IMG/VR virus record: IMGVR_UViG_3300017788_000027 | Coordinates: 1 to 59,104 of that record | Reading direction: 5' to 3' (one strand) | DNA length: 59,104 nt | Source of the DNA: a virus | In this document: positions 1 to 59,104 of the stretch, piece after piece | Numbering within the stretch: position 1 is the stretch's first letter | Layout of the letters: each line of letters begins with the position of its first letter | Notes under the pieces: generated by a model | Seen by the model: only the letters and a program-made list of their open reading frames with translations | Databases searched by the model: none | Told to the model about the DNA's origin: nothing | Position numbers and translations under genes: made by a program

Positions 1-288
1 TACACCTTCTTTCTCAAAATGCAGCGTGACCAACATGTTTTTTCCGTTGGTCTTGTTTATGAGATTGTCTTTTTTGATGTTTGTCAGTGCAACACCATAT
101 AAGGCAAAGCTGAGAGCATTTACAATAGTGGTCTTGCCAGTGCCGTTGCGACTGCCGTTGTCGTCTCCGCCCTGATCTAGATTTTCGCCCAGCACGAGAG
201 TCAGTTGCTCCCGGCCAAAATCTACAGCCTGGGTCTGATTCCCGACTGACATGAAATTCTTTACTGTGAGGTCTTTGATTCGGATCAT
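1..288 (-). CDS. gp46: gp46 recombination endonuclease subunit (SbcC/Rad50-like), N-terminal part
   Basis: This is the first 96 codons of an SMC-like ATPase; the gene runs off the left edge. The N-terminus MIRIKDLTVKNFMSVG is the usual opening of phage gp46. A Walker A motif (NGTGKTT) follows a loop, and after it comes the SFALYG segment typical of Rad50/SbcC. In T4, gp46 and gp47 form a nuclease complex that resects DNA ends for recombination-dependent replication and degrades host DNA. The ATG overlaps the gp47 stop (ATGA), so the two are probably translationally coupled. The loop before Walker A (about residues 36-46) looks longer than in many relatives. The family call is firm; full length cannot be judged. 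Confidence 0.9.
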   Translation of the reverse strand, partial: MIRIKDLTVKNFMSVGNQTQAVDFGREQLTLVLGENLDQGGDDNGSRNGTGKTTIVNALSFALYGVALTNIKKDNLINKTNGKNMLVTLHFEKEGV

Positions 289-1295
289 AGGTTATTATAA
301 ATTGCCAACAGCGTCTTGGCGTCATAGGTATCGCTTTCAATATTGACTAGTTGATTACTGACGATCTGATCAACACTTTCAAATGCTCGGATGTCGATCT
401 CTGTGTTGATTTCTACATCCTTCTTTTCTGGGATCAACGTTAATTCTCTGATGTCATACTCCCCTAGAAATTTTTCTTTGATAAAGCTGGCTTCTTCGTA
501 GCTGATATCAATGTCTAAGTTTACACGAAGGTGCATCTTAGGTTTGATGATTTTATCAGCTCCGTCGATGAGCTCACTGAGTTTAGTTGTGCGGAATGTG
601 GGCTGCGCGGGCCAACTGTGGTAAACAGGATCCTTGCCCCACTCTAAAATCATCATTCCACGATCATCGTCCCACGCATCTGAATAGTTGTGAGGAAATG
701 CATTGCCGATGTAGATCATATTTCCCCTGCGCTGGCGTTTATGAAAGTGCCCGCTGAATCCTAGTTCAAAATGTTGGAAGTGATCCAGCTGTATCTCACC
801 ATGATCAGGCATCTGTACCATGGCGTTCATGTAAAACAATGGCAGTTCAAAATGTCCAAAGATATAGTTGCCTTTTAGTTTAGCTATGCTTTTCCATTCT
901 TCGTTGACCAGCCATGGACACAATGTGACATTACCTTCAGATAACGGGTGATGTATAACATTGATGCCAGGAATATACTTGCCAAACTCTACACTGTGGA
1001 TATCACGCTTATCTTTGTAATAAAGATCATGATTACCAGGAAAAAAGAAAAACTGACTAAAAGCCTGTCCCAGCTTTTCCAATGCTCGAAGGCTGTAGTC
1101 CATAGTAGTAATGTTAAGACTATTGCGGTTGTGATGCCAATCACCCATAAAAATACCAGTGTCACATCCTTCCTCCTTGGCTTTGGCTATATACCAATCT
1201 ACAAAATCTTCACAATCTTGATTGTGCGCACCACTATTGGATTTCAAACCAAAGTGTATGTCTGTAAAACAGGCTGCTTTTTTAAAGAGATTCAT
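285..1295 (-). CDS. gp47: gp47 recombination endonuclease subunit (SbcD/Mre11-like)
   Basis: A 336-residue calcineurin-like metallophosphoesterase. The metal-binding motifs appear in order: D12-x-H14, GDWHHN at about 51-56, GNHD at 87-90, GHFE in the middle, and GFSGHFHKR further on. T4 gp47 is about the same length. It would be the nuclease subunit partnered with gp46, which follows with a 4-base overlap. The order gp55, gp47, gp46 on one strand is the T4 arrangement. The ATG at 1295 lies inside the end of the preceding small gene (14-base overlap), so the four genes probably share the transcript that starts upstream of gp55. Confidence 0.93.
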   Translation of the reverse strand: MNLFKKAACFTDIHFGLKSNSGAHNQDCEDFVDWYIAKAKEEGCDTGIFMGDWHHNRNSLNITTMDYSLRALEKLGQAFSQFFFFPGNHDLYYKDKRDIHSVEFGKYIPGINVIHHPLSEGNVTLCPWLVNEEWKSIAKLKGNYIFGHFELPLFYMNAMVQMPDHGEIQLDHFQHFELGFSGHFHKRQRRGNMIYIGNAFPHNYSDAWDDDRGMMILEWGKDPVYHSWPAQPTFRTTKLSELIDGADKIIKPKMHLRVNLDIDISYEEASFIKEKFLGEYDIRELTLIPEKKDVEINTEIDIRAFESVDQIVSNQLVNIESDTYDAKTLLAIYNNL

Positions 1296-1440
1296 AAAAG
1301 TCTTGTCCTAACATTGTTTGTATGTCTTCTAAAGTTTCATCAGGCATCTGACAGACCCAATCATCTTCCTTGGACATCCTTGTAAAACATATTTTTGCCA
1401 TGCCACCGTTGGGTAATCTAAAAGTAATGTATGTGATCAA
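1282..1440 (-). CDS. small conserved-looking hypothetical protein, TTG start
   Basis: A 52-residue frame fills the gap between gp55 and gp47. It can start at TTG 1440, which overlaps the gp55 stop (TTGA), and it ends 14 bases inside gp47. An internal ATG at 1401 would give 39 residues instead. The protein is soluble and mildly acidic, with two Trp/Cys-containing segments (ICFTRMSKEDDWVCQMP) and no membrane segment. I do not recognise the family. The position inside the gp55-gp47 operon, with coupling-type overlaps on both sides, is the main reason to call it real. Confidence 0.55.
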   Translation of the reverse strand: MITYITFRLPNGGMAKICFTRMSKEDDWVCQMPDETLEDIQTMLGQDFYESL

Positions 1441-2264
1441 TCTTCATCTCCGACTGGACCATGTCTTTTCATAGCAGCGGCATGTTCAGCTGCACCGGTT
1501 CTGCTGTAACTGGGATTCATGCCATTCATTTCTAGTATATCATCTCTTATATTCTGCATTTTCTTTTCGATATTGATAATTCTCACGAAGCTGTTGGTCA
1601 CTGCCGCGGTAAAGTAAGCAAACGGATTATTACTTTTTTCCTCATTGAATTGCAAGCCTATTTGAGTTAATTGCAGAATAGCCTGCGCTCGCATCTCATC
1701 GTTGTAAGTATAGCCACGGACGTTGCCTCTGGTAGCGTAGCGCTCGCAGAGTTTGATGTACATGCGGGCTAAGTTGTCCGTGATCTGTCCGTGATCCTTG
1801 CTAAACTTGCCTTTGGCGACGCTGCCGGCCCAGTGACTTTTTCCCACACAGACCAATTCATCATTCTCATTGAATTTCCAATGTTGAAACGGTGGAAAGT
1901 TTACTTTGTCCCTACGGTCAGCGGCACTTTTTGGATTCTTTTTTCTAGTGCTGTTTAAGGGTATGTGATCATAGGTCATGATCCTAAACACGAGATCAGT
2001 TTTAGCAATTTTTTTGTAGTCGATTTCGCAGTCTGCTTGTTTGACCTTCTCCCCAGCAGCCTTTCTCGCTTGATAATCTGCATCACCTAGTCGTTTTGCT
2101 TGGCTGCGTTTGGCCTCAGCAATAGTCCTTATGTTTATTTTCCCCAAACTAGGCAGTATGATATCATATTGATGATATTCTGGTTTGGTATAACTGCAAT
2201 AAGTGTTTTTTGATTTGTGTATTTCTTCTAATAAATCTCGGTTGTTTAGGTAATTTACGGTCAT
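1437..2264 (-). CDS. gp55: gp55 late-transcription sigma factor
   Basis: A 275-residue protein matching the T4 late sigma factor pattern. It opens with YLNNRDLLEEIHKSK (compare the VNNKELLQAI type of start in T4 gp55). It has a sigma region-2-like helix set around residues 175-240, including NPFAYFTAAVTNSFVRI followed by EKK. In T4, gp55 binds host RNA polymerase core and recognises the short TATAAATA late promoter with gp33 and the gp45 clamp. The protein is longer than T4 gp55 (185 residues) because of a central insert. It is transcribed away from the structural block whose late promoters it should read, and its own promoter appears sigma70-like. Confidence 0.87.
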   Translation of the reverse strand: MTVNYLNNRDLLEEIHKSKNTYCSYTKPEYHQYDIILPSLGKINIRTIAEAKRSQAKRLGDADYQARKAAGEKVKQADCEIDYKKIAKTDLVFRIMTYDHIPLNSTRKKNPKSAADRRDKVNFPPFQHWKFNENDELVCVGKSHWAGSVAKGKFSKDHGQITDNLARMYIKLCERYATRGNVRGYTYNDEMRAQAILQLTQIGLQFNEEKSNNPFAYFTAAVTNSFVRIINIEKKMQNIRDDILEMNGMNPSYSRTGAAEHAAAMKRHGPVGDED

Positions 2265-2287
2265 TTACTCAATCCTGTAGTTGTAGA

Positions 2288-2316
2288 AGTATAAACTACG
2301 CACTTTAAAAAGTCAA
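2288..2316 (-). promoter_or_regulatory. sigma70-like promoter for the gp55-gp47-gp46 operon
   Basis: On the minus strand, TTGACT (2316-2311) is followed by exactly 17 bases and TATACT (2293-2288). The gp55 ATG lies about 24 bases further on. This is a near-consensus host-type promoter. Its -35 box directly abuts the plus-strand late motif at 2317-2323. Confidence 0.7.
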
Positions 2317-2323
2317 CTAAATA
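2317..2323 (+). promoter_or_regulatory. late promoter motif CTAAATA
   Basis: CTAAATA lies 26 bases before the ATG at 2343, the same distance seen at 25542 and 29519. Taking the T4 spacing, transcription would start near 2330, just at the ribosome-binding sequence AAGGGAGA (2330-2337). It is the first late motif of the structural block. Confidence 0.7.
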
Positions 2324-2342
2324 TTTGCCAAGGGAGACAAAA

Positions 2343-3344
2343 ATGGCATTTGACGTAACTAAGGGTCTGTCAACAGTGGCTAGCACAGCTCAGTCGGCTT
2401 TTGGCGCAGTAAGTGCCGGTCTAAACACAGCGGCAAGATTGGGTTCGGCACTAAGTAATTTATCTAGTCCTGCAGGCCTACTAAGCACGATTCGAAGTAT
2501 AAATTTACCAGTTGGTGGAGAAGCAATCAGCAAATCTATTGCTGCATCGGCAACTTTTGGAGGCACTGACGCTAATACTGATTGGCGTGTTAGACTCAGT
2601 ATGCCTACAGGCAGCTTTTTTGATTCAAGCCCAGTGTTAAAACCATTATGGGACGCAGGCGGCTTAATTTTTCCCTATACCCCCACTATAACCATCGCAC
2701 ATTCGGCGACCTACAATGAACTATCAGTGACACATCAAAATTACCAGTTCAACGCTTATCAGAACAGTAGAGCCAGTGACATACAGATTACTGGTGAATT
2801 TAACGTACAAGATGCTGTGCAAGCCAAATATTGGATAGCCACGGTTCATTTTTTAAGAGCAGTGACAAAAATGTTTACCGGTGACACAGCTTATGCTGGG
2901 AACCCACCACCCGTGTTAAATTTCAGCGCCTACGGAGATCATGTTTTTAGAAATGTGCCAGTGGTGGTCAAAAGTTTTACTATGACATTGCCTAAAGATG
3001 TTAACTACATTAGTACAAATATTGCTAGCGGTAGCGGGTTTGGTTTAGATAGTATCAGTCAAACTGCCGGTCAGCTGGCGGGTCTTGCTGGCGTAGTTGG
3101 AGCATCAGGAGTTGCCAGAAGATTGGGTTCCGCAGCCTCTACAATCAGTGGTGTTAACAGCGTAATCAATGGATTAGGAATTTCAGGAGCTGCTGGTGGT
3201 ATGTCTTCGACAAGAGACAGCTATGTACCAACTAAAAGTGATTTAACAGTGACGGTGATGCCGGTGTACAGCAGAGAAAGTGTTAGACAATTTAGCCTAC
3301 AGCAGTTTGTCAACGGTGCTTATGTGAGCAAGGGGTATATTTAA
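2343..3344 (+). CDS. baseplate tail-tube cap/initiator-like protein (gp48/gp54 type)
   Basis: A 333-residue structural protein. I chose ATG 2343 over an upstream in-frame ATG at 2325 because AAGGGAGA sits just before it and 2325 lies right against the late motif. The N-terminus is rich in Ala, Ser and Gly helices. A beta-rich core follows (DWRVRLSMPTG, then PYTPTITIAHSATYNEL), suggestive of the tail-tube fold shared by gp19, gp48 and gp54. In T4-like marine phages the gene in front of gp53 is usually gp48, the cap of the tube on the baseplate. Assignment to gp48 rather than gp54 is by position. It ends in a TAATG overlap with the next gene. Confidence 0.55.
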   Translation: MAFDVTKGLSTVASTAQSAFGAVSAGLNTAARLGSALSNLSSPAGLLSTIRSINLPVGGEAISKSIAASATFGGTDANTDWRVRLSMPTGSFFDSSPVLKPLWDAGGLIFPYTPTITIAHSATYNELSVTHQNYQFNAYQNSRASDIQITGEFNVQDAVQAKYWIATVHFLRAVTKMFTGDTAYAGNPPPVLNFSAYGDHVFRNVPVVVKSFTMTLPKDVNYISTNIASGSGFGLDSISQTAGQLAGLAGVVGASGVARRLGSAASTISGVNSVINGLGISGAAGGMSSTRDSYVPTKSDLTVTVMPVYSRESVRQFSLQQFVNGAYVSKGYI

Positions 3345-3646
3345 TGGCTGCACAGTATAACAATATGAGCCCGTGGTATAACACTTCCGTAATAAGAGAT
3401 TATTTGGATGTTTTGACGATAAGACCAGTCAGCGCAGAACCTGACGATTATCTCTATACCATAGAGCCGCAGTATACATATAGGCCCGATCTTTTGGCCT
3501 ATGATTTGTACGGCACCAAAGACCTTTGGTGGGTCTTTATCCAGAGAAATTTAGATGTACTGCAAGATCCAGTATTTGATTTTGTTCCAGGAACAAAAAT
3601 CTATCTACCAAAAAATACCAGTCTCAAAGAAGTTTTAGGAGGCTAA
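3344..3646 (+). CDS. gp53: gp53-like baseplate wedge protein
   Basis: A 100-residue protein with the compact gp53 pattern: SPWYNTSVIRDYLD near the N-terminus, then RPDLLAYDLYGTKDLWWVF and a C-terminal FVPGTKIYLP. The second part resembles a LysM-like fold, which gp53 is known to contain. T4 gp53 is 196 residues, so this is a short form. In T4, gp53 joins wedges during baseplate assembly. The start overlaps the upstream stop as TAATG, and an AGGAGG at its end serves the next gene. Confidence 0.72.
   Translation: MAAQYNNMSPWYNTSVIRDYLDVLTIRPVSAEPDDYLYTIEPQYTYRPDLLAYDLYGTKDLWWVFIQRNLDVLQDPVFDFVPGTKIYLPKNTSLKEVLGG
3637..3642 (+). promoter_or_regulatory. perfect Shine-Dalgarno that supports a TTG start
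   Basis: AGGAGG lies five bases before TTG 3648. No ATG in frame lies nearby, so this strong site decides the unusual start of the 810-residue gene. Confidence 0.75.
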
Positions 3647-3647
3647 C

Positions 3648-6080
3648 TTGGCCATCGATGTAAAATCAGCTGCTACTACTGCGTCTAGACTGGCAAATAC
3701 TGCAATTAACTCTTCTGGAGTAGTGTCTGGTCTGCAAAATGCTGCCGGTAATCTAGACAGCTTAAAGAATGCTGCCAGTGCAGGTTTATCTAACGTTGCG
3801 GGATCGTTGACTGGCCTTGCTGGTCAGGTAAAATCCGCTATAGAATCAGTGCCTAAGATCATTGATCTTGACATCGAAAAATTAATACAGTCTGCGAAAA
3901 CAGTGGTAACAATTCCAGGTAAACCTCCGTTTCCTAATGCGTTACACAATTTCGCTAGTTACAATTACATATGGACGTTGAGTGTGTTAAGTCCTCAAGA
4001 TGTTAATTTCCCGGATGAAAGTTATAGGAAAGGTAAACTAGGCCCTTTAATTTTAAAAAGCGGCAGCGGAAACCCAAAGGATAGAATTAGCACAGTCTAT
4101 AAGAGTGTGGAAAATCCCGAAGGTAAATTTGACTATTTCATAGATGATGTTCGAATAAATGGCACTATGGGCATGGATCGAGTCACTGGAAACACCAATG
4201 CCACAGGTATTAGTTTTAAAATTACTGAACCATATAGCATGGGTTTGTTTTTTCAAAGCCTACAGATCGCAGCATTAGAAGCGGGCTATTATAACTGGCT
4301 TGATGTGCCTTTGCTTTTGAGGCTGGAATTCTTTGGTCACATTGATGCACAGAGACAAAATGTTCAGATACCCGGGACTACCAAATATTTTCCATTAAAA
4401 ATACGTGATATTAAGATGCGGGTCAGCGGGCAAGGCAGCGTCTATGATTGTGAGGCAATTCCTTGGAATGAAAAAGCACACAGCACAACATACAGTCAAG
4501 TAAAAACAGATTTAACTATCAGTGGAAAATCCGTGCAAGAAATGATACAGACCGGTGAAAAAAGTCTGCAAAAGGTGGTCAATGATGCTTATTTAGAAGC
4601 TGTGAAAAGAAAAGACGTTCAAGTACCTGATCAGATATTAATATTATTTCCCACAGACCTTAAAACCAGTGACGCTACAGGTGTAGCCAATGATTCAAGT
4701 AATGCTCCTGGAGCCACAGTCAACCCTTCAGAAAAATCCGCAGCTAATCAAAGTGTATTAAAACGGTTGGGTGTTGTTAGAGGAACCGATGGATTTAACC
4801 TAGTACAAAAAGACAATATCAATCCCATAGGTGCTGCCAATATGGGATTCAATGAATACAGAAAGGGTGAAAGCCCGTTTGGCAAAGACAACGCAGTCTA
4901 CGATGAAAAGACTGGAACCTACAAGCGCGGCAATGTCACAGTCAGCAAGACAGTCAGTGAAGCCAAATTTGCACAAGGCACTGACATACCCAATGTAATA
5001 AATCAAATAATATTGGCCAGCGACTACGGTCGTCAAGCCTTAGATCCAGACAAGATCACAGAAGACGGTTTTATCAATTGGTGGCGCATAGATACTCAGA
5101 TGTATATCATGGACACAGATGCTAACATAGAAAAAACAGGAAGAAAACCAAATCTAGTTGTGTATAGAGTAACACCACATAAGGTTCATCACAGTAAATT
5201 CATGGCACCAAATCAAGCAGCCAAAGGCACTGAACAAATTAAGTTAGAAGCCATCAAAGAATATAACTATCTATACACTGCTAAAAATCTAGATATCTTA
5301 GATTTTGCCATAGAATTCAATGCTGCATTTTACACAGCCACCAACGCTGACAGTGGAAAAAACAACGTTGACGTTCAAAGAACCGCGGAAACAGGCAACC
5401 TTGCTGCCACAGAACGCACATCAGCTGAAAATACTAGGTCCGGAGACTTTGCCAGGGATTCTCAGACAGGTCAAGTAACTTCAACAGGATTAGGCAGCGG
5501 TTCAGCCGTCCCAAGGATTGGTCTTAATACATTGCCCACCAGCAGTTATGCTGACAAAGTTAATACTAGTTCTGGCAATAAAGGTGGCCCTAGAAGCGAT
5601 GATGCAGCCACAATCGCAGCTAGACAGTTTCAAGATGCCTTAACAGCTATGGGAGACATGGTGGAGTTACAGATGAAAATTATAGGGGATCCTTTTTATA
5701 TCGGCGACAGTGGTATGGGAAATTACAGTGCTCAGGCCACTAATTTAAAAGGAATCAATGGTGATGGTGCTATTAACTATCAGGATGGAGAAGTCTACGT
5801 AGTGATCAATTTTAGAAACCCTATAGATATTAATCCTAGAACAGGTAGATATGATTTTCCTGGGGGATCACTGGTACCGCAGTTTAGTGGTCTTTATCGT
5901 GTCAGTATTGTGGAAAACAGTTTTAGTAAAGGTCAGTTCACGCAGAGTTTGACTTTAACTAGAATGGCTGGCCAGGATATCAAAGACGATGGTGGCCAAG
6001 CAGGTAAGACTGCGGTGTCAGATGTCGTTAATGCATTTAACCCCAATGACCCAGCAAGTTATAGTTCAGAGGGGGAATAA
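3648..6080 (+). CDS. large baseplate protein, probable hub (gp27-like role)
   Basis: An 810-residue protein beginning at TTG behind a perfect AGGAGG. The first 80 residues are Ala/Ser/Leu-rich helices. A beta-rich domain follows (about 100-300: FASYNYIWTLSV, FIDDVRINGTMG, LLRLEFFGH). The C-terminal part (about 670-790) has a DPFYIGDSGMGNY segment, an FRNPIDINPRTGRYDF segment and FSGLYRVSIVENSFSKG. The last resembles the closing strands of gp27/gpD-type hub proteins. Its place between gp53 and gp5 fits a hub component. It is about twice the size of T4 gp27 (391 residues). The hub role is inference; that it is a virion protein is well supported by context. Confidence 0.5.
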   Translation: MAIDVKSAATTASRLANTAINSSGVVSGLQNAAGNLDSLKNAASAGLSNVAGSLTGLAGQVKSAIESVPKIIDLDIEKLIQSAKTVVTIPGKPPFPNALHNFASYNYIWTLSVLSPQDVNFPDESYRKGKLGPLILKSGSGNPKDRISTVYKSVENPEGKFDYFIDDVRINGTMGMDRVTGNTNATGISFKITEPYSMGLFFQSLQIAALEAGYYNWLDVPLLLRLEFFGHIDAQRQNVQIPGTTKYFPLKIRDIKMRVSGQGSVYDCEAIPWNEKAHSTTYSQVKTDLTISGKSVQEMIQTGEKSLQKVVNDAYLEAVKRKDVQVPDQILILFPTDLKTSDATGVANDSSNAPGATVNPSEKSAANQSVLKRLGVVRGTDGFNLVQKDNINPIGAANMGFNEYRKGESPFGKDNAVYDEKTGTYKRGNVTVSKTVSEAKFAQGTDIPNVINQIILASDYGRQALDPDKITEDGFINWWRIDTQMYIMDTDANIEKTGRKPNLVVYRVTPHKVHHSKFMAPNQAAKGTEQIKLEAIKEYNYLYTAKNLDILDFAIEFNAAFYTATNADSGKNNVDVQRTAETGNLAATERTSAENTRSGDFARDSQTGQVTSTGLGSGSAVPRIGLNTLPTSSYADKVNTSSGNKGGPRSDDAATIAARQFQDALTAMGDMVELQMKIIGDPFYIGDSGMGNYSAQATNLKGINGDGAINYQDGEVYVVINFRNPIDINPRTGRYDFPGGSLVPQFSGLYRVSIVENSFSKGQFTQSLTLTRMAGQDIKDDGGQAGKTAVSDVVNAFNPNDPASYSSEGE

Positions 6081-7642
6081 TGGCTGAAGAAACCAGAGTC
6101 GCCACAGGCAGTGCAGGAAATAATCCAGGGCCTTTTTTAGCCAAAGTAGTCAGCCACTTAGACCCCAATTACATGGGATCATTGGAAGTGCAACTTCTTC
6201 ATGAAGTGGGTAACGACCCAGCGAAAGAAGGACAATTACATGTGGTAAAATACATGAGTCCTTTCGCTGGTAGTACAGCAGTGGAATATGTAGGCGAAGA
6301 AGAAACCTATAATAATACACAAAAAAGTTATGGCTGGTGGGCCGTGCCTCCCGATGTGGGTTCAACTGTTATTGTGTTCTTTATCGAAGGCGATCCTAGA
6401 AAAGGATTTTGGATCGGGTGTGTACAAGACGAAAACATAAATTTTATGACACCGGGCCTCGCAGCCACAAGCTACGCTATCGATGGTGATGAAGAAAGAG
6501 TGCCAGTAGCAGAATATAATAAAAAAGCTATACCAGTTGGCAACAATGACAGCACTAAGAACAGAAAAGCACAACATCCTTTTGCTAAAATTTTACAGGA
6601 ACAAGGCCTGTTATTAGACGATATCCGTGGAATAACTACCAGCAGTGCTAGGAGAGAAACACCTAGCACAGTATTTGGAATCAGCACTCCAGGCCCAATA
6701 GACAAACAACCAGGAGCAACTAAGGGAAAGATCGGTAAAGCAGAACATCAGATCGCCGGAGCATTTGTCAGTAGACTGGGCGGTACCACTTTTGTCATGG
6801 ATGACGGCGATGACAAGTTTCTAAGAAAAAAACCAGCAAGCGAAGGTCCGCCCGAGTATGTCAGTGTCGAACAGGACGAGACTGGTGGCGACGTTACGAT
6901 CCCACACAATGAACTTGTTCGAATTAGAACACGCACTGGACATCAGATATTACTGCACAACAGCGAAGATTTAATTTATATAGGCAATGCCAAAGGCACC
7001 ACTTGGATAGAACTCACCAGCGATGGAAAGATAGACATTTTTGCCGAAGACAGCGTTAGCATCCATACAAAACAAGACCTAAATTTCTATGCTGACAGGG
7101 ATATTAATTTAGAAGCAGGTAGAAACGTAAACATAAAATCCAAAGAAGAAATGCAGATAGAAACCGGCAAAGATTTTAACCTGCTTATAGGAGCCAACGG
7201 CAAGATACTGTTAGGACAGACTGGCGCGACACCGGGCGCAGGCGATCTAGATATAAATGCCAAAGGACACATTTGGCAAACCTCTGGTGGAACCAATGAG
7301 ACCAAAGCCGGCGGTAATATCGTAGAAACAGCGCCTAATATACATATGAATGGGCCGACAGCTCAGACAGCACCTATTCCTAAAGTGTTAAAAACACACA
7401 GCCTGCCGGATCAAGAAGGCAGCGAATTAGCGCAGACTATAATGCGAAGATTGCCAACACATGAACCTTGGCCACATCATGAAAATTTAGATCCTATGAA
7501 ATATAAAGCAGATAAAACTGATAGAGATTTAGACGGAAGAAATGAAGAAAATTCTCAGTCAATACTAGAATCTCCCGAAACTTGGAAGAAATACTCCACA
7601 GTCACCGACACCTTTGCAAAACTTAAAGGTGCTGAAGGTTAA
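6080..7642 (+). CDS. gp5: gp5/VgrG-like baseplate spike protein without a visible lysozyme domain
   Basis: A 520-residue central spike protein. Residues 1-120 form an OB-fold-like domain (KVVSHLDPNYMGSLEVQLL, then GWWAVPPDVGSTVIVFFIEG). A linker of about 130 residues follows. Residues 265-430 are short alternating repeats typical of a VgrG/gp5 triple beta-helix (KIDIFAEDSVSIHTKQDLN, then INLEAGRNVNIKSKEE). T4 gp5 carries a lysozyme domain between OB-fold and beta-helix; nothing like it is visible here. The C-terminal 90 residues are charged and unlike the T4 protein. It starts at a TAATG overlap with the hub gene. Confidence 0.75.
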   Translation: MAEETRVATGSAGNNPGPFLAKVVSHLDPNYMGSLEVQLLHEVGNDPAKEGQLHVVKYMSPFAGSTAVEYVGEEETYNNTQKSYGWWAVPPDVGSTVIVFFIEGDPRKGFWIGCVQDENINFMTPGLAATSYAIDGDEERVPVAEYNKKAIPVGNNDSTKNRKAQHPFAKILQEQGLLLDDIRGITTSSARRETPSTVFGISTPGPIDKQPGATKGKIGKAEHQIAGAFVSRLGGTTFVMDDGDDKFLRKKPASEGPPEYVSVEQDETGGDVTIPHNELVRIRTRTGHQILLHNSEDLIYIGNAKGTTWIELTSDGKIDIFAEDSVSIHTKQDLNFYADRDINLEAGRNVNIKSKEEMQIETGKDFNLLIGANGKILLGQTGATPGAGDLDINAKGHIWQTSGGTNETKAGGNIVETAPNIHMNGPTAQTAPIPKVLKTHSLPDQEGSELAQTIMRRLPTHEPWPHHENLDPMKYKADKTDRDLDGRNEENSQSILESPETWKKYSTVTDTFAKLKGAEG

Positions 7643-7650
7643 ATAATTTT

Positions 7651-8094
7651 ATGACTACACAGCGTTTATATGATAAAATCGTACTAAAGGGCAAATCCCC
7701 CTCACAGGAAGCGCCCATGCCTAGGACTTATCGGGGGTTTAGCACTATAAGCGCAGACAGCGAAAGTTATACTCTTTATGATCTTTCGTTGATCAAACAA
7801 GACATAGTCAATCATTTTCATGTAAGGCAGGGAGAAAAGCTCAGTGATCCCGAATTTGGCACGATTATATGGGACTTGCTTTTTGAACCACTTACTGAAG
7901 ATTTAAAAACGCTGATATTAAAAAATGTCGAAGATGTGATCAATTATGATCCTAGGGTACGTGCGGACAATGTTATAGTTACCAGCTACGAAAGCGGTAT
8001 TCAGATAGAATGTGAGTTAACTTACCTACCATACAACATTTCAGAAACACTGCAATTTCGTTTTGATCAAGCAAACGGTCTAACGGGCAATTAA
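7651..8094 (+). CDS. gp25: gp25 baseplate wedge protein
   Basis: A 147-residue protein of the GPW/gp25 family. The family core is plain at residues 54-85: HFHVRQGEKLSDPEFG, then WDLLFEPLTED. In T4, gp25 anchors the sheath-like wedge core and interacts with gp6 and gp53. It stands directly before gp6, as expected. No strong Shine-Dalgarno is visible; GAAGG lies about 12 bases before the ATG. The 49-base gap after it holds the late motif for gp6. Confidence 0.88.
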   Translation: MTTQRLYDKIVLKGKSPSQEAPMPRTYRGFSTISADSESYTLYDLSLIKQDIVNHFHVRQGEKLSDPEFGTIIWDLLFEPLTEDLKTLILKNVEDVINYDPRVRADNVIVTSYESGIQIECELTYLPYNISETLQFRFDQANGLTGN

Positions 8095-8115
8095 ACTAGC
8101 ATATAATAAAAACCG

Positions 8116-8122
8116 CTAAATA
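8116..8122 (+). promoter_or_regulatory. late promoter motif CTAAATA before gp6
   Basis: CTAAATA lies 28 bases before ATG 8144, close to the 26-base spacing of other late motifs here. It sits in the 5' half of an imperfect palindrome: CCGCT at 8113-8117, AGCGG at 8137-8141, with inner arms ATATT/AATAT. The ribosome-binding AGGAAG is in the 3' half. Confidence 0.65.
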
Positions 8123-8143
8123 TTACTAATATAGGAAGCGGAC

Positions 8144-11100
8144 ATGTCAAGTACCGATAGACAAAACAGATTATTAGTTGCTGAGGACTGGAAAAGAATT
8201 TATCAGAGCTTCAGAAACGCCGATTTTCAAAGCTATGACTTTGAAAACCTACGTAGAGTAATGATCAATTATCTTCGAGAAAACTATCCCGAAGATTTCA
8301 ATGACTACATAGAATCAAGCGAATATCTAGCACTTATAGATATGATAGCGTTCTTAGGTCAAAGCGTGGCATTTCGTGTAGACCTTAATGCCCGTGAAAA
8401 CTTTTTAGAACTAGCAGAGCGCAGGGAAAGCATACTAAGACTGGCAAGACTACTTAGTTATAACGCCAAACGAAATCGTGCAGGCAACGGTCTTTTAAAA
8501 TTTCAAAGTGTCTCTACCACACAAACAGTAATAGACAGTAATGGTAGGAATCTTGCTGGACAAGTAGTAGTATGGAACGATCCTGCCAATAATAATTGGT
8601 ACGATCAATTTATCAAGGTCGTTAATTCTGCTTTGCCTTCAACAAGGCAATTCGGTAATCCTGATGACAAAGCCACAGTCTACGGTATTCCTACAGAACA
8701 ATACAGATTTCAAACGTACAGCACCGGTGTTCCTGTGTTTGGTTTCACAAAAACTGTCGATGGCAGAAATATGAACTTTGAAATAGTCAGCACTGTAATC
8801 CAAGAAGGGCAGGATATAATCGAAGATCCCCCACAGGGCGGCAAGTCTCTTGCATTTTTATATAGAGACGATGGCAGAGGTGCTGCTAGTCCAAGTTCAG
8901 GATTTTTCCTACATTTCCGTCAAGGTAACTTAAACACAGGTACATTTACAGTAACACAGCCTAGTACCAACGAATTAATCGATATCGATGCCAATAACAT
9001 CAACGACACTGACGTATGGTTATACCGATTAAATTCTAATGGTGTTGAAAGTGAACAGTGGGCAAAAGTTCCCAGTTTCGAAGGCAATAATATCATTTAT
9101 AACAGTTTGAAAAAGAACATAAGAAACATATATGGTGTAGTTACTAGGTTAAATGACCGTGTAAGTTTGACTTTTAGTGACGGCACTTTTGGTACACTGC
9201 CTTTAGGAACATTTAGGACTTATTATAGAGTTAGTAACGGTCTGTCATATACAATTAATCCTAAGGATGTTAGAAACGTTAGCATAGATATACCATATAT
9301 TTCTAACTTAGGTCAGGCAGAAGTGCTAACAGTCACAATGTCATTACAGACATCAGTGTCGAATAGTGCTGCATCCGAGTCAAACGACAATATTAAAAAC
9401 AATGCACCTGCGACTTATTACACACAAAATAGAATGATCACAGGTGAGGACTACAATATTAGTCCCCTGTCGGTGAGTCAGGATGTTGTAAAAATCAAAG
9501 CAGTGAATAGAACAAGTAGTGGCATCAGTAGATATTTTGATTTAGTTGATCCCACAGGCAAATACTCTAGTACGAATTTATTTGGTGATGATGGTGTAAT
9601 TTATAAAGAAGAATATCAAGATAGTTTTAGATTTAGTTATTTGACTAGAACAGACATAGAGGCTGTGATCTACAATCAAATATTAGATGTGTTGACAGAA
9701 ACTACTTTAAGAAATTTTTATTATTCTAATTTTAGTAAAATCACTACTGACAGCCTCAACATCGCTTGGTACCAAAGAACCAACGATACTAATCAAAGCA
9801 CAGGTTATGTGGGCGATAACATAGATTCGACACCATACAGGACTGGAACATTTGCTGCTACAGATCTCCAGTATTTTGAACCGGGTGCTTTGATAAAATT
9901 CCTAGCACCTGCTGGCTATTATTTTGACATAAACAACAACAATCAATTGACTGCGGGCGCTGCAACAGTGCCAAATTCTACCGCAGCGATTTGGGCTAAG
10001 GTAGTAAGTATTTCAGGAGATGGCACTGCTGGCGGGTCGGGAGTGTTATCGACAGGACAAGGGCCAGTAGTATTAAACACTGTGGTACCATCAGCAGCAG
10101 TAGTAGGACAGATAATTCCTAGATGGAGAACCACTATTGATACAAATGTTATTTCTAGTATGATAGAATTAATATTTGCGAATAAACCGTTTGGACTCCG
10201 TTATGATATCAACACTAAAAGCTGGAAGATCATATTTGAAGGTAATTTAAATCTAATCGATATTTTTAGTTTAGGTAAACAAGGGGACAACAGCAATCAA
10301 CAACTTGATGCCAGCTGGTTGTTATTGTTTACTACAGACACAGAATTTTATACAGTGACAAGTCGTCGACTGCGCTACATCTTTGAAAGTGATCAGCAGA
10401 TAAGATTCTTTTATGATTCGTCTAACAAAATCTATGATAGTAGAACAAATAGTATAGTCAAAGATAAAATTAAACTATTAAGTGTTAACACTAAACCTGA
10501 TAGTACCGCAGCACTGACCTACGATGTTACCTGGGAAATCAACAAGGAATTTGTTGGGTTAGATGGATATGTGGACACCAAGAAGATAGAACTTGCTTTC
10601 AGTGATTCTGATGATGACAGTATAGTTGACGATCCTGAATTATTTGAAACAATGGTAGCACCGTCAACGAATAGATTGTCTAAGTACGTTGTTTTAGAAA
10701 GGTATGAAGTAGATTCTGGGCAGTTAGATTATAGGTATGTTGACAACAGCGATAACAAGATAGTAATAGTTAGCTCAGAACTCACTGTTGGGGATTTGGC
10801 CCAGTACTCAGATGGACAGTATTTTTATTTTATCGACACAGCAGTCGTAAAAAAATATGATAGGATTAATGGAAGATTTATTACAAGCCTGGATTATAAA
10901 GTATTCCAAGGAAGAAATAAAATCAAATTTCAGTATGTCCACAGTGCTGATTATGAAACACGTATAGATCCTGGACATACCAATATCATGGATTTATTTG
11001 TGTTAACTAGGGAATACGATATCGAATTTAGAAAATGGCTAACAGGTAATTTAGAAACTGAACCTCTGCCATCTAGTTCGGATCAACTAGAACTTTCATT

Positions 11101-11599
11101 GTCTCCGACGCTGAATGCTATTAAAGCCACTAGCGATGAGATCGTGTACCATCCAGTCAAATACAAAGTGTTATTTGGGGGGAAAGCCAGTTTAGATGTC
11201 AGGGCCAGTTTTAAAATAATCAAGAATTTAGAACAGCCTATCAGTGACAATGAAATAAAATCTCGTGTGTTAACTGCAATCAATGAATTTTTTGCTTTAG
11301 AAAATTGGGAGTTCGGTGACAGCTTTTATTTCAGTGAAATGTCGGCATATGTGATGAATAGAACAGCACCATTCCTAGTTAATTTTGTCATAGTACCAAG
11401 ACAAAATAATCTAAGTTTTGGAAGTTTGTTTGAGATAAAGGCTGAAAGTGATCAAATCTTTATCAACGGAGCCACCACTGATGATATCGAAGTAGTTGCA
11501 GGAATAACTGCCAGCACTATTTTAGCTACCGGATCAATAACATCATCAAATAATGTGATTTCTCAACAGAGTGTAACTAGTAAAACAGGGAGTTATTAA
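8144..11599 (+). CDS. gp6: gp6 baseplate wedge protein
   Basis: A 1151-residue wedge protein. The N-terminus has the gp6/gpJ-family pattern: YDFENLRRVMINYLRENYPEDFND at about 32-55, then LIDMIAFLGQSVAFRVDLNARENFL. The C-terminal third (about 980-1100) carries EFRKWLTGNLE and IKSRVLTAINEFFALENWEFGD, also typical of the family. T4 gp6 is 660 residues, so this version has roughly 500 extra, mostly in the middle. In T4, gp6 forms the inner ring that triggers sheath contraction. The stop overlaps the start of the giant gene (TAATG). Confidence 0.88.
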   Translation: MSSTDRQNRLLVAEDWKRIYQSFRNADFQSYDFENLRRVMINYLRENYPEDFNDYIESSEYLALIDMIAFLGQSVAFRVDLNARENFLELAERRESILRLARLLSYNAKRNRAGNGLLKFQSVSTTQTVIDSNGRNLAGQVVVWNDPANNNWYDQFIKVVNSALPSTRQFGNPDDKATVYGIPTEQYRFQTYSTGVPVFGFTKTVDGRNMNFEIVSTVIQEGQDIIEDPPQGGKSLAFLYRDDGRGAASPSSGFFLHFRQGNLNTGTFTVTQPSTNELIDIDANNINDTDVWLYRLNSNGVESEQWAKVPSFEGNNIIYNSLKKNIRNIYGVVTRLNDRVSLTFSDGTFGTLPLGTFRTYYRVSNGLSYTINPKDVRNVSIDIPYISNLGQAEVLTVTMSLQTSVSNSAASESNDNIKNNAPATYYTQNRMITGEDYNISPLSVSQDVVKIKAVNRTSSGISRYFDLVDPTGKYSSTNLFGDDGVIYKEEYQDSFRFSYLTRTDIEAVIYNQILDVLTETTLRNFYYSNFSKITTDSLNIAWYQRTNDTNQSTGYVGDNIDSTPYRTGTFAATDLQYFEPGALIKFLAPAGYYFDINNNNQLTAGAATVPNSTAAIWAKVVSISGDGTAGGSGVLSTGQGPVVLNTVVPSAAVVGQIIPRWRTTIDTNVISSMIELIFANKPFGLRYDINTKSWKIIFEGNLNLIDIFSLGKQGDNSNQQLDASWLLLFTTDTEFYTVTSRRLRYIFESDQQIRFFYDSSNKIYDSRTNSIVKDKIKLLSVNTKPDSTAALTYDVTWEINKEFVGLDGYVDTKKIELAFSDSDDDSIVDDPELFETMVAPSTNRLSKYVVLERYEVDSGQLDYRYVDNSDNKIVIVSSELTVGDLAQYSDGQYFYFIDTAVVKKYDRINGRFITSLDYKVFQGRNKIKFQYVHSADYETRIDPGHTNIMDLFVLTREYDIEFRKWLTGNLETEPLPSSSDQLELSLSPTLNAIKATSDEIVYHPVKYKVLFGGKASLDVRASFKIIKNLEQPISDNEIKSRVLTAINEFFALENWEFGDSFYFSEMSAYVMNRTAPFLVNFVIVPRQNNLSFGSLFEIKAESDQIFINGATTDDIEVVAGITASTILATGSITSSNNVISQQSVTSKTGSY

Positions 11600-14500
11600 T
11601 GGCTGAAGAGCAAAATGAATATGGCCTTCCCATCGGTAAAGGTGAAAAAAGAAGAGGTGCAAAACTTTTACCTAGGTATTATAGAACAGAGCCTAACAAA
11701 AAATTCATACAAGCCACGATAGATCAATTAACTCAAACGGGCACTGTAAGGCGCCTTAATGGGTATATTGGAAGACAAAATGCCAAAGCAGTCACAGGCA
11801 AAGATGTGTTTTTAGACGCCCCAACCGTTGATAGGAAAGATTATCAATTAGAACCAGCACTAGTAGTTCGTGATGAACTTGACAATGTCACCTTCTTTAA
11901 AGATTATATCGATTATATCAATACTGTTGATGTGTTGGGCGGTATCAACGATAATCATCAAATACTGAACAAGCAAGAACTATACAGCTGGAGACCGCAT
12001 GTTAACTGGGACAAATTAACAAATTTTCAACAATATTATTGGTTGCCTTATGGTCCCTCAACTGTTAAAATTTTTGGCCAGCAACAAAACATAACGAGCA
12101 CATATACCGTTAATATTTCTGATGAAGGTGATAATAGGGCATATGTTTTTACCCCCAACGGATTAAGTAGAAATCCTACACTGAGACTTTACCGGGGGCA
12201 AACATATAGATTTGAAATTGACGCACCCAATGAGCCCTTTAGTATTAAAACACAACGAGTCGCTGGAACGTTGTTTAGATATACTAAAAATGTATCTAGC
12301 AATGCTGTCGAATCTGGTGTAATAGAATTTACTGTACCTGAAGATGCGCCCGATGTATTGTATTATGTCAGCGAAAATAGCGTTGATACTGGAGGCACAT
12401 GGCAAGTTTTTGACATCGAGGAAAATACAACAATTAATGTCGATGAAGAAGTTATTGGTAAAAAAACATACGTTTTGCCTAACGGAGTAGCATTAAGCAA
12501 CGGCATGAAAATTTCTTTCGGTGGCAACGTTGTGCCCGCTATTTATTCTAAGGGAGCATTTTATGTTGAGGGTGTTGGTGACAAAATATATTTGATATCA
12601 GAACTTTCTTTAGAAGTTATTTCTGGGTATTCTGGTAGTTTTGAGGTACTGTTTGATGATTCGGGATTTGACTCATTACCATTCAGCGACGCCACAGCAT
12701 TTGCCTCCCAGAAGGATTATATCACTATTAATAGGGGTAGCGGAGATAGAAACCCGTGGAGTCGATATAACAGATGGTTCCATCAAGATGTGATTATTAA
12801 AAGTGCTGAGCTTGCAGGAGAACAACCGGTATTAGATCAAGACAGGCGAGCGACGCGGCCCATCATTGAGTTTGATGCAAACATCAAACTTTATAATTTT
12901 GGTACACAGACAAAAGTTGACGTAGATCTAGTGGACGTATATACCGCTGATGTATTTTCTACAATAGAAGGTAGCACGGGTTATAATATCGATGGCGTGC
13001 AATTAGCCAATGGACAACGTATCTTATTTTTAGCAGACACTGATACATTGGTTAAAAATAGAATTTTTAGAGTACAATTTTTAAATCTAACACCGCCCGG
13101 CGAAAATATTAAAAGACAAATACATCTTGTAGAAGAAACAGATGCCATGCCGTTGACAAACGAAACTGTGTTAGTTAGATCAGGTAATGATTATCAAGGA
13201 AAAATGTTTTGGTTTGATGGCACTTCATGGAAAGTCACACAGGAAAAAACGTCTATAAATCAAGCACCGTTGTTTGATCTTTTTGACGAAGAAGGTACCA
13301 GTCTCAATGATCCTGTAAAATATCAAGGGTCTACTTTTGCAGGAAACAAAATATTTTCATACAAATCAGGAATTGGCTCAAAAGATCCGATTCTTGGATT
13401 TTCCTTAGCTTATAGAAATATCAATAATGTTGGTGACATAGTTTTTACCTTTGATCTTTTACAAAACAGTTTTTCATATAAGCAATTTGTTGATGTTATC
13501 ACTGAAAAAACTGACGGTAAGTTCTTGAAAATTTATAAAGGACTTGATTACGGCACACACGTCAATGGATGGGTTAAGACATCTCTCGACAACGTTCAGC
13601 CTATAATTAGGATTTATAAAGATACAGATTTAACATCGGTGTTTCCTATTGATGTCTATGATAACATAGATGAATTATCTGATCTGTTAGTTAAGGTGTA
13701 TATTAATGGTAAACGATTAGAAAAAGAAAACTGGAATATAGAAAATGGTGCTATCTATAAAAATGTAGTACTTAATAGACCTGTGACACCTACTGATGTG
13801 GTAACATTAAAGTGCTATGCCAAGCAAAAGAAAAATGCTAATGGATATTATGACCTTCCAGTTAATCTACAAAATAATCCATTGAACAACAATATTAATG
13901 AGTTCACATTAGGGGAAGTCATTGATCATGTGGACAGCATTGTCGATAATTATCCGGCCTTTGCTGGTCAATATCCTGGTGCAAGTAATCTTCGAGATCA
14001 AGGCAATTTATCTACATATGGAATTAAATTTGTTCAACATGCCGGACCTTTAAATTTTGGCGCTTATTTTTTAACATCAAGAAATGCCAACGTGATCAAA
14101 GCCATAGAACAGGCAAGAGAAGAATACGGAAAATTCAAAAGAAATTTCGCCAATGTAGCGAAATCTAAAGGTGACTCTTTGTCCACTAAACAGTTTGTGG
14201 ATGAGATTTTGTTTGAAATTAATAAAGATAATCCAAAAAATTCTCCATATTACTTCAGTGATATGATAGGGTTTGGAGCATCTACTAAGACTGATTATAC
14301 AGTTATAGATTTTAGAATCAAAACATATCCATTGTCTAATGTTTTTTCACTTAATCAATTAACAAATAAAGCAGTTTATGTATATCTTAATGATATTCAA
14401 TTGGTCTATGAAAAGGATTATACATTTAATTCTGCAGGATTTGTCGAATTGACTACTACTGTGGAGTTAGCAGATAATGACGTAATTACGGTTTATGAAT

Positions 14501-17500
14501 ATGAAAGTACTGATGGTTGTTGTATACCACAGACACCTTCAGCTTTAGGATTGTGGCCAAAATTTGAACCAAAAAAATATTTAGATACTACTTTAGTTAC
14601 TCCACAGAATGTTATACAGGGCCATGACGGAAGTATTATCCTAGCATTTAATGATTATCGTGATGATCTCATATTAGAGCTCGAAAAAAGAATCTTTAAT
14701 AATATTAAGATAACATATGATTCTTCAGTGTTAGATTTTTATGATATTCTTCCCGGATATAATAGAAATACTGACTATTCATTAGATGAGTTTAATAGAG
14801 TGCTGGCGCCTAATTTTTATCAGTGGACGCAGTTGATAGACAGAGATTTCACCAAGCCATTGACGTATGCAGCTGAAAATCCATTCACGTATAACTATAG
14901 TAAGAATTCTGCTCCTGATGGAAGAACTCTTCCTGGTTATTGGCGGGGAGTTTATACTTGGTTGTTTGACACTGATAGAATACATATCTGTCCTTGGGAA
15001 AGTTTGGGGTACACCATTGAACCAAAATGGTGGCAAGAAGTATATGGTCCAGCGCCTTACACACGAAACAATCTAATACTTTGGCAAGACCTTAAAGAGG
15101 GCATAGTCAGAGAACCTGGAAAACCTATTATTAGATATCCTAAATTTGCTAGACCTGTTTTAGAAAATATTCCTGTAGATGATGCCGGAAATCTATTAGA
15201 TCCAGTGAATGCAAACATAGCCAAGGGTTATTTTAGAAGTCAGTTATCCGATGATTTTGTATTTGGTGATAACAGCCCAGTCGAAGCAGCCTGGCGTCGA
15301 AGTAGTTTTTATCCGTTTAGTGTTTTGTCATCAATGATATTAATGCAGCCAAATAAACTTATTGGCGCATTTATTGATAGATCCAGGGTTGTTCGTAGTG
15401 ATTCTGGACAATTAGTTTATACACCTACGAATTTAAGATTAAGATTACAGGATCTTGTTGTTCCATCCACCATAGACGATGAAGAACGTAGGATGACTGC
15501 TGGATTAATCAATTATATTGTTGATTATATTTTAAGTGATAATTTACGATCTTTAGAAGAATTTAAAAATGATCTTAAATCTTTAACAAACCAATTAAGT
15601 CATAGACTCGGCGGGTTTACTAGCAAAGAAAAATTTAATTTAATATTAGACAGCAAAAGTCCGATAGCTACAGCAGGGGTATTTGTGCCGCAAGAAAATT
15701 ATAAGATTTTTCTAAACACGTCATCTCCTACTAAAAAATTACTTTACAGTGGTGTTATTATTACTAAGATACTGACAAAGTATGGATCGGGATTTGAAGT
15801 TAAGGGCTATAGTCAAAAAACGCCGTTTTTTTATTTTTATCCTTGGACACAATCTGGTATAACAATCAACGTTGGTGGAATCAGTGAGTCGTTTATTAAT
15901 TGGACCGCAGGACAACAATACGTTGTTGGAAATATAGTTAGATTCAATAATAATTTTTATAGAGTAAAAACAACACATGTTGCTCAAACGAACATAGATC
16001 TGTCATTGTATCAAAAGTTGCCGGCACTGCCTATTGTCGGTGGTAGGGATGCTGTACTTAGAAAAGAGTGGGATAGAACCCCTGTTCTGCTAAACTACGG
16101 ACATACCTTTATTTCTATTCAAGAAGTTGTAGATTTTCTTCAAGGTTACGGGGAATTCCTAAAAGATCAAGGCTTTGTTTTCGATGACTACAACACAAAT
16201 TTAAAATCAATAGCCAGCTGGGAAACTGCGGTCAAAGAATTTTTGTTCTGGACGACACAAAACTGGAGTACCGGTGAAGAAAAATATGTAGACTGGCAAG
16301 CCAACAAATTTTTTAAAGCTGATGAGATAGTAATTTATAATGGTGATTATTATAGATCAAGGAGAGATCATACAGCCACTGATCTGTTTGATGAATCTAT
16401 CTATAAAAAAATTGATAATTTAAATCAAGACGGAGCAAGTGTTATTACAATGAGTCCTAGCGCTTTGGGACTTTCTTTAAAATTAGATTTTAACGTTGTC
16501 GATGATCTTAGGGATGAGTTTAATGATTATGAAATTTTTAAAGCTGACGGGCAAAAATTTGAACAAAACTTTATAAACTACACAAGAGACGATAATGTTT
16601 TTGCCTTTAGTCCAAGAGTCGGAGGCATTGGTATTTACGGTGCTGGATTTTATCTAGTACAAAAAGAACATGTCTTGATCATCGATAATACTACGCAATT
16701 TAATGATACTATCTATGATTTAGAAGCAGGATACCGCCAAGAAAGAATACGTGTTTCTGGATATAAAACCATTGATTGGTACGGAGGATTCGATGTTCCT
16801 GGGTTTGTCTATGACAAAGCTGAAATCAAAGATTGGCAACCTTGGAATGATTACAATCTAGGCGACACTGTAAGATATAAAGAGTTTTATTATAGTGCCA
16901 ACAAATTTTTATCAGGATCACAGGATTTCAATTCTGATGATTGGATACGACTTGATGAAAAACCAGAAGCAAGATTGATACCTAACTGGGATTATAAAGC
17001 AGATCAGTTTACTGATTTTTATGACTTAGAAAGTGATAATTTTGATGCAGATCAACAAAGGATCGCACAGCATCTCATAGGCTATCAAAAGAGACAGTAT
17101 CTAGAAAATATCATAAAGAATGATGTCAGTGAGTTTAAATTTTATCAAGGTATGATACCTGAGAAAGGCACACAAAATGTTTTAAACAAATTGTTTGATG
17201 TGTTAAGCGCCGCTGATCAGGAAAGCATTAATTTTGATGAGGAATGGGCTGTTAGGATAGGGCAGTATGGCGGTGCCGATGCCTTTGAAGAAATCGAATT
17301 TTCTCTAGATGAAGACCTATTTAAAGTTAATCCTCAAGGATTTGAACTAGTTGATACAGTAGACGAAAGCAAAGTTGATTTTATCATTCGCCAGTCTCCT
17401 GGGGATATCTACGTAAAACCAAAAAATTATAACAATAATCCATGGCCAGTTAATGATAATTTTATACCATACCTAAGAACACCGGGGTATGTTAGATACG

Positions 17501-20500
17501 ATCAAGTTTCAATCAATATTGATTCTTTAGAAAACATCTTGGATCAAAATATAGAGGTATTCAGTGAAGGCGACTACGTATGGTGTGCATTTGAAAGCAG
17601 AGACTGGCAGGTTTATAGATTTACGTCAGCAGAATTTTTCGCAAGAGACGTTGAATATGCCGATGGTGTTTTAAAAATACAATGTGACAAGGTGCCAACG
17701 GTTCAAGTAGGTGACTTCATCGGTATAACTAATTCTGAAAAAATTCAAGGATTTCATAAGGTCGATGATGTAGTATTAAATTCTATTTTTATTAGAAAAC
17801 AAATTGCTGGATGGCAATCTCCTTTTCAAGACAGTTCACAGGTCTTGATATACAAATTTTTGCCACAAAGATATTCCAGCGTTGACAGTGAAATCGACTT
17901 GCCTAAAGTATTAAAACCTAAGGAAATTATTTGGACTGATGATGATGGGTCGGATAAAGCAGCAGTTTGGCAAAATGAACCAGTATATACTAGAAAAAAG
18001 TTAACAAATGCATCGCCATCATCGAACGAGTTTTTAGGTAAAGCTATTGCCGTTAACTCTACAGCAGGAACACTGGCAGTTTCTGATACCAATACGATCA
18101 AACTCTATCAAAAATCTACAAGTATAACCGGATGGACTAGACAGCAATCGATAGAGAAGCCTCCAGCATTTGCCTTCGCCAGCAGTTACGGTGACGTGTT
18201 ATCTCTAGCACCAGATGGAAAATGGTTGGCTGTGGGTATGCCAGAAGCATCAAACGTGATGACAAAACTCAGAGGGGTCTATGATAACACCGGAGCAACC
18301 ACTTATAATGTAGGTGATATCGTTAAAGTTGGTAATACTTATTGGAAGGCCAAAAAAACAGTAGTAGGTGATGGTAGTTCTATCAGTTTAAATTCTTTGG
18401 ATTGGGAACCCGCCTATATACTCGAGTTTGACTCTACTGGTTCTAGTGCTGGAGTAATGAAACAAGGAGCAGTTGCTCTTTACATCAGTGACAGTAACAA
18501 TGATTATCAGTATTTGACAACGATAGTTAGCCCAGAACCCGGTCTTAATGAACATTTTGGTGATAAGATCAGAATAGTTAAAATAGGCAGTGATTATAAG
18601 ATGATAATCAGCGCCCCGGGATACCCATCAGGTAACAATCAAGGTCGTGTTTATCTGTTCAAATATGATAGCACTACTTTACAATGGCAGATAGATTATG
18701 ATACACGATATAGAGGATTTTATAATAATACTATACGATATTTTTCAGGAGATATAGTCTTTTTTGATTATAAACTTTATCAAGCAGTATCTGAAACTAT
18801 TGCGCAGTCTCCGACAACTACTGAATTCTGGCAAAGAATTACTGATAAAAAGATCTATGGGTATTTTCCTCAGCCAGTTGTAGACAGTACTGTAATAGAT
18901 GGGAATTTAATTTACTTGCCCCTGCCTGGTGATGATTCTACGGTAATAGATGGCCTAGGAGATTCTACGTCACAGGCATCCGAATTAGTTGAATCTATCA
19001 GATCGGGCGATCAATACGGGTATGATTTTGACGTTAGTGAAGATGGTGTTTATATAGTAGTTTCTGCCCCATCAGCTGATCAACTAGTCTACGATAATTT
19101 CAAGGGAATTTATAGAACAAACTTGACCTATGTTGTTGATGATGTTGTTTTACATTCTGGTGCATACTATAAATGTATAATTGATTTTAACGGGGCCGTC
19201 GCCGGAGCATTCGATGCTAGTAAATGGCAGTTGTTGTCAAGTTCTTTAGAAGCCAACAACGGAAAAGTCTTTGTTTATAAAAAGGACGAGGACAGTTATG
19301 ATCTTATACAGACACTTGGAAAAACAAATGTAGAATTTAGAAATGCTGAGCGTTTCGGTGAAAGTGTAAGTGTTGCTACAGATGGTAGCTGGTTAGCTGT
19401 AGGTAGTTTACTTGCTGATGATACTAAGTCAGATCAAGGATTAGTGAGAACATTTAAACTTGCAGATACGTTTGATTTAGTCCAAATCATCAAGAATAGA
19501 AGTCCAGAAGTTGTAGAAGGCTTCGGTGCTAAAATACAATTTATCAACGATAATAAATCTCTAGCAATATTCAGTGTATTAGGCGATTCATTTGTTAAAA
19601 CGATATTTGACAATGCTAGTACTACATTTGATAGGGCAAGCACCCGTGTTGTAGATTATAACATCGATAGTGGCCGTGTTGATGTCTATGACAGGTTCAG
19701 TCAAAACTTTGTCTATGCAGAATCGTTGTTAGTCGATAATGTATTTGGTGAAAAATACGGATTCGGATTCGCCGGGGCAAAAAATGTTGTAGTAGTATCA
19801 GCACCCAATGAAGGAACTAATCTCGTAAATATTGGTGCAGTTTATACATACGAAAAAAATCCCACAAAAAATAGTTGGTCAAAAATACAAGAAGAATCAG
19901 ATAAGGTCGATTTATCTAAAATTAAAAAAGCGTTCTTGTATAACAAAAAAACAAATGAGTTAATATCTTATTTGGATATCATTGATCCTGTACAAGGTAA
20001 GATATCCGGAGTTGCAGAACAAGAAATCAAGTACAAAACTTATCATGATCCTGCGACATACTCTATAGGCAACGATGCGGTCACTGTTGACGAAGGTATG
20101 GCATGGACGGATAAACAGGTTGGAATGTTATGGTGGGACTTAACTAGGGCTAAATTTCTAGATAGTTATACTGGCGAATTAGTTTATAAGAATTCTACTT
20201 GGAACACATTATATGAGACCGCAAGCATTGACATTTATGAATGGGTAGAATCTAAGATAACACCGTTAGAATGGGACGCCCAGGCTGATACAGAAGCAGG
20301 TTTATCATCTGGAATTAGTGGTAAAAGTCTGTATGGAAATGCTGTTTACAGCGTAAAGAAAAGATACGACACTGTTGCTAAGACTTTTAAAAACACATAT
20401 TATTTCTGGGTCAAAAATAAAACAGTGATCCCTAATGTTAGAGATAGAAGAATATCTGCCAGTGATGTGTCTGCGCTTATCGCAGATCCAAAAGGTCAAG

Positions 20501-23500
20501 GCATAAAATTTGTAGAATTTACTGGTACTAATTCTTTTAGTTTAGTTAATGTTAAGAACTCCTTGATAAACAGTGGGGTTGTGTTAGTTGTGCAGTATTG
20601 GCTGGTTGATCAAGACAATTTAAATGTACACAGTGATTGGAAGATTATCAGTAAAAATATCAATACGACGATTCCTAAAACCATTGAGGATAAATGGATA
20701 GATAGTTTGATCGGTGTAGATGCTAATGATAGATCAGTACCAGATCTTACGTTGCCACCAAAGCAACGTTATGGGGTGCAGTTTAGACCAAGGCAAAGTA
20801 TGTTTGTTAATAGATTAGAAGCTCTTAAACTTTTTGTTGAGAGGATAAATTTAGAACTTGCTAATCTATTAATAGTTGATTCGGCAGATTTGTCTAACTT
20901 CTTTGATAAAGATCTAGAACCATCTACGGTTTCTGGGCATTATGATTATGTTATTGATACTAATCAGGAACTTAGGTTGGTCAACACAGGTGCATATAGA
21001 AAACCAGAGTTGCTCCCAATCGTAGTTGACGGAGCGATTGTTGCTGTTGATGTTGTGAATCCTGGCGCGGGATACAAATATGCACCTCCTGTAGTTATCA
21101 ATGGTGTGGGTAAAGACGCAGTGATTAGAACTACGATTGATGAGATTACTGGCAGCATAGTCAGTGTATCAATCGTTAATAAAGGATATGGATACGACGA
21201 ATTTAATACGTCGTTGACAGTTAGAGACTTGTCTACATTAATAAAAAGTGATGTAGATGCTATTGGTAGATGGAGCATCTATGCATTTGATTTAATAAAG
21301 AATTCTTGGTACAGAACAAACACCCAGGCCTACGATGTTACTAATTTTTGGAATTATAAAGATTGGTACGATGTGGGGTACAATCAATTTGTAAAAATTG
21401 ATTATGTAGTTGACAGCACTTATCAGTTGTATACTTTAGAATCAGAGATAGGCCAGTTAGTCAAAGTCAAAAATGTCGGAAGCTTTGGCTGGGTCTTATT
21501 AGAAAAGTTTGCCAACGTCAAATCTATTGACTATACACAGTCTTATAAAGTTGTTGGTAGACAAAATGGCACTATTCAGATATCTAATAAATTTTATCAG
21601 TTTGTTGCCAACAATCTAGGTTATGATGGCCCACTGTATGATGCAGACACTTTTGATAATTCTGGATCTATAGAATTGAGAACGATTTTAACAGCTCTTA
21701 GAGACAAAATTTTAATAGATGATCTAAGACCTATATATTTAGATTTGTTCTTCTTAGGTCTGAAACATGCATTGTCAGAACAGACATTCGTTGATTGGGC
21801 CTTTAAGACCAGTTTTGTCAAAGCTATGCATAATGTTGGTGAATTAAAACAAAAAGTCACTTATAATAATGATAATCTTAGTGATTTTGAGCAGTATATA
21901 AATGAAGTTAAACCATATAGAACAAAAATAAGAGAGTATGTTAGTTCCTATAACGCCATAGATGAATCTAAGAGTATGGTAACTGATTTTGATCTCCCGC
22001 CCATAACAAAGGGGGACAAAATCGAAACTATTTTCGCTAAGATTCAAGACGGTAAAGTTTTCTGTGAAGATCCAGAAATCAATGAATATCCTTGGAAACA
22101 TTGGTTAGATAACGCAGGATTTTATGTCAGTGAAATTGTTATTATAGATGGTGGTACAGGATATATTAATAGGCCTGTAGTTAACATCATTGGTGATAAC
22201 ACAATTCAAGCTAAAGCTCGTGCGTTTATCGCCAACGGCAAAGTCACTAAGATAGAACTTTTGACCAAAGGTTCCGGATATTTTGAAGCTCCACAGATTG
22301 AAATCACTGGAGGGTTATCTACTACAGGAACTCCCGCTAGAGCTGTTGCTTATATTAAAAATGATCTAGTGAGAAGTAACCTGATTAAAATTAAGTTTGA
22401 TAGAATTACAAAGAATTATTTTATCACCGACCTAAATGCTACAGAAGTGTTTATCGGAACGGGTTCAAGATTGCAATATGCTTTAAAATGGAGTCCTGAT
22501 ACACGAACAGGAAAAACCATAGTTAAAATCAATGACCAAGAAGCATTGCGCGACACATATACTATCAGCAGTAAAAAAACTATTAATCGTGGATATACAT
22601 CATACTCAGGTCTTTTGACCTTTGACTCAGCACCTACCTCAGGTGACGTTATTGAAATTTCGTATGTAAAAGATTTTAATTATCTATCAGCTGCTGATAG
22701 AATAAACTATTACTATGATCCACAGACCGGACAACTGGGCAAGGATCTAGCGCAGCTAATGACAGGAGTAGACTACGGCGGTGTTAATATCATTGGACTT
22801 GATTTCAAAGCCAGTTCTGGTTGGGACGAGTTGCCATGGTACACAGACACATGGGACGCATTTGATCCTACATTTGATGATTATATTGTTACAGTTGCTG
22901 ACAGCAGTTATGAATTTGAGTTGCCTTATACTCCAATAAATGGCCAACAGATCAATGTATATGTTAATGGTGTAAGGATAGATGATCCATACTTTGATGT
23001 TTATGATGGCAGTACAGTACAGCCTAATGGAAGAACTGTAGCCCCTGCAACAGCAAAAATGAAAACACTTGTAGGTAACGGTGTAATTAATACATTTATA
23101 TTGCCTAATTTAGGCAGCAATCCTCCTTTAGATATAAATGCAGGTGACCAAGTTATTTTCCGAAAATCAACAAGTGACGGATCTAAACAGACATCTAATT
23201 TGGATTATGATACACAATTATCTGGTGGCGATATGGCATACACTACAGCAACTGGTTTGGCAGCAGAGGACATAATTGTTGATGGTGACGGGTTTGTTAC
23301 ACCTACAACAAGCTCGGCCCCAGAAGAAGTAGTTCCAGGTCAGGTAGTTGATGCAGTAGCTATTAAAGTTTTGCAAAGAACTGATTCAGCTTCTGCTAAT
23401 ATAAAAGCAAATAATTATATCGGTGACGGCGTTACCAATGTCTTTAACATGGGTCAGGCTCCGAATACTGAACAAGCAGTAGTGGTCAAAGTAGGAAATC

Positions 23501-25545
23501 AAATACTAGAATTAGGAACTGGATACACCATTGATTATGATCAACAAACGGTGCAATTGACAACACCGCCAGTAGATAAGGCTATAGTATCTGTTGTAAG
23601 TTTTGGATATAACAGCGAAAATATTATAGATTTAGATGTATTCGTTGGTGACGGAAGCACATTTGAGTTTGTGACTAAAGCACCATGGGATACTACAGTA
23701 ACATCATTAGTTGTTGTTTCTGGAGCTTTGGAAAATTACGAATTATTTAGAACAGACAGCACTTATGATAGTCCAGATAAGATTGGTATTAGATTCGGTG
23801 TTGCACCCATTATAGGATCTATAATTAATTATTTGATTTCTGATTCAGAAGAGCGTACATACAGTCTAGCATCAAGAGAAACAATAGTTGCTGACGGATC
23901 ATCAAAAGTATATCCGTTAACATTATCTGTAGGATCAGCATTACCTTACGAAGCTAGTTTGTTTGTTAGAAACGGTAACACTGTATTAAATGGCCCTAAT
24001 AACACATACTATACTATGGAAAACGATCAGTTGATTTATGACATACCAACTGAAAAATTTCAAGCATCATTATATGACATTAATGATTTCAAAGTGTATA
24101 GAGATGGTGAACAGTTGATCTTAATGGTGGGTTATACTCTAGACCTATTAAACGGTACTGTAACTATAAATCCTGCAGTTTATGTAGAAGGTGGAAAATT
24201 AGTAGTAAGTATACTTACAACTGCTGATTACGTTATAACTACAGATTCAACTGTAAAACTTATCGAGTTCACAGTAGCACCTACAGCAGGCAGTGAAATA
24301 ACTATCACTTCTATGTTTGATCATGATATTTTAGATATAGAAACTACCGAATCAACGATACTCAGCAATATTACTATTGCGTCAAATACTTTAGATTACT
24401 TTAGATACAATCAAATTAAAGGCGGTGTGTTAGATTTGGGTAGACAGGTTTTAAGTGATGATTATGTATGGGTAGTTAAAAATAATAATCTCTTAACTCA
24501 TAGTGTTGATTATGTACTAAAATCAACAAAGGATGCTGTGAAATTAACTTTGGACCCACAGTTAAACGATTCATTTACTGTGATAACATTCTCCAGTAAT
24601 GTCGTTAGACAATCATTCGGATTCATGCAGTTCAAAGATATGCTGAATAGGGTTCATTATAAGAGATTGAATAAAGAAAAAGAAACGGTATTAATTCAAC
24701 CTTTAAATTATTATGATTCTGTAATTAGAGTTCAGGATGCATCTATACTTACAGAACCAAATAGAAATAGAAATATTCCTGGAGTGATCTATATTAACGG
24801 TGAGCGCATTGAGTTTTTTGAAATTGATGGTAATACTCTAGGACAATTACGCAGAGGAACACTGGGTACTGGAATTCCAACAGTACATCCTATTGAAACT
24901 ACACTGTTTGATATGGGCACTAGCGAAACAATTCCTTACAATGATGAAACGTTGATTGATACATTTGTCTATGACGGCAGCACAAACTTAATACCGTTAC
25001 CATACTTGCCTAATCCAACAACTGGAACTATAGATGATGGCAGCACACTATACACAGAATGGCAGCGTGATACCATACCAGCACAGTTTGGGCAATCAGA
25101 TGAATTAGACGTGTTTGTGGGAGGTTACAATATTTCAGGAGAATGGGTAGCAAATACTAGTTATTCGTTAGGTGATATTGTGATATATGGGTCATACACA
25201 TATCGTTGTGTTACAACCCATACAAGTTCAGAATCATTTGCCGACGATAGACCCAACTGGAAATATTTCATTGGCTATCAGAGATTGATAAAGCATCCTT
25301 ATGCAGTTCATAATCAAGAACTACATAATGAAAGTCCAGAAGGCGATGTTGATTTTGAAGCTGACTTTGCAGTCAACGGAACCACAAATGCTGTAAGAAT
25401 TACACAAGAACTTAGTATTGGTACACGAGTAGTTACTGTTAAACGAATTGGACGTGTTTGGAATGATCCTGGTAGGAGATTAATTGATTCTAATAATAAA
25501 ATCGCTAATTTCCTTAAGGAAAAGCCCACTATGTTTCCACGATAA
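11599..25545 (+). CDS. giant 4648-residue virion structural protein (gp7/gp8 position), propeller and carbohydrate-binding-like modules
   Basis: It sits where T4 has wedge genes 7 and 8 and is probably a baseplate-associated protein. The N-terminus (FIQATIDQLTQTGTVRRLNG, later NFQQYYWLPYG) resembles very large structural proteins of T4-like marine phages. Seven FG-GAP-like blades start near residues 2145, 2197, 2320, 2473, 2586, 2642 and 2720. Seven CBM5/12-like modules (W...Y..GD.V......Y) start near 1435, 1566, 1746, 2226, 2372, 2503 and 4516; three of these lie inside the propeller. GxGY repeats occur near 3160-3200 and 3520-3560. Tandem GDGxT beta modules occur near 3825-4150. No enzyme motif was found. 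The stop codon lies inside the next late motif. The exact T4 counterpart is uncertain. Confidence 0.72.
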   Translation: MAEEQNEYGLPIGKGEKRRGAKLLPRYYRTEPNKKFIQATIDQLTQTGTVRRLNGYIGRQNAKAVTGKDVFLDAPTVDRKDYQLEPALVVRDELDNVTFFKDYIDYINTVDVLGGINDNHQILNKQELYSWRPHVNWDKLTNFQQYYWLPYGPSTVKIFGQQQNITSTYTVNISDEGDNRAYVFTPNGLSRNPTLRLYRGQTYRFEIDAPNEPFSIKTQRVAGTLFRYTKNVSSNAVESGVIEFTVPEDAPDVLYYVSENSVDTGGTWQVFDIEENTTINVDEEVIGKKTYVLPNGVALSNGMKISFGGNVVPAIYSKGAFYVEGVGDKIYLISELSLEVISGYSGSFEVLFDDSGFDSLPFSDATAFASQKDYITINRGSGDRNPWSRYNRWFHQDVIIKSAELAGEQPVLDQDRRATRPIIEFDANIKLYNFGTQTKVDVDLVDVYTADVFSTIEGSTGYNIDGVQLANGQRILFLADTDTLVKNRIFRVQFLNLTPPGENIKRQIHLVEETDAMPLTNETVLVRSGNDYQGKMFWFDGTSWKVTQEKTSINQAPLFDLFDEEGTSLNDPVKYQGSTFAGNKIFSYKSGIGSKDPILGFSLAYRNINNVGDIVFTFDLLQNSFSYKQFVDVITEKTDGKFLKIYKGLDYGTHVNGWVKTSLDNVQPIIRIYKDTDLTSVFPIDVYDNIDELSDLLVKVYINGKRLEKENWNIENGAIYKNVVLNRPVTPTDVVTLKCYAKQKKNANGYYDLPVNLQNNPLNNNINEFTLGEVIDHVDSIVDNYPAFAGQYPGASNLRDQGNLSTYGIKFVQHAGPLNFGAYFLTSRNANVIKAIEQAREEYGKFKRNFANVAKSKGDSLSTKQFVDEILFEINKDNPKNSPYYFSDMIGFGASTKTDYTVIDFRIKTYPLSNVFSLNQLTNKAVYVYLNDIQLVYEKDYTFNSAGFVELTTTVELADNDVITVYEYESTDGCCIPQTPSALGLWPKFEPKKYLDTTLVTPQNVIQGHDGSIILAFNDYRDDLILELEKRIFNNIKITYDSSVLDFYDILPGYNRNTDYSLDEFNRVLAPNFYQWTQLIDRDFTKPLTYAAENPFTYNYSKNSAPDGRTLPGYWRGVYTWLFDTDRIHICPWESLGYTIEPKWWQEVYGPAPYTRNNLILWQDLKEGIVREPGKPIIRYPKFARPVLENIPVDDAGNLLDPVNANIAKGYFRSQLSDDFVFGDNSPVEAAWRRSSFYPFSVLSSMILMQPNKLIGAFIDRSRVVRSDSGQLVYTPTNLRLRLQDLVVPSTIDDEERRMTAGLINYIVDYILSDNLRSLEEFKNDLKSLTNQLSHRLGGFTSKEKFNLILDSKSPIATAGVFVPQENYKIFLNTSSPTKKLLYSGVIITKILTKYGSGFEVKGYSQKTPFFYFYPWTQSGITINVGGISESFINWTAGQQYVVGNIVRFNNNFYRVKTTHVAQTNIDLSLYQKLPALPIVGGRDAVLRKEWDRTPVLLNYGHTFISIQEVVDFLQGYGEFLKDQGFVFDDYNTNLKSIASWETAVKEFLFWTTQNWSTGEEKYVDWQANKFFKADEIVIYNGDYYRSRRDHTATDLFDESIYKKIDNLNQDGASVITMSPSALGLSLKLDFNVVDDLRDEFNDYEIFKADGQKFEQNFINYTRDDNVFAFSPRVGGIGIYGAGFYLVQKEHVLIIDNTTQFNDTIYDLEAGYRQERIRVSGYKTIDWYGGFDVPGFVYDKAEIKDWQPWNDYNLGDTVRYKEFYYSANKFLSGSQDFNSDDWIRLDEKPEARLIPNWDYKADQFTDFYDLESDNFDADQQRIAQHLIGYQKRQYLENIIKNDVSEFKFYQGMIPEKGTQNVLNKLFDVLSAADQESINFDEEWAVRIGQYGGADAFEEIEFSLDEDLFKVNPQGFELVDTVDESKVDFIIRQSPGDIYVKPKNYNNNPWPVNDNFIPYLRTPGYVRYDQVSINIDSLENILDQNIEVFSEGDYVWCAFESRDWQVYRFTSAEFFARDVEYADGVLKIQCDKVPTVQVGDFIGITNSEKIQGFHKVDDVVLNSIFIRKQIAGWQSPFQDSSQVLIYKFLPQRYSSVDSEIDLPKVLKPKEIIWTDDDGSDKAAVWQNEPVYTRKKLTNASPSSNEFLGKAIAVNSTAGTLAVSDTNTIKLYQKSTSITGWTRQQSIEKPPAFAFASSYGDVLSLAPDGKWLAVGMPEASNVMTKLRGVYDNTGATTYNVGDIVKVGNTYWKAKKTVVGDGSSISLNSLDWEPAYILEFDSTGSSAGVMKQGAVALYISDSNNDYQYLTTIVSPEPGLNEHFGDKIRIVKIGSDYKMIISAPGYPSGNNQGRVYLFKYDSTTLQWQIDYDTRYRGFYNNTIRYFSGDIVFFDYKLYQAVSETIAQSPTTTEFWQRITDKKIYGYFPQPVVDSTVIDGNLIYLPLPGDDSTVIDGLGDSTSQASELVESIRSGDQYGYDFDVSEDGVYIVVSAPSADQLVYDNFKGIYRTNLTYVVDDVVLHSGAYYKCIIDFNGAVAGAFDASKWQLLSSSLEANNGKVFVYKKDEDSYDLIQTLGKTNVEFRNAERFGESVSVATDGSWLAVGSLLADDTKSDQGLVRTFKLADTFDLVQIIKNRSPEVVEGFGAKIQFINDNKSLAIFSVLGDSFVKTIFDNASTTFDRASTRVVDYNIDSGRVDVYDRFSQNFVYAESLLVDNVFGEKYGFGFAGAKNVVVVSAPNEGTNLVNIGAVYTYEKNPTKNSWSKIQEESDKVDLSKIKKAFLYNKKTNELISYLDIIDPVQGKISGVAEQEIKYKTYHDPATYSIGNDAVTVDEGMAWTDKQVGMLWWDLTRAKFLDSYTGELVYKNSTWNTLYETASIDIYEWVESKITPLEWDAQADTEAGLSSGISGKSLYGNAVYSVKKRYDTVAKTFKNTYYFWVKNKTVIPNVRDRRISASDVSALIADPKGQGIKFVEFTGTNSFSLVNVKNSLINSGVVLVVQYWLVDQDNLNVHSDWKIISKNINTTIPKTIEDKWIDSLIGVDANDRSVPDLTLPPKQRYGVQFRPRQSMFVNRLEALKLFVERINLELANLLIVDSADLSNFFDKDLEPSTVSGHYDYVIDTNQELRLVNTGAYRKPELLPIVVDGAIVAVDVVNPGAGYKYAPPVVINGVGKDAVIRTTIDEITGSIVSVSIVNKGYGYDEFNTSLTVRDLSTLIKSDVDAIGRWSIYAFDLIKNSWYRTNTQAYDVTNFWNYKDWYDVGYNQFVKIDYVVDSTYQLYTLESEIGQLVKVKNVGSFGWVLLEKFANVKSIDYTQSYKVVGRQNGTIQISNKFYQFVANNLGYDGPLYDADTFDNSGSIELRTILTALRDKILIDDLRPIYLDLFFLGLKHALSEQTFVDWAFKTSFVKAMHNVGELKQKVTYNNDNLSDFEQYINEVKPYRTKIREYVSSYNAIDESKSMVTDFDLPPITKGDKIETIFAKIQDGKVFCEDPEINEYPWKHWLDNAGFYVSEIVIIDGGTGYINRPVVNIIGDNTIQAKARAFIANGKVTKIELLTKGSGYFEAPQIEITGGLSTTGTPARAVAYIKNDLVRSNLIKIKFDRITKNYFITDLNATEVFIGTGSRLQYALKWSPDTRTGKTIVKINDQEALRDTYTISSKKTINRGYTSYSGLLTFDSAPTSGDVIEISYVKDFNYLSAADRINYYYDPQTGQLGKDLAQLMTGVDYGGVNIIGLDFKASSGWDELPWYTDTWDAFDPTFDDYIVTVADSSYEFELPYTPINGQQINVYVNGVRIDDPYFDVYDGSTVQPNGRTVAPATAKMKTLVGNGVINTFILPNLGSNPPLDINAGDQVIFRKSTSDGSKQTSNLDYDTQLSGGDMAYTTATGLAAEDIIVDGDGFVTPTTSSAPEEVVPGQVVDAVAIKVLQRTDSASANIKANNYIGDGVTNVFNMGQAPNTEQAVVVKVGNQILELGTGYTIDYDQQTVQLTTPPVDKAIVSVVSFGYNSENIIDLDVFVGDGSTFEFVTKAPWDTTVTSLVVVSGALENYELFRTDSTYDSPDKIGIRFGVAPIIGSIINYLISDSEERTYSLASRETIVADGSSKVYPLTLSVGSALPYEASLFVRNGNTVLNGPNNTYYTMENDQLIYDIPTEKFQASLYDINDFKVYRDGEQLILMVGYTLDLLNGTVTINPAVYVEGGKLVVSILTTADYVITTDSTVKLIEFTVAPTAGSEITITSMFDHDILDIETTESTILSNITIASNTLDYFRYNQIKGGVLDLGRQVLSDDYVWVVKNNNLLTHSVDYVLKSTKDAVKLTLDPQLNDSFTVITFSSNVVRQSFGFMQFKDMLNRVHYKRLNKEKETVLIQPLNYYDSVIRVQDASILTEPNRNRNIPGVIYINGERIEFFEIDGNTLGQLRRGTLGTGIPTVHPIETTLFDMGTSETIPYNDETLIDTFVYDGSTNLIPLPYLPNPTTGTIDDGSTLYTEWQRDTIPAQFGQSDELDVFVGGYNISGEWVANTSYSLGDIVIYGSYTYRCVTTHTSSESFADDRPNWKYFIGYQRLIKHPYAVHNQELHNESPEGDVDFEADFAVNGTTNAVRITQELSIGTRVVTVKRIGRVWNDPGRRLIDSNNKIANFLKEKPTMFPR
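18031..19845 (+). repeat. seven-bladed FG-GAP-like propeller coding region with inserted modules
   Basis: Seven blade motifs of the form (F/Y)G..(I/V)...DG..LAVG or VVSAP are encoded here. Distances between blade starts are about 52, 123, 153, 113, 56 and 78 residues. The three long gaps each contain one carbohydrate-binding-like module, and the short gaps contain none. Confidence 0.65.
23068..24060 (+). repeat. tandem GDGxT-type beta modules in the giant protein
   Basis: At least four successive modules begin LVGNGVINTF, YIGDGVTNVF, FVGDGSTFEF and VADGSSKVY. Each is followed by a stretch with a Val-rich strand and a later P..G or A..GS turn. They look like repeated beta-sandwich modules as found in phage tail proteins. 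Confidence 0.5.
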
Positions 25546-25548
25546 ATA
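25542..25548 (+). promoter_or_regulatory. late promoter motif ATAAATA
   Basis: ATAAATA contains the stop codon of the giant gene and lies exactly 26 bases before ATG 25568. GAGAGAG provides a weak ribosome-binding site. Confidence 0.65.
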
Positions 25549-25567
25549 TGTTGATTGAGAGAGAATT

Positions 25568-26176
25568 ATGCAAACAAAAGATCTAACTGGCATACATTTA
25601 GAAGGGCACATTAAAATCTGGGATCCAGAAAGCAAGGAAATCTATGTGAATAAACGCAATGCCATACACTATGAAAACATGAGTGTGGCACTAGCTGAAA
25701 GCATAGCCAACTCTGGTCAGGGATTTATATATGAAATGGCATTCGGCAACGGTGGAACTACTGTTGATCCTACTGGCATTATTACATATTTGACACCAAA
25801 TAGCACAGGCATTAACGCCAGTCTATATAATCAACGCTATACCAAAGTAGTCGATGATAGAAGCGTCTCCAATGTTGACCCCACAAGAAATTATATTGAA
25901 ACAAGACACGTAACTGGTGTTAATTATACCGATGTGTTTGTAACGTGCCTATTAGATTATGGTGATGGTACTGGACAAAGTGCTTTTGATAATACTACAA
26001 ATAATGACAGTAGTTTTGTATTTGATGAACTAGGATTAAAATCATATAGCAGTTCAGGAAACAGTAAACTACTAACACACGTGATATTTCATCCTGTGCA
26101 AAAAAGTTTAAATCGTCTAATTCAAATTGATTATACCGTTAGAATTCAAAGCCTAACAGGCCTAAGTGGAGCATGA
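25568..26176 (+). CDS. tail or baseplate structural protein, unknown type
   Basis: A 202-residue protein with an N-terminal MQTKDLTGIHLEGHIKIWDP segment and a central YEMAFGNGG motif. The rest is beta-rich, with many Asn, Thr and Asp residues (QSAFDNTTNNDSSFVFDE). It begins a late transcription unit and lies between the giant protein and the fibre genes, so a baseplate or fibre-attachment role is likely. I do not recognise a T4 counterpart; gp8 to gp10-type connectors are possible by position only. No signal peptide or membrane segment is present. Confidence 0.6.
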   Translation: MQTKDLTGIHLEGHIKIWDPESKEIYVNKRNAIHYENMSVALAESIANSGQGFIYEMAFGNGGTTVDPTGIITYLTPNSTGINASLYNQRYTKVVDDRSVSNVDPTRNYIETRHVTGVNYTDVFVTCLLDYGDGTGQSAFDNTTNNDSSFVFDELGLKSYSSSGNSKLLTHVIFHPVQKSLNRLIQIDYTVRIQSLTGLSGA

Positions 26177-26177
26177 T

Positions 26178-28256
26178 ATGAGTTATCAGGTACGATTTAC
26201 AGATATTACTAAAACACCGATAACAGTTGAAGATCAAACTCTAAACACTGAAAAAAGTATTGGCTTTATTGGCAAAAATTATGCCGGCTACAGTCAAGTA
26301 GTTGGTGAAAATTTTCTACATCTATTAGAAAATTTTGCTAGAAGTTCGGCGCCACCCAATCCAATACAGGGACAACTATGGTATGATACTACTGTAGGTA
26401 TCAATAATCAACTTAAATTATATGATGGCACAACCTGGGTAGCCGCAGGTAATGTCAAAAAGTCTACAACACAGCCAGTTACAGCAGTTGTTGGCGATTT
26501 ATGGGTAGACACTGATAACCAACAATTATATTTGTACAACGGTACACTTTGGGTACTAGTTGGTCCACAGTTCAGCGATGGTCAAGAAACAGGTGCTAGG
26601 GTAGATTCTGTTCCTGATAGTGTAGGTGACAGCAGTAGATCTATACTTAGACTATTAGTTAAAGGTGAAACAGTTGCTATTCTCAGTGAAAGAGATTTTA
26701 CTCCTAAGGCTGCTATTGAGGGGTTTACTACTCTTAAACAGGGCATAAATTTATCTACAAAGAATTTTAATAATAGTACTACTGGTAACAAATATTGGGG
26801 TGTGGCTGAAAAAGCAGAGGCATTAATTGTTGGTACAGCGACGATTTCATCATCAAACTTTTTAAGATCAGACGTTATCAGTACAACAAATTTTGGTTTA
26901 AATGTAAGAAACAATGCAGGTATAAGTGTTGGCGGTGATTTGGCGTTGAGCGTGGGCATTGAAAACAATAGCGGAGTTTTGTACAACAAGATATCTGGAT
27001 CTAGCATAGATTTTAAATTAAAGTCTGGTAGCACAACACCTATTGTCTTAAGAATTGATAGTAATCAACGTATTGGAGTTAATAAAACAAATCCTGACGA
27101 AGCTGTGGATGTTACTGGAAATATCAAAACTGATGGTAAAATTATTGTCACTGGTACAGAAGATGCTACTAATTTAATCACTGGCAGTATATCTACAGCA
27201 GGTGGTGCTAGCATTGCAAAAAATTTAAGAGTTGGTAATGAGTTAAACATTGGTGGTGATGCACTATTAAAAAATACTTTACCTCAGCAGAATAATTCTT
27301 TTGATTTAGGTTCTTCGACAGTCAAATGGAACAACGTGTATGCTACCAATGTTAATGCTACTAACCTTACAGGAAGTTTTACAGGGTTTTTAACAGGTAA
27401 TATTTCAGGGTCAGCTACTAGCCTAGTTAATAGCGCAACATTTAGCTTAGGTGACAGAATTGGTCCTACAGGCGCAATTTTACAGGCCAGTGATGTGGTA
27501 AGCACAGGAGTGGCATTTAACGGTACACAGGGAAATGTTGTTTTAACTGGAACGATCAGTAGTAGTTTTATTGCAAATAAAACAGAAGCCACTGATTCAT
27601 TCTCGGCAGATGAATTTTTGATCAATAGAGGCGGAATATTACGAAGATTAACTAAACAAACTTTTTTAAGAAATGTGCCTACTATTCCTACTGGTACGAT
27701 ATTGCCGTTTGCTGGAAACATTATACCTACAGGTTATCTGCTTTGTGACGGTAGTGAACAACAGATAGCCAGTTATCCTGAATTATTTTCAGTTATTCAA
27801 TATTCGTATAAATCTATTAGTCTGCTCACTGGGGTGGCTACATTTGCCCTCCCAGATCTACGAGGAAGATTTCCCTTAGGTCGTGATGATATGAGTAATG
27901 CCAGTGCATCTAATCCTGCTGATAGGGTCACAGATGTTGCTGCCGATACTGTTGGCCTTGTCGGCGGGGCTTCAGAAGTTACATTAACTAGAAATAATCT
28001 CCCACAGCACGTACACGATTTAAAAGGTAATGCCGGAAGTCAATTCTATGCGTTTGCTCCTAGAACAGGAACGCCACCAGATACAAATGCTGAAGCAGCT
28101 AACGGTACTGTGGCTTCAGGACAAGGACAATTAATGGTTAATAGCGGTAATATTTTCATGGATGATCTGCCATCTAGTACATTAAATGTGCCGATCAATG
28201 TGACTAATCATTATCAAACAATAAATTATATCATATTTACAGGTAGGATAGCATAA
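26178..28256 (+). CDS. tail fibre protein with C-terminal tail-collar domain (gp12-like)
   Basis: A 692-residue fibre. I chose ATG 26178 because GGAG lies six bases upstream; an in-frame ATG at 26166 lies inside the previous gene. Residues 1-130 carry the module shared by three consecutive fibre genes: GKNYAGYSQVVGENFLHLLE, then GQLWYDTT and GDLWVDTDNQQLYLYNG. The middle is a long beta-rich shaft. Residues about 505-575 are a phage tail-collar domain: ILPFAGNIIPTGYLLCDGS and LPDLRGRFPLGRD. Such domains occur in T4 gp12 short tail fibres and bind the host surface. The stop overlaps the next start (TAATG). Confidence 0.78.
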   Translation: MSYQVRFTDITKTPITVEDQTLNTEKSIGFIGKNYAGYSQVVGENFLHLLENFARSSAPPNPIQGQLWYDTTVGINNQLKLYDGTTWVAAGNVKKSTTQPVTAVVGDLWVDTDNQQLYLYNGTLWVLVGPQFSDGQETGARVDSVPDSVGDSSRSILRLLVKGETVAILSERDFTPKAAIEGFTTLKQGINLSTKNFNNSTTGNKYWGVAEKAEALIVGTATISSSNFLRSDVISTTNFGLNVRNNAGISVGGDLALSVGIENNSGVLYNKISGSSIDFKLKSGSTTPIVLRIDSNQRIGVNKTNPDEAVDVTGNIKTDGKIIVTGTEDATNLITGSISTAGGASIAKNLRVGNELNIGGDALLKNTLPQQNNSFDLGSSTVKWNNVYATNVNATNLTGSFTGFLTGNISGSATSLVNSATFSLGDRIGPTGAILQASDVVSTGVAFNGTQGNVVLTGTISSSFIANKTEATDSFSADEFLINRGGILRRLTKQTFLRNVPTIPTGTILPFAGNIIPTGYLLCDGSEQQIASYPELFSVIQYSYKSISLLTGVATFALPDLRGRFPLGRDDMSNASASNPADRVTDVAADTVGLVGGASEVTLTRNNLPQHVHDLKGNAGSQFYAFAPRTGTPPDTNAEAANGTVASGQGQLMVNSGNIFMDDLPSSTLNVPINVTNHYQTINYIIFTGRIA

Positions 28257-29518
28257 TGGCGTATGTTCTCAATAAAACAGATGGGTCGGAACTTACCGAG
28301 CTATTAGATAATGTTATAGATCAAACAACTATTGATCTTACTCTAATAGGTAAGAATGCATCTAATTACGGTGAAGTGCTTAATGAAAATTTTATTAAAC
28401 TTTTAGAAAATTTTTCTAACACAGCACCACCCAACTTCCCTGTTACAGGTCAGATATGGTATGACAGTGGAGAGAACAGATTAAAAATCTATGATGGCAC
28501 ACAGTTTAGAACCAGTGGTGGCCCCATAGTTTCCACAACGACTCCCACAAGTTTTATTCAAGGCGACATATGGATTAATAATACTACTAATCAAATGTAT
28601 TTTTATGACGGGGTAGATCTACTACTTGCCGGGCCACTCTATACTGATGAGCAGGGAATATCAGGTCCCGAAGTTGTTAGCGTACAGGATACAAGTGGAA
28701 ATGTAAAGACGATTGTAAAAATATGGGTCGGTCAGGTTTTATTAGGTATTTGGAGCAAGGAACAGTTTACACCAGCGACCTCTATTAGTGGATTTTCTGG
28801 GGTTATTAGAGTAGGGTTTAACGCCAGTACTTTATCCGGATCAAAATTTCATGTTACAGCAACAATGGCTGATGCACTTGTTGATCCGTTAGGAAACCTA
28901 AAAACCACAGCCAGTTTTGTCAGTACTGATGCTAATTCTAATATGGCCGGAACACTGTCTATCCAAAATGCTACTCCGTTGATAATTGGTTCAAATCAAA
29001 ATAATGAGTTCAGAGTTAGTTCATCATCCTTCCAGATAGTTAGCAATAATGCCGGACAAGATTTTAGGATCAAATTAAAAGATCTTTCAGTGTTTGACGC
29101 ATTGGTGATAAATTCAATAGGACCGTATATGGGAGTGTTCAATTCCTCCCCAACTAGTGCTTTAGATGTTACGGGCGATGTCAAAGTTTCAGGCAATATT
29201 ACATTGACTGCCGGCAAGTTTTTGCCTAAATATACTTTAGTTCCATCAAATCATGCAGCACAATCCGGTGAGAGATTAATAATAGACCATCTTGCGCCGG
29301 TGACAGTTACACTACCGTCAGACCCGTCAGTGGGCGATTATGTGACTTTTATCGACGGATCTAGCGGTGGATTCTCAACCAACAATTTAACTATAGATAG
29401 AAATGGCAGCGAAATCAATAATGCTTCGTCAAATCTCGTGGTTTCTATATCAGGGGCATCGTTTACCCTCGTTTACACAGAAAATAGAGGTTGGGTCTAT
29501 GATAACTATTTGGTTTGA
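28256..29518 (+). CDS. tail fibre paralogue without collar domain
   Basis: A 420-residue protein whose first 130 residues parallel the flanking fibres: LIGKNASNYGEVLNENFIKL, then GQIWYDSGENRLKIYDG and GDIWINNTTNQMYFYDG. After a beta-rich shaft, the C-terminal 90 residues (LPKYTLVPSNHAAQSGERL, then VTLPSDPSVGDYVTFIDGS) form a different tip with no collar motif. The tip is rich in short strands and ends in a WVYDNYLV-type segment. It is probably an adhesin or adhesin-supporting fibre. The next gene has its own late motif directly after this stop. Confidence 0.68.
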   Translation: MAYVLNKTDGSELTELLDNVIDQTTIDLTLIGKNASNYGEVLNENFIKLLENFSNTAPPNFPVTGQIWYDSGENRLKIYDGTQFRTSGGPIVSTTTPTSFIQGDIWINNTTNQMYFYDGVDLLLAGPLYTDEQGISGPEVVSVQDTSGNVKTIVKIWVGQVLLGIWSKEQFTPATSISGFSGVIRVGFNASTLSGSKFHVTATMADALVDPLGNLKTTASFVSTDANSNMAGTLSIQNATPLIIGSNQNNEFRVSSSSFQIVSNNAGQDFRIKLKDLSVFDALVINSIGPYMGVFNSSPTSALDVTGDVKVSGNITLTAGKFLPKYTLVPSNHAAQSGERLIIDHLAPVTVTLPSDPSVGDYVTFIDGSSGGFSTNNLTIDRNGSEINNASSNLVVSISGASFTLVYTENRGWVYDNYLV

Positions 29519-29525
29519 ATAAATA
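29519..29525 (+). promoter_or_regulatory. late promoter motif ATAAATA
   Basis: The motif begins one base after the TGA of the preceding fibre gene and exactly 26 bases before ATG 29545. AAAGGGG (29530-29536) can serve as the ribosome-binding site. Confidence 0.68.
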
Positions 29526-29544
29526 TAAAAAAGGGGTTTAAGGG

Positions 29545-31020
29545 ATGCCTTATAATATTAATAGATATAATGGAACATTGCTAGCAGTGGTCGAAGATGG
29601 CACTGTTGATAACACGCTAGATGTTAAATTAATCGGTAAAAACTATGCCGGTTATGGTGAGGTACAGAATGAAAATTTTGTACATCTTCTAGAAAATTTT
29701 GCAGGTACTTCAGAACCTGCTAGAAAAACAACAGGCCAGATCTGGTTTGATAGCGGAACCAAAAAACTAAAGTTTTACGATGGTGTCAAATTTAGAACCA
29801 CCGGTGGAGCAGAAGTAGGTACTACCGCTCCTACGGGTCTAACCACAGGTGATTTTTGGTTTAATACGTCAACGAATCAGCTTTATGCATGGAATGGCTC
29901 CCAATTTGATCTCATTGGTCCACAAGCTGTTGCTGATGCAGAAACTACTCAATTAAGATCGAGAAGTGTAGTTGATAATTTAGGTTCAACACACGCAATT
30001 GTAGAAGCAATAGTTGATGGTACAACGATTTATATTATATCTTCAGATGAATTTACCCTTAACAATGCAGTTAACGCTATCACAGGTTTCAGCACCATTA
30101 AGAAAGGTATCACTTTAGTCAATACTCCCAATATCACTGCTGGAGTTGAAACTGAAGGTGTTACCTCTACTGATCACAGATTTTGGGGTACTGTGAGTAA
30201 CGCTCTCAAATTAGGCGGGGTCACAGCTGACAAATATGTGAGAAATGATGTTTCTGTAATACCAACCGCCATTCAACGGTTTGCAGATGTGGGATATACT
30301 GTAGGTAATGACAATGACTTAAGAGTTTTTATTGACGGCACTACACCGACAATTATTAACGATATCAGTGATTCTATAGTTTTTAAAACAACATTGTCTG
30401 GAACTAAAATTCCAATGAGATTAGTTGGTGCAGACATACTCCCAGGAGTGCATAATACTTCCAATTTAGGATCTAGTGCTGTTAGATTTGCCACAGTATT
30501 TGCAATGTCTTTTAATGGAACAGCTACCCAAGCTGATAGTTTAAATGTTGGCGGTACTTACAGAACTGCAAGTACAGCTTCAAGTAACAATACAATCGCA
30601 GCACGAGATGCATCAGGAAACATTTTTGCTTCTAGATTTGAAGGGGTTGCTAGTTCTGCAGAATATGCTGACTTAGCTGAGATATATGCAACAGATAAAG
30701 GATATGAAGTAGGCACAGTGGTTGTTGTTGGCGGTGAAGCAGAAGTACGTGCATCAGCTTTTGGGGATAGAGCAATTGGGGTTATTTCAGCTAATCCTGC
30801 TTACCTGATGAACAAGGAAGCGGCAGGTCAGGCAGTTGCATTAAAAGGCCGAGTACCTGTGAAAGTAGTTGGAATTATTAAGAAAGGTGATAGGCTAGTC
30901 GCCGCTGATAACGGTTGTGCAGTTCACGCTACTTTCCATCAATTTGTTGATGTCTTCGGTATTGCCTTAGAATCCAGCGACGATGTTGGTGTAAAATTAA
31001 TTGAAGCAGTTATACTGTAA
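29545..31020 (+). CDS. tail fibre paralogue with a distinct C-terminal domain
   Basis: A 491-residue protein with the shared N-terminal fibre module: LIGKNYAGYGEVQNENFVHL, then GQIWFDSGTKKLKFYDG and GDFWFNTSTNQLYAWNG. Residues about 372-491 form a separate domain (EYADLAEIYATDKGYEVG, then GDRAIGVISANPAYLMN, ALKGRVPVKVVG). It resembles C-terminal domains seen in several phage fibres and spikes. A resemblance to autoproteolytic chaperone domains (Peptidase_G2 type) is possible but unproven. This is the third of three consecutive paralogues, each with a different tip. Confidence 0.66.
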   Translation: MPYNINRYNGTLLAVVEDGTVDNTLDVKLIGKNYAGYGEVQNENFVHLLENFAGTSEPARKTTGQIWFDSGTKKLKFYDGVKFRTTGGAEVGTTAPTGLTTGDFWFNTSTNQLYAWNGSQFDLIGPQAVADAETTQLRSRSVVDNLGSTHAIVEAIVDGTTIYIISSDEFTLNNAVNAITGFSTIKKGITLVNTPNITAGVETEGVTSTDHRFWGTVSNALKLGGVTADKYVRNDVSVIPTAIQRFADVGYTVGNDNDLRVFIDGTTPTIINDISDSIVFKTTLSGTKIPMRLVGADILPGVHNTSNLGSSAVRFATVFAMSFNGTATQADSLNVGGTYRTASTASSNNTIAARDASGNIFASRFEGVASSAEYADLAEIYATDKGYEVGTVVVVGGEAEVRASAFGDRAIGVISANPAYLMNKEAAGQAVALKGRVPVKVVGIIKKGDRLVAADNGCAVHATFHQFVDVFGIALESSDDVGVKLIEAVIL

Positions 31021-31026
31021 TAAATA
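31020..31026 (+). promoter_or_regulatory. late promoter motif ATAAATA (looser spacing)
   Basis: ATAAATA starts at the last base of the previous stop codon and lies 32 bases before ATG 31052, six more than most others. AAGAAAAGAGAG lies between. It is plausible but weaker than the others. Confidence 0.5.
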
Positions 31027-31051
31027 ACGAAACTAAGAAAAGAGAGTAAAT

Positions 31052-32002
31052 ATGCCAGGATCACCAGGAATTTTTCCAAAAAACGATGGCGATAGTATAT
31101 ACGCAGCCGACTATAATAATATTAGTTCTGTAGTTGATTCATTATTAGGCGTTGGCCTTGCAGATTCTGGATATGGTCAAAGTTATACATCTCTGTCTCC
31201 TGGAGCAAGCACACAAATTACAGTCAGTCAGTGGTCACAGCTCAGGACTAATTTACTAAGAATAAGACAGCACCAAACAGGTTTAGATGAAAGTACGAAT
31301 TTAACCGTGCCGTCAAACGTTGATTTAATTACCAATGAACTTGTAAATCAATACAAAACTTTTGCCACAACTTGTAATTCAAATAGATTGACTATTGCAT
31401 CTAATCAAGGATCACTAGATCCATTTGCACAGACGATTGGATTTGGTAGCTGGAATGGTACAAGACAGCATGTAATTACAATTACTTTTTCTGGCCCCAA
31501 TGCCGCAAGACATTGGTTTAATGCTGGAGGACAGTTTAGATTTACAGCCAGTATGGTCGCTGCAGCCGCCAATTCTAAAAATATTAGCTGGGTAAATTTA
31601 CTAAGCAACATGGGTACTATTACTTTTAATCATGGCAGTACTACATATAGCGGCAGTGGCGCCAGTACTGTTCAAACCAGTATTGGATGGTACGGATTAA
31701 CTACGTCGGATCAAACATTGTTTGTTATGCCGGCTGCTGCTGGCGTTTATCTAGAAAACGATTATAATATTCAAGCTCGTAAAAACGCCAACGATAACAC
31801 AGCTACAGTGTTAACATTTACAATTCAGTTCAGAGACGATGACACTGGAGATCCACCAATAACTCCGTTACCAAAAGGCGCTACACCAGGTGGTGTGGAT
31901 GAAAATGTCAGCGGAGATTTAACCAGTACAGTGCAGGTCTTTAGACCAGTAGGCACAAACGTTCAACTTTCAGCACCTGCATTCACACAATCTGGTTTCT
32001 AA
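31052..32002 (+). CDS. virion structural protein, probably tail-associated
   Basis: A 316-residue protein. The N-terminus (IFPKNDGDSIYAADYNNISSV) resembles short phage tail proteins that open with a similar DY-N segment. A helical part then carries WSQLRTNLLRIRQHQTG. The rest is beta-rich: GGQFRFTASM, TITFNHGSTTYSGSG, TVLTFTIQFRDDD. The C-terminal 50 residues are rich in Pro, Thr and Gly. It is the last gene of the late block; the accessory operon begins after it with a sigma70-like promoter. I do not recognise a T4 counterpart. A fibre or neck role is inferred from position. Confidence 0.6.
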   Translation: MPGSPGIFPKNDGDSIYAADYNNISSVVDSLLGVGLADSGYGQSYTSLSPGASTQITVSQWSQLRTNLLRIRQHQTGLDESTNLTVPSNVDLITNELVNQYKTFATTCNSNRLTIASNQGSLDPFAQTIGFGSWNGTRQHVITITFSGPNAARHWFNAGGQFRFTASMVAAAANSKNISWVNLLSNMGTITFNHGSTTYSGSGASTVQTSIGWYGLTTSDQTLFVMPAAAGVYLENDYNIQARKNANDNTATVLTFTIQFRDDDTGDPPITPLPKGATPGGVDENVSGDLTSTVQVFRPVGTNVQLSAPAFTQSGF

Positions 32003-32012
32003 TTCAAATTTC

Positions 32013-32041
32013 TTGACTTTTACTCTCTAACTCTATAAAAT
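32013..32041 (+). promoter_or_regulatory. sigma70-like promoter of the accessory operon
   Basis: TTGACT (32013-32018), a spacer of 17 bases and TAAAAT (32036-32041) form a near-consensus promoter. Transcription would start near 32048, giving a leader of about 13 bases that holds AGGAG (32049-32053) and a T run before ATG 32061. No other comparable promoter was noticed until the operon ends. Confidence 0.65.
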
Positions 32042-32060
32042 AGAGTATAGGAGTTTTTTT
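32030..32060 (+). terminator. hairpin plus T run, possible terminator of the late block
   Basis: ACTCTA (32030-32035), loop TAAAA and TAGAGT (32041-32046) form a perfect six-pair stem. A weaker outer pairing extends it, and seven T residues end just before the next ATG (32054-32060). For transcripts arriving from the late genes this could act as an intrinsic terminator. The AT-rich stem is weak, and the same bases form the -10 region of the promoter. Confidence 0.35.
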
Positions 32061-32408
32061 ATGAATAAAAACCTACAACAGGCGTTTGAAGTAGCCAATT
32101 ATATGATTACATTGGCTGATCAAAAAAGAGTTTTACAGGAAGAATTTGATCAAAATTCTGTTTATTTTTTAAATGGCGGATGTTTCAAAGTAAACAAAGA
32201 ATTAATTAACTTTGTAAAAACTCTTTTAGATTTAGGAAAAGAGAACGCAGTATTAATTGACAGTAATTCTTTGCCAGTAGAAATCGCCGATCTAAAAACT
32301 TTTTTAGATAATATCCTGCACACGCATTTTTTTGCAGTCAATTCTTATCATACCAAATATCAAAAATTAAAATCTAGCAGAACTATTGAAGGTCTTATCA
32401 GTATATGA
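32061..32408 (+). CDS. hypothetical protein, first gene of the accessory operon
   Basis: A 115-residue protein, mostly helical by composition, with a central FLNGGCFKVNKELINFVKTL and a C-terminal HTHFFAVNSYHTKYQKLK segment. No membrane segment or signal peptide. A strong AGGAG lies seven bases upstream. I do not recognise it. Its stop overlaps the next start as ATGA. As the first product of a glycosyltransferase/radical-SAM operon it could be a substrate, carrier or small accessory subunit. That is only a suggestion. Confidence 0.6.
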   Translation: MNKNLQQAFEVANYMITLADQKRVLQEEFDQNSVYFLNGGCFKVNKELINFVKTLLDLGKENAVLIDSNSLPVEIADLKTFLDNILHTHFFAVNSYHTKYQKLKSSRTIEGLISI

Positions 32409-33238
32409 CCAAAGGTGCTTTAATTTTTTCTTTTGATAATTCTGAAATAGATTATATTTCATTAGCGGCATACTCAGCTAAAAGAATTAGTAACTTCCTA
32501 AACGTTCCAGTGTCACTAATAACTAATGATATTGATAAAGCTAATGATTATAGAACTGTATTTGATCAAATTATATCTTTTGAGGATAATAGTAGACAAA
32601 TAAAAAGATTTTACACTGGATCCAATGAGTATAAAAGTGCTGTATGGTTTAATGAATCTAGGTCTAATGCATTTGTACTTTCTCCTTATGATCAAACACT
32701 AGTATTGGATTCGGATTATATTGTTAATTGTGATTTTCTAAAATATTGCTGGGCACAAAATGAGGATTTTCTATTATACGATAATTCTATGGATTTAGCC
32801 AGTTGGCGTAGTAATGAAGAATTTAAAAATGTAAGTGATTGTGGTATTAAATTTTACTGGGCTACTGTGTTTTTCTTCCGTAAAACAAAGCGTGTTGAAT
32901 TGTTTTTTGCTCTAGTAGATCATATAAAACAAAATTGGCAGTATTACTTGAAATTATACCATCTACCTGGTTCTAAATTTAGAAATGATTATGCTTTTAG
33001 TATAGCAATTAATATATTAGATGGATTTTCTAAAGAATCAAACTTTCAAACTTTTGCAAATAAAATGATATATGTTACTGACAGAGATATTCTATTAGAA
33101 CACACACAAAATAGAATGAAATTCTTATTACAGAAAAAAGGTAAGATTGATGAATACACATTAGTTACTACTGATAATTTAGATGTCCATGTTATGAGTA
33201 AATTTAGCCTATTGGAAGTGATAAAAAATAATGAATAA
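32405..33238 (+). CDS. glycosyltransferase-like protein A1 (GT-A fold, DxD)
   Basis: A 277-residue protein with the layout of a GT-A nucleotide-sugar transferase. The N-terminus is a beta strand then helix (KGALIFSFDNSEIDYISLAA). A strand ends in the metal-binding D102-S-D104 within LVLDSDYIVNCDFL, and aromatic-rich segments follow. The pattern recalls GT8-like proteins of marine phages. The next gene is a paralogue of similar length with the same layout, so the pair is probably a tandem duplication. Overlaps with both neighbours suggest coupling. Donor and acceptor sugars cannot be predicted. Confidence 0.6.
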   Translation: MTKGALIFSFDNSEIDYISLAAYSAKRISNFLNVPVSLITNDIDKANDYRTVFDQIISFEDNSRQIKRFYTGSNEYKSAVWFNESRSNAFVLSPYDQTLVLDSDYIVNCDFLKYCWAQNEDFLLYDNSMDLASWRSNEEFKNVSDCGIKFYWATVFFFRKTKRVELFFALVDHIKQNWQYYLKLYHLPGSKFRNDYAFSIAINILDGFSKESNFQTFANKMIYVTDRDILLEHTQNRMKFLLQKKGKIDEYTLVTTDNLDVHVMSKFSLLEVIKNNE

Positions 33239-34043
33239 AGGTCATGTTTTTCTAGCGCAAAATTCTACTATAGATTATGTTGAGCAGGCCTTTCTGTTGG
33301 CGTCTACTATAAAACAAAATAATAAAATCAATCAAACCTGTTTAATTACTTCAGATGAAGTACCGGACAATTTTAGATCAGTGTTCGATTACGTTGTAAA
33401 AATACCTGGGGAAGATCAAGCAAAGGTATCTAAATGGAAGATAGAAAACAGGTGGAAAATCATTCATGCCACACCTTTTGAAGAGAATTTAGTCTATGAT
33501 ACAGATATGCTGGTATTATCATCAAATGATCATTGGTGGGATTTTTTGTCAAATAAGGACGTTGTATTAACTTCAAAAGTTAAAGATTTTAGAGGTAACA
33601 CTATAGTCAATGACTCATATAGAAAGACTTTTACTAGCAATAATCTTCCTAACGTGTACATGGGTGTTCATTATTTTAAAAAGAGCCCAAAAGCATTTGA
33701 ATTTTATAAATGGCTCGAAGTTATCACTAAAAATTATAAAGATTTTTATTCTAAATTTTTATCTAAGAATCAACAGAGATTTTGTAGTATGGATGTAAAT
33801 GCCGCATTAACTGTCAAATTTATGGATGCTGAAGCAGAATTTATGATAGATACAGATACGCCTTCATTTGTACATATGAAATCAGATATACAGGGCTGGG
33901 GGTCAAAATCATCTTTTTGGCAGGATATAATAACCTGGCACTATAACAAACAGTTAATAGTGGGAAATATTCTACAGACTGGCGTTTTTCATTATACAGA
34001 AGATGATTTTTTAACGGAAGAATTATATGGAAGTATTAACTGA
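33231..34043 (+). CDS. glycosyltransferase-like protein A2, paralogue of the preceding gene
   Basis: A 270-residue protein. It shares with its upstream neighbour a KGHVFLAQNSTIDYVEQA opening and a strand ending in D90-T-D92 (LVYDTDMLVLSSNDHWWDF). Further conserved-looking segments are PNVYMGVHYFKKSP and a C-terminal WHYNKQLIVGN. The GT-A reading rests on the DxD motif in its usual context and on length. It overlaps the upstream gene by eight bases. Divergence from A1 is high, so the duplication is old or the two were acquired separately. Confidence 0.58.
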   Translation: MNKGHVFLAQNSTIDYVEQAFLLASTIKQNNKINQTCLITSDEVPDNFRSVFDYVVKIPGEDQAKVSKWKIENRWKIIHATPFEENLVYDTDMLVLSSNDHWWDFLSNKDVVLTSKVKDFRGNTIVNDSYRKTFTSNNLPNVYMGVHYFKKSPKAFEFYKWLEVITKNYKDFYSKFLSKNQQRFCSMDVNAALTVKFMDAEAEFMIDTDTPSFVHMKSDIQGWGSKSSFWQDIITWHYNKQLIVGNILQTGVFHYTEDDFLTEELYGSIN

Positions 34044-34617
34044 GGAAGAACTTCTTTTAGCCAAGCAGAGATATATACCACCTACTCATGCCTATATCTA
34101 TTATAATGATAATAGGAAAGTTGTTAGTATTTCACCTATAAAATATGATCATGAAGTAACAAATTTTATAGAAGTGCCATTTATTAGGGCACTAGATTTC
34201 TTAGAAGGAAAAAAAGATCCTGCTAGGTATGATTTAGAATATTTTAAAACTGGTAAAGAAAAACTATTGGATACTAAAAAGGTATTGCGAAAAAATCTTA
34301 TATTTCAAATACCAGAAATTAATACTCTAGCTGAAGTAACTTTTGTACATAATATCAAAAATAAAAGATGGGAAGTATCTTTAACTAATTCGGCCATAGA
34401 CGAATTAGAAAAAATGAACTTGAACACAGTTTTAAAATTCTATGTTACAGTTAAATCTAGACCACAGTTATTGATACGTACTATAGATATAAAAGGTACT
34501 GAACTGATAACAAAAAAGTTTATTAATTTTTCTACAGAATACGAGTTAAATTTAGATAAAATTAGTTTATATACATATCCTGAATTTAATTCTTACGGAG
34601 TTAAAAAGAATGACTAA
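34027..34617 (+). CDS. hypothetical protein in the accessory operon
   Basis: A 196-residue soluble protein with no family I recognise. It opens with a helix (EVLTEEELLLAKQRY), followed by PTHAYIYYNDNRKVVSISP, charged helices, and a beta-rich C-terminal half (TLAEVTFVHNIKNKRWEVSL). The start overlaps the previous gene by 17 bases and the stop overlaps the next by eight, the closest packing in the operon. It stands between two pairs of glycosyltransferase-like genes. Confidence 0.58.
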   Translation: MEVLTEEELLLAKQRYIPPTHAYIYYNDNRKVVSISPIKYDHEVTNFIEVPFIRALDFLEGKKDPARYDLEYFKTGKEKLLDTKKVLRKNLIFQIPEINTLAEVTFVHNIKNKRWEVSLTNSAIDELEKMNLNTVLKFYVTVKSRPQLLIRTIDIKGTELITKKFINFSTEYELNLDKISLYTYPEFNSYGVKKND

Positions 34618-35518
34618 ATTGAAAGTTACTGATTTTGATATAGTATATCTCAGCTATGATGAACCTAATGCTGAAAAAAATTACGCAGATTTATTAACAA
34701 AAGTTCCTTGGGCTAAACGTGTGCATGGAGTCAAAGGCAGTGACAGCGCACATAAAGCCTGTGCTAATCTCAGTGAAACTGATAGATTTATAACCATTGA
34801 CGGTGATAATATTATTAGAGCTGAATTTGTAAATCAAGAAATTGATATTGACGACAGTGTGGACCTAAGTCGAAGCGTTATTAGTTGGGGTGCGTATAAC
34901 TTAATCAACGGACTAATATATGGCAACGGTGGTATAAAATGTTGGCCTAAGGATCTAGTGTTAAACATGCGAACGCACGAAAACGCAGACCCATCAAATG
35001 ATAAGGGTCAAGTTGATTTTTGTTGGGACGTTCAATATATACAACAAGATTCTTGCTTCAGCGACATACACAATAATGCAACACCTTTACAAGCATGGCG
35101 TGCTGGATTTCGTGAAGGTGTAAAAATGACACTGCTAGAAGGCACTAAGTTGGCAGATCCGGGTCAGACCACAAAACTAGTTCACTGGAAAAATTTAGAA
35201 AGACTGCTTGTTTGGTGTAATGTTGGATTAGATTCGCTTAACGGTATATGGGCTATATATGGCGCAAGACAGGGCTGTTATATGACTAATTTAACAGACT
35301 GGGATTTTAAAAACGTTAGAGATTTTGAATATCTTAATGAACTTTGGACAACTACAGTATCTAAAGAAATTGATGATTATAATATCTCTGATAAAATTGT
35401 TGAACTAGGCAAAGAAATCTCTAGCAATCTTGATCTGCCAATGGGCTATATGGACTCAGAAGCCAGTAAGTTTTTTAAGATGGTTTACAGAAATCCCAGT
35501 AGGACTAAAACAAAATAA
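34610..35518 (+). CDS. glycosyltransferase-like protein B1 (DGD motif)
   Basis: A 302-residue protein. It opens DFDIVYLSYDEPNAEKNYAD, continues with a WAKRVHGVKG segment, and has D64-G-D66 at the end of a strand (FITIDGDNII). This is the classic start of a GT-A glycosyltransferase. A conserved NGLIYGNGGIKCWPKDL follows, where the NGG turn may line the sugar site. The C-terminus is helical. The next gene is a shorter paralogue. I recall similar proteins from marine T4-like phages without known function. Confidence 0.6.
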   Translation: MTKLKVTDFDIVYLSYDEPNAEKNYADLLTKVPWAKRVHGVKGSDSAHKACANLSETDRFITIDGDNIIRAEFVNQEIDIDDSVDLSRSVISWGAYNLINGLIYGNGGIKCWPKDLVLNMRTHENADPSNDKGQVDFCWDVQYIQQDSCFSDIHNNATPLQAWRAGFREGVKMTLLEGTKLADPGQTTKLVHWKNLERLLVWCNVGLDSLNGIWAIYGARQGCYMTNLTDWDFKNVRDFEYLNELWTTTVSKEIDDYNISDKIVELGKEISSNLDLPMGYMDSEASKFFKMVYRNPSRTKTK

Positions 35519-36216
35519 TGTACGATATTGTTTTTATCAGTTATAATGAACTTAATGCTGATGAGAATTGGCAGAGGCTGAAATCTAGATTTCCTATGGC
35601 ATCTCATATACACGGAGTCAAAGGGATACATCAAGCGCATATTGCCGCAGCGAAATCTTGCTTTACAAATATGTTTTGGGTTATTGATGGAGATGCAGAA
35701 ATTTTAGATGATTTTGATTTTAGTTATATAGTACCTAAACATCAATTACATACCGTGCATGTGTGGCGTAGTCGCAACCCAATAAATGATCTAGAATATG
35801 GAAATGGAGGGGTTAAATTGTTACCAAGGAATCTAACTATAAACATGGATACTGGTAGAACTGACATGACTACGAGTATCAGTCAACACTTTAAAGCGGT
35901 AAAAGAAGTTAGTAATGTGACAGTGTTTAATACTAATCCTTTTAATACTTGGCGTAGCGCATATAGAGAATGTGCAAAACTAGCAGGTAGGATCATTGAT
36001 AGACAAAAAAACGATGAAACTGAATATAGATTAAATGTCTGGTGCACAGTCGGTGGAGACAGGCCATATGGAAAATTTGCGATAGATGGTGCAAATCATG
36101 GGAAACTTTATGGAAGTCAATGGGCTCATGACGTTTCAAAAATGTCAAAAATAAATGATTTTGATTATTTAAAAACCCTTTACGATATGTTAGGTGTCGA
36201 AGAAAAATGCAAATAA
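35518..36216 (+). CDS. glycosyltransferase-like protein B2, paralogue of B1
   Basis: A 232-residue shorter relative of the preceding gene. It shares YDIVFISYNELNADENW, the IHGVKG segment, D57-G-D59 (WVIDGDAEI) and a matching YGNGGVKLLPRNL. B1 has about 70 more residues, mostly at the C-terminus. The start overlaps the B1 stop as TAATG and the stop overlaps the next gene by ten bases. Tandem duplication of a glycosyltransferase-like gene happened at least twice in this operon. Confidence 0.58.
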   Translation: MYDIVFISYNELNADENWQRLKSRFPMASHIHGVKGIHQAHIAAAKSCFTNMFWVIDGDAEILDDFDFSYIVPKHQLHTVHVWRSRNPINDLEYGNGGVKLLPRNLTINMDTGRTDMTTSISQHFKAVKEVSNVTVFNTNPFNTWRSAYRECAKLAGRIIDRQKNDETEYRLNVWCTVGGDRPYGKFAIDGANHGKLYGSQWAHDVSKMSKINDFDYLKTLYDMLGVEEKCK

Positions 36217-37436
36217 AAGATTATTTAGATAGGTTTGAGCTTTTATTTCCTGACAATGAAAATCTTAAAGACTATAGGCGCGCCTACAATGATAAAGATT
36301 TATCTAGTATATTTAAATTGTTAGATAATGATGAGTTGCGTAAGGCAGTTATGGAGGAAAATTTACATAGTATTTTTAGAGTATTAGAACCGCATTCTTT
36401 AAAAAATCTTAAATTAGATAAAGAAGATTTTAGAAAAGCTATTTTAGAAAAAAACTTGCACAGTGTTTTTAGATTATTGGACAAATCATCTACAAAAGAA
36501 ACACAGATAAATTTAGATGATTTTAGAAAATCAGTGATTGAACACAATTTATCTAGTATATTTCGCATTTTAGAATCATCAATAATTGATCTAGATTTCA
36601 ATGTTTCTGATTTTAGAAAAGCGGTTATGAATAATAATCTGCGCAGTATTTTTAGATTTTTTGATTGTGATGACATCCGAAAAGCCGTTATAGATAAAAA
36701 TTTAGACTGCATTTTTAGAATAGAACCAAATGAAACTCTTAGAAAATTGATATTTGAAGACAATTATAAAGTACTATGGGAAATCCTAACTGAAAATGCA
36801 AGAACAACTTTTGTTCAGACTCTTAAATTTATATACAATAATAAAATAGAATTTGATTACAATAGTTTTAGTCAAGGGCAAATTAAAAGTAAGATCTGGT
36901 TGATAAAAGAACTAAAAAAATTAAATTTAAATTTGGGAGTAGTGTTTTTATGTGCAGGATGGTACGCTACACTGGCAACACTTCTTTTTGAGAATGATTT
37001 TCAAATTACTAAAATAAGAAGTTTTGATGTAGATCCGGCCTGTGCTGATATGGCAGACAGGTTTAATAAACCATGGGTGTTGCAGGAATGGAAATTTAAA
37101 TCTTCTACAAAGGATATTTTAGATATAGATTATAATATTGATCTTTACCAAGTTAAAAAATCTGACGGTACATTAGAAACTTGCAAAGACAGACCGGATA
37201 CAATTATTAATACAAGTTGCGAACATATTAAAAATTTCGATCAATGGTATGACAGAATTCCAATAGGAAAATTGCTTATATTACAAACAAACAATTATTT
37301 TGATATCGATGATCACGTTAATTGCAGTAAAAATTTAGAAGAGTTTGCAAAAAATACTCCTATGTCTAAATTGTTGTATCAGGGCGAGCTAGATTTAGTT
37401 AAGTATAAAAGATTTATGAGGATCGGCTACAAATGA
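36207..37436 (+). CDS. repeat domain fused to a class I SAM-methyltransferase-like domain
   Basis: A 409-residue fusion. Residues about 19-197 consist of six full units and one degenerate unit of a helical repeat of the form (N/D)L-x-SIFR-x-L(E/D)...(D/E)-(F/L)-RKAV. Units are about 21 or 30 residues. From about residue 242 comes a methyltransferase-like fold: VVFLCAGWYATLATLLF (motif I region), then RSFDVDPACADMA (acidic post-strand motif), DTIINTSCEHI and GKLLILQTNNYFD. The C-terminus YKRFMRIG is typical of small Rossmann methyltransferases. The repeat may bind a partner or a substrate. Acceptor unknown. It is directly followed, with a 4-base overlap, by the first radical-SAM gene. Confidence 0.6.
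   Translation: MQIKDYLDRFELLFPDNENLKDYRRAYNDKDLSSIFKLLDNDELRKAVMEENLHSIFRVLEPHSLKNLKLDKEDFRKAILEKNLHSVFRLLDKSSTKETQINLDDFRKSVIEHNLSSIFRILESSIIDLDFNVSDFRKAVMNNNLRSIFRFFDCDDIRKAVIDKNLDCIFRIEPNETLRKLIFEDNYKVLWEILTENARTTFVQTLKFIYNNKIEFDYNSFSQGQIKSKIWLIKELKKLNLNLGVVFLCAGWYATLATLLFENDFQITKIRSFDVDPACADMADRFNKPWVLQEWKFKSSTKDILDIDYNIDLYQVKKSDGTLETCKDRPDTIINTSCEHIKNFDQWYDRIPIGKLLILQTNNYFDIDDHVNCSKNLEEFAKNTPMSKLLYQGELDLVKYKRFMRIGYK
36261..36797 (+). repeat. RKAV/SIFR repeat region
   Basis: Seven tandem protein repeats (six good, one degenerate) are encoded here. The conserved core is NL-x-SIFR-x-LE, then DFRKAV and a charged pair. Short (about 21 residues) and long (about 30 residues) units are mixed. 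The DNA copies have diverged, so the repeat is recognisable mainly at protein level. Confidence 0.7.
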
Positions 37437-38602
37437 TCTATCAGTACAAGGATATCAGAACAGTTCATTTGGAAATTACAGAACGTTGTAATGCTAGTTG
37501 TCCTATGTGTGCTAGAAATATAAATGGTGGTGAGGATAACCCTTATCTTAAGGACAACGAATTGACGTTGGAAGACTGTAAAAAGATTTTCCCTTCAGAG
37601 TTTATACAGCAATTGGATAGAATGTATATGTGCGGAAATTTTGGAGATCCAATCGCCGCTAGAGATACATTGGAGGTATTTGAGTATTTTAGAGCGAATA
37701 ATTCTAAAATGAATTTGACTATGTATACCAATGGTAGTGCGAAACGACCCGAATGGTGGAAGCACCTTGCACAGGTATTAGGTAAAAATGCTTATGTAGT
37801 GTTTAGTATTGACGGGCTAGGAGATACTAATCATTTGTACAGACAGAATACAAATTGGTCGAAAATAATAGAAAATGCTAAAGCGTTTATTTCCGCAGGA
37901 GGCCGAGCTCGATGGGATTATATTGTTTTCGCGCACAACGAACATCAAGTTGAAACTGCAGAAGCACTAAGCAAACATATGGGATTTGAAAAGTTTCAAT
38001 ATAAAAAGAGCGCAAGATTTTTTAGTAATAATAGTGGAGTTACTAAAGAAATGCATCAAGCTATGAGCAGAAAAGGCACATCTACTCTGTTACAAGCGCC
38101 GACGAACTCTAAATATCGAAATAGTGTGCTAGATCAGATCAGTAAAGTTGTTGGTAAAGAAGAAGTTATTAAGTTTTTGCCGTCAAAAAAATCAGAAGCA
38201 TTACAAGTTCAAGGAAATCAAAAATTTAGTTCAACCCCTGAATTAAAATCTAAATTGGAAAAAGAGTTGGATTCGGCTGTCATAAAATGTAAAGTAGCTG
38301 AGGAAAAATCGCTATATATAAGTGCTGAAGGTATCGTGCAGCCATGTTGTTGGACAGCGGGGCAAATGTACGTTTGGTATTACAAACCAGAAGCTTCGCA
38401 AATTTGGCAGGCGATTAACATTGTAGGAAAAGATAGCATAAATGCGAAAAATCACAATTTAGAGGATATAGTGAACGGATTATATTTTCAATCAGTAATA
38501 CCTAATAGCTGGAATAAGACTAGCTGTGCTGACGGAAAATTAGCAGTATGTGCCAAAACTTGCGGTACTAAGTATGATGCTTTTGCAGAGCAGTTTAAAT
38601 GA
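37433..38602 (+). CDS. radical-SAM protein R1 with C-terminal SPASM-like cysteines
   Basis: A 389-residue radical-SAM enzyme. The cluster motif CNASCPMC gives C19, C23 and C26. A GNFGDP segment replaces the usual GGEP turn (MYMCGNFGDPIA), and TMYTNGS and FSIDGLGDTNHLYR follow. The C-terminus has further cysteines at 286, 305, 306, 365, 373 and 377, a SPASM-like layout that probably holds an auxiliary iron-sulfur cluster. Such enzymes generate a 5'-deoxyadenosyl radical to modify peptides or small molecules. The next gene is a paralogue. The substrate is unknown; no short precursor peptide is visible nearby. Confidence 0.8.
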   Translation: MIYQYKDIRTVHLEITERCNASCPMCARNINGGEDNPYLKDNELTLEDCKKIFPSEFIQQLDRMYMCGNFGDPIAARDTLEVFEYFRANNSKMNLTMYTNGSAKRPEWWKHLAQVLGKNAYVVFSIDGLGDTNHLYRQNTNWSKIIENAKAFISAGGRARWDYIVFAHNEHQVETAEALSKHMGFEKFQYKKSARFFSNNSGVTKEMHQAMSRKGTSTLLQAPTNSKYRNSVLDQISKVVGKEEVIKFLPSKKSEALQVQGNQKFSSTPELKSKLEKELDSAVIKCKVAEEKSLYISAEGIVQPCCWTAGQMYVWYYKPEASQIWQAINIVGKDSINAKNHNLEDIVNGLYFQSVIPNSWNKTSCADGKLAVCAKTCGTKYDAFAEQFK

Positions 38603-39645
38603 ACATTAATAATATTAGAAAAATTGAATTGGAAATCACAAGCAATTGTAATGCTGCTTGTCCTGGATGTGCTAGAACACAAAATTCGGATATTCTAGAA
38701 ATTCGTAGTTTTACACTAACCGATTTAAAAAGAATATTTCCTGAGGCATCTTATATTAAGAACAAACAATTTAAATTTTGCGGGGTGCTAGGAGATCCAG
38801 CATTTAATTCAGAATGTGTTGACATGGTGGAATATCTAACATTATTTGGTGGGCATTGCCAACTCAGTACTAATGGTGGAATACAAACAACAGATTGGTG
38901 GAAAAGATTAGGTGCAATAAGTAATAGGACAAAAAAAGTTGATGTGGTATTTTGTGTAGATGGACATAAAGAAACCAATCATATTTACCGAGTTAACACA
39001 GTGTTTGATGTTATAGCACGTAACATGGAATCATACGCAACTGCAGGTGGTATTGGTACTTGGATGTTTATTGTGTTCGATCACAATGAGCATGAACTTC
39101 CAGCAGCTGAAAGTCATGCTAAACAGTTGGGTTTTAAATTTGCTACCAGAACCGGTATGAGAAATAGCATACATGATTGGGTTGCAGTTGTTAGTAAAAA
39201 GCAGCAAGGAAAGCTGATAAAGGAGCAAGTGGTTATTACTACCACTGGAGAAAAAGAACACAGCAAAAAAGAACAGGTTAAAGAATTACAAAAATTTATC
39301 GAGGCACCCAAAAAAGAAAAAAAGCAAGAAATCCTAGATTCCATTGTGTGCAAACTAGTTCATGAAGGCGAGATCTTTATTGCATCGGATCAGACTATGT
39401 GGCCCTGTTGTTTTCTTTGGGACAGTTATTTTAAAAATAAAGAAAATATTAGACAAAAACTTAATGGTTATTCTGATGGGTGGAATAGTTTAAAAGATAA
39501 ATCGATCAACGATGTCCTTCAAACTGAATGGTTTGATGAGGTATTAACCCTTAGTTGGGATCCATCACACAATAAACATTTAGATAGATGTATCAGAACT
39601 TGTGCTAAAAATAAAGCATATCAAAATGAGATTAAATTTAAATGA
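38599..39645 (+). CDS. radical-SAM protein R2, paralogue of R1
   Basis: A 348-residue protein. CNAACPGC gives C17, C21 and C24, with the same local context as R1 (IRKIELEITSNCNAACPGCA). The GDP turn recurs (FKFCGVLGDPAF) and the DGHKETNHIYR segment parallels R1. The C-terminus has CK, then TMWPCCFLWDSYF and RCIRTCAKN, again SPASM-like. It overlaps R1 by four bases and R3 by four. R1 and R2 form a subgroup without an N-terminal twitch domain. Confidence 0.8.
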   Translation: MNINNIRKIELEITSNCNAACPGCARTQNSDILEIRSFTLTDLKRIFPEASYIKNKQFKFCGVLGDPAFNSECVDMVEYLTLFGGHCQLSTNGGIQTTDWWKRLGAISNRTKKVDVVFCVDGHKETNHIYRVNTVFDVIARNMESYATAGGIGTWMFIVFDHNEHELPAAESHAKQLGFKFATRTGMRNSIHDWVAVVSKKQQGKLIKEQVVITTTGEKEHSKKEQVKELQKFIEAPKKEKKQEILDSIVCKLVHEGEIFIASDQTMWPCCFLWDSYFKNKENIRQKLNGYSDGWNSLKDKSINDVLQTEWFDEVLTLSWDPSHNKHLDRCIRTCAKNKAYQNEIKFK

Positions 39646-41048
39646 CAGATAAAAAGATACCTTCAGAAACATTTTGTATACTTCCCTGGGTCCATCTAAG
39701 TACCCGACCAGATGGCAGTATGCGAGTCTGTTGCACAGCTAATGCCAGTAGTGTCGGCCCCACTAATGATAAACAACACGGGGGGATGGTAGGAATATTA
39801 AAAACAGACGAGGGCAAACCCAGCAATTTAAATGTAAGTGATTTTTTATCTAGTTGGAACAGCACGTATATGAAAAATGTTCGTAAACAAATGCTTAACG
39901 GAGAGCAACCGCCTAGTTGTTTAAAGTGTTATAAAGAAGAAGCTGCCGGGCATAAAAGTAAAAGAATGTGGGAAACTGCCTATTGGATGGATCGTGTAGA
40001 TTTAGATCAATTGATTGCTGATACAGCACCTGATGGGTCAATACCGCCCAAGTTAAGTTACATCGATCTACGATTCGGAACGAAATGTCAATTGGCCTGT
40101 GTAATGTGCAGTCCACACGATAGTAGTGGGTGGATCAAAGACTGGCAGGCAATACACCCGCAAATAGAAAACCCCACATTAAAGCAAACTACTATGTGGG
40201 CTAACAAAGGTAGCACCAATGGCAGCAGTTATAATTGGCATAAAAATAATCCGGTTTTTTGGCAGCAATTTTATGATCAAATACCGAACATGCAACAATT
40301 ATATTTTGCTGGTGGCGAAAGCCTGATTATCGAAGAACACTATGAAATTTTGGAAGAATGCATACGTCAAGGACATGCAAAAAATTTAGAATTGCGTTAT
40401 AATAGCAATGGGGTAGAATGGCGCGAAGACCTATTTGAATTGTGGAAACAATTTAAATTAGTTCGTTTTCATTATAGTGTCGACAGTATATATGAGATGA
40501 ACGACTATATTCGTTACCCTAGTAAATGGAGTCGTACCGCAGAAGTGTTTCATATATTAGATACACAAACACCTGATAACACAGAAGTCACTGTGGCCTG
40601 TGCAGTGCAGGCGCTAAACATCTATTACATTCCAGATTTTATTAAATGGAAATTAGAGCAAGGGTTTAAGAAAATCAATATGTGGCCTTTTGGTGCTGGA
40701 GGAGTCAATTATCATTTTGTTTATCACCCGCCACATTTAAATGTAAAAGTATTGCCTGAGTGGTTTAAGAAAAAATGCAGAGAAAAATATGAATTATTTT
40801 ACCCATGGTGGGAAGCTAATTGGGAAAAGGGTATACCTGAATGGCATAAGGGCAGGGTAACATATGAACAATGGCGCAACGCTGGCTACGGGATTGATCG
40901 TTTAGAAGGTATGCTTAATTTTATGGAAAGTGAAGATTGGGGCGTCAGATTACCAGAAATGAAAGAATTTTTAGAACTCTGTGATAAACAAAGAAATAAT
41001 AGTTTTTATGATATTTTTTCAGAGATGAAAGACATTTTTAATGACTAA
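39642..41048 (+). CDS. radical-SAM protein R3 with N-terminal twitch domain
   Basis: A 468-residue protein of the N-terminal-twitch radical-SAM type. C12, C30, C31, C93 and C96 precede the core (FCILPWVHLS, MRVCC, SCLKC), a half-SPASM layout that normally sits at the C-terminus. The radical-SAM motif CQLACVMC is at C149, C153 and C156. A FAGGES turn takes the place of GGEP, followed by RYNSNGVEW and HYSVDSIYEMNDYIRYP. The C-terminal part has a YHPPHLNVKVLP segment that recurs in R5. One of four twitch-type paralogues in this operon. Substrate unknown. Confidence 0.82.
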   Translation: MTDKKIPSETFCILPWVHLSTRPDGSMRVCCTANASSVGPTNDKQHGGMVGILKTDEGKPSNLNVSDFLSSWNSTYMKNVRKQMLNGEQPPSCLKCYKEEAAGHKSKRMWETAYWMDRVDLDQLIADTAPDGSIPPKLSYIDLRFGTKCQLACVMCSPHDSSGWIKDWQAIHPQIENPTLKQTTMWANKGSTNGSSYNWHKNNPVFWQQFYDQIPNMQQLYFAGGESLIIEEHYEILEECIRQGHAKNLELRYNSNGVEWREDLFELWKQFKLVRFHYSVDSIYEMNDYIRYPSKWSRTAEVFHILDTQTPDNTEVTVACAVQALNIYYIPDFIKWKLEQGFKKINMWPFGAGGVNYHFVYHPPHLNVKVLPEWFKKKCREKYELFYPWWEANWEKGIPEWHKGRVTYEQWRNAGYGIDRLEGMLNFMESEDWGVRLPEMKEFLELCDKQRNNSFYDIFSEMKDIFND

Positions 41049-42378
41049 ACCTATTATTTGTGCATATGCATTAGGCGCCATTAATTATAAAAATGGCTTT
41101 GTAACCAGTTGCCCTCAACAATCAGACCAGTTGCACGTATATAAAGACACAAAAGTTTTAAAACCTTCTGAAATCATAAATTCTGAAAATTTTAAGAAAC
41201 ATAGAAAAGAATTAATGAGTGGAACATGGAGTAAGGGTTGTCATTTGTGTAAAGAAGCAGAGGAAATTGGGTCGCCATCTATGCGACAGGATTATCTGGT
41301 CACCGATCAAGATTTAGAATTGTATAATAATGAATCGGGAGAAACTAATTTTAAATTAATCAAACACGTCGAATTGCGATTTAGTAATAGTTGTAATATG
41401 GCATGTTTACATTGTAGTGATGTTTATTCAAGCGGATGGGTCAGCAAACTAAAAAATTATGTTCCTGATGAAGAAGATAAAAAACATAAACTTTTACAGT
41501 TAACTAAGACTTTTCATAAATTGACACCTGATGAAGATCTTACTATTAGTATATCTATCAATGAGATGGAAATTATTATTGACGACTTAATTGAAAATTT
41601 CCCTAATTTAAAAAAAGTAGACTTTGCTGGAGGCGAGGTGTTATATCAAAAGCAGTTTTTCCCCTGCCTCAGAAAATTATCCAAGCATCCAAATGTAAAA
41701 AACATGAAGGTGTCTTTTCATACAAATTTTAATGCTAAATTTAAACCAGAAGAACTTTCTGAGGTATTACAGCCTTTTGGAAAAGTGTCAATACAAATGT
41801 CGTTAGATGCTGGAAAAAACATTTATCCATATTTTAGAACTGGTGATTGGGAAGTATTAAAGTCAAATGTTGAGCGTTTTAGAAAAGTTGATAATAAATG
41901 TGAATTGAATATAAAATGCACAACCAGCGTTTATCAGATCATGGACATTGAAGATGTGTTTAAATCTTTTATGGAATTAGATGTCAATTTTATAGACAGT
42001 GCAATAGTTTACACTCCGAGATATATTAATCCGGCGTTAATGGTTATGCACTTTAAGGATGAGGTATATCAAGATATTCAAAAAACATATAAGATGTTAA
42101 GTGATGAATTAAAATATAGATTAGAAAATTTAAGTTCTTATGAACATAGGAAGTCCTGGGTGCCTAATAGGAAAGAGTTTACAGATATTAGAACTGCGTT
42201 TAAAGCATTAGAAGAAATTGAACATTATGTTTTTAATCATCAATGTAAAAAAGAAGAATGGGACGCTCTTTTAGTTTATATTAGAAAAACCGACTCCATA
42301 TGGAAAAGAAATTTCAATGATTTTATAAAGAAGTATGAATTTAAAGATAATCAACTAGTGAGGTCAATAAATGTTTGA
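41041..42378 (+). CDS. radical-SAM protein R4 with degenerate N-terminal twitch domain
   Basis: A 445-residue paralogue of R3. The N-terminal cysteines are C7, C24, C67 and C70. The double cysteine seen in R3, R5 and R7 is reduced to one (VTSCPQQ), so the auxiliary cluster may be altered. The core motif CNMACLHC is at C118, C122 and C125; the turn reads FAGGEV. The rest has SFHTNFNAKF and MSLDAGKNIYPYFRTG. It is the most divergent of the twitch group. The QueC-like gene follows with an 8-base overlap. Confidence 0.8.
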   Translation: MTKPIICAYALGAINYKNGFVTSCPQQSDQLHVYKDTKVLKPSEIINSENFKKHRKELMSGTWSKGCHLCKEAEEIGSPSMRQDYLVTDQDLELYNNESGETNFKLIKHVELRFSNSCNMACLHCSDVYSSGWVSKLKNYVPDEEDKKHKLLQLTKTFHKLTPDEDLTISISINEMEIIIDDLIENFPNLKKVDFAGGEVLYQKQFFPCLRKLSKHPNVKNMKVSFHTNFNAKFKPEELSEVLQPFGKVSIQMSLDAGKNIYPYFRTGDWEVLKSNVERFRKVDNKCELNIKCTTSVYQIMDIEDVFKSFMELDVNFIDSAIVYTPRYINPALMVMHFKDEVYQDIQKTYKMLSDELKYRLENLSSYEHRKSWVPNRKEFTDIRTAFKALEEIEHYVFNHQCKKEEWDALLVYIRKTDSIWKRNFNDFIKKYEFKDNQLVRSINV

Positions 42379-43234
42379 AGACTCGAATAACTTGTATAAG
42401 GATCTGAACGAAGAAAATCAAATTATCGCTAAAGACTACGATATGAAATTATATCGATTTAGCGGGTTGGATATCCCCTGGAGTCCAAAATGGAAAAAAA
42501 TTGCAATTAATCTATCTGGTGGTGCTGATAGTTGCTGTTTGACAGTACTGCTTTGTAAAATAATTGAAAAATATCAATATGATTGTAAAATTGATATTAT
42601 TACACATGTTAGGTGTTGGACGACTCGTCCTTGGCAACAGCCTATAAGTTTAATAGTGTTTAATAAACTTAAAGAAATGTATCCAAATATTATTGATACT
42701 CGCCATGAAAACTTTATCGCACCAGAACTAGAACATGGAGTAACGGGGTACATTTATACTGATCCTAAATTTAATAAAGAACATAGCGGCGATCAGTTGC
42801 AAGTATCTAGTTTTAATGCTTATTGCGGGTTTAAAAATAAGTTCGATGCTATCTTTAATGCCACTAGTTTGAATCCTCCAGGTACCGACTTTCCAAAGAA
42901 AATGATGGATAGAGAAAAAATAGCTAAAGATGGAATAACTAGTGATTTGATCTTATTTGTTGAAGGAAGTTTTTTGTGCCACCCATTTAGGTTTGTTGAC
43001 AAGTCCTGGATCATAGCGCAATATTACAAGTATAAGATCACTGATTTGTTAAAGTTAACAAGAAGCTGCGAAGGTGATGTAACACACCCTGTAATTAAAG
43101 ATATAGTTTCTAGTTATAAAGATTATATTTCTGGTATGGACGTGCCAGAGTGCGGTAGTTGTTTTTGGTGTTTAGAAAGAAATTGGGCATTTTCTAAACT
43201 TACTGAAACTTTAGAAAAAATAAAGAATGTCTAA
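42371..43234 (+). CDS. PP-loop ATP pyrophosphatase, QueC-like
   Basis: A 287-residue protein with the N-type ATP-pyrophosphatase loop SGGADS (residues 49-54) after a hydrophobic strand. Near the C-terminus it has C233, C261, C264 and C267 (SCE...CGSCFWCLERNWAF). This matches the four zinc cysteines and R..AF ending of QueC, the 7-cyano-7-deazaguanine synthase, though the gap between the first two cysteines is longer than usual. QueC adenylates a carboxylate and turns it into an amide and then a nitrile. Here the gene lies inside a radical-SAM operon, so it may act on another carboxylate. A QueE gene lies on the other strand at 58082-58933. Confidence 0.62.
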   Translation: MFEDSNNLYKDLNEENQIIAKDYDMKLYRFSGLDIPWSPKWKKIAINLSGGADSCCLTVLLCKIIEKYQYDCKIDIITHVRCWTTRPWQQPISLIVFNKLKEMYPNIIDTRHENFIAPELEHGVTGYIYTDPKFNKEHSGDQLQVSSFNAYCGFKNKFDAIFNATSLNPPGTDFPKKMMDREKIAKDGITSDLILFVEGSFLCHPFRFVDKSWIIAQYYKYKITDLLKLTRSCEGDVTHPVIKDIVSSYKDYISGMDVPECGSCFWCLERNWAFSKLTETLEKIKNV

Positions 43235-44531
43235 TACTTTTTGTCCTATACCTTGGAACTTTCAAGCCATACGTGCCAATGGTGATATACGTGTGTGTTG
43301 TCAGGCCAATGTGACTAAAAATCAAGGCGTTATTCGTAAAGATAACGGAACTGCTTTTAACGCAGGTAGAGATGTATTAGTTGATGCTCGTAACAACGAC
43401 ATGATGAAAGCAATGCGACTAAACATGTTAAATGGTGTATGGAGTGAAGAATGTGGTCGCTGTCGTAATGAGGAATCTGCAGGATTAGTTAGTAGACGTA
43501 CATATGAAAATGAACAGTGGAAATTAAGTATCGATGAGGCTTGGGCAAAAACTAAAGATGATGGCAGTATAGATTCAACTGATTTTCCTGTAGTTTATTA
43601 TGACTTACGTTTTGGTAATTTTTGCAATTTAAAGTGCAGAATGTGTGGACCCACTGATAGCAACGCATGGTATGATGATTGGATAAAATTAACCGGCAGC
43701 AATAAGTTTAAAGATACCAGCGGCATTATGGAAATTGTAGACGGCAATGTTCCAGCGTTCAATTGGCCGGAGTATGAACCATTCTGGGAACAACTAGAAT
43801 CAAATATTCACAATATACAACATGTATACTTTGCTGGCGGTGAACCTATGCTTATCGAACGGCACTATGATTTTTTAGAGCGATGTGTTGAAAAAGATGC
43901 AGCTAAAAACATCATTGTAGAATACAATACGAATATGAGTACATTGCCCACTAGGGTCACTGATCTATGGACACATTTTAAACAGGTTCGTATAGGAGCA
44001 AGCGTTGATGGAATGGGAATGATGCAAGAATATCAACGCAGTCCAGCAAAGTGGGTTAAGACCCTAAACAATTTACGAAAAATAGATCAGTTGCCAGATA
44101 ACATATTTGGGTGGCTGGCATTTACTGTTACAGCATACAACGTTAATCATATGATCGATTTTATGATGTGGAAATTAAAAGAATCTAATTTTAAAAAAAT
44201 TAATTTCACATTTAAACGACCAATTATTACACATCATGTAGCACATCATCCTAAACATTTAAATGTTAGAGTCTTACCGGATCAATATAAAAAAGAAGTT
44301 ACAGAAAGACTTCAGCAATTTGTACAATGGGTCAAAGATAACGGTTATGCCGGCCATGTAATTAAACAGGCAACTGACATAGCTAATGGGGTATCAAGTT
44401 ACATGAATGCTGAAAGTTATTTTGACACGCATTGGAATGAATTTGTCAAATATACTAACGATCTTGATAAAATAAGAGATGAAAAATTAACTGATGTTGA
44501 GCCCAAATTTAAGGAATATTTAAATGGCTAG
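43227..44531 (+). CDS. radical-SAM protein R5 with N-terminal twitch domain
   Basis: A 434-residue close relative of R3. The twitch cysteines are C6, C24, C25, C76 and C79 (TFCPIPWNF, IRVCC, ECGRC). The core motif CNLKCRMC is at C133, C137 and C140. The turn is a canonical FAGGEPML. Shared C-terminal segments with R3 include HHPKHLNVRVLP and ASVDGMGMMQEYQRSP. It starts eight bases inside the QueC-like gene. The retained GGEP and all cysteines suggest an active enzyme with two clusters. Confidence 0.83.
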   Translation: MSNTFCPIPWNFQAIRANGDIRVCCQANVTKNQGVIRKDNGTAFNAGRDVLVDARNNDMMKAMRLNMLNGVWSEECGRCRNEESAGLVSRRTYENEQWKLSIDEAWAKTKDDGSIDSTDFPVVYYDLRFGNFCNLKCRMCGPTDSNAWYDDWIKLTGSNKFKDTSGIMEIVDGNVPAFNWPEYEPFWEQLESNIHNIQHVYFAGGEPMLIERHYDFLERCVEKDAAKNIIVEYNTNMSTLPTRVTDLWTHFKQVRIGASVDGMGMMQEYQRSPAKWVKTLNNLRKIDQLPDNIFGWLAFTVTAYNVNHMIDFMMWKLKESNFKKINFTFKRPIITHHVAHHPKHLNVRVLPDQYKKEVTERLQQFVQWVKDNGYAGHVIKQATDIANGVSSYMNAESYFDTHWNEFVKYTNDLDKIRDEKLTDVEPKFKEYLNG

Positions 44532-45234
44532 TTTTGATACAGTTGATTTATTAGACGGAAATGTATTTCAAGTTACATGGGATCTTGGAAGAAGGTGTAA
44601 TTATGATTGTAGTTATTGCCCTGCTCATAGACATGATAATTTTAGTCCACATGCAATGTTAGAAGATTTGATTAAAAACAGTGATTTTGTTTTGAAATAT
44701 ATCGATCTTTATATGACTTATAGAAATTATAAAAGAGCAAGTATTAGCTTTACAGGCGGGGAACCAACAGTAAATCCTAGTTTTATCCCTTTTATAAAAT
44801 ATTTAAAAGATACGTACAACGAAAAATATAAAAAAAGATATGATTGTAGTTTTGCACTAACAAGTAACGGCGCTATGAGTGAAAAAATGGCGACTCAAGT
44901 TATGGAAAATTTAGATCATATCACTATCAGTTATCATGCTGAAGCTGATGATAGGCTTAAAAATCAAGTCAAGGATCGAATGGTCCAGTTCCATTTGTAT
45001 GGAGCACAGAACAACTGTACTATGAGTATCAATGTAATGTTTCACGCTGCGTATTTTGGAGAATGTATTAAAGTTTGTGAATTTTTAGATGAACGTGATA
45101 TTAAATATGTTCCTCGGATCATCGGTGAAGAACCAGATAGTAAAAGCAATTTTGCCCATATGTACACCAAGGAGCAAACACAATGGTTCAAAGACTATTG
45201 GGATAAAAATACTAAAAAGGTTCAACAATCATGA
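44524..45234 (+). CDS. radical-SAM protein R6, catalytic half of a split enzyme
   Basis: A 236-residue protein, short for this group. CNYDCSYC gives C25, C29 and C32; SFTGGEPTVNP carries the SAM-binding turn. The sequence parallels residues 20-220 of R8 (VTWDLGRRCNYDCSYC against VSWLLGRFCNYKCSYC; SINVMFHAAYF against TINMVMVPEWF). It then stops, and the next gene encodes what R8 has as its C-terminal cluster domain. The overlap is ATGA, with a -1 frame change. Either a natural split into two subunits, a programmed shift, or a sequence error. Confidence 0.78.
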   Translation: MASFDTVDLLDGNVFQVTWDLGRRCNYDCSYCPAHRHDNFSPHAMLEDLIKNSDFVLKYIDLYMTYRNYKRASISFTGGEPTVNPSFIPFIKYLKDTYNEKYKKRYDCSFALTSNGAMSEKMATQVMENLDHITISYHAEADDRLKNQVKDRMVQFHLYGAQNNCTMSINVMFHAAYFGECIKVCEFLDERDIKYVPRIIGEEPDSKSNFAHMYTKEQTQWFKDYWDKNTKKVQQS

Positions 45235-45692
45235 GCGAAGAAAAAGAATTGGCATTAAAAATAGGTAGACCTTGCTGCGGTAGTAGGACCATGTGTCTCT
45301 ATAAAGAAGGCGAATCTAGAAAGAGTAAGTTTGTTGATTATCGTGAATTTAAAGGTTGGTACTGTAGTGTAAATTGGTTTTTCATGCATATAGAGCAACA
45401 GACTGACAGTGTGTTTCACCATCAAACGTGTCAAGCACAGTTTGGTCAAACTCGTGGGCCTATAGGCAAGTTAAGTGAGGGCGACAAAATTCTCGCAGAA
45501 CTTGAGGAGCATTTAAAGAATGGTACTATGCCTACGATTATTTGCCCTAAGCACACTTGTGGCTGTGGGTTATGTTCCCCTAAATCGACCACTAAAGAAA
45601 ACTATCAAAAAGTATTGTTTAATCACGTTGATAAAAGCGTATTTAAAAATTCTATGAACGAACAAGGTGATTTAGATAAATGCAAAAAATAA
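45231..45692 (+). CDS. cysteine-rich auxiliary-cluster half of split radical-SAM R6
   Basis: A 153-residue protein with nine cysteines (C15, C16, C22, C45, C67, C105, C110, C112, C115) and no radical-SAM motif. The FKGWYC45...C67 spacing of 22 residues is identical to FKNWEC313...C335 in R8. The C105-C110 spacing of five equals C356-C361 there. This supports it being the C-terminal iron-sulfur domain belonging to the gene just upstream. Its ATG overlaps the upstream stop as ATGA. Confidence 0.62.
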   Translation: MSEEKELALKIGRPCCGSRTMCLYKEGESRKSKFVDYREFKGWYCSVNWFFMHIEQQTDSVFHHQTCQAQFGQTRGPIGKLSEGDKILAELEEHLKNGTMPTIICPKHTCGCGLCSPKSTTKENYQKVLFNHVDKSVFKNSMNEQGDLDKCKK

Positions 45693-46774
45693 TCTATTAT
45701 ACTGACGATCCAAAAACCTTATCATGGAATGGGGGATTTATATCTTCTCGACCTTGTTTTTTTCCTACGTTAATGTTTGAAGAAAATAATGTATTTTTTG
45801 AAAATTTTAAAAGTTCAAATTCATATAAAGATGATGATATATTTTATCTGCTGTGGAATGATGGCGGATGTTTAAATGATACACAATTAAAATTTTTAAA
45901 AAATCATAGATGTATAATTGGTGGCAAAGAAGCATACTGCGATCAATGGAAAGAATATTACATTAATTTAAATAATCCAAATTTACTTTTTTTATTTTCT
46001 AGTCAAGGCATTAATACAAAAAATAAGATTTTTTTAGAAAAATATTGGTGGATTTTGACTTATTTTAACTTGGTAGATGCAGATTATAATTTATTGAATG
46101 GAATAACATCAACGAAGACACTTGATAAAAAATTTCTTTTGCCGATTAGAACAACCGAGGGACCTAGAACTTGGAGATTAGAATTTTATGGTTCGTTAGT
46201 GGATCACTTAGATGACAGTCTGTTTAGCAGACATGATCTTGAATTAATGTTAGATCATTCATTGTTTAGACAGAGTGGTTCCGAAGTATCATTAGGTTCT
46301 GATCACCGAGAAAATTTGTTTTCCGATATGGAGTCTAATTGGAATATAATGCAGGCAAATCCAGAATGGTATTCAAAAACACATTTTTCAATAGTTCTCG
46401 AAACTTACATTAAAAATGAATACCCTATCTTTATCACTGAAAAAACATTTAAACCAATTGCTAATGAGCATCCATTTATGATAGCATCAGTGCCACGCAC
46501 TTTAGATACTTTAAGATCATGGGGTTTTGAAACGTTTAATAACTTATTTGATGAGTCTTATGATGATTTGATTTACGAAAGCACTGATATTAGAAAAAAA
46601 GTTCAAATCATAAAGAAAAATGTTGATAATTATGACTACTCTAAATATTATGATTCAACGACCTTGAAAAAAATAAAGCATAATCGAGAATTATTTTTTA
46701 ATCTTGATGAAATTAAAAAACACTATACCAACGATTTTTTATTTCCTATACTTGATTGGATTAATCCTAAATGA
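45680..46774 (+). CDS. glycosyltransferase-like protein C (fucosyltransferase-type C-terminus)
   Basis: A 364-residue protein. The N-terminal half (IIYYTDDPKTLSWNGGF, DDDIFYLLWNDGG) is not characteristic. Residues about 233-285 read HFSIVLETYIKNE, then FITEKTFKPIANEHPFMIA, reminiscent of the E...TEK nucleotide-sugar site of GT-B fold GT10-like transferases. I recall similar proteins in marine phages, uncharacterised. It overlaps the upstream gene by 13 bases and the next radical-SAM gene by four. If correct, it is the fifth sugar-transferase candidate of the operon. Confidence 0.48.
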   Translation: MQKIIYYTDDPKTLSWNGGFISSRPCFFPTLMFEENNVFFENFKSSNSYKDDDIFYLLWNDGGCLNDTQLKFLKNHRCIIGGKEAYCDQWKEYYINLNNPNLLFLFSSQGINTKNKIFLEKYWWILTYFNLVDADYNLLNGITSTKTLDKKFLLPIRTTEGPRTWRLEFYGSLVDHLDDSLFSRHDLELMLDHSLFRQSGSEVSLGSDHRENLFSDMESNWNIMQANPEWYSKTHFSIVLETYIKNEYPIFITEKTFKPIANEHPFMIASVPRTLDTLRSWGFETFNNLFDESYDDLIYESTDIRKKVQIIKKNVDNYDYSKYYDSTTLKKIKHNRELFFNLDEIKKHYTNDFLFPILDWINPK

Positions 46775-47889
46775 AAAATACTTACTGCCCTTTGCCTTTT
46801 TATCATTTAGCGATACGCCCAAATGGTAGGGTTTATCCATGTTGTAATTTTAAATGGGAAGAGGTTCCTGAAGATTTTAACATTAATGATCCTAACGTTT
46901 TTAATCATCCATTTTTAGAATCTATCAGAGAAAAAATGCACAACGGTGAAAAGATTGATGGATGTTCTAAATGTTATGAGGATGAAAAAAATACAGAGCA
47001 AAGTACTCGAACATACTTTTTAAATAGAATAGACGAATTTGAATGGTCAAGCAAGCCTACAAAAGATGTTAAACTAACTTATTTAGATCTTGCTCTTAGT
47101 AACACCTGCAATAATAAATGTAGAATGTGTAATGCAGATTTAAGTACGAGTTGGTATAGTGACTGGCGTGCCCTAGGTAGAGAAATACCTAAAGGGATTC
47201 TTAGACAGGAAACAGTGTTAAAGGATTATGATTTTAGTGAGATGAAATTTATTAAACTTATTGGTGGCGAACCTTTAATGGAACAGGATAAATTTATTGA
47301 TGTGCTAAAAAGATGTAATAGAAGTCAACTATCAATTCTTTTAACTACAAATGTTACACTAACACCAAATGATGAACTATTAAGATTGCTTAAAGAATGT
47401 AAAAATGTTACAATTAATCTAAGTATTGACGCCCACGGATCTTTAAATGATTTTTTAAGAAAAGGCAGCAAATGGGAAAAAACTGTTGAAAACATCGAGT
47501 GGTTTTCTAAGAATTTTTCAAAAAAGAATGATCTAGCACTACACGGGGTTATAAGTCTTTATAACGTTAATAAAATCGATGAACTATATTTTTTCTTAAA
47601 AGAAAATTATCCGTTAATAGATCTCAGTTATGTGTTAGTTGATAGTCCGGATTGGATGAGTATAAAGCATTTACCTGAATATGTAAAAGATGAAATTAAA
47701 AAGAAAATAGAACAATGGAAAAAAATTTACGATACTCCTTTTTACAATGTCTTACTTTCTGAGTTAAACAAATTAGGTGATTTTGAAAAATTTATAAAAA
47801 ATGATAAAAAACTTAGTGAGATTAGAAAAGAAAATTGGTGGGACTACAACCCTGAACTTTACGAAATGGTGAAAAAATATTATGAGTGA
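46771..47889 (+). CDS. radical-SAM protein R7 with N-terminal twitch domain
   Basis: A 372-residue twitch-type enzyme. C6, C24, C25, C65 and C68 (TYCPLPFYH, VYPCC, GCSKC) form the N-terminal auxiliary site. The core motif CNNKCRMC is at C113, C117 and C120. LIGGEPLMEQ is the SAM turn, and LTTNVTL and LSIDAHGSLNDFLRKG follow. It is the shortest of the four twitch enzymes because its C-terminal part is reduced. It overlaps R8 by eight bases. The surrounding DNA is the most AT-rich part of the operon. Confidence 0.82.
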   Translation: MKNTYCPLPFYHLAIRPNGRVYPCCNFKWEEVPEDFNINDPNVFNHPFLESIREKMHNGEKIDGCSKCYEDEKNTEQSTRTYFLNRIDEFEWSSKPTKDVKLTYLDLALSNTCNNKCRMCNADLSTSWYSDWRALGREIPKGILRQETVLKDYDFSEMKFIKLIGGEPLMEQDKFIDVLKRCNRSQLSILLTTNVTLTPNDELLRLLKECKNVTINLSIDAHGSLNDFLRKGSKWEKTVENIEWFSKNFSKKNDLALHGVISLYNVNKIDELYFFLKENYPLIDLSYVLVDSPDWMSIKHLPEYVKDEIKKKIEQWKKIYDTPFYNVLLSELNKLGDFEKFIKNDKKLSEIRKENWWDYNPELYEMVKKYYE

Positions 47890-49048
47890 TCTAGCAACGT
47901 CAGCTTACGACTTTACAAAAATACCATTTGATGATATCGTGCGTGTTGGGCAACGTACTATGCTGTATCGAGATCTTTTTACAGTCAGTTGGCTATTAGG
48001 TAGATTCTGTAACTATAAATGTAGCTATTGTTGGCCTTATGCACGTAGTGATAAAAAAGATCATAGACCTACAGAGTTATGTTTAAAGACTGTTGATGAA
48101 ATAAAAAGACAGGCTAGAGAAAGAGGGTTCAATAGTTTTCATTTTAGTCTTAGCGGCGGCGAGCCAACATTTCATCCTGGCTATATTGACATATTAAATC
48201 ACCTTAACAATGATGTAAACAATACAAATTATACCAGTGTTCATATGACAACAAATATGAGTAGAAATATGAAATGGTTTAAAGAAGAATATTGTCCCGC
48301 AGTAAGTAAATTTCACAGAGCTAGTATTACTGCCAGTTTGCATACAGAGTATATTAACACTTCTGAGAAAAAAGCAGAGTTTGCTGATAAGTTAGATTTG
48401 TGTCAACAACACGATGTACAAGTCACTATTAATATGGTAATGGTTCCTGAATGGTTTGAACGTGATTATGAAAACGCATTGTATTTTCATAATAGAGGAA
48501 TCAATGTTACATTAAAGCCTCAGAGTGATCCTACAGCCAGTTTTGTTGTAGAGGGCTATACACCAGAAATGTTAAAGACTCTGCGCAACGGAATGCCTCA
48601 ACGAGCATTTACAGAAACAAAAGCCGCACTTGCCAAACTAATAGAAAGACCTAAGCCTAATTTTAATAAATCACCAGATCCAATATACTTAGAAGAACAC
48701 AGTGCTATACCACAACATTTTCAAGTTGAATTTGTTGATAAGGACAAAAAAGTTTGGTACATGGATCAAGCTGAAAGATTTAATGCTTTTAATTTTAATA
48801 AATTTAAAAATTGGGAATGTTCAAGCGGATATCGTAGCATCATTATCAGAGAACCTGATGGAAATATAAAACGTAGCTATAGTTGTCACGACGAACCGTT
48901 AGGTAATATAGAAACTGGTTTTAAACTATTTGATGGACCTAAACCCTGTATTACAAACAGTTGTGTAAGTAGCGCAGACTCTAAAATACCAAAAAGAGCC
49001 CCGGGAACAAAATTACCTTTATGGCCCGGGGATCAGTCTTTTAATTAA
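47882..49048 (+). CDS. radical-SAM protein R8, full-length relative of R6
   Basis: A 388-residue enzyme. CNYKCSYC gives C43, C47 and C50; FSLSGGEPTFHPG is the SAM turn. C313, C335, C356 and C361 near the C-terminus (KNWEC, SYSC, PCITNSC) probably hold an auxiliary cluster. R6 and the following small gene correspond to its two halves. It is the last gene of the operon and ends eight bases into the convergent oxygenase gene. The spacing of cysteines and the WEC...PDGNIKRSYSC strand pair look SPASM-like. Substrate unknown. Confidence 0.82.
   Translation: MSDLATSAYDFTKIPFDDIVRVGQRTMLYRDLFTVSWLLGRFCNYKCSYCWPYARSDKKDHRPTELCLKTVDEIKRQARERGFNSFHFSLSGGEPTFHPGYIDILNHLNNDVNNTNYTSVHMTTNMSRNMKWFKEEYCPAVSKFHRASITASLHTEYINTSEKKAEFADKLDLCQQHDVQVTINMVMVPEWFERDYENALYFHNRGINVTLKPQSDPTASFVVEGYTPEMLKTLRNGMPQRAFTETKAALAKLIERPKPNFNKSPDPIYLEEHSAIPQHFQVEFVDKDKKVWYMDQAERFNAFNFNKFKNWECSSGYRSIIIREPDGNIKRSYSCHDEPLGNIETGFKLFDGPKPCITNSCVSSADSKIPKRAPGTKLPLWPGDQSFN
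48999..49031 (+). terminator. GC-rich hairpin near the operon end, possible terminator
   Basis: CCCCGGG (48999-49005) can pair with CCCGGGG (49025-49031) across a 19-base loop, in a region that is otherwise AT-rich. CTTTT follows a few bases later, and the stop region 49039-49054 is a perfect 16-base AT palindrome, TTTTAATTAATTAAAA. The stem lies inside the coding end of R8. It may end the plus-strand transcript. Confidence 0.35.
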
Positions 49049-49580
49049 TTAAAAAACCTGATATCTGCATAGTATATTTGTCTTGAAATCCTGCGTTAGA
49101 ACTAAGATGCAGAATTTCACTGTCCCAAATAAATCCTTCACCTTTATGCCAATTAGTATCAGTAATAAATGAATCATTTTGTTTGTATTGAATAAAATGA
49201 CCCATTTTATAATCTTCAAGATAGATGTTTGCTCTTACTTTTGTTTCTTTTCTTTCTGGAAATTTTTTGCTAATTTGATAAAAAGTATCTCTATGATAAG
49301 GGACTACACAGCCGGGGGGTTGCTTAATAGTTGATACAGTGATAACCTCTATACCAAGTTGTTTTCCTAATTCTGCATAATCTATATGTGTTGGATCCCA
49401 CCAAAGTTGATGAATCATAGTATTATGCATACTATATGTTTTAGGAAATCCACCAAACTCATCATGAATGTCGTTTAGTTCATGAACTTGATGTGCAATA
49501 CAACTACCACAATGAGTACTGTAGTCTGCATTAACAAATTTTTGAAAATCGTAATTTAATTTGATTTTTTTTAATATCAT
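49041..49580 (-). CDS. 2OG-Fe(II) oxygenase-like protein (aspartyl/asparaginyl hydroxylase type)
   Basis: A 179-residue protein; ATG 49580 overlaps the ThyX stop (ATGA). It has a likely iron triad H96-x-D98 (VVPYHRDTF) and H158 (WDSEILHLSSN), with RANIYLED and MQISGFL strands between and after. This is the double-stranded beta-helix pattern of small phage 2-oxoglutarate oxygenases. A Lys or Arg near the C-terminal strand would bind 2-oxoglutarate. The substrate could be a protein, a nucleic acid or a small molecule. It is convergent with the radical-SAM operon and overlaps R8 by eight bases. Confidence 0.65.
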   Translation of the reverse strand: MILKKIKLNYDFQKFVNADYSTHCGSCIAHQVHELNDIHDEFGGFPKTYSMHNTMIHQLWWDPTHIDYAELGKQLGIEVITVSTIKQPPGCVVPYHRDTFYQISKKFPERKETKVRANIYLEDYKMGHFIQYKQNDSFITDTNWHKGEGFIWDSEILHLSSNAGFQDKYTMQISGFLIN

Positions 49581-50242
49581 GCTGTGTGCTGACCTATCAT
49601 AGGAAATACTGCTGCGATGACACAGGCACACTCTTTAGCAATAATTTGATGTTCTAACTGAGTACCGTTAGCACTACGTAATTGAATAAAATGTACCCAG
49701 CTACGTAGTGTGCCATTCATATATAGACGACTTATTGTATTTCCTTCTGGCAAAACTGAACGAGCTTGTTCCTTAGCAATTCCGTTTTCTATAGCCCATT
49801 GATAGGCCATACGTGCTTCATTAATAACGTTTTGTTGGTATTTGTTCCATTTCTTTTGTAATTCTTCGTCGTCTGTAACTATACTATTTTGACGATTTTT
49901 AGGATCCTGTAGTCTCGCTTCACGCAATACAAAATCAAGATCTTTTGTGGGGTCGGCATATCGCTGACTGAATTCCTGGAAGGAGAAACTTCTGTGACGG
50001 AGAATCTGTCTAGCGATATCCCGAGTAGTTTCGATTTCCAAACAGGCACTGACCATTTCAAGAGGACTCCAGTGTTGGTGTTTGATTAAGTAATTGATTA
50101 ATTTTTCACTAGTTTCAGTATTATACTGATTTGATGGATTACTGACTCTTGCGCAGTATGCAATTAGTTCTTGCGCATTATCGATACCTTTGTTTTCAAA
50201 TTCTGATGTTGCTTGACTGTATGATACTAGTTTAACCTTCAC
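49577..50242 (-). CDS. thyX: ThyX flavin-dependent thymidylate synthase
   Basis: A 221-residue ThyX. The signature RHRSFSFQEFSQRY is at residues 82-95, matching RHRxxSxNExSxRY with Gln in place of Asn. The HQHWSPLEMVSACLEIE segment before it and RSWVHFIQLR after it are also typical. It methylates dUMP to dTMP using FAD, NADPH and methylenetetrahydrofolate, supplying thymidylate for phage DNA. ThyX is common in marine T4-like phages. Overlaps on both sides (four bases each) place it in an operon read from the promoter near 52950. Confidence 0.93.
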   Translation of the reverse strand: MKVKLVSYSQATSEFENKGIDNAQELIAYCARVSNPSNQYNTETSEKLINYLIKHQHWSPLEMVSACLEIETTRDIARQILRHRSFSFQEFSQRYADPTKDLDFVLREARLQDPKNRQNSIVTDDEELQKKWNKYQQNVINEARMAYQWAIENGIAKEQARSVLPEGNTISRLYMNGTLRSWVHFIQLRSANGTQLEHQIIAKECACVIAAVFPMIGQHTA

Positions 50243-50553
50243 TGCAATTTCCTTTTCTTTAAAAATCTGTTTGTTTCTTTGATAATGTCTTTTTTGATTC
50301 TATCGGTGTCTAATTTGAAGTCTACATTATCTATGCTATCTTGATAGGTAACGAAAATCTCGTGTAGTTGTTTTTCTACATCGTTCCAATCAGTGTCTCG
50401 ACGCCTACTGATCTCTATGTTCCATACTTTACTGTCTTTGAATTTAACCTGTACAGAATGAAGGTACTTTAACGGCACCACATTGAGATTGATCTCTTCA
50501 AATACTTCAGGCCAGCGTTCAATGACATCTTTTGATAGCTTCTTAGATGTCAT
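50239..50553 (-). CDS. small conserved phage protein, unknown function
   Basis: A 104-residue protein, strongly charged. The first 60 residues are beta-rich (LKYLHSVQVKFKDSKVWNIE) and the C-terminal 45 are helical and basic (RIKKDIIKETNRFLKKRK). I recall similar proteins next to ThyX in T4-like marine phages but know no function. The start overlaps the upstream stop as TAATG and the stop overlaps the ThyX start by four bases. Confidence 0.6.
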   Translation of the reverse strand: MTSKKLSKDVIERWPEVFEEINLNVVPLKYLHSVQVKFKDSKVWNIEISRRRDTDWNDVEKQLHEIFVTYQDSIDNVDFKLDTDRIKKDIIKETNRFLKKRKLQ

Positions 50554-51182
50554 TACTTTTTCTTAGTCGGAACCAGTTCCTCTGCTTTTCTACGAAACTC
50601 AGCTGCCTGTTTAGCAAGTCGATCAGCTTGACTACGATAAAATTTAGCTTCTGATTCTACACTGTCAAAATTTGCAGGTGCAGTTTCATTTACACTTGTT
50701 GAAGTTGTTTTAGTCACATCTGCTTTTTCTGTAGGCACTTCTCTTACAGTTGCAACTTCTTTTACTTCTACATTAGAGTTGTTAACGGAGTTTGGATTTT
50801 TGATGGCTAAATCGTCGACAGCAACGCCTAACTGTTGTGCAATAGCGGCATTAAGTTCTGATAATTTTACCCTTGTTTGAAAATTAGGAATCATTTCAAC
50901 TTGATCAGTTGCTACCTTTTTTAGTAGACCTTTGGTATGCAAGGTTGCTAACATAATGCTTCCGTCTGGAAATGGTGAACGTGCTAATACTTCTGCAAAC
51001 TCACCACTGCTTTGAGCAGCAGAAGATTCTACCAATTGGATTAGCGCATCATGATAACTGTCTGGCAATGTTTCTGTTGGTATAACAAGGCAGTTGAATG
51101 CATCTCCCGGCAATGTCCTATATGCGACTAGACATTTTCTGCCGTTAGTTACAAATCTACCTACATGTTTAAGACTGACCAT
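50553..51182 (-). CDS. conserved phage protein, unknown function
   Basis: A 209-residue protein. The N-terminal 110 residues form a compact domain (VGRFVTNGRKCLVAYRTLPGD, then FPDGSIMLATLHTKGLLKK). Then follows a low-complexity Val/Thr/Glu/Asn-rich linker, and a C-terminal helix (FYRSQADRLAKQAAEFRRKAEEL) with coiled-coil character. I recall relatives in T4-like marine phages without known role. The start overlaps the previous gene by 14 bases. Confidence 0.62.
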   Translation of the reverse strand: MVSLKHVGRFVTNGRKCLVAYRTLPGDAFNCLVIPTETLPDSYHDALIQLVESSAAQSSGEFAEVLARSPFPDGSIMLATLHTKGLLKKVATDQVEMIPNFQTRVKLSELNAAIAQQLGVAVDDLAIKNPNSVNNSNVEVKEVATVREVPTEKADVTKTTSTSVNETAPANFDSVESEAKFYRSQADRLAKQAAEFRRKAEELVPTKKK

Positions 51183-51411
51183 TCTGGCCTCCTTTTGCAG
51201 CCACTTGGGCTAGAAAATTTGATAATTTATTGTATACTTTTCCCACAGCTTCCATTTCACCGGCTTTAAATGCACCACGTGTGCTGGCGATATCTATGAT
51301 CTGTTTCATACCAGCGAGGTCGCTGATATTGAGATCGTTGTCTGCGGTTTCTGGTTGAGCAACTGGTGCAGGTTGTTCTACAGTGTTTTTTTCTTCAGTT
51401 TTTTCAGTCAT
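51169..51411 (-). CDS. small conserved phage protein, unknown function
   Basis: An 80-residue protein. I chose ATG 51411 rather than an in-frame ATG at 51522 because AGGAG lies seven bases upstream. The first 25 residues are Glu/Pro/Thr-rich and probably disordered. The rest is helical: ISDLAGMKQIIDIASTRGAFK and VGKVYNKLSNFLAQVA. Small proteins of this type are common in T4-like marine phages. It may be read from a local -10 box at 51436-51441. Confidence 0.62.
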   Translation of the reverse strand: MTEKTEEKNTVEQPAPVAQPETADNDLNISDLAGMKQIIDIASTRGAFKAGEMEAVGKVYNKLSNFLAQVAAKGGQNGQS

Positions 51412-51435
51412 GGTTTCTCCTTTGTTGACGACTAC

Positions 51436-51441
51436 ATTATA
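51436..51441 (-). promoter_or_regulatory. possible -10 box for the 80-residue gene
   Basis: The minus strand has a perfect TATAAT in a 52-base intergenic gap, with the ATG 25 bases downstream and AGGAG between. No good -35 box lies 16-18 bases upstream, so it would need an activator or be weak. Confidence 0.35.
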
Positions 51442-51463
51442 TAGCCGTATACCTTTTAAGGAG

Positions 51464-51742
51464 TCACAGATTTGAATATGAGAGAAGAAAAAAACTAAGT
51501 TCTTTTTCTTGCTCGAAACCAATTTTGGTTACATAGATTATGCTGTTAGTGGAATCTAAAGAAAGACCTTGACCAATATAATATCTGCCGTTTAAATTAT
51601 TGTAAATCCATTCATCGGCACCCTTTAAAACACTCGGGCTATATTTTGATAAATTGACGTAGTGAAAATGGCGGGCCGGAAATCGCACCCGCCTAAGATC
51701 CAAAAAATTCAGTGGATTCGGCTTGCCGTTTTTAATAGGCAT
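51464..51742 (-). CDS. small conserved phage protein, unknown function
   Basis: A 92-residue protein. The N-terminal part is basic (LRRVRFPARHFHYVNLSKY) and the middle has DEWIYNNLNGRYYIGQGL, a pattern I recall from small proteins in marine T4-like phages. The C-terminus is hydrophobic but too short for a clear membrane segment. It starts in a TAATG overlap with the VWA gene, so it is probably co-translated with it. Confidence 0.6.
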   Translation of the reverse strand: MPIKNGKPNPLNFLDLRRVRFPARHFHYVNLSKYSPSVLKGADEWIYNNLNGRYYIGQGLSLDSTNSIIYVTKIGFEQEKELSFFLLSYSNL

Positions 51743-52917
51743 TACTTGATTTCTTCGTAGTATGCGTGATTACCGAAAGGAGGTACAATACTGTCGTTGC
51801 CGTGAATGATAAACAGTGTGTCGCAGTAATCTTCTTCACCCCAACTGTCCCATGGATACCCATCAGTGAACATGATAAACTTTTTAGGTTGGATGTCATG
51901 ATCTTTCATGTACACCCAGTTAGCCATAAAGTCAGTACCACCTCCACCTTTTACTTCATAGGCCATGATGTCATCATTGTAACCATCAAAGTCGGCTTCA
52001 TTGTAGACCTTGGTATCAAAGCACCACAATTTGATCTTGTAGTCTTTGTATTCTTCCATGATGCCTTTGACCTCGCTTAGGAAGTCTTTGGCCTGTGCAT
52101 CGCCGATACTGCCACTCATGTCGATGGCGATACAGACATCGATGGTCTCATCATTTTTAAGACCAGGAAGAACTGCACCCATGTGCCAACCTTTGCGGTT
52201 AGGACGAGTGAAACTGTAGTCGTTTTTGATCAAACTTTGGATCTGCTGACGTAGCAATTCGCGCCAGTTCATCTTTGGTTCAGTCAATTCTTTGATCATG
52301 CGTTGGACACTGGCAGGAGTGTGACCTGCACCTGCGGCATGTGCAGCCTGCATGGTAGCTTCGCGGATCTCATCGCGGATCTTTTTTAGCTCATCTTTGC
52401 TGTATTGTGGCTGGCCGTTCTTGCCTTTCTTCCCCCAATCGATGTGTTCATCGAGAAGTTGTCCTAAGGCATTGAGTTGTTCTTCATCGTATTTGTTGTA
52501 GATCTCGTCGTAGACCTGTTCGGCACTATGACCGTAATACTTGCTGTCGTGAAATATTTGAATATCGGGAATATTGTGGTCGCCGATACGGTCACGCACT
52601 AATTGACCGTTTACACAATAGTCTGCGGCAATATTAAAAATTTGGGCATCTCTGCTTTCACGACGACTCATGTGATCAAAAACATTGTGCAGTATCTCGT
52701 GAGCAATCACAAACTCTACTTGTTTGGTAGTGAGTTTTTCAAAAAAGTTACGATTGTAAAACAAGTGACGTCCGTCAGTGGCCGCGGTAGGACACCAATC
52801 AGTGCATTCTTGAATCTTAAGGCGTGTGGCCATATTGCCGAAAAACGGATGACGTAGTAGCAGTCCAACTCGTGCTACAATGATCTTGTCGATGATAGGA
52901 TCTAGATTGTGTTGCAT
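51742..52917 (-). CDS. VWA/metallopeptidase-like protein, partner of the MoxR ATPase
   Basis: A 391-residue two-domain protein. Residues 1-190 contain the zinc-peptidase motif HEILH (73-77) in VEFVIAHEILHNVFDHM. Residues about 255-391 are a VWA-like domain with a MIDAS motif starting D266-M-S-G-S270 and a later GGGGTDF and FTDGYPW. This is the DUF2201-type architecture, which in bacteria is paired with MoxR AAA ATPases and thought to assist protein maturation or metal insertion. The MoxR gene is the next one upstream. A consensus promoter lies directly before this gene. Confidence 0.82.
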   Translation of the reverse strand: MQHNLDPIIDKIIVARVGLLLRHPFFGNMATRLKIQECTDWCPTAATDGRHLFYNRNFFEKLTTKQVEFVIAHEILHNVFDHMSRRESRDAQIFNIAADYCVNGQLVRDRIGDHNIPDIQIFHDSKYYGHSAEQVYDEIYNKYDEEQLNALGQLLDEHIDWGKKGKNGQPQYSKDELKKIRDEIREATMQAAHAAGAGHTPASVQRMIKELTEPKMNWRELLRQQIQSLIKNDYSFTRPNRKGWHMGAVLPGLKNDETIDVCIAIDMSGSIGDAQAKDFLSEVKGIMEEYKDYKIKLWCFDTKVYNEADFDGYNDDIMAYEVKGGGGTDFMANWVYMKDHDIQPKKFIMFTDGYPWDSWGEEDYCDTLFIIHGNDSIVPPFGNHAYYEEIK

Positions 52918-52946
52918 TTCGGCTCCTGAACTTTACTATATTTAAT

Positions 52947-52975
52947 ATTATAACACCGCCCGTGGGCGGTGTCAA
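52947..52975 (-). promoter_or_regulatory. consensus sigma70 promoter with palindromic spacer
   Basis: On the minus strand TTGACA (52975-52970), exactly 17 bases and TATAAT (52952-52947) match both sigma70 consensus boxes perfectly. The spacer and the last -35 bases form an inverted repeat, ACACCGCCC-AC-GGGCGGTGT (52972-52953). The VWA start is about 30 bases downstream. The palindrome could be an operator or a hairpin ending the MoxR transcript. Confidence 0.75.
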
Positions 52976-52980
52976 TCTGC

Positions 52981-54072
52981 TTAACGTTTTTCAGTTGCCG
53001 CCGAAATGTACTTACCAAACTTTTCGTGAAACTCGTCGAAGCAAGCAATTTCGTCCGGATCCAACGGCAAGTTGTATTGGGTAAGGGCAAGTTTAGTCGC
53101 CATAATCACCAATTCAGTTTCAAAGTTCTTCATGATAAATTCGAAGAAACAGTTGACCTGATCATTCCAATCTTTAGCGTTCTTGTCGCTGGCATCTTTG
53201 AGCTCATAGCAGAGGCTAACAGCCAAAGAATACATAGCGGAGATTTCTTTGGTCTCCATCTTCTTGACCTTGCCTTTAAGGATGTCAGTGGGATTAGGCA
53301 TCTTGCTGGAGTGTTTACGGTGAGCCATAAACTTAAGAGCAAGTCCTTCACCAACAGCACCAGAGATAAGATCAGTTAGTGTGTTTTCATCGCTGTCCTC
53401 ATCTTCTAGCAGTTCGCTGACAAAAGTCCAAGAACGCGGAGTAGCAAATGCACGGCTAGTGCTTTTAGGGTCAAAGTCGTACAAGTCCTTCTTAGAGAAG
53501 GTCAAGTATCCCACGACGTCTTTGTGGATGCGATTTTCTGTAGCCCAGAAACTGTAGTCGTCCCAGCTAACAGCCATTTCCAAATGGATGAAACGATTAG
53601 CCAACGGAGCAGGCATGCGATAAGTCACGCCTTTGTCTGCTTCACGGTTGCCAGCGGCGACAATTAGAACATTGTCTGGGAGGTGATATGTACCTACACG
53701 ACGATTGAGAACCAGCTGATAAGCCGCAGCCTGCACAGCCGGAGGAGCCGAATTCATTTCATCTAAGAACAGGATGATGTTTTTGTGTTGAGCAGCCATG
53801 TCAGCATCGGGCAGTTCAGACGGAGGAGCCCAAACCATCTTATTTGAATTGCTGTCAAAATAAGGAATACCTTTGATGTCGGTGGGTTCCCAAAGGCTTA
53901 GTCGAACATCGATGACATGAGCACCGAGGTCTTCGCCCAGTTGCTTGACGATGTCTGATTTACCAATTCCGGGAGGACCCCAAAGGAAAATTGGACGACG
54001 TTTTGAAAAACCTTTTTGGATGGCTTTTTTAGCAGCCTTAGGGCCTACGGTGCGTGAAACGATTTCGCTCAT
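52981..54072 (-). CDS. MoxR-like AAA+ ATPase
   Basis: A 363-residue AAA+ protein. Walker A is GPPGIGKS at residues 32-39 and Walker B is LFLDEMN at 101-107. An arginine-rich segment and sensor region follow (VAAGNREADKGVTYRMPAPL, then ANRFIHLEM). MoxR ATPases act with VWA-domain proteins as chaperone-like remodelling complexes; the VWA partner is the next gene downstream. T4-like marine phages often carry this pair, role unknown. It has its own near-consensus promoter, and only about 60 bases separate it from the partner gene. Confidence 0.87.
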   Translation of the reverse strand: MSEIVSRTVGPKAAKKAIQKGFSKRRPIFLWGPPGIGKSDIVKQLGEDLGAHVIDVRLSLWEPTDIKGIPYFDSNSNKMVWAPPSELPDADMAAQHKNIILFLDEMNSAPPAVQAAAYQLVLNRRVGTYHLPDNVLIVAAGNREADKGVTYRMPAPLANRFIHLEMAVSWDDYSFWATENRIHKDVVGYLTFSKKDLYDFDPKSTSRAFATPRSWTFVSELLEDEDSDENTLTDLISGAVGEGLALKFMAHRKHSSKMPNPTDILKGKVKKMETKEISAMYSLAVSLCYELKDASDKNAKDWNDQVNCFFEFIMKNFETELVIMATKLALTQYNLPLDPDEIACFDEFHEKFGKYISAATEKR

Positions 54073-54097
54073 TTGCAGTTCCTATCAGTAGTTAAAA

Positions 54098-54121
54098 AAC
54101 ATGGAAATTTGTTACCATGTT
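54098..54121 (-). promoter_or_regulatory. inverted repeat at the MoxR transcription start
   Basis: AACATGG, a ten-base spacer and CCATGTT form a perfect seven-pair inverted repeat followed on the minus strand by a T run. The predicted start (near 54118) falls inside its first arm. An operator is therefore more likely than a terminator or attenuator, although both are possible. Confidence 0.5.
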
Positions 54122-54124
54122 CTT

Positions 54125-54153
54125 ATTATACGATAAGTTTGCGGTTTAGTCAA
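54125..54153 (-). promoter_or_regulatory. sigma70-like promoter of the MoxR gene
   Basis: TTGACT (54153-54148), exactly 17 bases and TATAAT (54130-54125) on the minus strand. The ATG at 54072 lies about 53 bases downstream, with AGGAA before it. The same TTGACT-17 layout occurs before gp55 and the accessory operon. Confidence 0.75.
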
Positions 54154-54159
54154 GCAGTT

Positions 54160-54558
54160 TCAGTCACTATTTTCAGATTTTTTCCTAGCGTTCATAGCCT
54201 TAACCAACCCATATTTTCGTATGTCGTCACTAAACATATATAATTCAAAGGCTTTTTTTTCGGAAAAAACGGTCAAACTTTTTTGGGTAAGGTAGTAAGG
54301 ACAATCGATAAATCTATCAAAAAATATGATAGTTTGGGGACTGAGTTCGATATGCTCAGTAAATGGCACTTCGTACTCTTTTATAGACAACCTATTTACC
54401 AAATGATTGTAACCTTCTTCGGTCAATCGCAACCCGCCGCTGTCTTTGGTTCTAGTGTTTTGCCACCAAAGCCTGTGATGCAATTTTACATTGGCATCAT
54501 CACAGGACTTTTCCTGTTCTTTCAAAAAAATTTTTGTGTATGTTAGGCTGTTAATCAT
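54160..54558 (-). CDS. conserved phage protein, unknown function
   Basis: A 132-residue protein with the motif set LHHRLWWQNTRTKDSGGLRL, then FFDRFIDCPYYL and SEKKAFELYMFSDDIRKYGL. I recall the same succession from small proteins of T4-like marine phages, without known function. It overlaps the upstream gene by four bases. Its stop lies just before the -35 box of the MoxR promoter. Confidence 0.68.
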   Translation of the reverse strand: MINSLTYTKIFLKEQEKSCDDANVKLHHRLWWQNTRTKDSGGLRLTEEGYNHLVNRLSIKEYEVPFTEHIELSPQTIIFFDRFIDCPYYLTQKSLTVFSEKKAFELYMFSDDIRKYGLVKAMNARKKSENSD

Positions 54559-54839
54559 TTTAACGTTTGACCCGAAGTCAATATAACAACTTCGAAATCT
54601 TTACAGCCGAAAGTTAGATTTAGTTTTTTAGCAAGATTGATAGCATGACCGGGATTACTAAATGCTACTTTTTTGTATTTAGGACCGGGGTAGCTGGTAA
54701 TACTGCTGAATGATTTAAGATTAAAAGGCTGTCCCTTGTAAAACACAGCCCAGATAGCTTCCGCTTCTAAAATCTGTTCAGTTTTATAAGTTTTTTTATT
54801 TGTGTACTCTAAGAGTACTTTTGGTTTTGGGCGACTCAT
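54555..54839 (-). CDS. small phage protein, unknown function
   Basis: A 94-residue protein. The segment EAEAIWAVFYKGQPFNLK in the middle and KKVAFSNPGHAINLAKKLN in the second half suggest a small alpha/beta fold. It is basic overall. The start is preceded by GAGG. It overlaps the next gene by four bases. I do not recognise a function. A late-like motif lies upstream at 54867-54873. Confidence 0.6.
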   Translation of the reverse strand: MSRPKPKVLLEYTNKKTYKTEQILEAEAIWAVFYKGQPFNLKSFSSITSYPGPKYKKVAFSNPGHAINLAKKLNLTFGCKDFEVVILTSGQTLK

Positions 54840-54866
54840 ACATACGTCCTCGAAAAAGCACGTATA

Positions 54867-54873
54867 TATTTAT
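54867..54873 (-). promoter_or_regulatory. possible late motif ATAAATA, minus strand
   Basis: The minus strand reads GATAAATATAT in a 37-base gap, 34 bases before ATG 54839. The motif matches those of the structural block but the spacing is longer, and the AT-rich gap could give it by chance. Confidence 0.3.
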
Positions 54874-54876
54874 CTT

Positions 54877-55128
54877 TTAGTTAGAGGGTTTAAAGTCGCC
54901 ACCATCTACTTGAACTTCGATAACAGGATTATCGGCACTACTTTTTAACGCATGAAACAACGATTCATAATCTTGAGTCAATTTGCTAGTGACTTCGCCG
55001 ATAGTGAAAGCTAGTTGTTTGGCAGTTCGCATATCTAATTTTATTTCTTTTTGTTGACTCATGTCTGCCATTTTTACCTGTTGAATAAACTGTTGTAATG
55101 GTACAGTATTGATTGGACTACTTTGCAT
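54877..55128 (-). CDS. small conserved phage protein, unknown function
   Basis: An 83-residue protein. The helical middle (EIKLDMRTAKQLAFTIGEV) and the C-terminal VIEVQVDGGDF are the notable parts; I recall this pattern in small proteins of marine T4-like phages. The start overlaps the previous gene by 11 bases. No catalytic motif is visible. Confidence 0.62.
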   Translation of the reverse strand: MQSSPINTVPLQQFIQQVKMADMSQQKEIKLDMRTAKQLAFTIGEVTSKLTQDYESLFHALKSSADNPVIEVQVDGGDFKPSN

Positions 55129-55591
55129 TAGCTAATGCCTCCCTAGCTTCTTCTTCAGTTTTAAACGGCCCTTCATATGGATAACGTTCAATAGTGATTA
55201 ATTTTGGACAAAAACTTCGAACCCAATTCTTAGGAAACTTGATAATATAATGACCAGCACAGAACAAACTTTTGCTTTGATTGCTTTTGGTAAAAAGTGG
55301 AAGTTTACGTCTGACATCATACATACCGTTACATGGCGTCCATCTTGTGGGATATCCGTAACAGTCATTTGTGTTGATACTAGATACAGTTGTTTTAATT
55401 CCTCTTAAGAAAAAATCTGAACCGAATTGTTTGGTAATTTCGGATTTTTTATTAAAGTAATATTCACCGTTATAAGAACTCAAAATATATTTGTTACCTT
55501 CTTTTTTATGTAAAGTTCCTACTTTTCTACCGGCTTCTTCTACAATCCATAAAACACCATCGACTATGGGTTTAGCATGTAGTTCAGTCAT
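55118..55591 (-). CDS. conserved phage protein, unknown function
   Basis: A 157-residue protein. I chose ATG 55591, which overlaps the preceding stop (ATGA) and has GGAG upstream, over an in-frame ATG at 55645. The N-terminus (KPIVDGVLWIVEEAGRKVGTL) is a small beta domain. YGYPTRWTPCNGMYDVRRKL and HYIIKFPKNWVRSFCPKL follow. The last 20 residues (GPFKTEEEAREALANA) form a helix. I recall relatives from cyanophages; function unknown. Confidence 0.66.
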   Translation of the reverse strand: MTELHAKPIVDGVLWIVEEAGRKVGTLHKKEGNKYILSSYNGEYYFNKKSEITKQFGSDFFLRGIKTTVSSINTNDCYGYPTRWTPCNGMYDVRRKLPLFTKSNQSKSLFCAGHYIIKFPKNWVRSFCPKLITIERYPYEGPFKTEEEAREALANAK

Positions 55592-55770
55592 AGTTTTATC
55601 ACTCCTTTTCTTTGTCGATGGATGAATTCTCTTTTCAACCACCATTTGTATTTTTTAAAATAATCTTCTCGTGTGTAGTCTGGAAATTTTTGATTATATA
55701 TCTCAAATTCATTTTTATGATCGAACCACATGTGATTTAACCATCTTTTAAATTGGCTGTTATCTTTCAT
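55588..55770 (-). CDS. very small basic protein, unknown function
   Basis: A 60-residue protein rich in Trp, Lys, Arg and Tyr (FKRWLNHMWFDHKNEF, then YFKKYKWWLKREF). It may bind nucleic acid or another phage protein. It overlaps both neighbours by four bases. I recall similar small Trp-rich proteins at comparable places in T4-like marine phages, which favours a real gene. Confidence 0.62.
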   Translation of the reverse strand: MKDNSQFKRWLNHMWFDHKNEFEIYNQKFPDYTREDYFKKYKWWLKREFIHRQRKGVIKL

Positions 55771-56687
55771 TGTTCTGCTTCACAGTCATTGAACACGTGA
55801 GTATCTGGATCATAGGCAATGCCCTGCCATTCTTTTACTTTAATTTTTTCGTCGTTCCAATCATTGTGCCAAAATTTACCATTCCAAATAGCCTGATAAC
55901 TGTAGCCGTCTTTGGTTTTAACATTGTACTTGCCAACACGCTCTGGGATTTTTTTAGCAGGAAACCATTGTGATAGACTGTATTCAATATCATCCATGTC
56001 TTTGTATCGTTCAAACTTGCCAGTGCCTTCAGATGAACCTGCGATATAAAATCCAAAGTCTGAACTCTTGCCGCTAGTGTCACCACCTTCATTGCTGAGT
56101 TCTTCTCCGTCATAGGTGACAGAAGTAACGATCTCATTTCCATCGATCTCGTCGTAGTGAAGACACAGCTTGCCAGGATTGAACGGCATTTTAAGTTCAA
56201 GATCAGCTTCGAAGAATGTGCCTTTTTCACTGCTGGTGCCAACAAACACTACAGTGCCTTTAGGTTGACTATCAATCCATATTTCTTCACTGCCACCCCA
56301 TTCTGGCTCTGGAGGATCTTCGTATTCACCACCGCCACTGATACTTTCTAATTCTTTTTCATAAACGACGTTGCCATTCTCATCTTCGACTTGTAAAGTT
56401 CCAGAATTGCGATCTACTCCCCAGCTATGACCCAAGTTATCACAGTCATGCCAGTTGCCAGGTTCGAAAGGCAGCATATCTTCGGGTATATTGTTTTCTT
56501 CAGCATATTCGTAACCCCAGGCAAATTCGCTGACATCTAATCTACGTTGTCGGAAATAATCGTAGATTTTTCTATCTACAGTGCCCATAACATATTCACC
56601 ACCATAGCCCCAAAGTCTTAGTTTATAAGTTCTCGGTGTAAATTTAAGTATTTCGATCAGTTCTTCTTTTTCTTGCGTAGTGGCCAT
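55767..56687 (-). CDS. acidic protein of unknown function
   Basis: A 306-residue acidic protein. ATG 56687 is chosen because AGGAG lies upstream; an in-frame ATG at 56762 would lie inside the RNase H gene. The N-terminal half has YKLRLWGYGGEYVMGTVD and FAWGYEYAEENNIPED. The middle is very acidic (GGEYEDPPEPEWGGSEE). The C-terminus reads YSYQAIWNGKFWHNDWND. No catalytic motif is recognised. Acidic proteins of this sort in phages are sometimes DNA mimics or inhibitors of host defence, but nothing specific points to that here. Confidence 0.6.
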   Translation of the reverse strand: MATTQEKEELIEILKFTPRTYKLRLWGYGGEYVMGTVDRKIYDYFRQRRLDVSEFAWGYEYAEENNIPEDMLPFEPGNWHDCDNLGHSWGVDRNSGTLQVEDENGNVVYEKELESISGGGEYEDPPEPEWGGSEEIWIDSQPKGTVVFVGTSSEKGTFFEADLELKMPFNPGKLCLHYDEIDGNEIVTSVTYDGEELSNEGGDTSGKSSDFGFYIAGSSEGTGKFERYKDMDDIEYSLSQWFPAKKIPERVGKYNVKTKDGYSYQAIWNGKFWHNDWNDEKIKVKEWQGIAYDPDTHVFNDCEAEQ

Positions 56688-56688
56688 T

Positions 56689-57657
56689 TTATTCTCCTGG
56701 ATAGTTTGCCTGAAATGGTTCTGAATAAAGTTGAATACTGTCGCTGATTTTTTTAAGATCATAGAGGTTGCAGAATTTTAACAGCCTAATACCAACTTGG
56801 CTGATATTTTTAGGCTTGCTGCCTTCTCTTATAGTATTAACAATAAGTTCTTTGATATTATCTGGTTGATGTCCGAGATCAATTAGTTTACGATTGCGTT
56901 CATAATCATCCAACACACGATGTTCTACGCCGTTGTGATCAACCCAACGCTGTAACATGAGATTGTTCCATGCAAAGCCTTTTTTACTACGGTCATCAAA
57001 TGCTTCTTGTAGTTTATTTTTTCGAACCTTAGGATATGCGCTGAATACGTTGTCTGTGGGATCGCCACGCATACATTTTTCAAATAACAGCCATTCTGGA
57101 TTAGGAACGTCTTTGGCAGCGCCAGTTTTCTTGTCTACCACACGTTTGCCTTTTTTATCTAAAACGCCTTCGTGTGTAATAGTGGTTTCCATGACACCGT
57201 TATATTGACGTACATTTGGAGCAATAAGTTGTACAAAATCACTGTCTGTGCTGATGATAACGTGGTTATCTTTAGGATGATTTTGTATGAAGCCAGCAAT
57301 GAGATCATCGGCTTCTAATTGCGGGTTGTACAATACTGTACAATTGGTTTTTTCACTGACAAAGTTTTTGAACTCGTCAAAGGCTTCCCAGAAGATCTTT
57401 TCTTCTTCAGCTTCTCGTTCATTGTGTGCGGCACGTGCTTCAGCACGGTTACGCTTGTAAGGTTCGTAGTAATCTTTGCGCCAACTACGACCTTCAAGGC
57501 AAAAAACAACGTGGTCACCGTTGAAATCGGTCCACGCTTTTTTGATACTGTTTAGTGTGATATGAAACGCCATACCAAGTTTGATATCGGCACTTCCGTT
57601 TATTACGTGTCTAGCACGAAAAAAAGTATTGGCAGTATCCACCAAAATATAGTTCAT
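56689..57657 (-). CDS. rnh: RNase H / 5'-3' exonuclease (T4 rnh, FEN family)
   Basis: A 322-residue FEN-type nuclease. The acidic metal ligands are visible in order: D7 (ILVDTANTFFRARH), LEADDLIAGF, ISTDSDFVQL and RGDPTDNVF. T4 RNase H is 305 residues and removes RNA primers from lagging-strand fragments. The overlap with the upstream gene is ATGA. The C-terminal helical part (about 250-322) is the usual H3TH-type region. The last codons supply the AGGAG of the next gene. Confidence 0.88.
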   Translation of the reverse strand: MNYILVDTANTFFRARHVINGSADIKLGMAFHITLNSIKKAWTDFNGDHVVFCLEGRSWRKDYYEPYKRNRAEARAAHNEREAEEEKIFWEAFDEFKNFVSEKTNCTVLYNPQLEADDLIAGFIQNHPKDNHVIISTDSDFVQLIAPNVRQYNGVMETTITHEGVLDKKGKRVVDKKTGAAKDVPNPEWLLFEKCMRGDPTDNVFSAYPKVRKNKLQEAFDDRSKKGFAWNNLMLQRWVDHNGVEHRVLDDYERNRKLIDLGHQPDNIKELIVNTIREGSKPKNISQVGIRLLKFCNLYDLKKISDSIQLYSEPFQANYPGE

Positions 57658-58082
57658 TTGACCTCTGCTTTGCCATCTGCAAGTTTGTTCACGTTAATGT
57701 AGCCAGCACCACGACTAGTGTCCTGACCTTCTTCGGCTAGTACGTTACGGGCAAGGTCTCGAAACCAACGATCTACTATATCTTCGTCTTTGTCGCCATC
57801 ATAACCATATCCAGCTTGTCTTAATTGTACAATGAAATACTCATTCCAGTCAAGCTCAAAAAAGCCATTTCTAACATTTTCTTTGTTGACATGCGTGTCC
57901 AAAACAGCAATATACGGTTCGCCTTGTGCTGTGGCTCGTTCTTTTGGAGTCATTTTGGCAAGTTCTTCTTCTCGTTTTGCCTGTTCAGCAATCAATCTAG
58001 CAGCCTCAGCCTGGGCAAGAGCATCTGTTTTTTCTTGTTCTAATCGTTCAATTCCTGTGATCCTTTTTATCCAATTTTTCAT
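57654..58082 (-). CDS. conserved phage protein with N-terminal coiled coil
   Basis: A 142-residue protein. I chose ATG 58082, which overlaps the QueE stop (TAATG); a GTG at 58094 would add four residues. Residues 10-50 are Ala/Glu/Gln/Lys-rich and coiled-coil-like (RLEQEKTDALAQAEAARL). The rest is a compact domain with NVRNGFFELDWNEYFIVQL and DRWFRDLARNVLAEE. I recall the FFELDWNEYF motif from cyanophage hypothetical proteins. Function unknown. Confidence 0.66.
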   Translation of the reverse strand: MKNWIKRITGIERLEQEKTDALAQAEAARLIAEQAKREEELAKMTPKERATAQGEPYIAVLDTHVNKENVRNGFFELDWNEYFIVQLRQAGYGYDGDKDEDIVDRWFRDLARNVLAEEGQDTSRGAGYINVNKLADGKAEVK

Positions 58083-58933
58083 TAAGTTCCCCACTCATTT
58101 TTGAATAATGGTACTTGTAGTCTATCACTGTAACGAAGACCGTTTTTCATTGCTAGTTCTGCTACACGACGGTTGTTTAGTGTGTAGACACTTTCTACGC
58201 CACCCACAGGCATCAAATATACAGGACCTTCAAACCCCTCTGCACGATAAATGTCCACAGTCTCTAATGCTTCTTCGGCGTCGTCTTCTGTAGCAACAAC
58301 AAATTTTAAATATGTATAGCCAACTTCCTCATAACCACAGACGACATCTGGCCTGATAGCAATATTCCTTGATTCGCCACTGCAACTTAATTTTGCACTT
58401 ACGCTGAATGTAAGTTTATCGTAGCCACGATTTTCTATACCCCAATCTAAAAGATATTTTCTAAACTCTGGAGTAAGTTCCTGAGTACCGTTAGTTTCAA
58501 ATGTAAGTTCTCTTAATCTTCGCATACTAGGATGATCTAATAGTGCTGGGTAGATGTTTTGCCATTTTAGTAATGGTTCTCCACCAGTGATAACTAAGTG
58601 TTCATCCTCCCATCGCTTGTAGGGAAGTATGCTCATTATGTTGTTTACGATCTCATCAGGTGTGTAAAATGGACTCAGATGTTTGAATGCAGGGTGCCAG
58701 CTGGCATAACTGTCACAACCTGTGCTTACTAACGGTAGTTCTTCATAACTTTTATACAAATGAACATTGGCTGCAATTGGTTCAACTTCTGCAGTTAACT
58801 CATCTCGAGGCATACCAAACCCTGCGCATTTAAAATTACATCCGAAGGTACGCATAAACACAGACGGGACGCCCATGTAGCGCCCTTCACCTTGTATGCT
58901 GTAAAATAGTTCTGCTAATTTTATCTTTTCCAT
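58082..58933 (-). CDS. queE: QueE-like 7-carboxy-7-deazaguanine synthase (radical SAM)
   Basis: A 283-residue QueE-type radical-SAM enzyme. The opening (AELFYSIQGEGRYMGVPSVF) is typical of QueE. The cluster cysteines are C32, C36 (CNFKCAGFGMP) and probably C73 (LVSTGCDSYASW), that is C-x3-C-x36-C instead of the usual compact motif. HLVITGGEPLL is the SAM turn and LTFETNGTQELTP follows. QueE converts 6-carboxy-tetrahydropterin to 7-carboxy-7-deazaguanine, the precursor of preQ0 and of 7-deazaguanine DNA bases. A QueC-like ATPase lies in the accessory operon; FolE, QueD and a transferase are not in the window. Confidence 0.85.
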   Translation of the reverse strand: MEKIKLAELFYSIQGEGRYMGVPSVFMRTFGCNFKCAGFGMPRDELTAEVEPIAANVHLYKSYEELPLVSTGCDSYASWHPAFKHLSPFYTPDEIVNNIMSILPYKRWEDEHLVITGGEPLLKWQNIYPALLDHPSMRRLRELTFETNGTQELTPEFRKYLLDWGIENRGYDKLTFSVSAKLSCSGESRNIAIRPDVVCGYEEVGYTYLKFVVATEDDAEEALETVDIYRAEGFEGPVYLMPVGGVESVYTLNNRRVAELAMKNGLRYSDRLQVPLFKNEWGT

Positions 58934-59104
58934 TAACTGTCTCTCATTGCATCCATGGTCAGTTCTTTGCCATATACGTGTGCCACTGGTTTCAAATAAC
59001 CATACTCTAATGCTTGCATTATAACATATTTGTATTCTTTAGGGCAAGATTGTGATATTTCAAATCCTGCTCTTGGTGCAGTAACGATGCCGTCAATTAA
59101 AGTA
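58933..59104 (-). CDS. C-terminal part of an unknown phage gene
   Basis: The last 56 codons of a gene that runs off the right edge; its stop overlaps the QueE start as TAATG. The visible part (PRAGFEISQSCPKEYKYVIMQ, then EYGYLKPVAHVYGKEL) is helical. I recall similar C-termini in T4-like marine phages but know no function. Confidence 0.55.
   Translation of the reverse strand, partial: TLIDGIVTAPRAGFEISQSCPKEYKYVIMQALEYGYLKPVAHVYGKELTMDAMRDS

Follow-up and report, generated by a model that had tools for sequence, protein, structure and literature searches.

We found that P0001, a giant tail protein of an uncultured T4-like phage, encoded in the window (the whole stretch of 59,104 nucleotides that was analyzed, a linear virus record), carries a seven-bladed beta-propeller of the integrin-alpha type with three small modules inserted into it, and this architecture was confirmed with high confidence. 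The features are listed below by position in the window, strand, and identity.

11599..25545, + strand: P0001, 4648 aa, in the slot after gp6 (the gp7/VrlC position) of a baseplate cluster; PHROG_10938 virion structural protein, E 0
15883..16032, + strand: module 1, aa 1429-1478 (HMM 1434-1475), N-terminal of the propeller; Pfam CBM_5_12 4.2e-7
16276..16422, + strand: module 2, aa 1560-1608 (HMM 1565-1606), N-terminal of the propeller; Pfam CBM_5_12 6.2e-5
16825..16968, + strand: module 3, aa 1743-1790 (HMM 1745-1786, 6.9e-17), N-terminal of the propeller; the best conserved in the family, with 48% mean between-clade identity
18001..19905, + strand: FG-GAP/integrin-alpha-type beta-propeller of seven blades, three inserts included, about aa 2135-2769; from AF2, an integrin profile, and VIA-align
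18268..18438, + strand: module 4, aa 2224-2280 (HMM 2234-2270, 4.9e-10), in the B-C loop of blade 2; strands E144-147, 161-164, 167-171, and 189-191; pLDDT about 72-89
18703..18852, + strand: module 5, aa 2369-2418 (HMM 2375-2414, 5.6e-7), in the D3-A4 loop; strands E291-294, 306-309, 312-316, and 331-334; pLDDT about 70-87 in model 2
18853..18999, + strand: linker from module 5 to blade 4, with aa 2428-2463 (~36 residues) of low confidence; pLDDT <50 at model residues 348-383
19093..19254, + strand: module 6, aa 2499-2552 (HMM 2503-2546, 3.2e-10), in the B-C loop of blade 4; strands E421-424, 436-439, 442-446, and 463-467; pLDDT about 77-91
25135..25284, + strand: module 7, aa 4513-4562 (HMM 4514-4556), near the C-terminus; Pfam CBM_5_12 4e-9, chitinase A1 domain 1ED7 3.9e-5

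The propeller and the protein that carries it

An initial annotation of the sequence had described seven FG-GAP-like blade motifs in the giant protein, with long gaps after blades 2, 3, and 4 and gaps of 52-78 residues elsewhere. The motif glycines were located at aa 2147, 2198, 2321, 2474, 2587, 2643, and 2721, with window position 18031 (aa 2145) falling exactly at blade 1, and the successive gaps of 51, 123, 153, 113, 56, and 78 residues agree with that description apart from the lower bound, which is 51. Two AF2 models, built from 27 aligned sequences (model 1; pLDDT 73.8, pTM 0.76) and from 45 (model 2; pLDDT 84.1, pTM 0.85), both produced seven blades of four antiparallel strands, as judged from the strand order, with the propeller spanning residues ~2128-2765. 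VIA-align superposed them on integrin alpha headpieces with Z 34 for model 1 and Z 22 for model 2 (rmsd 3.3-3.4; about 353 residues aligned), and it was noted that model 2 matches WD40 propellers about equally well. A profile of 27 relatives matched the propeller of integrin alpha-4 at E 4.7e-8; the profile alone succeeded, as phmmer with the single propeller sequence returned no matches in the PDB. Calcium-binding loops of the form DxDxDG were absent from aa 2081-2790, and the propeller is therefore integrin-like in fold and not an integrin.

We also considered whether the motifs might be chance repeats within a beta-rich protein that has no propeller. The Pfam model FG-GAP_2 matched P0001 at 5e-5, over its cut-off, with only one stretch passing, and PF01839 found no match in the window record, both of which such a reading would accommodate. 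It was refuted computationally by the integrin alpha-4 profile match, by the two AF2 models, and by the relative L002, in which FG-GAP_2 matches four repeats at 5.7e-17, and we assign it a negligible probability.

L002 is one of the insert-free homologues whose comparison had been proposed in the initial annotation. It is 45% identical to P0001 over the region and possesses seven blades at a spacing of about 52-64 residues with zero modules; its propeller region is 224 residues shorter, and the P0001 inserts beyond normal spacing total about 226. Because L002 is even-bladed without modules and the difference in length corresponds to the inserts, these can be regarded as removable units.

The gene for P0001 lies directly 3' of gp6, where a gp7/BW3- or VrlC-type protein would be placed, following a T4-like baseplate cluster (3344-11599) of gp53-like, gp5-like hub, gp25-like, and gp6-like genes. 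Its N-terminal ~1900 residues have homologues among the giant structural proteins of jumbo phages (28% in PA5oct, 27% in Atu_ph07). The annotation of the PA5oct homologue EST35_0128 carries an ESI-MS/MS note, which we read as detection in virions and which bears out the earlier view of P0001 as a virion protein. Within P0001, repeats of the GxGY..AP.V.I.G type occupy aa 3140-3600 (window 21016-22398) and are like those of the Atu_ph07 insertion. A gene in the baseplate cluster of HTVC008M contains similar repeats and bears the annotation "head closure Hc2", which suggests that this annotation is driven by the repeat.

Downstream of P0001, neighboring ORF pairs within 32405-36216 (32405/33231 and 34610/35518) look by eye like paralogous glycosyltransferases, with no Pfam match, and a 409-aa ORF (36207-37436; no Pfam match) has an N-terminal half of ~15-30-residue near-repeats (DFRKAVxxNNLxSIFRIL). 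Eight radical SAM genes follow in about 12 kb (37433-49048; at 37433, 38599, 39642, 41041, 43227, 44524, 46771, and 47882), including one below the Pfam cut-off (38599) and three that NF033640 marks, with scores far over the cut-off, as twitch-domain radical SAM proteins. Radical SAM cassettes have been reported in the host-recognition clusters of pelagimyophages (PMC7029224), and the eight found here are a striking number.

Seven modules and their relation to CBM5/12 domains

A family HMM recovered seven modules in P0001, of which three lie N-terminal of the propeller, three inside it, and one near the C-terminus, all at the places named in the initial annotation. Pfam CBM_5_12, which is independent of this HMM, matched the whole protein at 1.3e-18 (67 bits; cut-off 26.2). 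Taken singly, modules 1 and 7 pass the cut-off and the propeller modules 4-6 do not (0.06, no match, and 9e-4, respectively). In an alignment of propeller modules from the family, however, 19 of the 23 members matched CBM_5_12 (E<=1; best 3.1e-7), and the propeller-module profile matched chitin-binding domains of known structure (2RTS at 4.5e-8 and 1ED7 at 1e-4). A short module regex gave 10 matches in P0001, where shuffled sequences gave 2 on average and never more than 6, which is weak evidence alone; the identification is firm because the profiles (CBM_5_12 at 1.3e-18 and FG-GAP_2 over its cut-off) back this motif count.

In AF2 model 2, modules 4-6 each form an independent four-stranded unit with equal strand spacing, at model residues 144-191 (between B2 and C2), 291-334 (after D3, before A4), and 421-467 (between B4 and C4). 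Module 5 was unfolded in model 1, because few of the aligned relatives had it, and folded in model 2 with its 45 sequences. The claim of one module per long gap was borne out for all three, with the correction that the module assigned to blade 3 lies after D3, in the connection between blades 3 and 4. In the propeller fold, the B-C loops and the D-A loops lie on one common face. For this reason, propeller topology supports a projection of modules 4, 5, and 6 (B2-C2, D3-A4, and B4-C4 loops) from one face, which is the part of the initial claim of sugar-binding loops on one face that stands.

The sugar-binding part fared less well. Core residues are kept in the propeller modules (Y in 100%, V in 98%, and the final W in 86%), whereas the residue reported to contact chitin in ChiA1, Trp687 (Hara et al. 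2013, as cited in PMC8449059), aligns with Phe in module 7. None of the seven P0001 modules has Trp at this position, and the chitin-contacting aromatics (Trp687; the Tyr-Trp pair of CBM5) were not found in them. Across the family, this column, assigned by eye, holds Phe in 86% of pre-propeller modules compared to 27% of propeller modules. Chitin-type sugar binding is accordingly unlikely as it stands, and another ligand is possible. The propeller modules share the CBM5/12 core, although singly they fall short of the Pfam cut-off, and they do not conserve the exposed chitin-binding tryptophan.

Gain and loss of modules across the family

We assessed relatives from viral contigs, among which about 48 distinct forms have an inter-anchor region long enough for a propeller, and 43 were scored for occupancy. 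A site was called occupied by length or by HMM match, with length alone deciding at, for example, D3-A4 in several L006-clade members and B2-C2 in L057, L080, and L083. All three sites (B2-C2, D3-A4, B4-C4) were occupied in 27 forms and none in nine; four had only B2-C2, two only B4-C4, and one the first two sites. Parsimony on a tree of the flanking conserved sequence required at least 8, at least 5, and at least 5 changes for B2-C2, D3-A4, and B4-C4, respectively, and L002, with no site filled, is sister to the window and L001, with all three filled (support 0.99). Because related phages gained or lost them repeatedly, the propeller modules look like exchangeable attachments. Among 45 aligned propellers, HMM module matches fell at B4-C4 (33), B2-C2 (30), D3-A4 (23), and D1-A2 (2), all of them B-C or D-A loops with none unassigned; the fourth site, D1-A2, is occupied in L029 and L031, and B4-C4 holds tandem modules in L081, L087, and L138.

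Between-clade identity within a site was 27-29% for the propeller modules, compared to 48% for pre-propeller module 3, and the pre-propeller modules are near-constant in number, with 2-3 in almost all family members. An origin of the three propeller modules by recent duplication within the protein was not favored, as identity within a site (27-29%) exceeds that between sites (23-26%) by a small margin.

Two further kinds of variation were noted. Loop C3-D3 holds a different domain of ~70 aa (GMxVxGTGFxxGQxVxxVxxST) in L022, L028, L044, L049, L057, L078, L097, and L107; by topology it lies on the opposite face from the CBM-type modules, L078 and L107 carry both kinds, and a comparison with known structures gave no credible match (best E 0.018, taken as chance). 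The whole region between the anchors is itself variable, from 333 residues in PA5oct (L068) to about 630-1300 in the propeller phages, and in Atu_ph07 (L069) its 1546 residues are rich in GxGY/AP repeats.

The modules could also be near-neutral surface spacers or stabilizers, spread by duplication in a protein that abounds in this fold, with little consequence whether they stay or disappear. Copies N-terminal of the propeller and at the C-terminus, the repeated loss of inserts, and the filling of loop C3-D3 by a different domain in several relatives are all compatible with this. However, widely diverged clades fill the same three sites and the module core is intact, which together indicate that the fold is maintained by selection, and identity is slightly higher within than between sites. 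We consider a spacer role improbable.

Candidate roles and comparison with known systems

Our tentative reading, held at somewhat short of even confidence, is that the baseplate carries the propeller on its exterior as a scaffold and that the three propeller modules serve as accessory recognition elements, which would contact a polysaccharide or another envelope ligand on the host surface weakly and multivalently. The three pre-propeller modules, nearly constant in the family, would more likely have a structural role. Accessory recognition is moderately favored over a structural joint because the propeller modules come and go and diverge while the pre-propeller ones are near-constant.

Alternatively, the propeller modules may be adaptors internal to the virion that dock fibers, spikes, or a neighboring copy of the giant protein without binding sugar, a reading that we consider possible but doubtful. 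In the PDB, the propeller-module profile matches All3316 (Cis13; 3e-8) best; this tail-fiber-like protein belongs to the Anabaena contractile injection system and attaches to the baseplate through its N-terminal domain (PMC8894136). The profile also matches residues 79-118 of the Milano tail spike gp124 (9.2e-6), inside the N-terminal tail-binding module (PMC10811340), as well as the N-terminal parts of two further tail fibers. Docking is further consistent with the lack of conservation of the known sugar-contacting aromatics. Also against sugar binding, a carbohydrate-binding module in gp80, the neck fiber of phage A-1(L), did not bind the host (PMC10966104). "Carbohydrate-binding" annotations in phage tails may, from these cases, mark docking domains. 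However, repeated changes of occupancy would be odd for an essential joint, and L002, which lacks all three modules, retains the compared neighboring fiber genes downstream (p202 at 86%, p696 at 65%, p420 at 57%, and a partial p491 at 73% identity). The modules are consequently not needed to hold the products of these four genes, which points to accessory recognition rather than obligatory docking.

An extension of the recognition reading, which we regard as rather unlikely, is that the integrin-like propeller of the baseplate is a socket board whose outer-face loops gain and lose modules and so tune host attachment independently of the tail fibers. Phage host range is usually sought in the tail fibers, and P0001 offers a second, separate place where modules vary throughout the family. 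What they do is directly testable because L002 and the pair of L001 and the window differ in inserts yet share the neighboring fiber genes.

In its genomic setting, P0001 resembles VrlC of pelagimyophages and cyanomyophages, which takes the slot after gp6 in place of T4 gp7; tail fibers come next, along with a host-recognition cluster in which radical SAM genes can occur (PMC7029224). The window is arranged in the same way. An identity with VrlC by sequence was not found, however, as HTVC008M VrlC showed no significant similarity to the P0001-family profiles (best E 0.04). The giants of PA5oct (EST35_0128), Atu_ph07 (AUZ94962), and RaK2-like jumbo phages share the homologous N-terminal ~1900 residues and are also placed after gp6, and those of PA5oct and Atu_ph07 share in addition a conserved block C-terminal to the propeller. 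They differ between the anchors, where PA5oct has 333 residues and no propeller compared to 856 residues in P0001, and in Atu_ph07 other repeats fill 1546 residues.

FG-GAP propellers resembling that of P0001 were found by Foldseek in S-TIM5 (H6WG31; E 1.2e-10), the Atu_ph07 hemagglutinin (A0A2L0UZX4; 3.3e-13), and an uncultured Caudovirales phage (A0A6J5L0K2; 6e-20, with 30% identity over 247 columns). In the literature searched, we found no report of CBM-type modules in the loops of these three, nor a direct report of any integrin-like or FG-GAP propeller of a phage tail bearing such inserts.

The modules share with CBM5/12 domains (chitinase A1 1ED7, chitinase 2RTS) the core W..Y..GD.V..Y..Y...W and a small fold rich in strands, with profile E-values from 4.5e-8 to 1e-4; they differ in that the exposed chitin-binding tryptophan is not kept in the propeller modules and in that these sit in loops, whereas known CBM5/12 domains are linked end to end. 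With Cis13 and Milano gp124, P0001 has in common the module itself, by profile (3e-8 and 9.2e-6), and a contractile tail machine, but there the modules occupy the N-terminal attachment part of trimeric fibers and here the loops of a propeller.

A close architectural parallel is the integrin alpha subunit, with seven FG-GAP-type blades (profile E 4.7e-8; about 353 residues superposed at Z 22-34) and a ligand-binding domain, alpha-I, inserted at an inter-blade connection of the propeller (PMC3791550). The viral modules would act much like this domain, which sits between two blades of a propeller of this type and carries ligand binding. Integrins have DxDxDG calcium loops that the P0001 propeller does not, and WD40 propellers fit model 2 about equally. 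P0001 is built like a metazoan receptor head whose inserted domain carries ligand binding, with three small modules of CBM5/12 fold in place of the one 200-residue I domain.

Follow-up and report, generated by a model that had tools for sequence, protein, structure and literature searches.

The window, i.e., the whole stretch of 59,104 nucleotides analysed, carries an 18-gene operon which, from the comparison of related sequences, is supported as a real, selected and linked cassette. It belongs to a swappable block of aquatic giant-phage relatives, whose core is widespread and strictly conserved. The preferred reading, tentatively and at somewhat less than even confidence, is that such an island works in the cytoplasm, where it may make and install an unusual glycan, or a glycan-like adduct, that is heavily tailored.

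Organization of the operon

The region 32061-49048 contains 18 ORFs on the plus strand (window ORF calls; Table 1). As claimed in an earlier note made from the sequence alone, all 17 junctions between g01 and g18 overlap: by 4 nt (six junctions), by 8 nt (seven junctions) and by 1, 10, 13 and 17 nt (once each). The motif CxxxCxxC is present in eight proteins (g08, g09, g10, g11, g13, g14, g17 and g18), the number given in that note, and a profile search with PF04055 matches all eight.

The sigma70-like promoter proposed at the head of the operon exists as a site, inside the 58-nt gap 5' of g01, but such sites are not enriched (91 in the whole region vs. 92.3 in shuffles). Position is thus the sole argument for this promoter candidate. 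The hairpin proposed near the end is also present (fold of 48985-49065: −20.4 kcal/mol, z −2.76) but the immediate T tract is absent. No exact T4-type TATAAATA late promoter is found in the window. None of the 18 proteins has a transmembrane-like segment in a hydropathy scan. The operon contains no NDP-sugar synthesis gene; sugars would be supplied by the host.

Table 1. Features of the operon and of its flanks.
Feature	Coordinates	Strand	Basis
Tail-fibre genes and gene 31052, upstream flank	26166..32002	+	PHROG tail fibre matches
Sigma70-like promoter candidate	32013..32041	+	TTGACT-17-TAAAAT, 10/12
g01, 115 aa	32061..32408	+	3' of tail-fibre block in relatives
g02, GT8-like sugar transferase candidate	32405..33238	+	Profile match, DxD
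g03, GT8-like sugar transferase candidate	33231..34043	+	Profile match, DxD
g04, fast-evolving protein	34027..34617	+	25-34% identity in relatives
g05, GT-A-like, paralogue of g06	34610..35518	+	Sequence comparison, fusions
g06, GT-A-like	35518..36216	+	AF2 and Foldseek
g07, N-terminal repeats and conserved C-terminal domain	36207..37436	+	No Pfam or NCBIfam match
g08, radical SAM, C-terminal SPASM-like cysteines	37433..38602	+	PF04055 39.5 bits
g09, radical SAM, SPASM-like cysteines	38599..39645	+	Profile and alignment
g10, N-twitch radical SAM	39642..41048	+	NF033640 411.6 bits
g11, N-twitch radical SAM (accessory)	41041..42378	+	NF033640 211.3 bits
g12, PP-loop ATPase, 4-Cys C-terminal motif	42371..43234	+	Motifs and Foldseek
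g13, N-twitch radical SAM	43227..44531	+	NF033640 380.7 bits
g14, radical SAM core	44524..45234	+	One enzyme with g15
g15, Cys-rich auxiliary-cluster domain of g14	45231..45692	+	Nine invariant Cys
g16	45680..46774	+	Found at 0 of 28 loci
g17, N-twitch radical SAM (accessory)	46771..47889	+	NF033640 272.5 bits
g18, anchor radical SAM, SPASM-like C-terminal domain	47882..49048	+	At least 589 viral relatives
Hairpin	48999..49031	+	Within 3' end of g18
thyX, downstream flank	49577..50242	−	PHROG 85

Radical-SAM proteins

Four proteins (g10, g11, g13 and g17) score above the curated cut-off of the full NF033640 model (170 bits) and belong to the N-twitch radical-SAM type. Their CxxxCxxC motif and N-terminal auxiliary cysteines are 100% conserved (12-31 relatives per gene). 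The mean pairwise identity of g10 among relatives is 81%; g11 is missing from five related loci (L012-L015 and L024). In g08, cysteines 19, 23, 26, 305, 306, 373 and 377 are invariant. The mean column identity of g18 is 75%. Judging from their fusion at seven loci (L021, L024-L027, L039 and L040), g14 and g15 are a single enzyme split in two.

Peptides or small molecules are frequent substrates of radical-SAM enzymes with SPASM or twitch domains. Viperin was rejected (NF038283: cut-off 180 bits, best score 48.8 bits, for g14), as were known defence systems, whose models score far below their cut-offs (PADLOC pVip at best 46.7 bits).

Sugar transferase candidates and other genes

Among the five sugar-transferase candidates of the earlier note, four are supported. 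The profile of g02 and g03 (A5) matches glycogenin (GT8) with an E value of 7e-5, and its DxD (D90/D92) is invariant: both are supported as GT8-like candidates at the sequence level. The genes g05 and g06, fused at loci L021-L022 and L025-L027, are a fusible GT-A-like pair. The AF2 model of g06 (pLDDT 92.5) has 16 Foldseek matches at E<=1e-3, all glycosyltransferases, with a TM of only about 0.4. Moreover, PF00535 matches relatives of the pair at 8e-4 and D57/D59 (DxD) is invariant, so that modelling and profiles support g05 and g06 as probable sugar transferases of GT-A type. The fifth candidate, g16, has no match to any family or phage record and is found at none of 28 loci.

No support for a methyltransferase, as formerly proposed for g07, or for another family was obtained from Pfam, NCBIfam or PDB; its C-terminal domain is a possible, unconfirmed Rossmann enzyme. 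g01 shares 53-63% identity with its relatives, and g04 has a dN/dS of about 0.5-0.65.

The protein g12 had been described as a QueC-like ATPase. Its motifs indicate a PP-loop ATPase in which QueC features are only partly present: (i) the phosphate loop SGGADS is invariant and fits the SGGxDS loop common to the QueC family (PF06508), Cap9 and QatC; (ii) the C-terminal part has four invariant cysteines, preceded by a conserved Lys, which are comparable to the four-Cys motif of these proteins but spaced as C(x)27CxxCxxC vs. C(x)8CxxCxxC for the QueC zinc motif. On the contrary, YPDC, VPxRN and YxQxHxxE, reported as QueC substrate motifs (PMC13329287), are absent from the g12 alignment (A1), the PF06508 profile does not match g12, and the nearest folds are those of TtuA, TilS and NcsA (Foldseek). 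Structure prediction, suggested in the earlier note, covered g06 and g12.

Conservation and exchange of the cassette

The order g08-g09-g10-(g11)-g12-g13-g14/g15-g18 is kept in 23 related viral contigs. All cysteines of the radical-SAM and auxiliary clusters are invariant among relatives, and the dN/dS of the core radical-SAM genes is 0.02-0.08 where estimable, a sign of strong purifying selection. A decayed or chance cassette is ruled out by these invariant cysteines and low ratios. Genes unlinked in relatives, or radical-SAM sites mostly not intact, would have told against the single linked pathway of the earlier note; linkage and intact sites were observed. That g18 is conserved because of a recent transfer was rejected, synonymous sites being saturated.

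Relatives of g18 are carried by at least 589 viral stretches and by none of 50,697 phage records. Searches of phage records with g03, g06, g10, g12, g16 and g18 gave no close relatives. The islands are highly variable: among 80 loci, 60 architectures are found, most of them ending in g18. Two loci (L053 and L054), titled as Chloroflexi and Acidimicrobiaceae MAGs, were rejected as cellular cassettes and taken as phage contigs, partly by inspection. Up to 25 matches to the N-twitch model occur in one phage record.

The order of the upstream tail-fibre flank is the same in three relatives (L081, L084 and L086), and thyX adjoins the island in many. The slot between tail fibres and thyX has different contents on the same or related phage backbones. 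There are other lineages in which about 50 kb or more separate g18 from the closest tail-fibre match. A gene of 4648 aa is located upstream of the operon in the window.

Sister islands add genes for an NTP-transferase, a cupin, a GatZ/KbaZ-like aldolase, a carbamoyltransferase, a SIS isomerase, a GHMP kinase and a cytidylyltransferase, i.e., sugar-precursor functions; one sister phage has heptose-type precursor genes. The L053 island contains an amidinotransferase-like gene. Other islands contain a B12 radical SAM protein, a halogenase and, by inspection, nitroreductase-, SDR- and PLP-like proteins.

Comparison with known systems

Radical-SAM clusters are already known in phages, though uncharacterised, which qualifies the earlier statement that no characterised system has this composition. 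In a largely open-access literature, no characterised multi-radical-SAM phage cluster was found, and two papers only (PMC2853527 and PMC7029224) were relevant. Campylobacter phages CP220 and CPt10 carry an exchangeable module with five radical-SAM and two nucleotide-diphospho-sugar-transferase-like genes (PMC2853527). These phages are T4-related; among their proteins, the g08 profile has three matches, that of g18 has one, and that of g14 has one, which is weak. Unlike the window operon, the module carries an amidinotransferase-like gene; N-twitch- or g12-type proteins were not found in the stretch examined, and identity to the window proteins is much lower.

The host-recognition cluster of pelagimyophages is hypervariable, lies beside tail fibres, between VrlC and gp14, and contains glycosyltransferases and radical-SAM cassettes (PMC7029224). 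The window island fits the trait of a variable island beside tail fibres; gp14 was not identified in the window. Pelagibacter phage Mosig has g07- and g08-like genes, whereas in the phage records g10 matches are only remote and g18 has none. By gp6, the backbone is nearer to PA5oct/Atu_ph07-type jumbo myoviruses than to pelagimyophages.

Bdellovibrionia chromosomes have islands in which genes of the NF033640 family form packed arrays, alongside genes resembling g08 and g12. In the N-twitch tree, sequences from phages and from Bdellovibrionia are interleaved, and no virion genes were seen around the chromosomal islands examined.

Proposed function

Most operon genes have no close characterised relatives. 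Of the glycan or small-molecule pathway formerly suggested, the sugar/glycan side is favoured at the sequence level by the GT8-like and GT-A genes and the sugar genes of sister islands. Product, acceptor and step order are inferred as follows. The GT8-like proteins g02 and g03 and the GT-A pair g05/g06 would attach sugars to an acceptor. Then g08, g09, g10, g11, g13, g14/15, g17 and g18 would act successively, each equipped with a separate auxiliary Fe-S domain and responsible for one tailoring step (oxidation, epimerisation, rearrangement or bond formation), and g12 would use ATP to activate a carboxylate or an amide. The acceptor would most likely be a virion protein, e.g., the fibres encoded just upstream. 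The lack of transmembrane-like segments, which a hydropathy scan extends to the 459 island genes of the 60 architectures, points to a cytoplasmic acceptor; the distance between g18 and tail fibres in other lineages means that a fibre acceptor is not required. By analogy, the swapping of contents ahead of g18 is as in O-antigen-type loci.

The same exchangeability is typical of surface antigens, and the island could instead alter LPS or capsule sugars of the host envelope, for superinfection block or receptor reshaping during infection. An envelope role was proposed for the glycosyltransferases of pelagimyophage host-recognition clusters (PMC7029224), and the heptose-type genes of one sister phage agree with it. 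However, without any transmembrane-like island protein there is no flippase, polymerase or lipid-linked transferase, and all membrane steps must be supplied by the host; this explanation is considered doubtful. The product might also be no polymer decoration but a small molecule that diffuses, whether signal, inhibitor or cofactor-like metabolite. This would fit g12 and the natural-product-like neighbours in other islands. Such a product is nevertheless unlikely: several genes are sugar-transferase-like, no exporter is found, and 60 architectures would be odd for one fixed metabolite.

Hypermodification of phage DNA or RNA bases is improbable. The phage has, in addition, a gene for a QueE-like radical SAM protein, g12 has motifs in common with QueC and all island proteins look soluble, but the QueC substrate motifs are missing and the thymidylate synthase is an ordinary ThyX, or a PF00303 enzyme in two records. 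The deazaguanine route in particular was rejected, TGT/DpdA being found in none of 18 related records, all possibly fragments. RiPP-like maturation, in which the enzymes would act on a peptide that may be part of a phage protein, is very improbable: SPASM/twitch enzymes are commonly peptide-acting and the proteins weakly resemble PapB, SkfB and similar maturases, but all maturase models stay below cut-off, the fully overlapping operon has no room for a separate precursor ORF, and each small ORF family is seen in 7 of the 60 architectures at most.

Significance

Reports of radical-SAM clusters in phages, with no function assigned, go back to 2010. The present analysis defines (i) the conserved core, (ii) the anchor gene g18, (iii) gene fusions that argue for two composite enzymes and (iv) variants swapped between related backbones; with these defined, the question of function becomes testable. 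It is conceivable, with slightly less confidence than the glycan proposal itself, that swappable g18-anchored radical-SAM arrays are an undescribed class of phage biosynthetic loci, shared with Bdellovibrionia chromosomes, which would build variable cytoplasmic modifications of antigen-like chemical diversity. A product carried on virions would mean a novel chemical layer in the recognition between phage and host, as well as a large pool of radical-SAM enzymes still to be characterised.

Operon layout and radical-SAM proteins

The same-strand overlapping operon proposed from the sequence was recovered, i.e., 18 plus-strand ORFs (g01 to g18) overlapping at 17 junctions, as were its eight radical-SAM proteins, each with CxxxCxxC and a PF04055 match. 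The hairpin claimed near the operon end is located within the final codons of g18 (fold z of the stretch: −2.76). The head promoter was only partly upheld: a single 10/12 match lies in the gap preceding g01, but such sites show no enrichment. GC is about 29-36% in the operon versus about 35-40% in the fibre block.

Coordinates of the operon and of other features in the window
Feature	Position	Strand	Observation
Operon (g01-g18)	32061-49048	+
g04	34027-34617	+	much faster evolution than its neighbours within the conserved operon
g07	36207-37436	+	N-terminal repeats (DFRKAVxExNLxSIFRxL-like); repeat number differs strongly among relatives
Long ORF	11599-25545		one ORF of 4648 aa, between gp6 and tail fibres
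DUF2201/VWA protein	51742-54072		adjoins AAA ATPase (MoxR-like pair by inspection)
QueE-like radical-SAM protein	58082-58933	−	phrog_2076

The curated cut-off of NF033640 (N-twitch radical-SAM family) is exceeded by g10, g11, g13 and g17. The profile of this group matches known radical-SAM structures, and its N-terminus weakly matches (E 0.008) the C-terminal part of BtrN, i.e., the BtrN twitch domain. SPASM-like cysteines are found at the C-terminus of g08 and g09. The genes g14 and g15 are one enzyme in two pieces: they form a single ORF in seven related loci (L021, L024-L027, L039, L040). All radical-SAM and auxiliary cysteines are 100% conserved.

PP-loop and sugar-transferase-like proteins

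The earlier note described g12 as QueC-like: the SGGADS loop is invariant and a four-Cys motif is present, but the QueC substrate motifs, as listed in PMC13329287, are absent. Just 2 of 15 g12 relatives match PF06508 (QueC family), and the predicted g12 structure is closest to TtuA, NcsA and TilS. A second, different QueC-like PP-loop protein, above the PF06508 cut-off, occurs in two related phages (L067, L068).

The paralogues g05 and g06 are fused in L021-L022 and L025-L027; the structure predicted for g06 (pLDDT 92.5) has its matches among GT-A glycosyltransferases, at modest TM-scores of about 0.4. For g02/g03, the profile hits glycogenin (E 7e-5). Family and similarity searches gave no assignment for g07 and g16. 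Finally, g04 (dN/dS roughly 0.65 versus its closest relative) is a candidate acceptor or specificity protein.

Conservation and exchange

Searches with g13 and g12 led to 28 loci (23 contigs) with g13 orthologues. Core genes are present as follows: g14 and g15 in 28, g12 in 27, g09 and g10 in 26, g18 in 25 and g08 in 24, the absences falling at contig ends or cut genes. It must be noticed that g11 and g17 are genuinely missing from some of the 28 loci and g16 from all. The dN/dS values versus the closest relative (g10 0.02, g08 0.035, g13 0.04, g18, a partial gene, near 0.06) are rough because dS is saturated in several cases. Among g08, g13, g14 and g18, the pairwise distances show correlations of 0.86-0.94. 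The operon is a real, selected unit.

For g18, at least 589 relatives were found in IMG/VR and none at E 1e-5 among 50,697 phage records. The best 80 of these loci comprise 60 architectures; g18 is the final cassette gene in 30 of the 35 having both flanks, and on average 5.5 cassette genes lie upstream of it there and 0.29 downstream. Its identity is 71-88%, with saturated synonymous sites, and that of the backbone gene gp6 in g18-carrying phages drops to 36-65% where found. In near-backbone phages (gp6 65%) the island content differs and the slot, between tail fibres and thyX, is identical; in more distantly related phages, some 50 kb or more separate the island from the closest fibre match. 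Individual phage records have 4-25 N-twitch model matches, counting weak ones to other radical-SAM genes. By gp6, the window phage is closest to PA5oct/Atu_ph07-type jumbo myoviruses. Two contigs titled Chloroflexi and Acidimicrobiaceae MAGs (L053, PAAV01000055.1; L054, PBYV01000081.1) look like T4-type phage contigs, with gp6/gp25-like genes, ThyX and replication genes.

Known counterparts

Campylobacter phages CP220/CPt10 have exchangeable modules with five radical-SAM genes (PMC2853527), and the host-recognition cluster of pelagimyophages contains radical-SAM cassettes (PMC7029224); no characterised function was found in the literature for either. The CP220/CPt10 modules have g08-like members, and sugar-transferase-like genes adjoin the CP220 module. 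Each of four Bdellovibrionia MAGs (G020, G021, G023, G024; e.g., L075, L076) has 22-37 N-twitch model matches, and the Bdellovibrionia sequences form 18 separate clades among phage ones. Most of the matches lie in packed islands, accompanied by genes of g08-, g12- and amidinotransferase-like type. SDR-, PLP- and SGNH-like genes also occur there.

Direction of the pathway

Three records extend the operon upstream with NTP-transferase, cupin, shikimate-dehydrogenase-like, GatZ/KbaZ-like aldolase and carbamoyltransferase genes (Pfam run on one of the three), and a sister phage contig has an extra SIS isomerase, GHMP kinase, cytidylyltransferase and halogenase. A hydropathy scan of the 18 operon proteins and 459 island genes gave no transmembrane-like segment. 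The operon leaves no room for a precursor ORF, and any given small ORF is shared by at most 7 of the 60 island architectures. The weakest step is to take a virion protein as the likely acceptor, on the basis of the nearby fibre genes in a single group of lineages. As a whole, we infer a soluble glycan-type tailoring pathway acting on a cytoplasmic acceptor.
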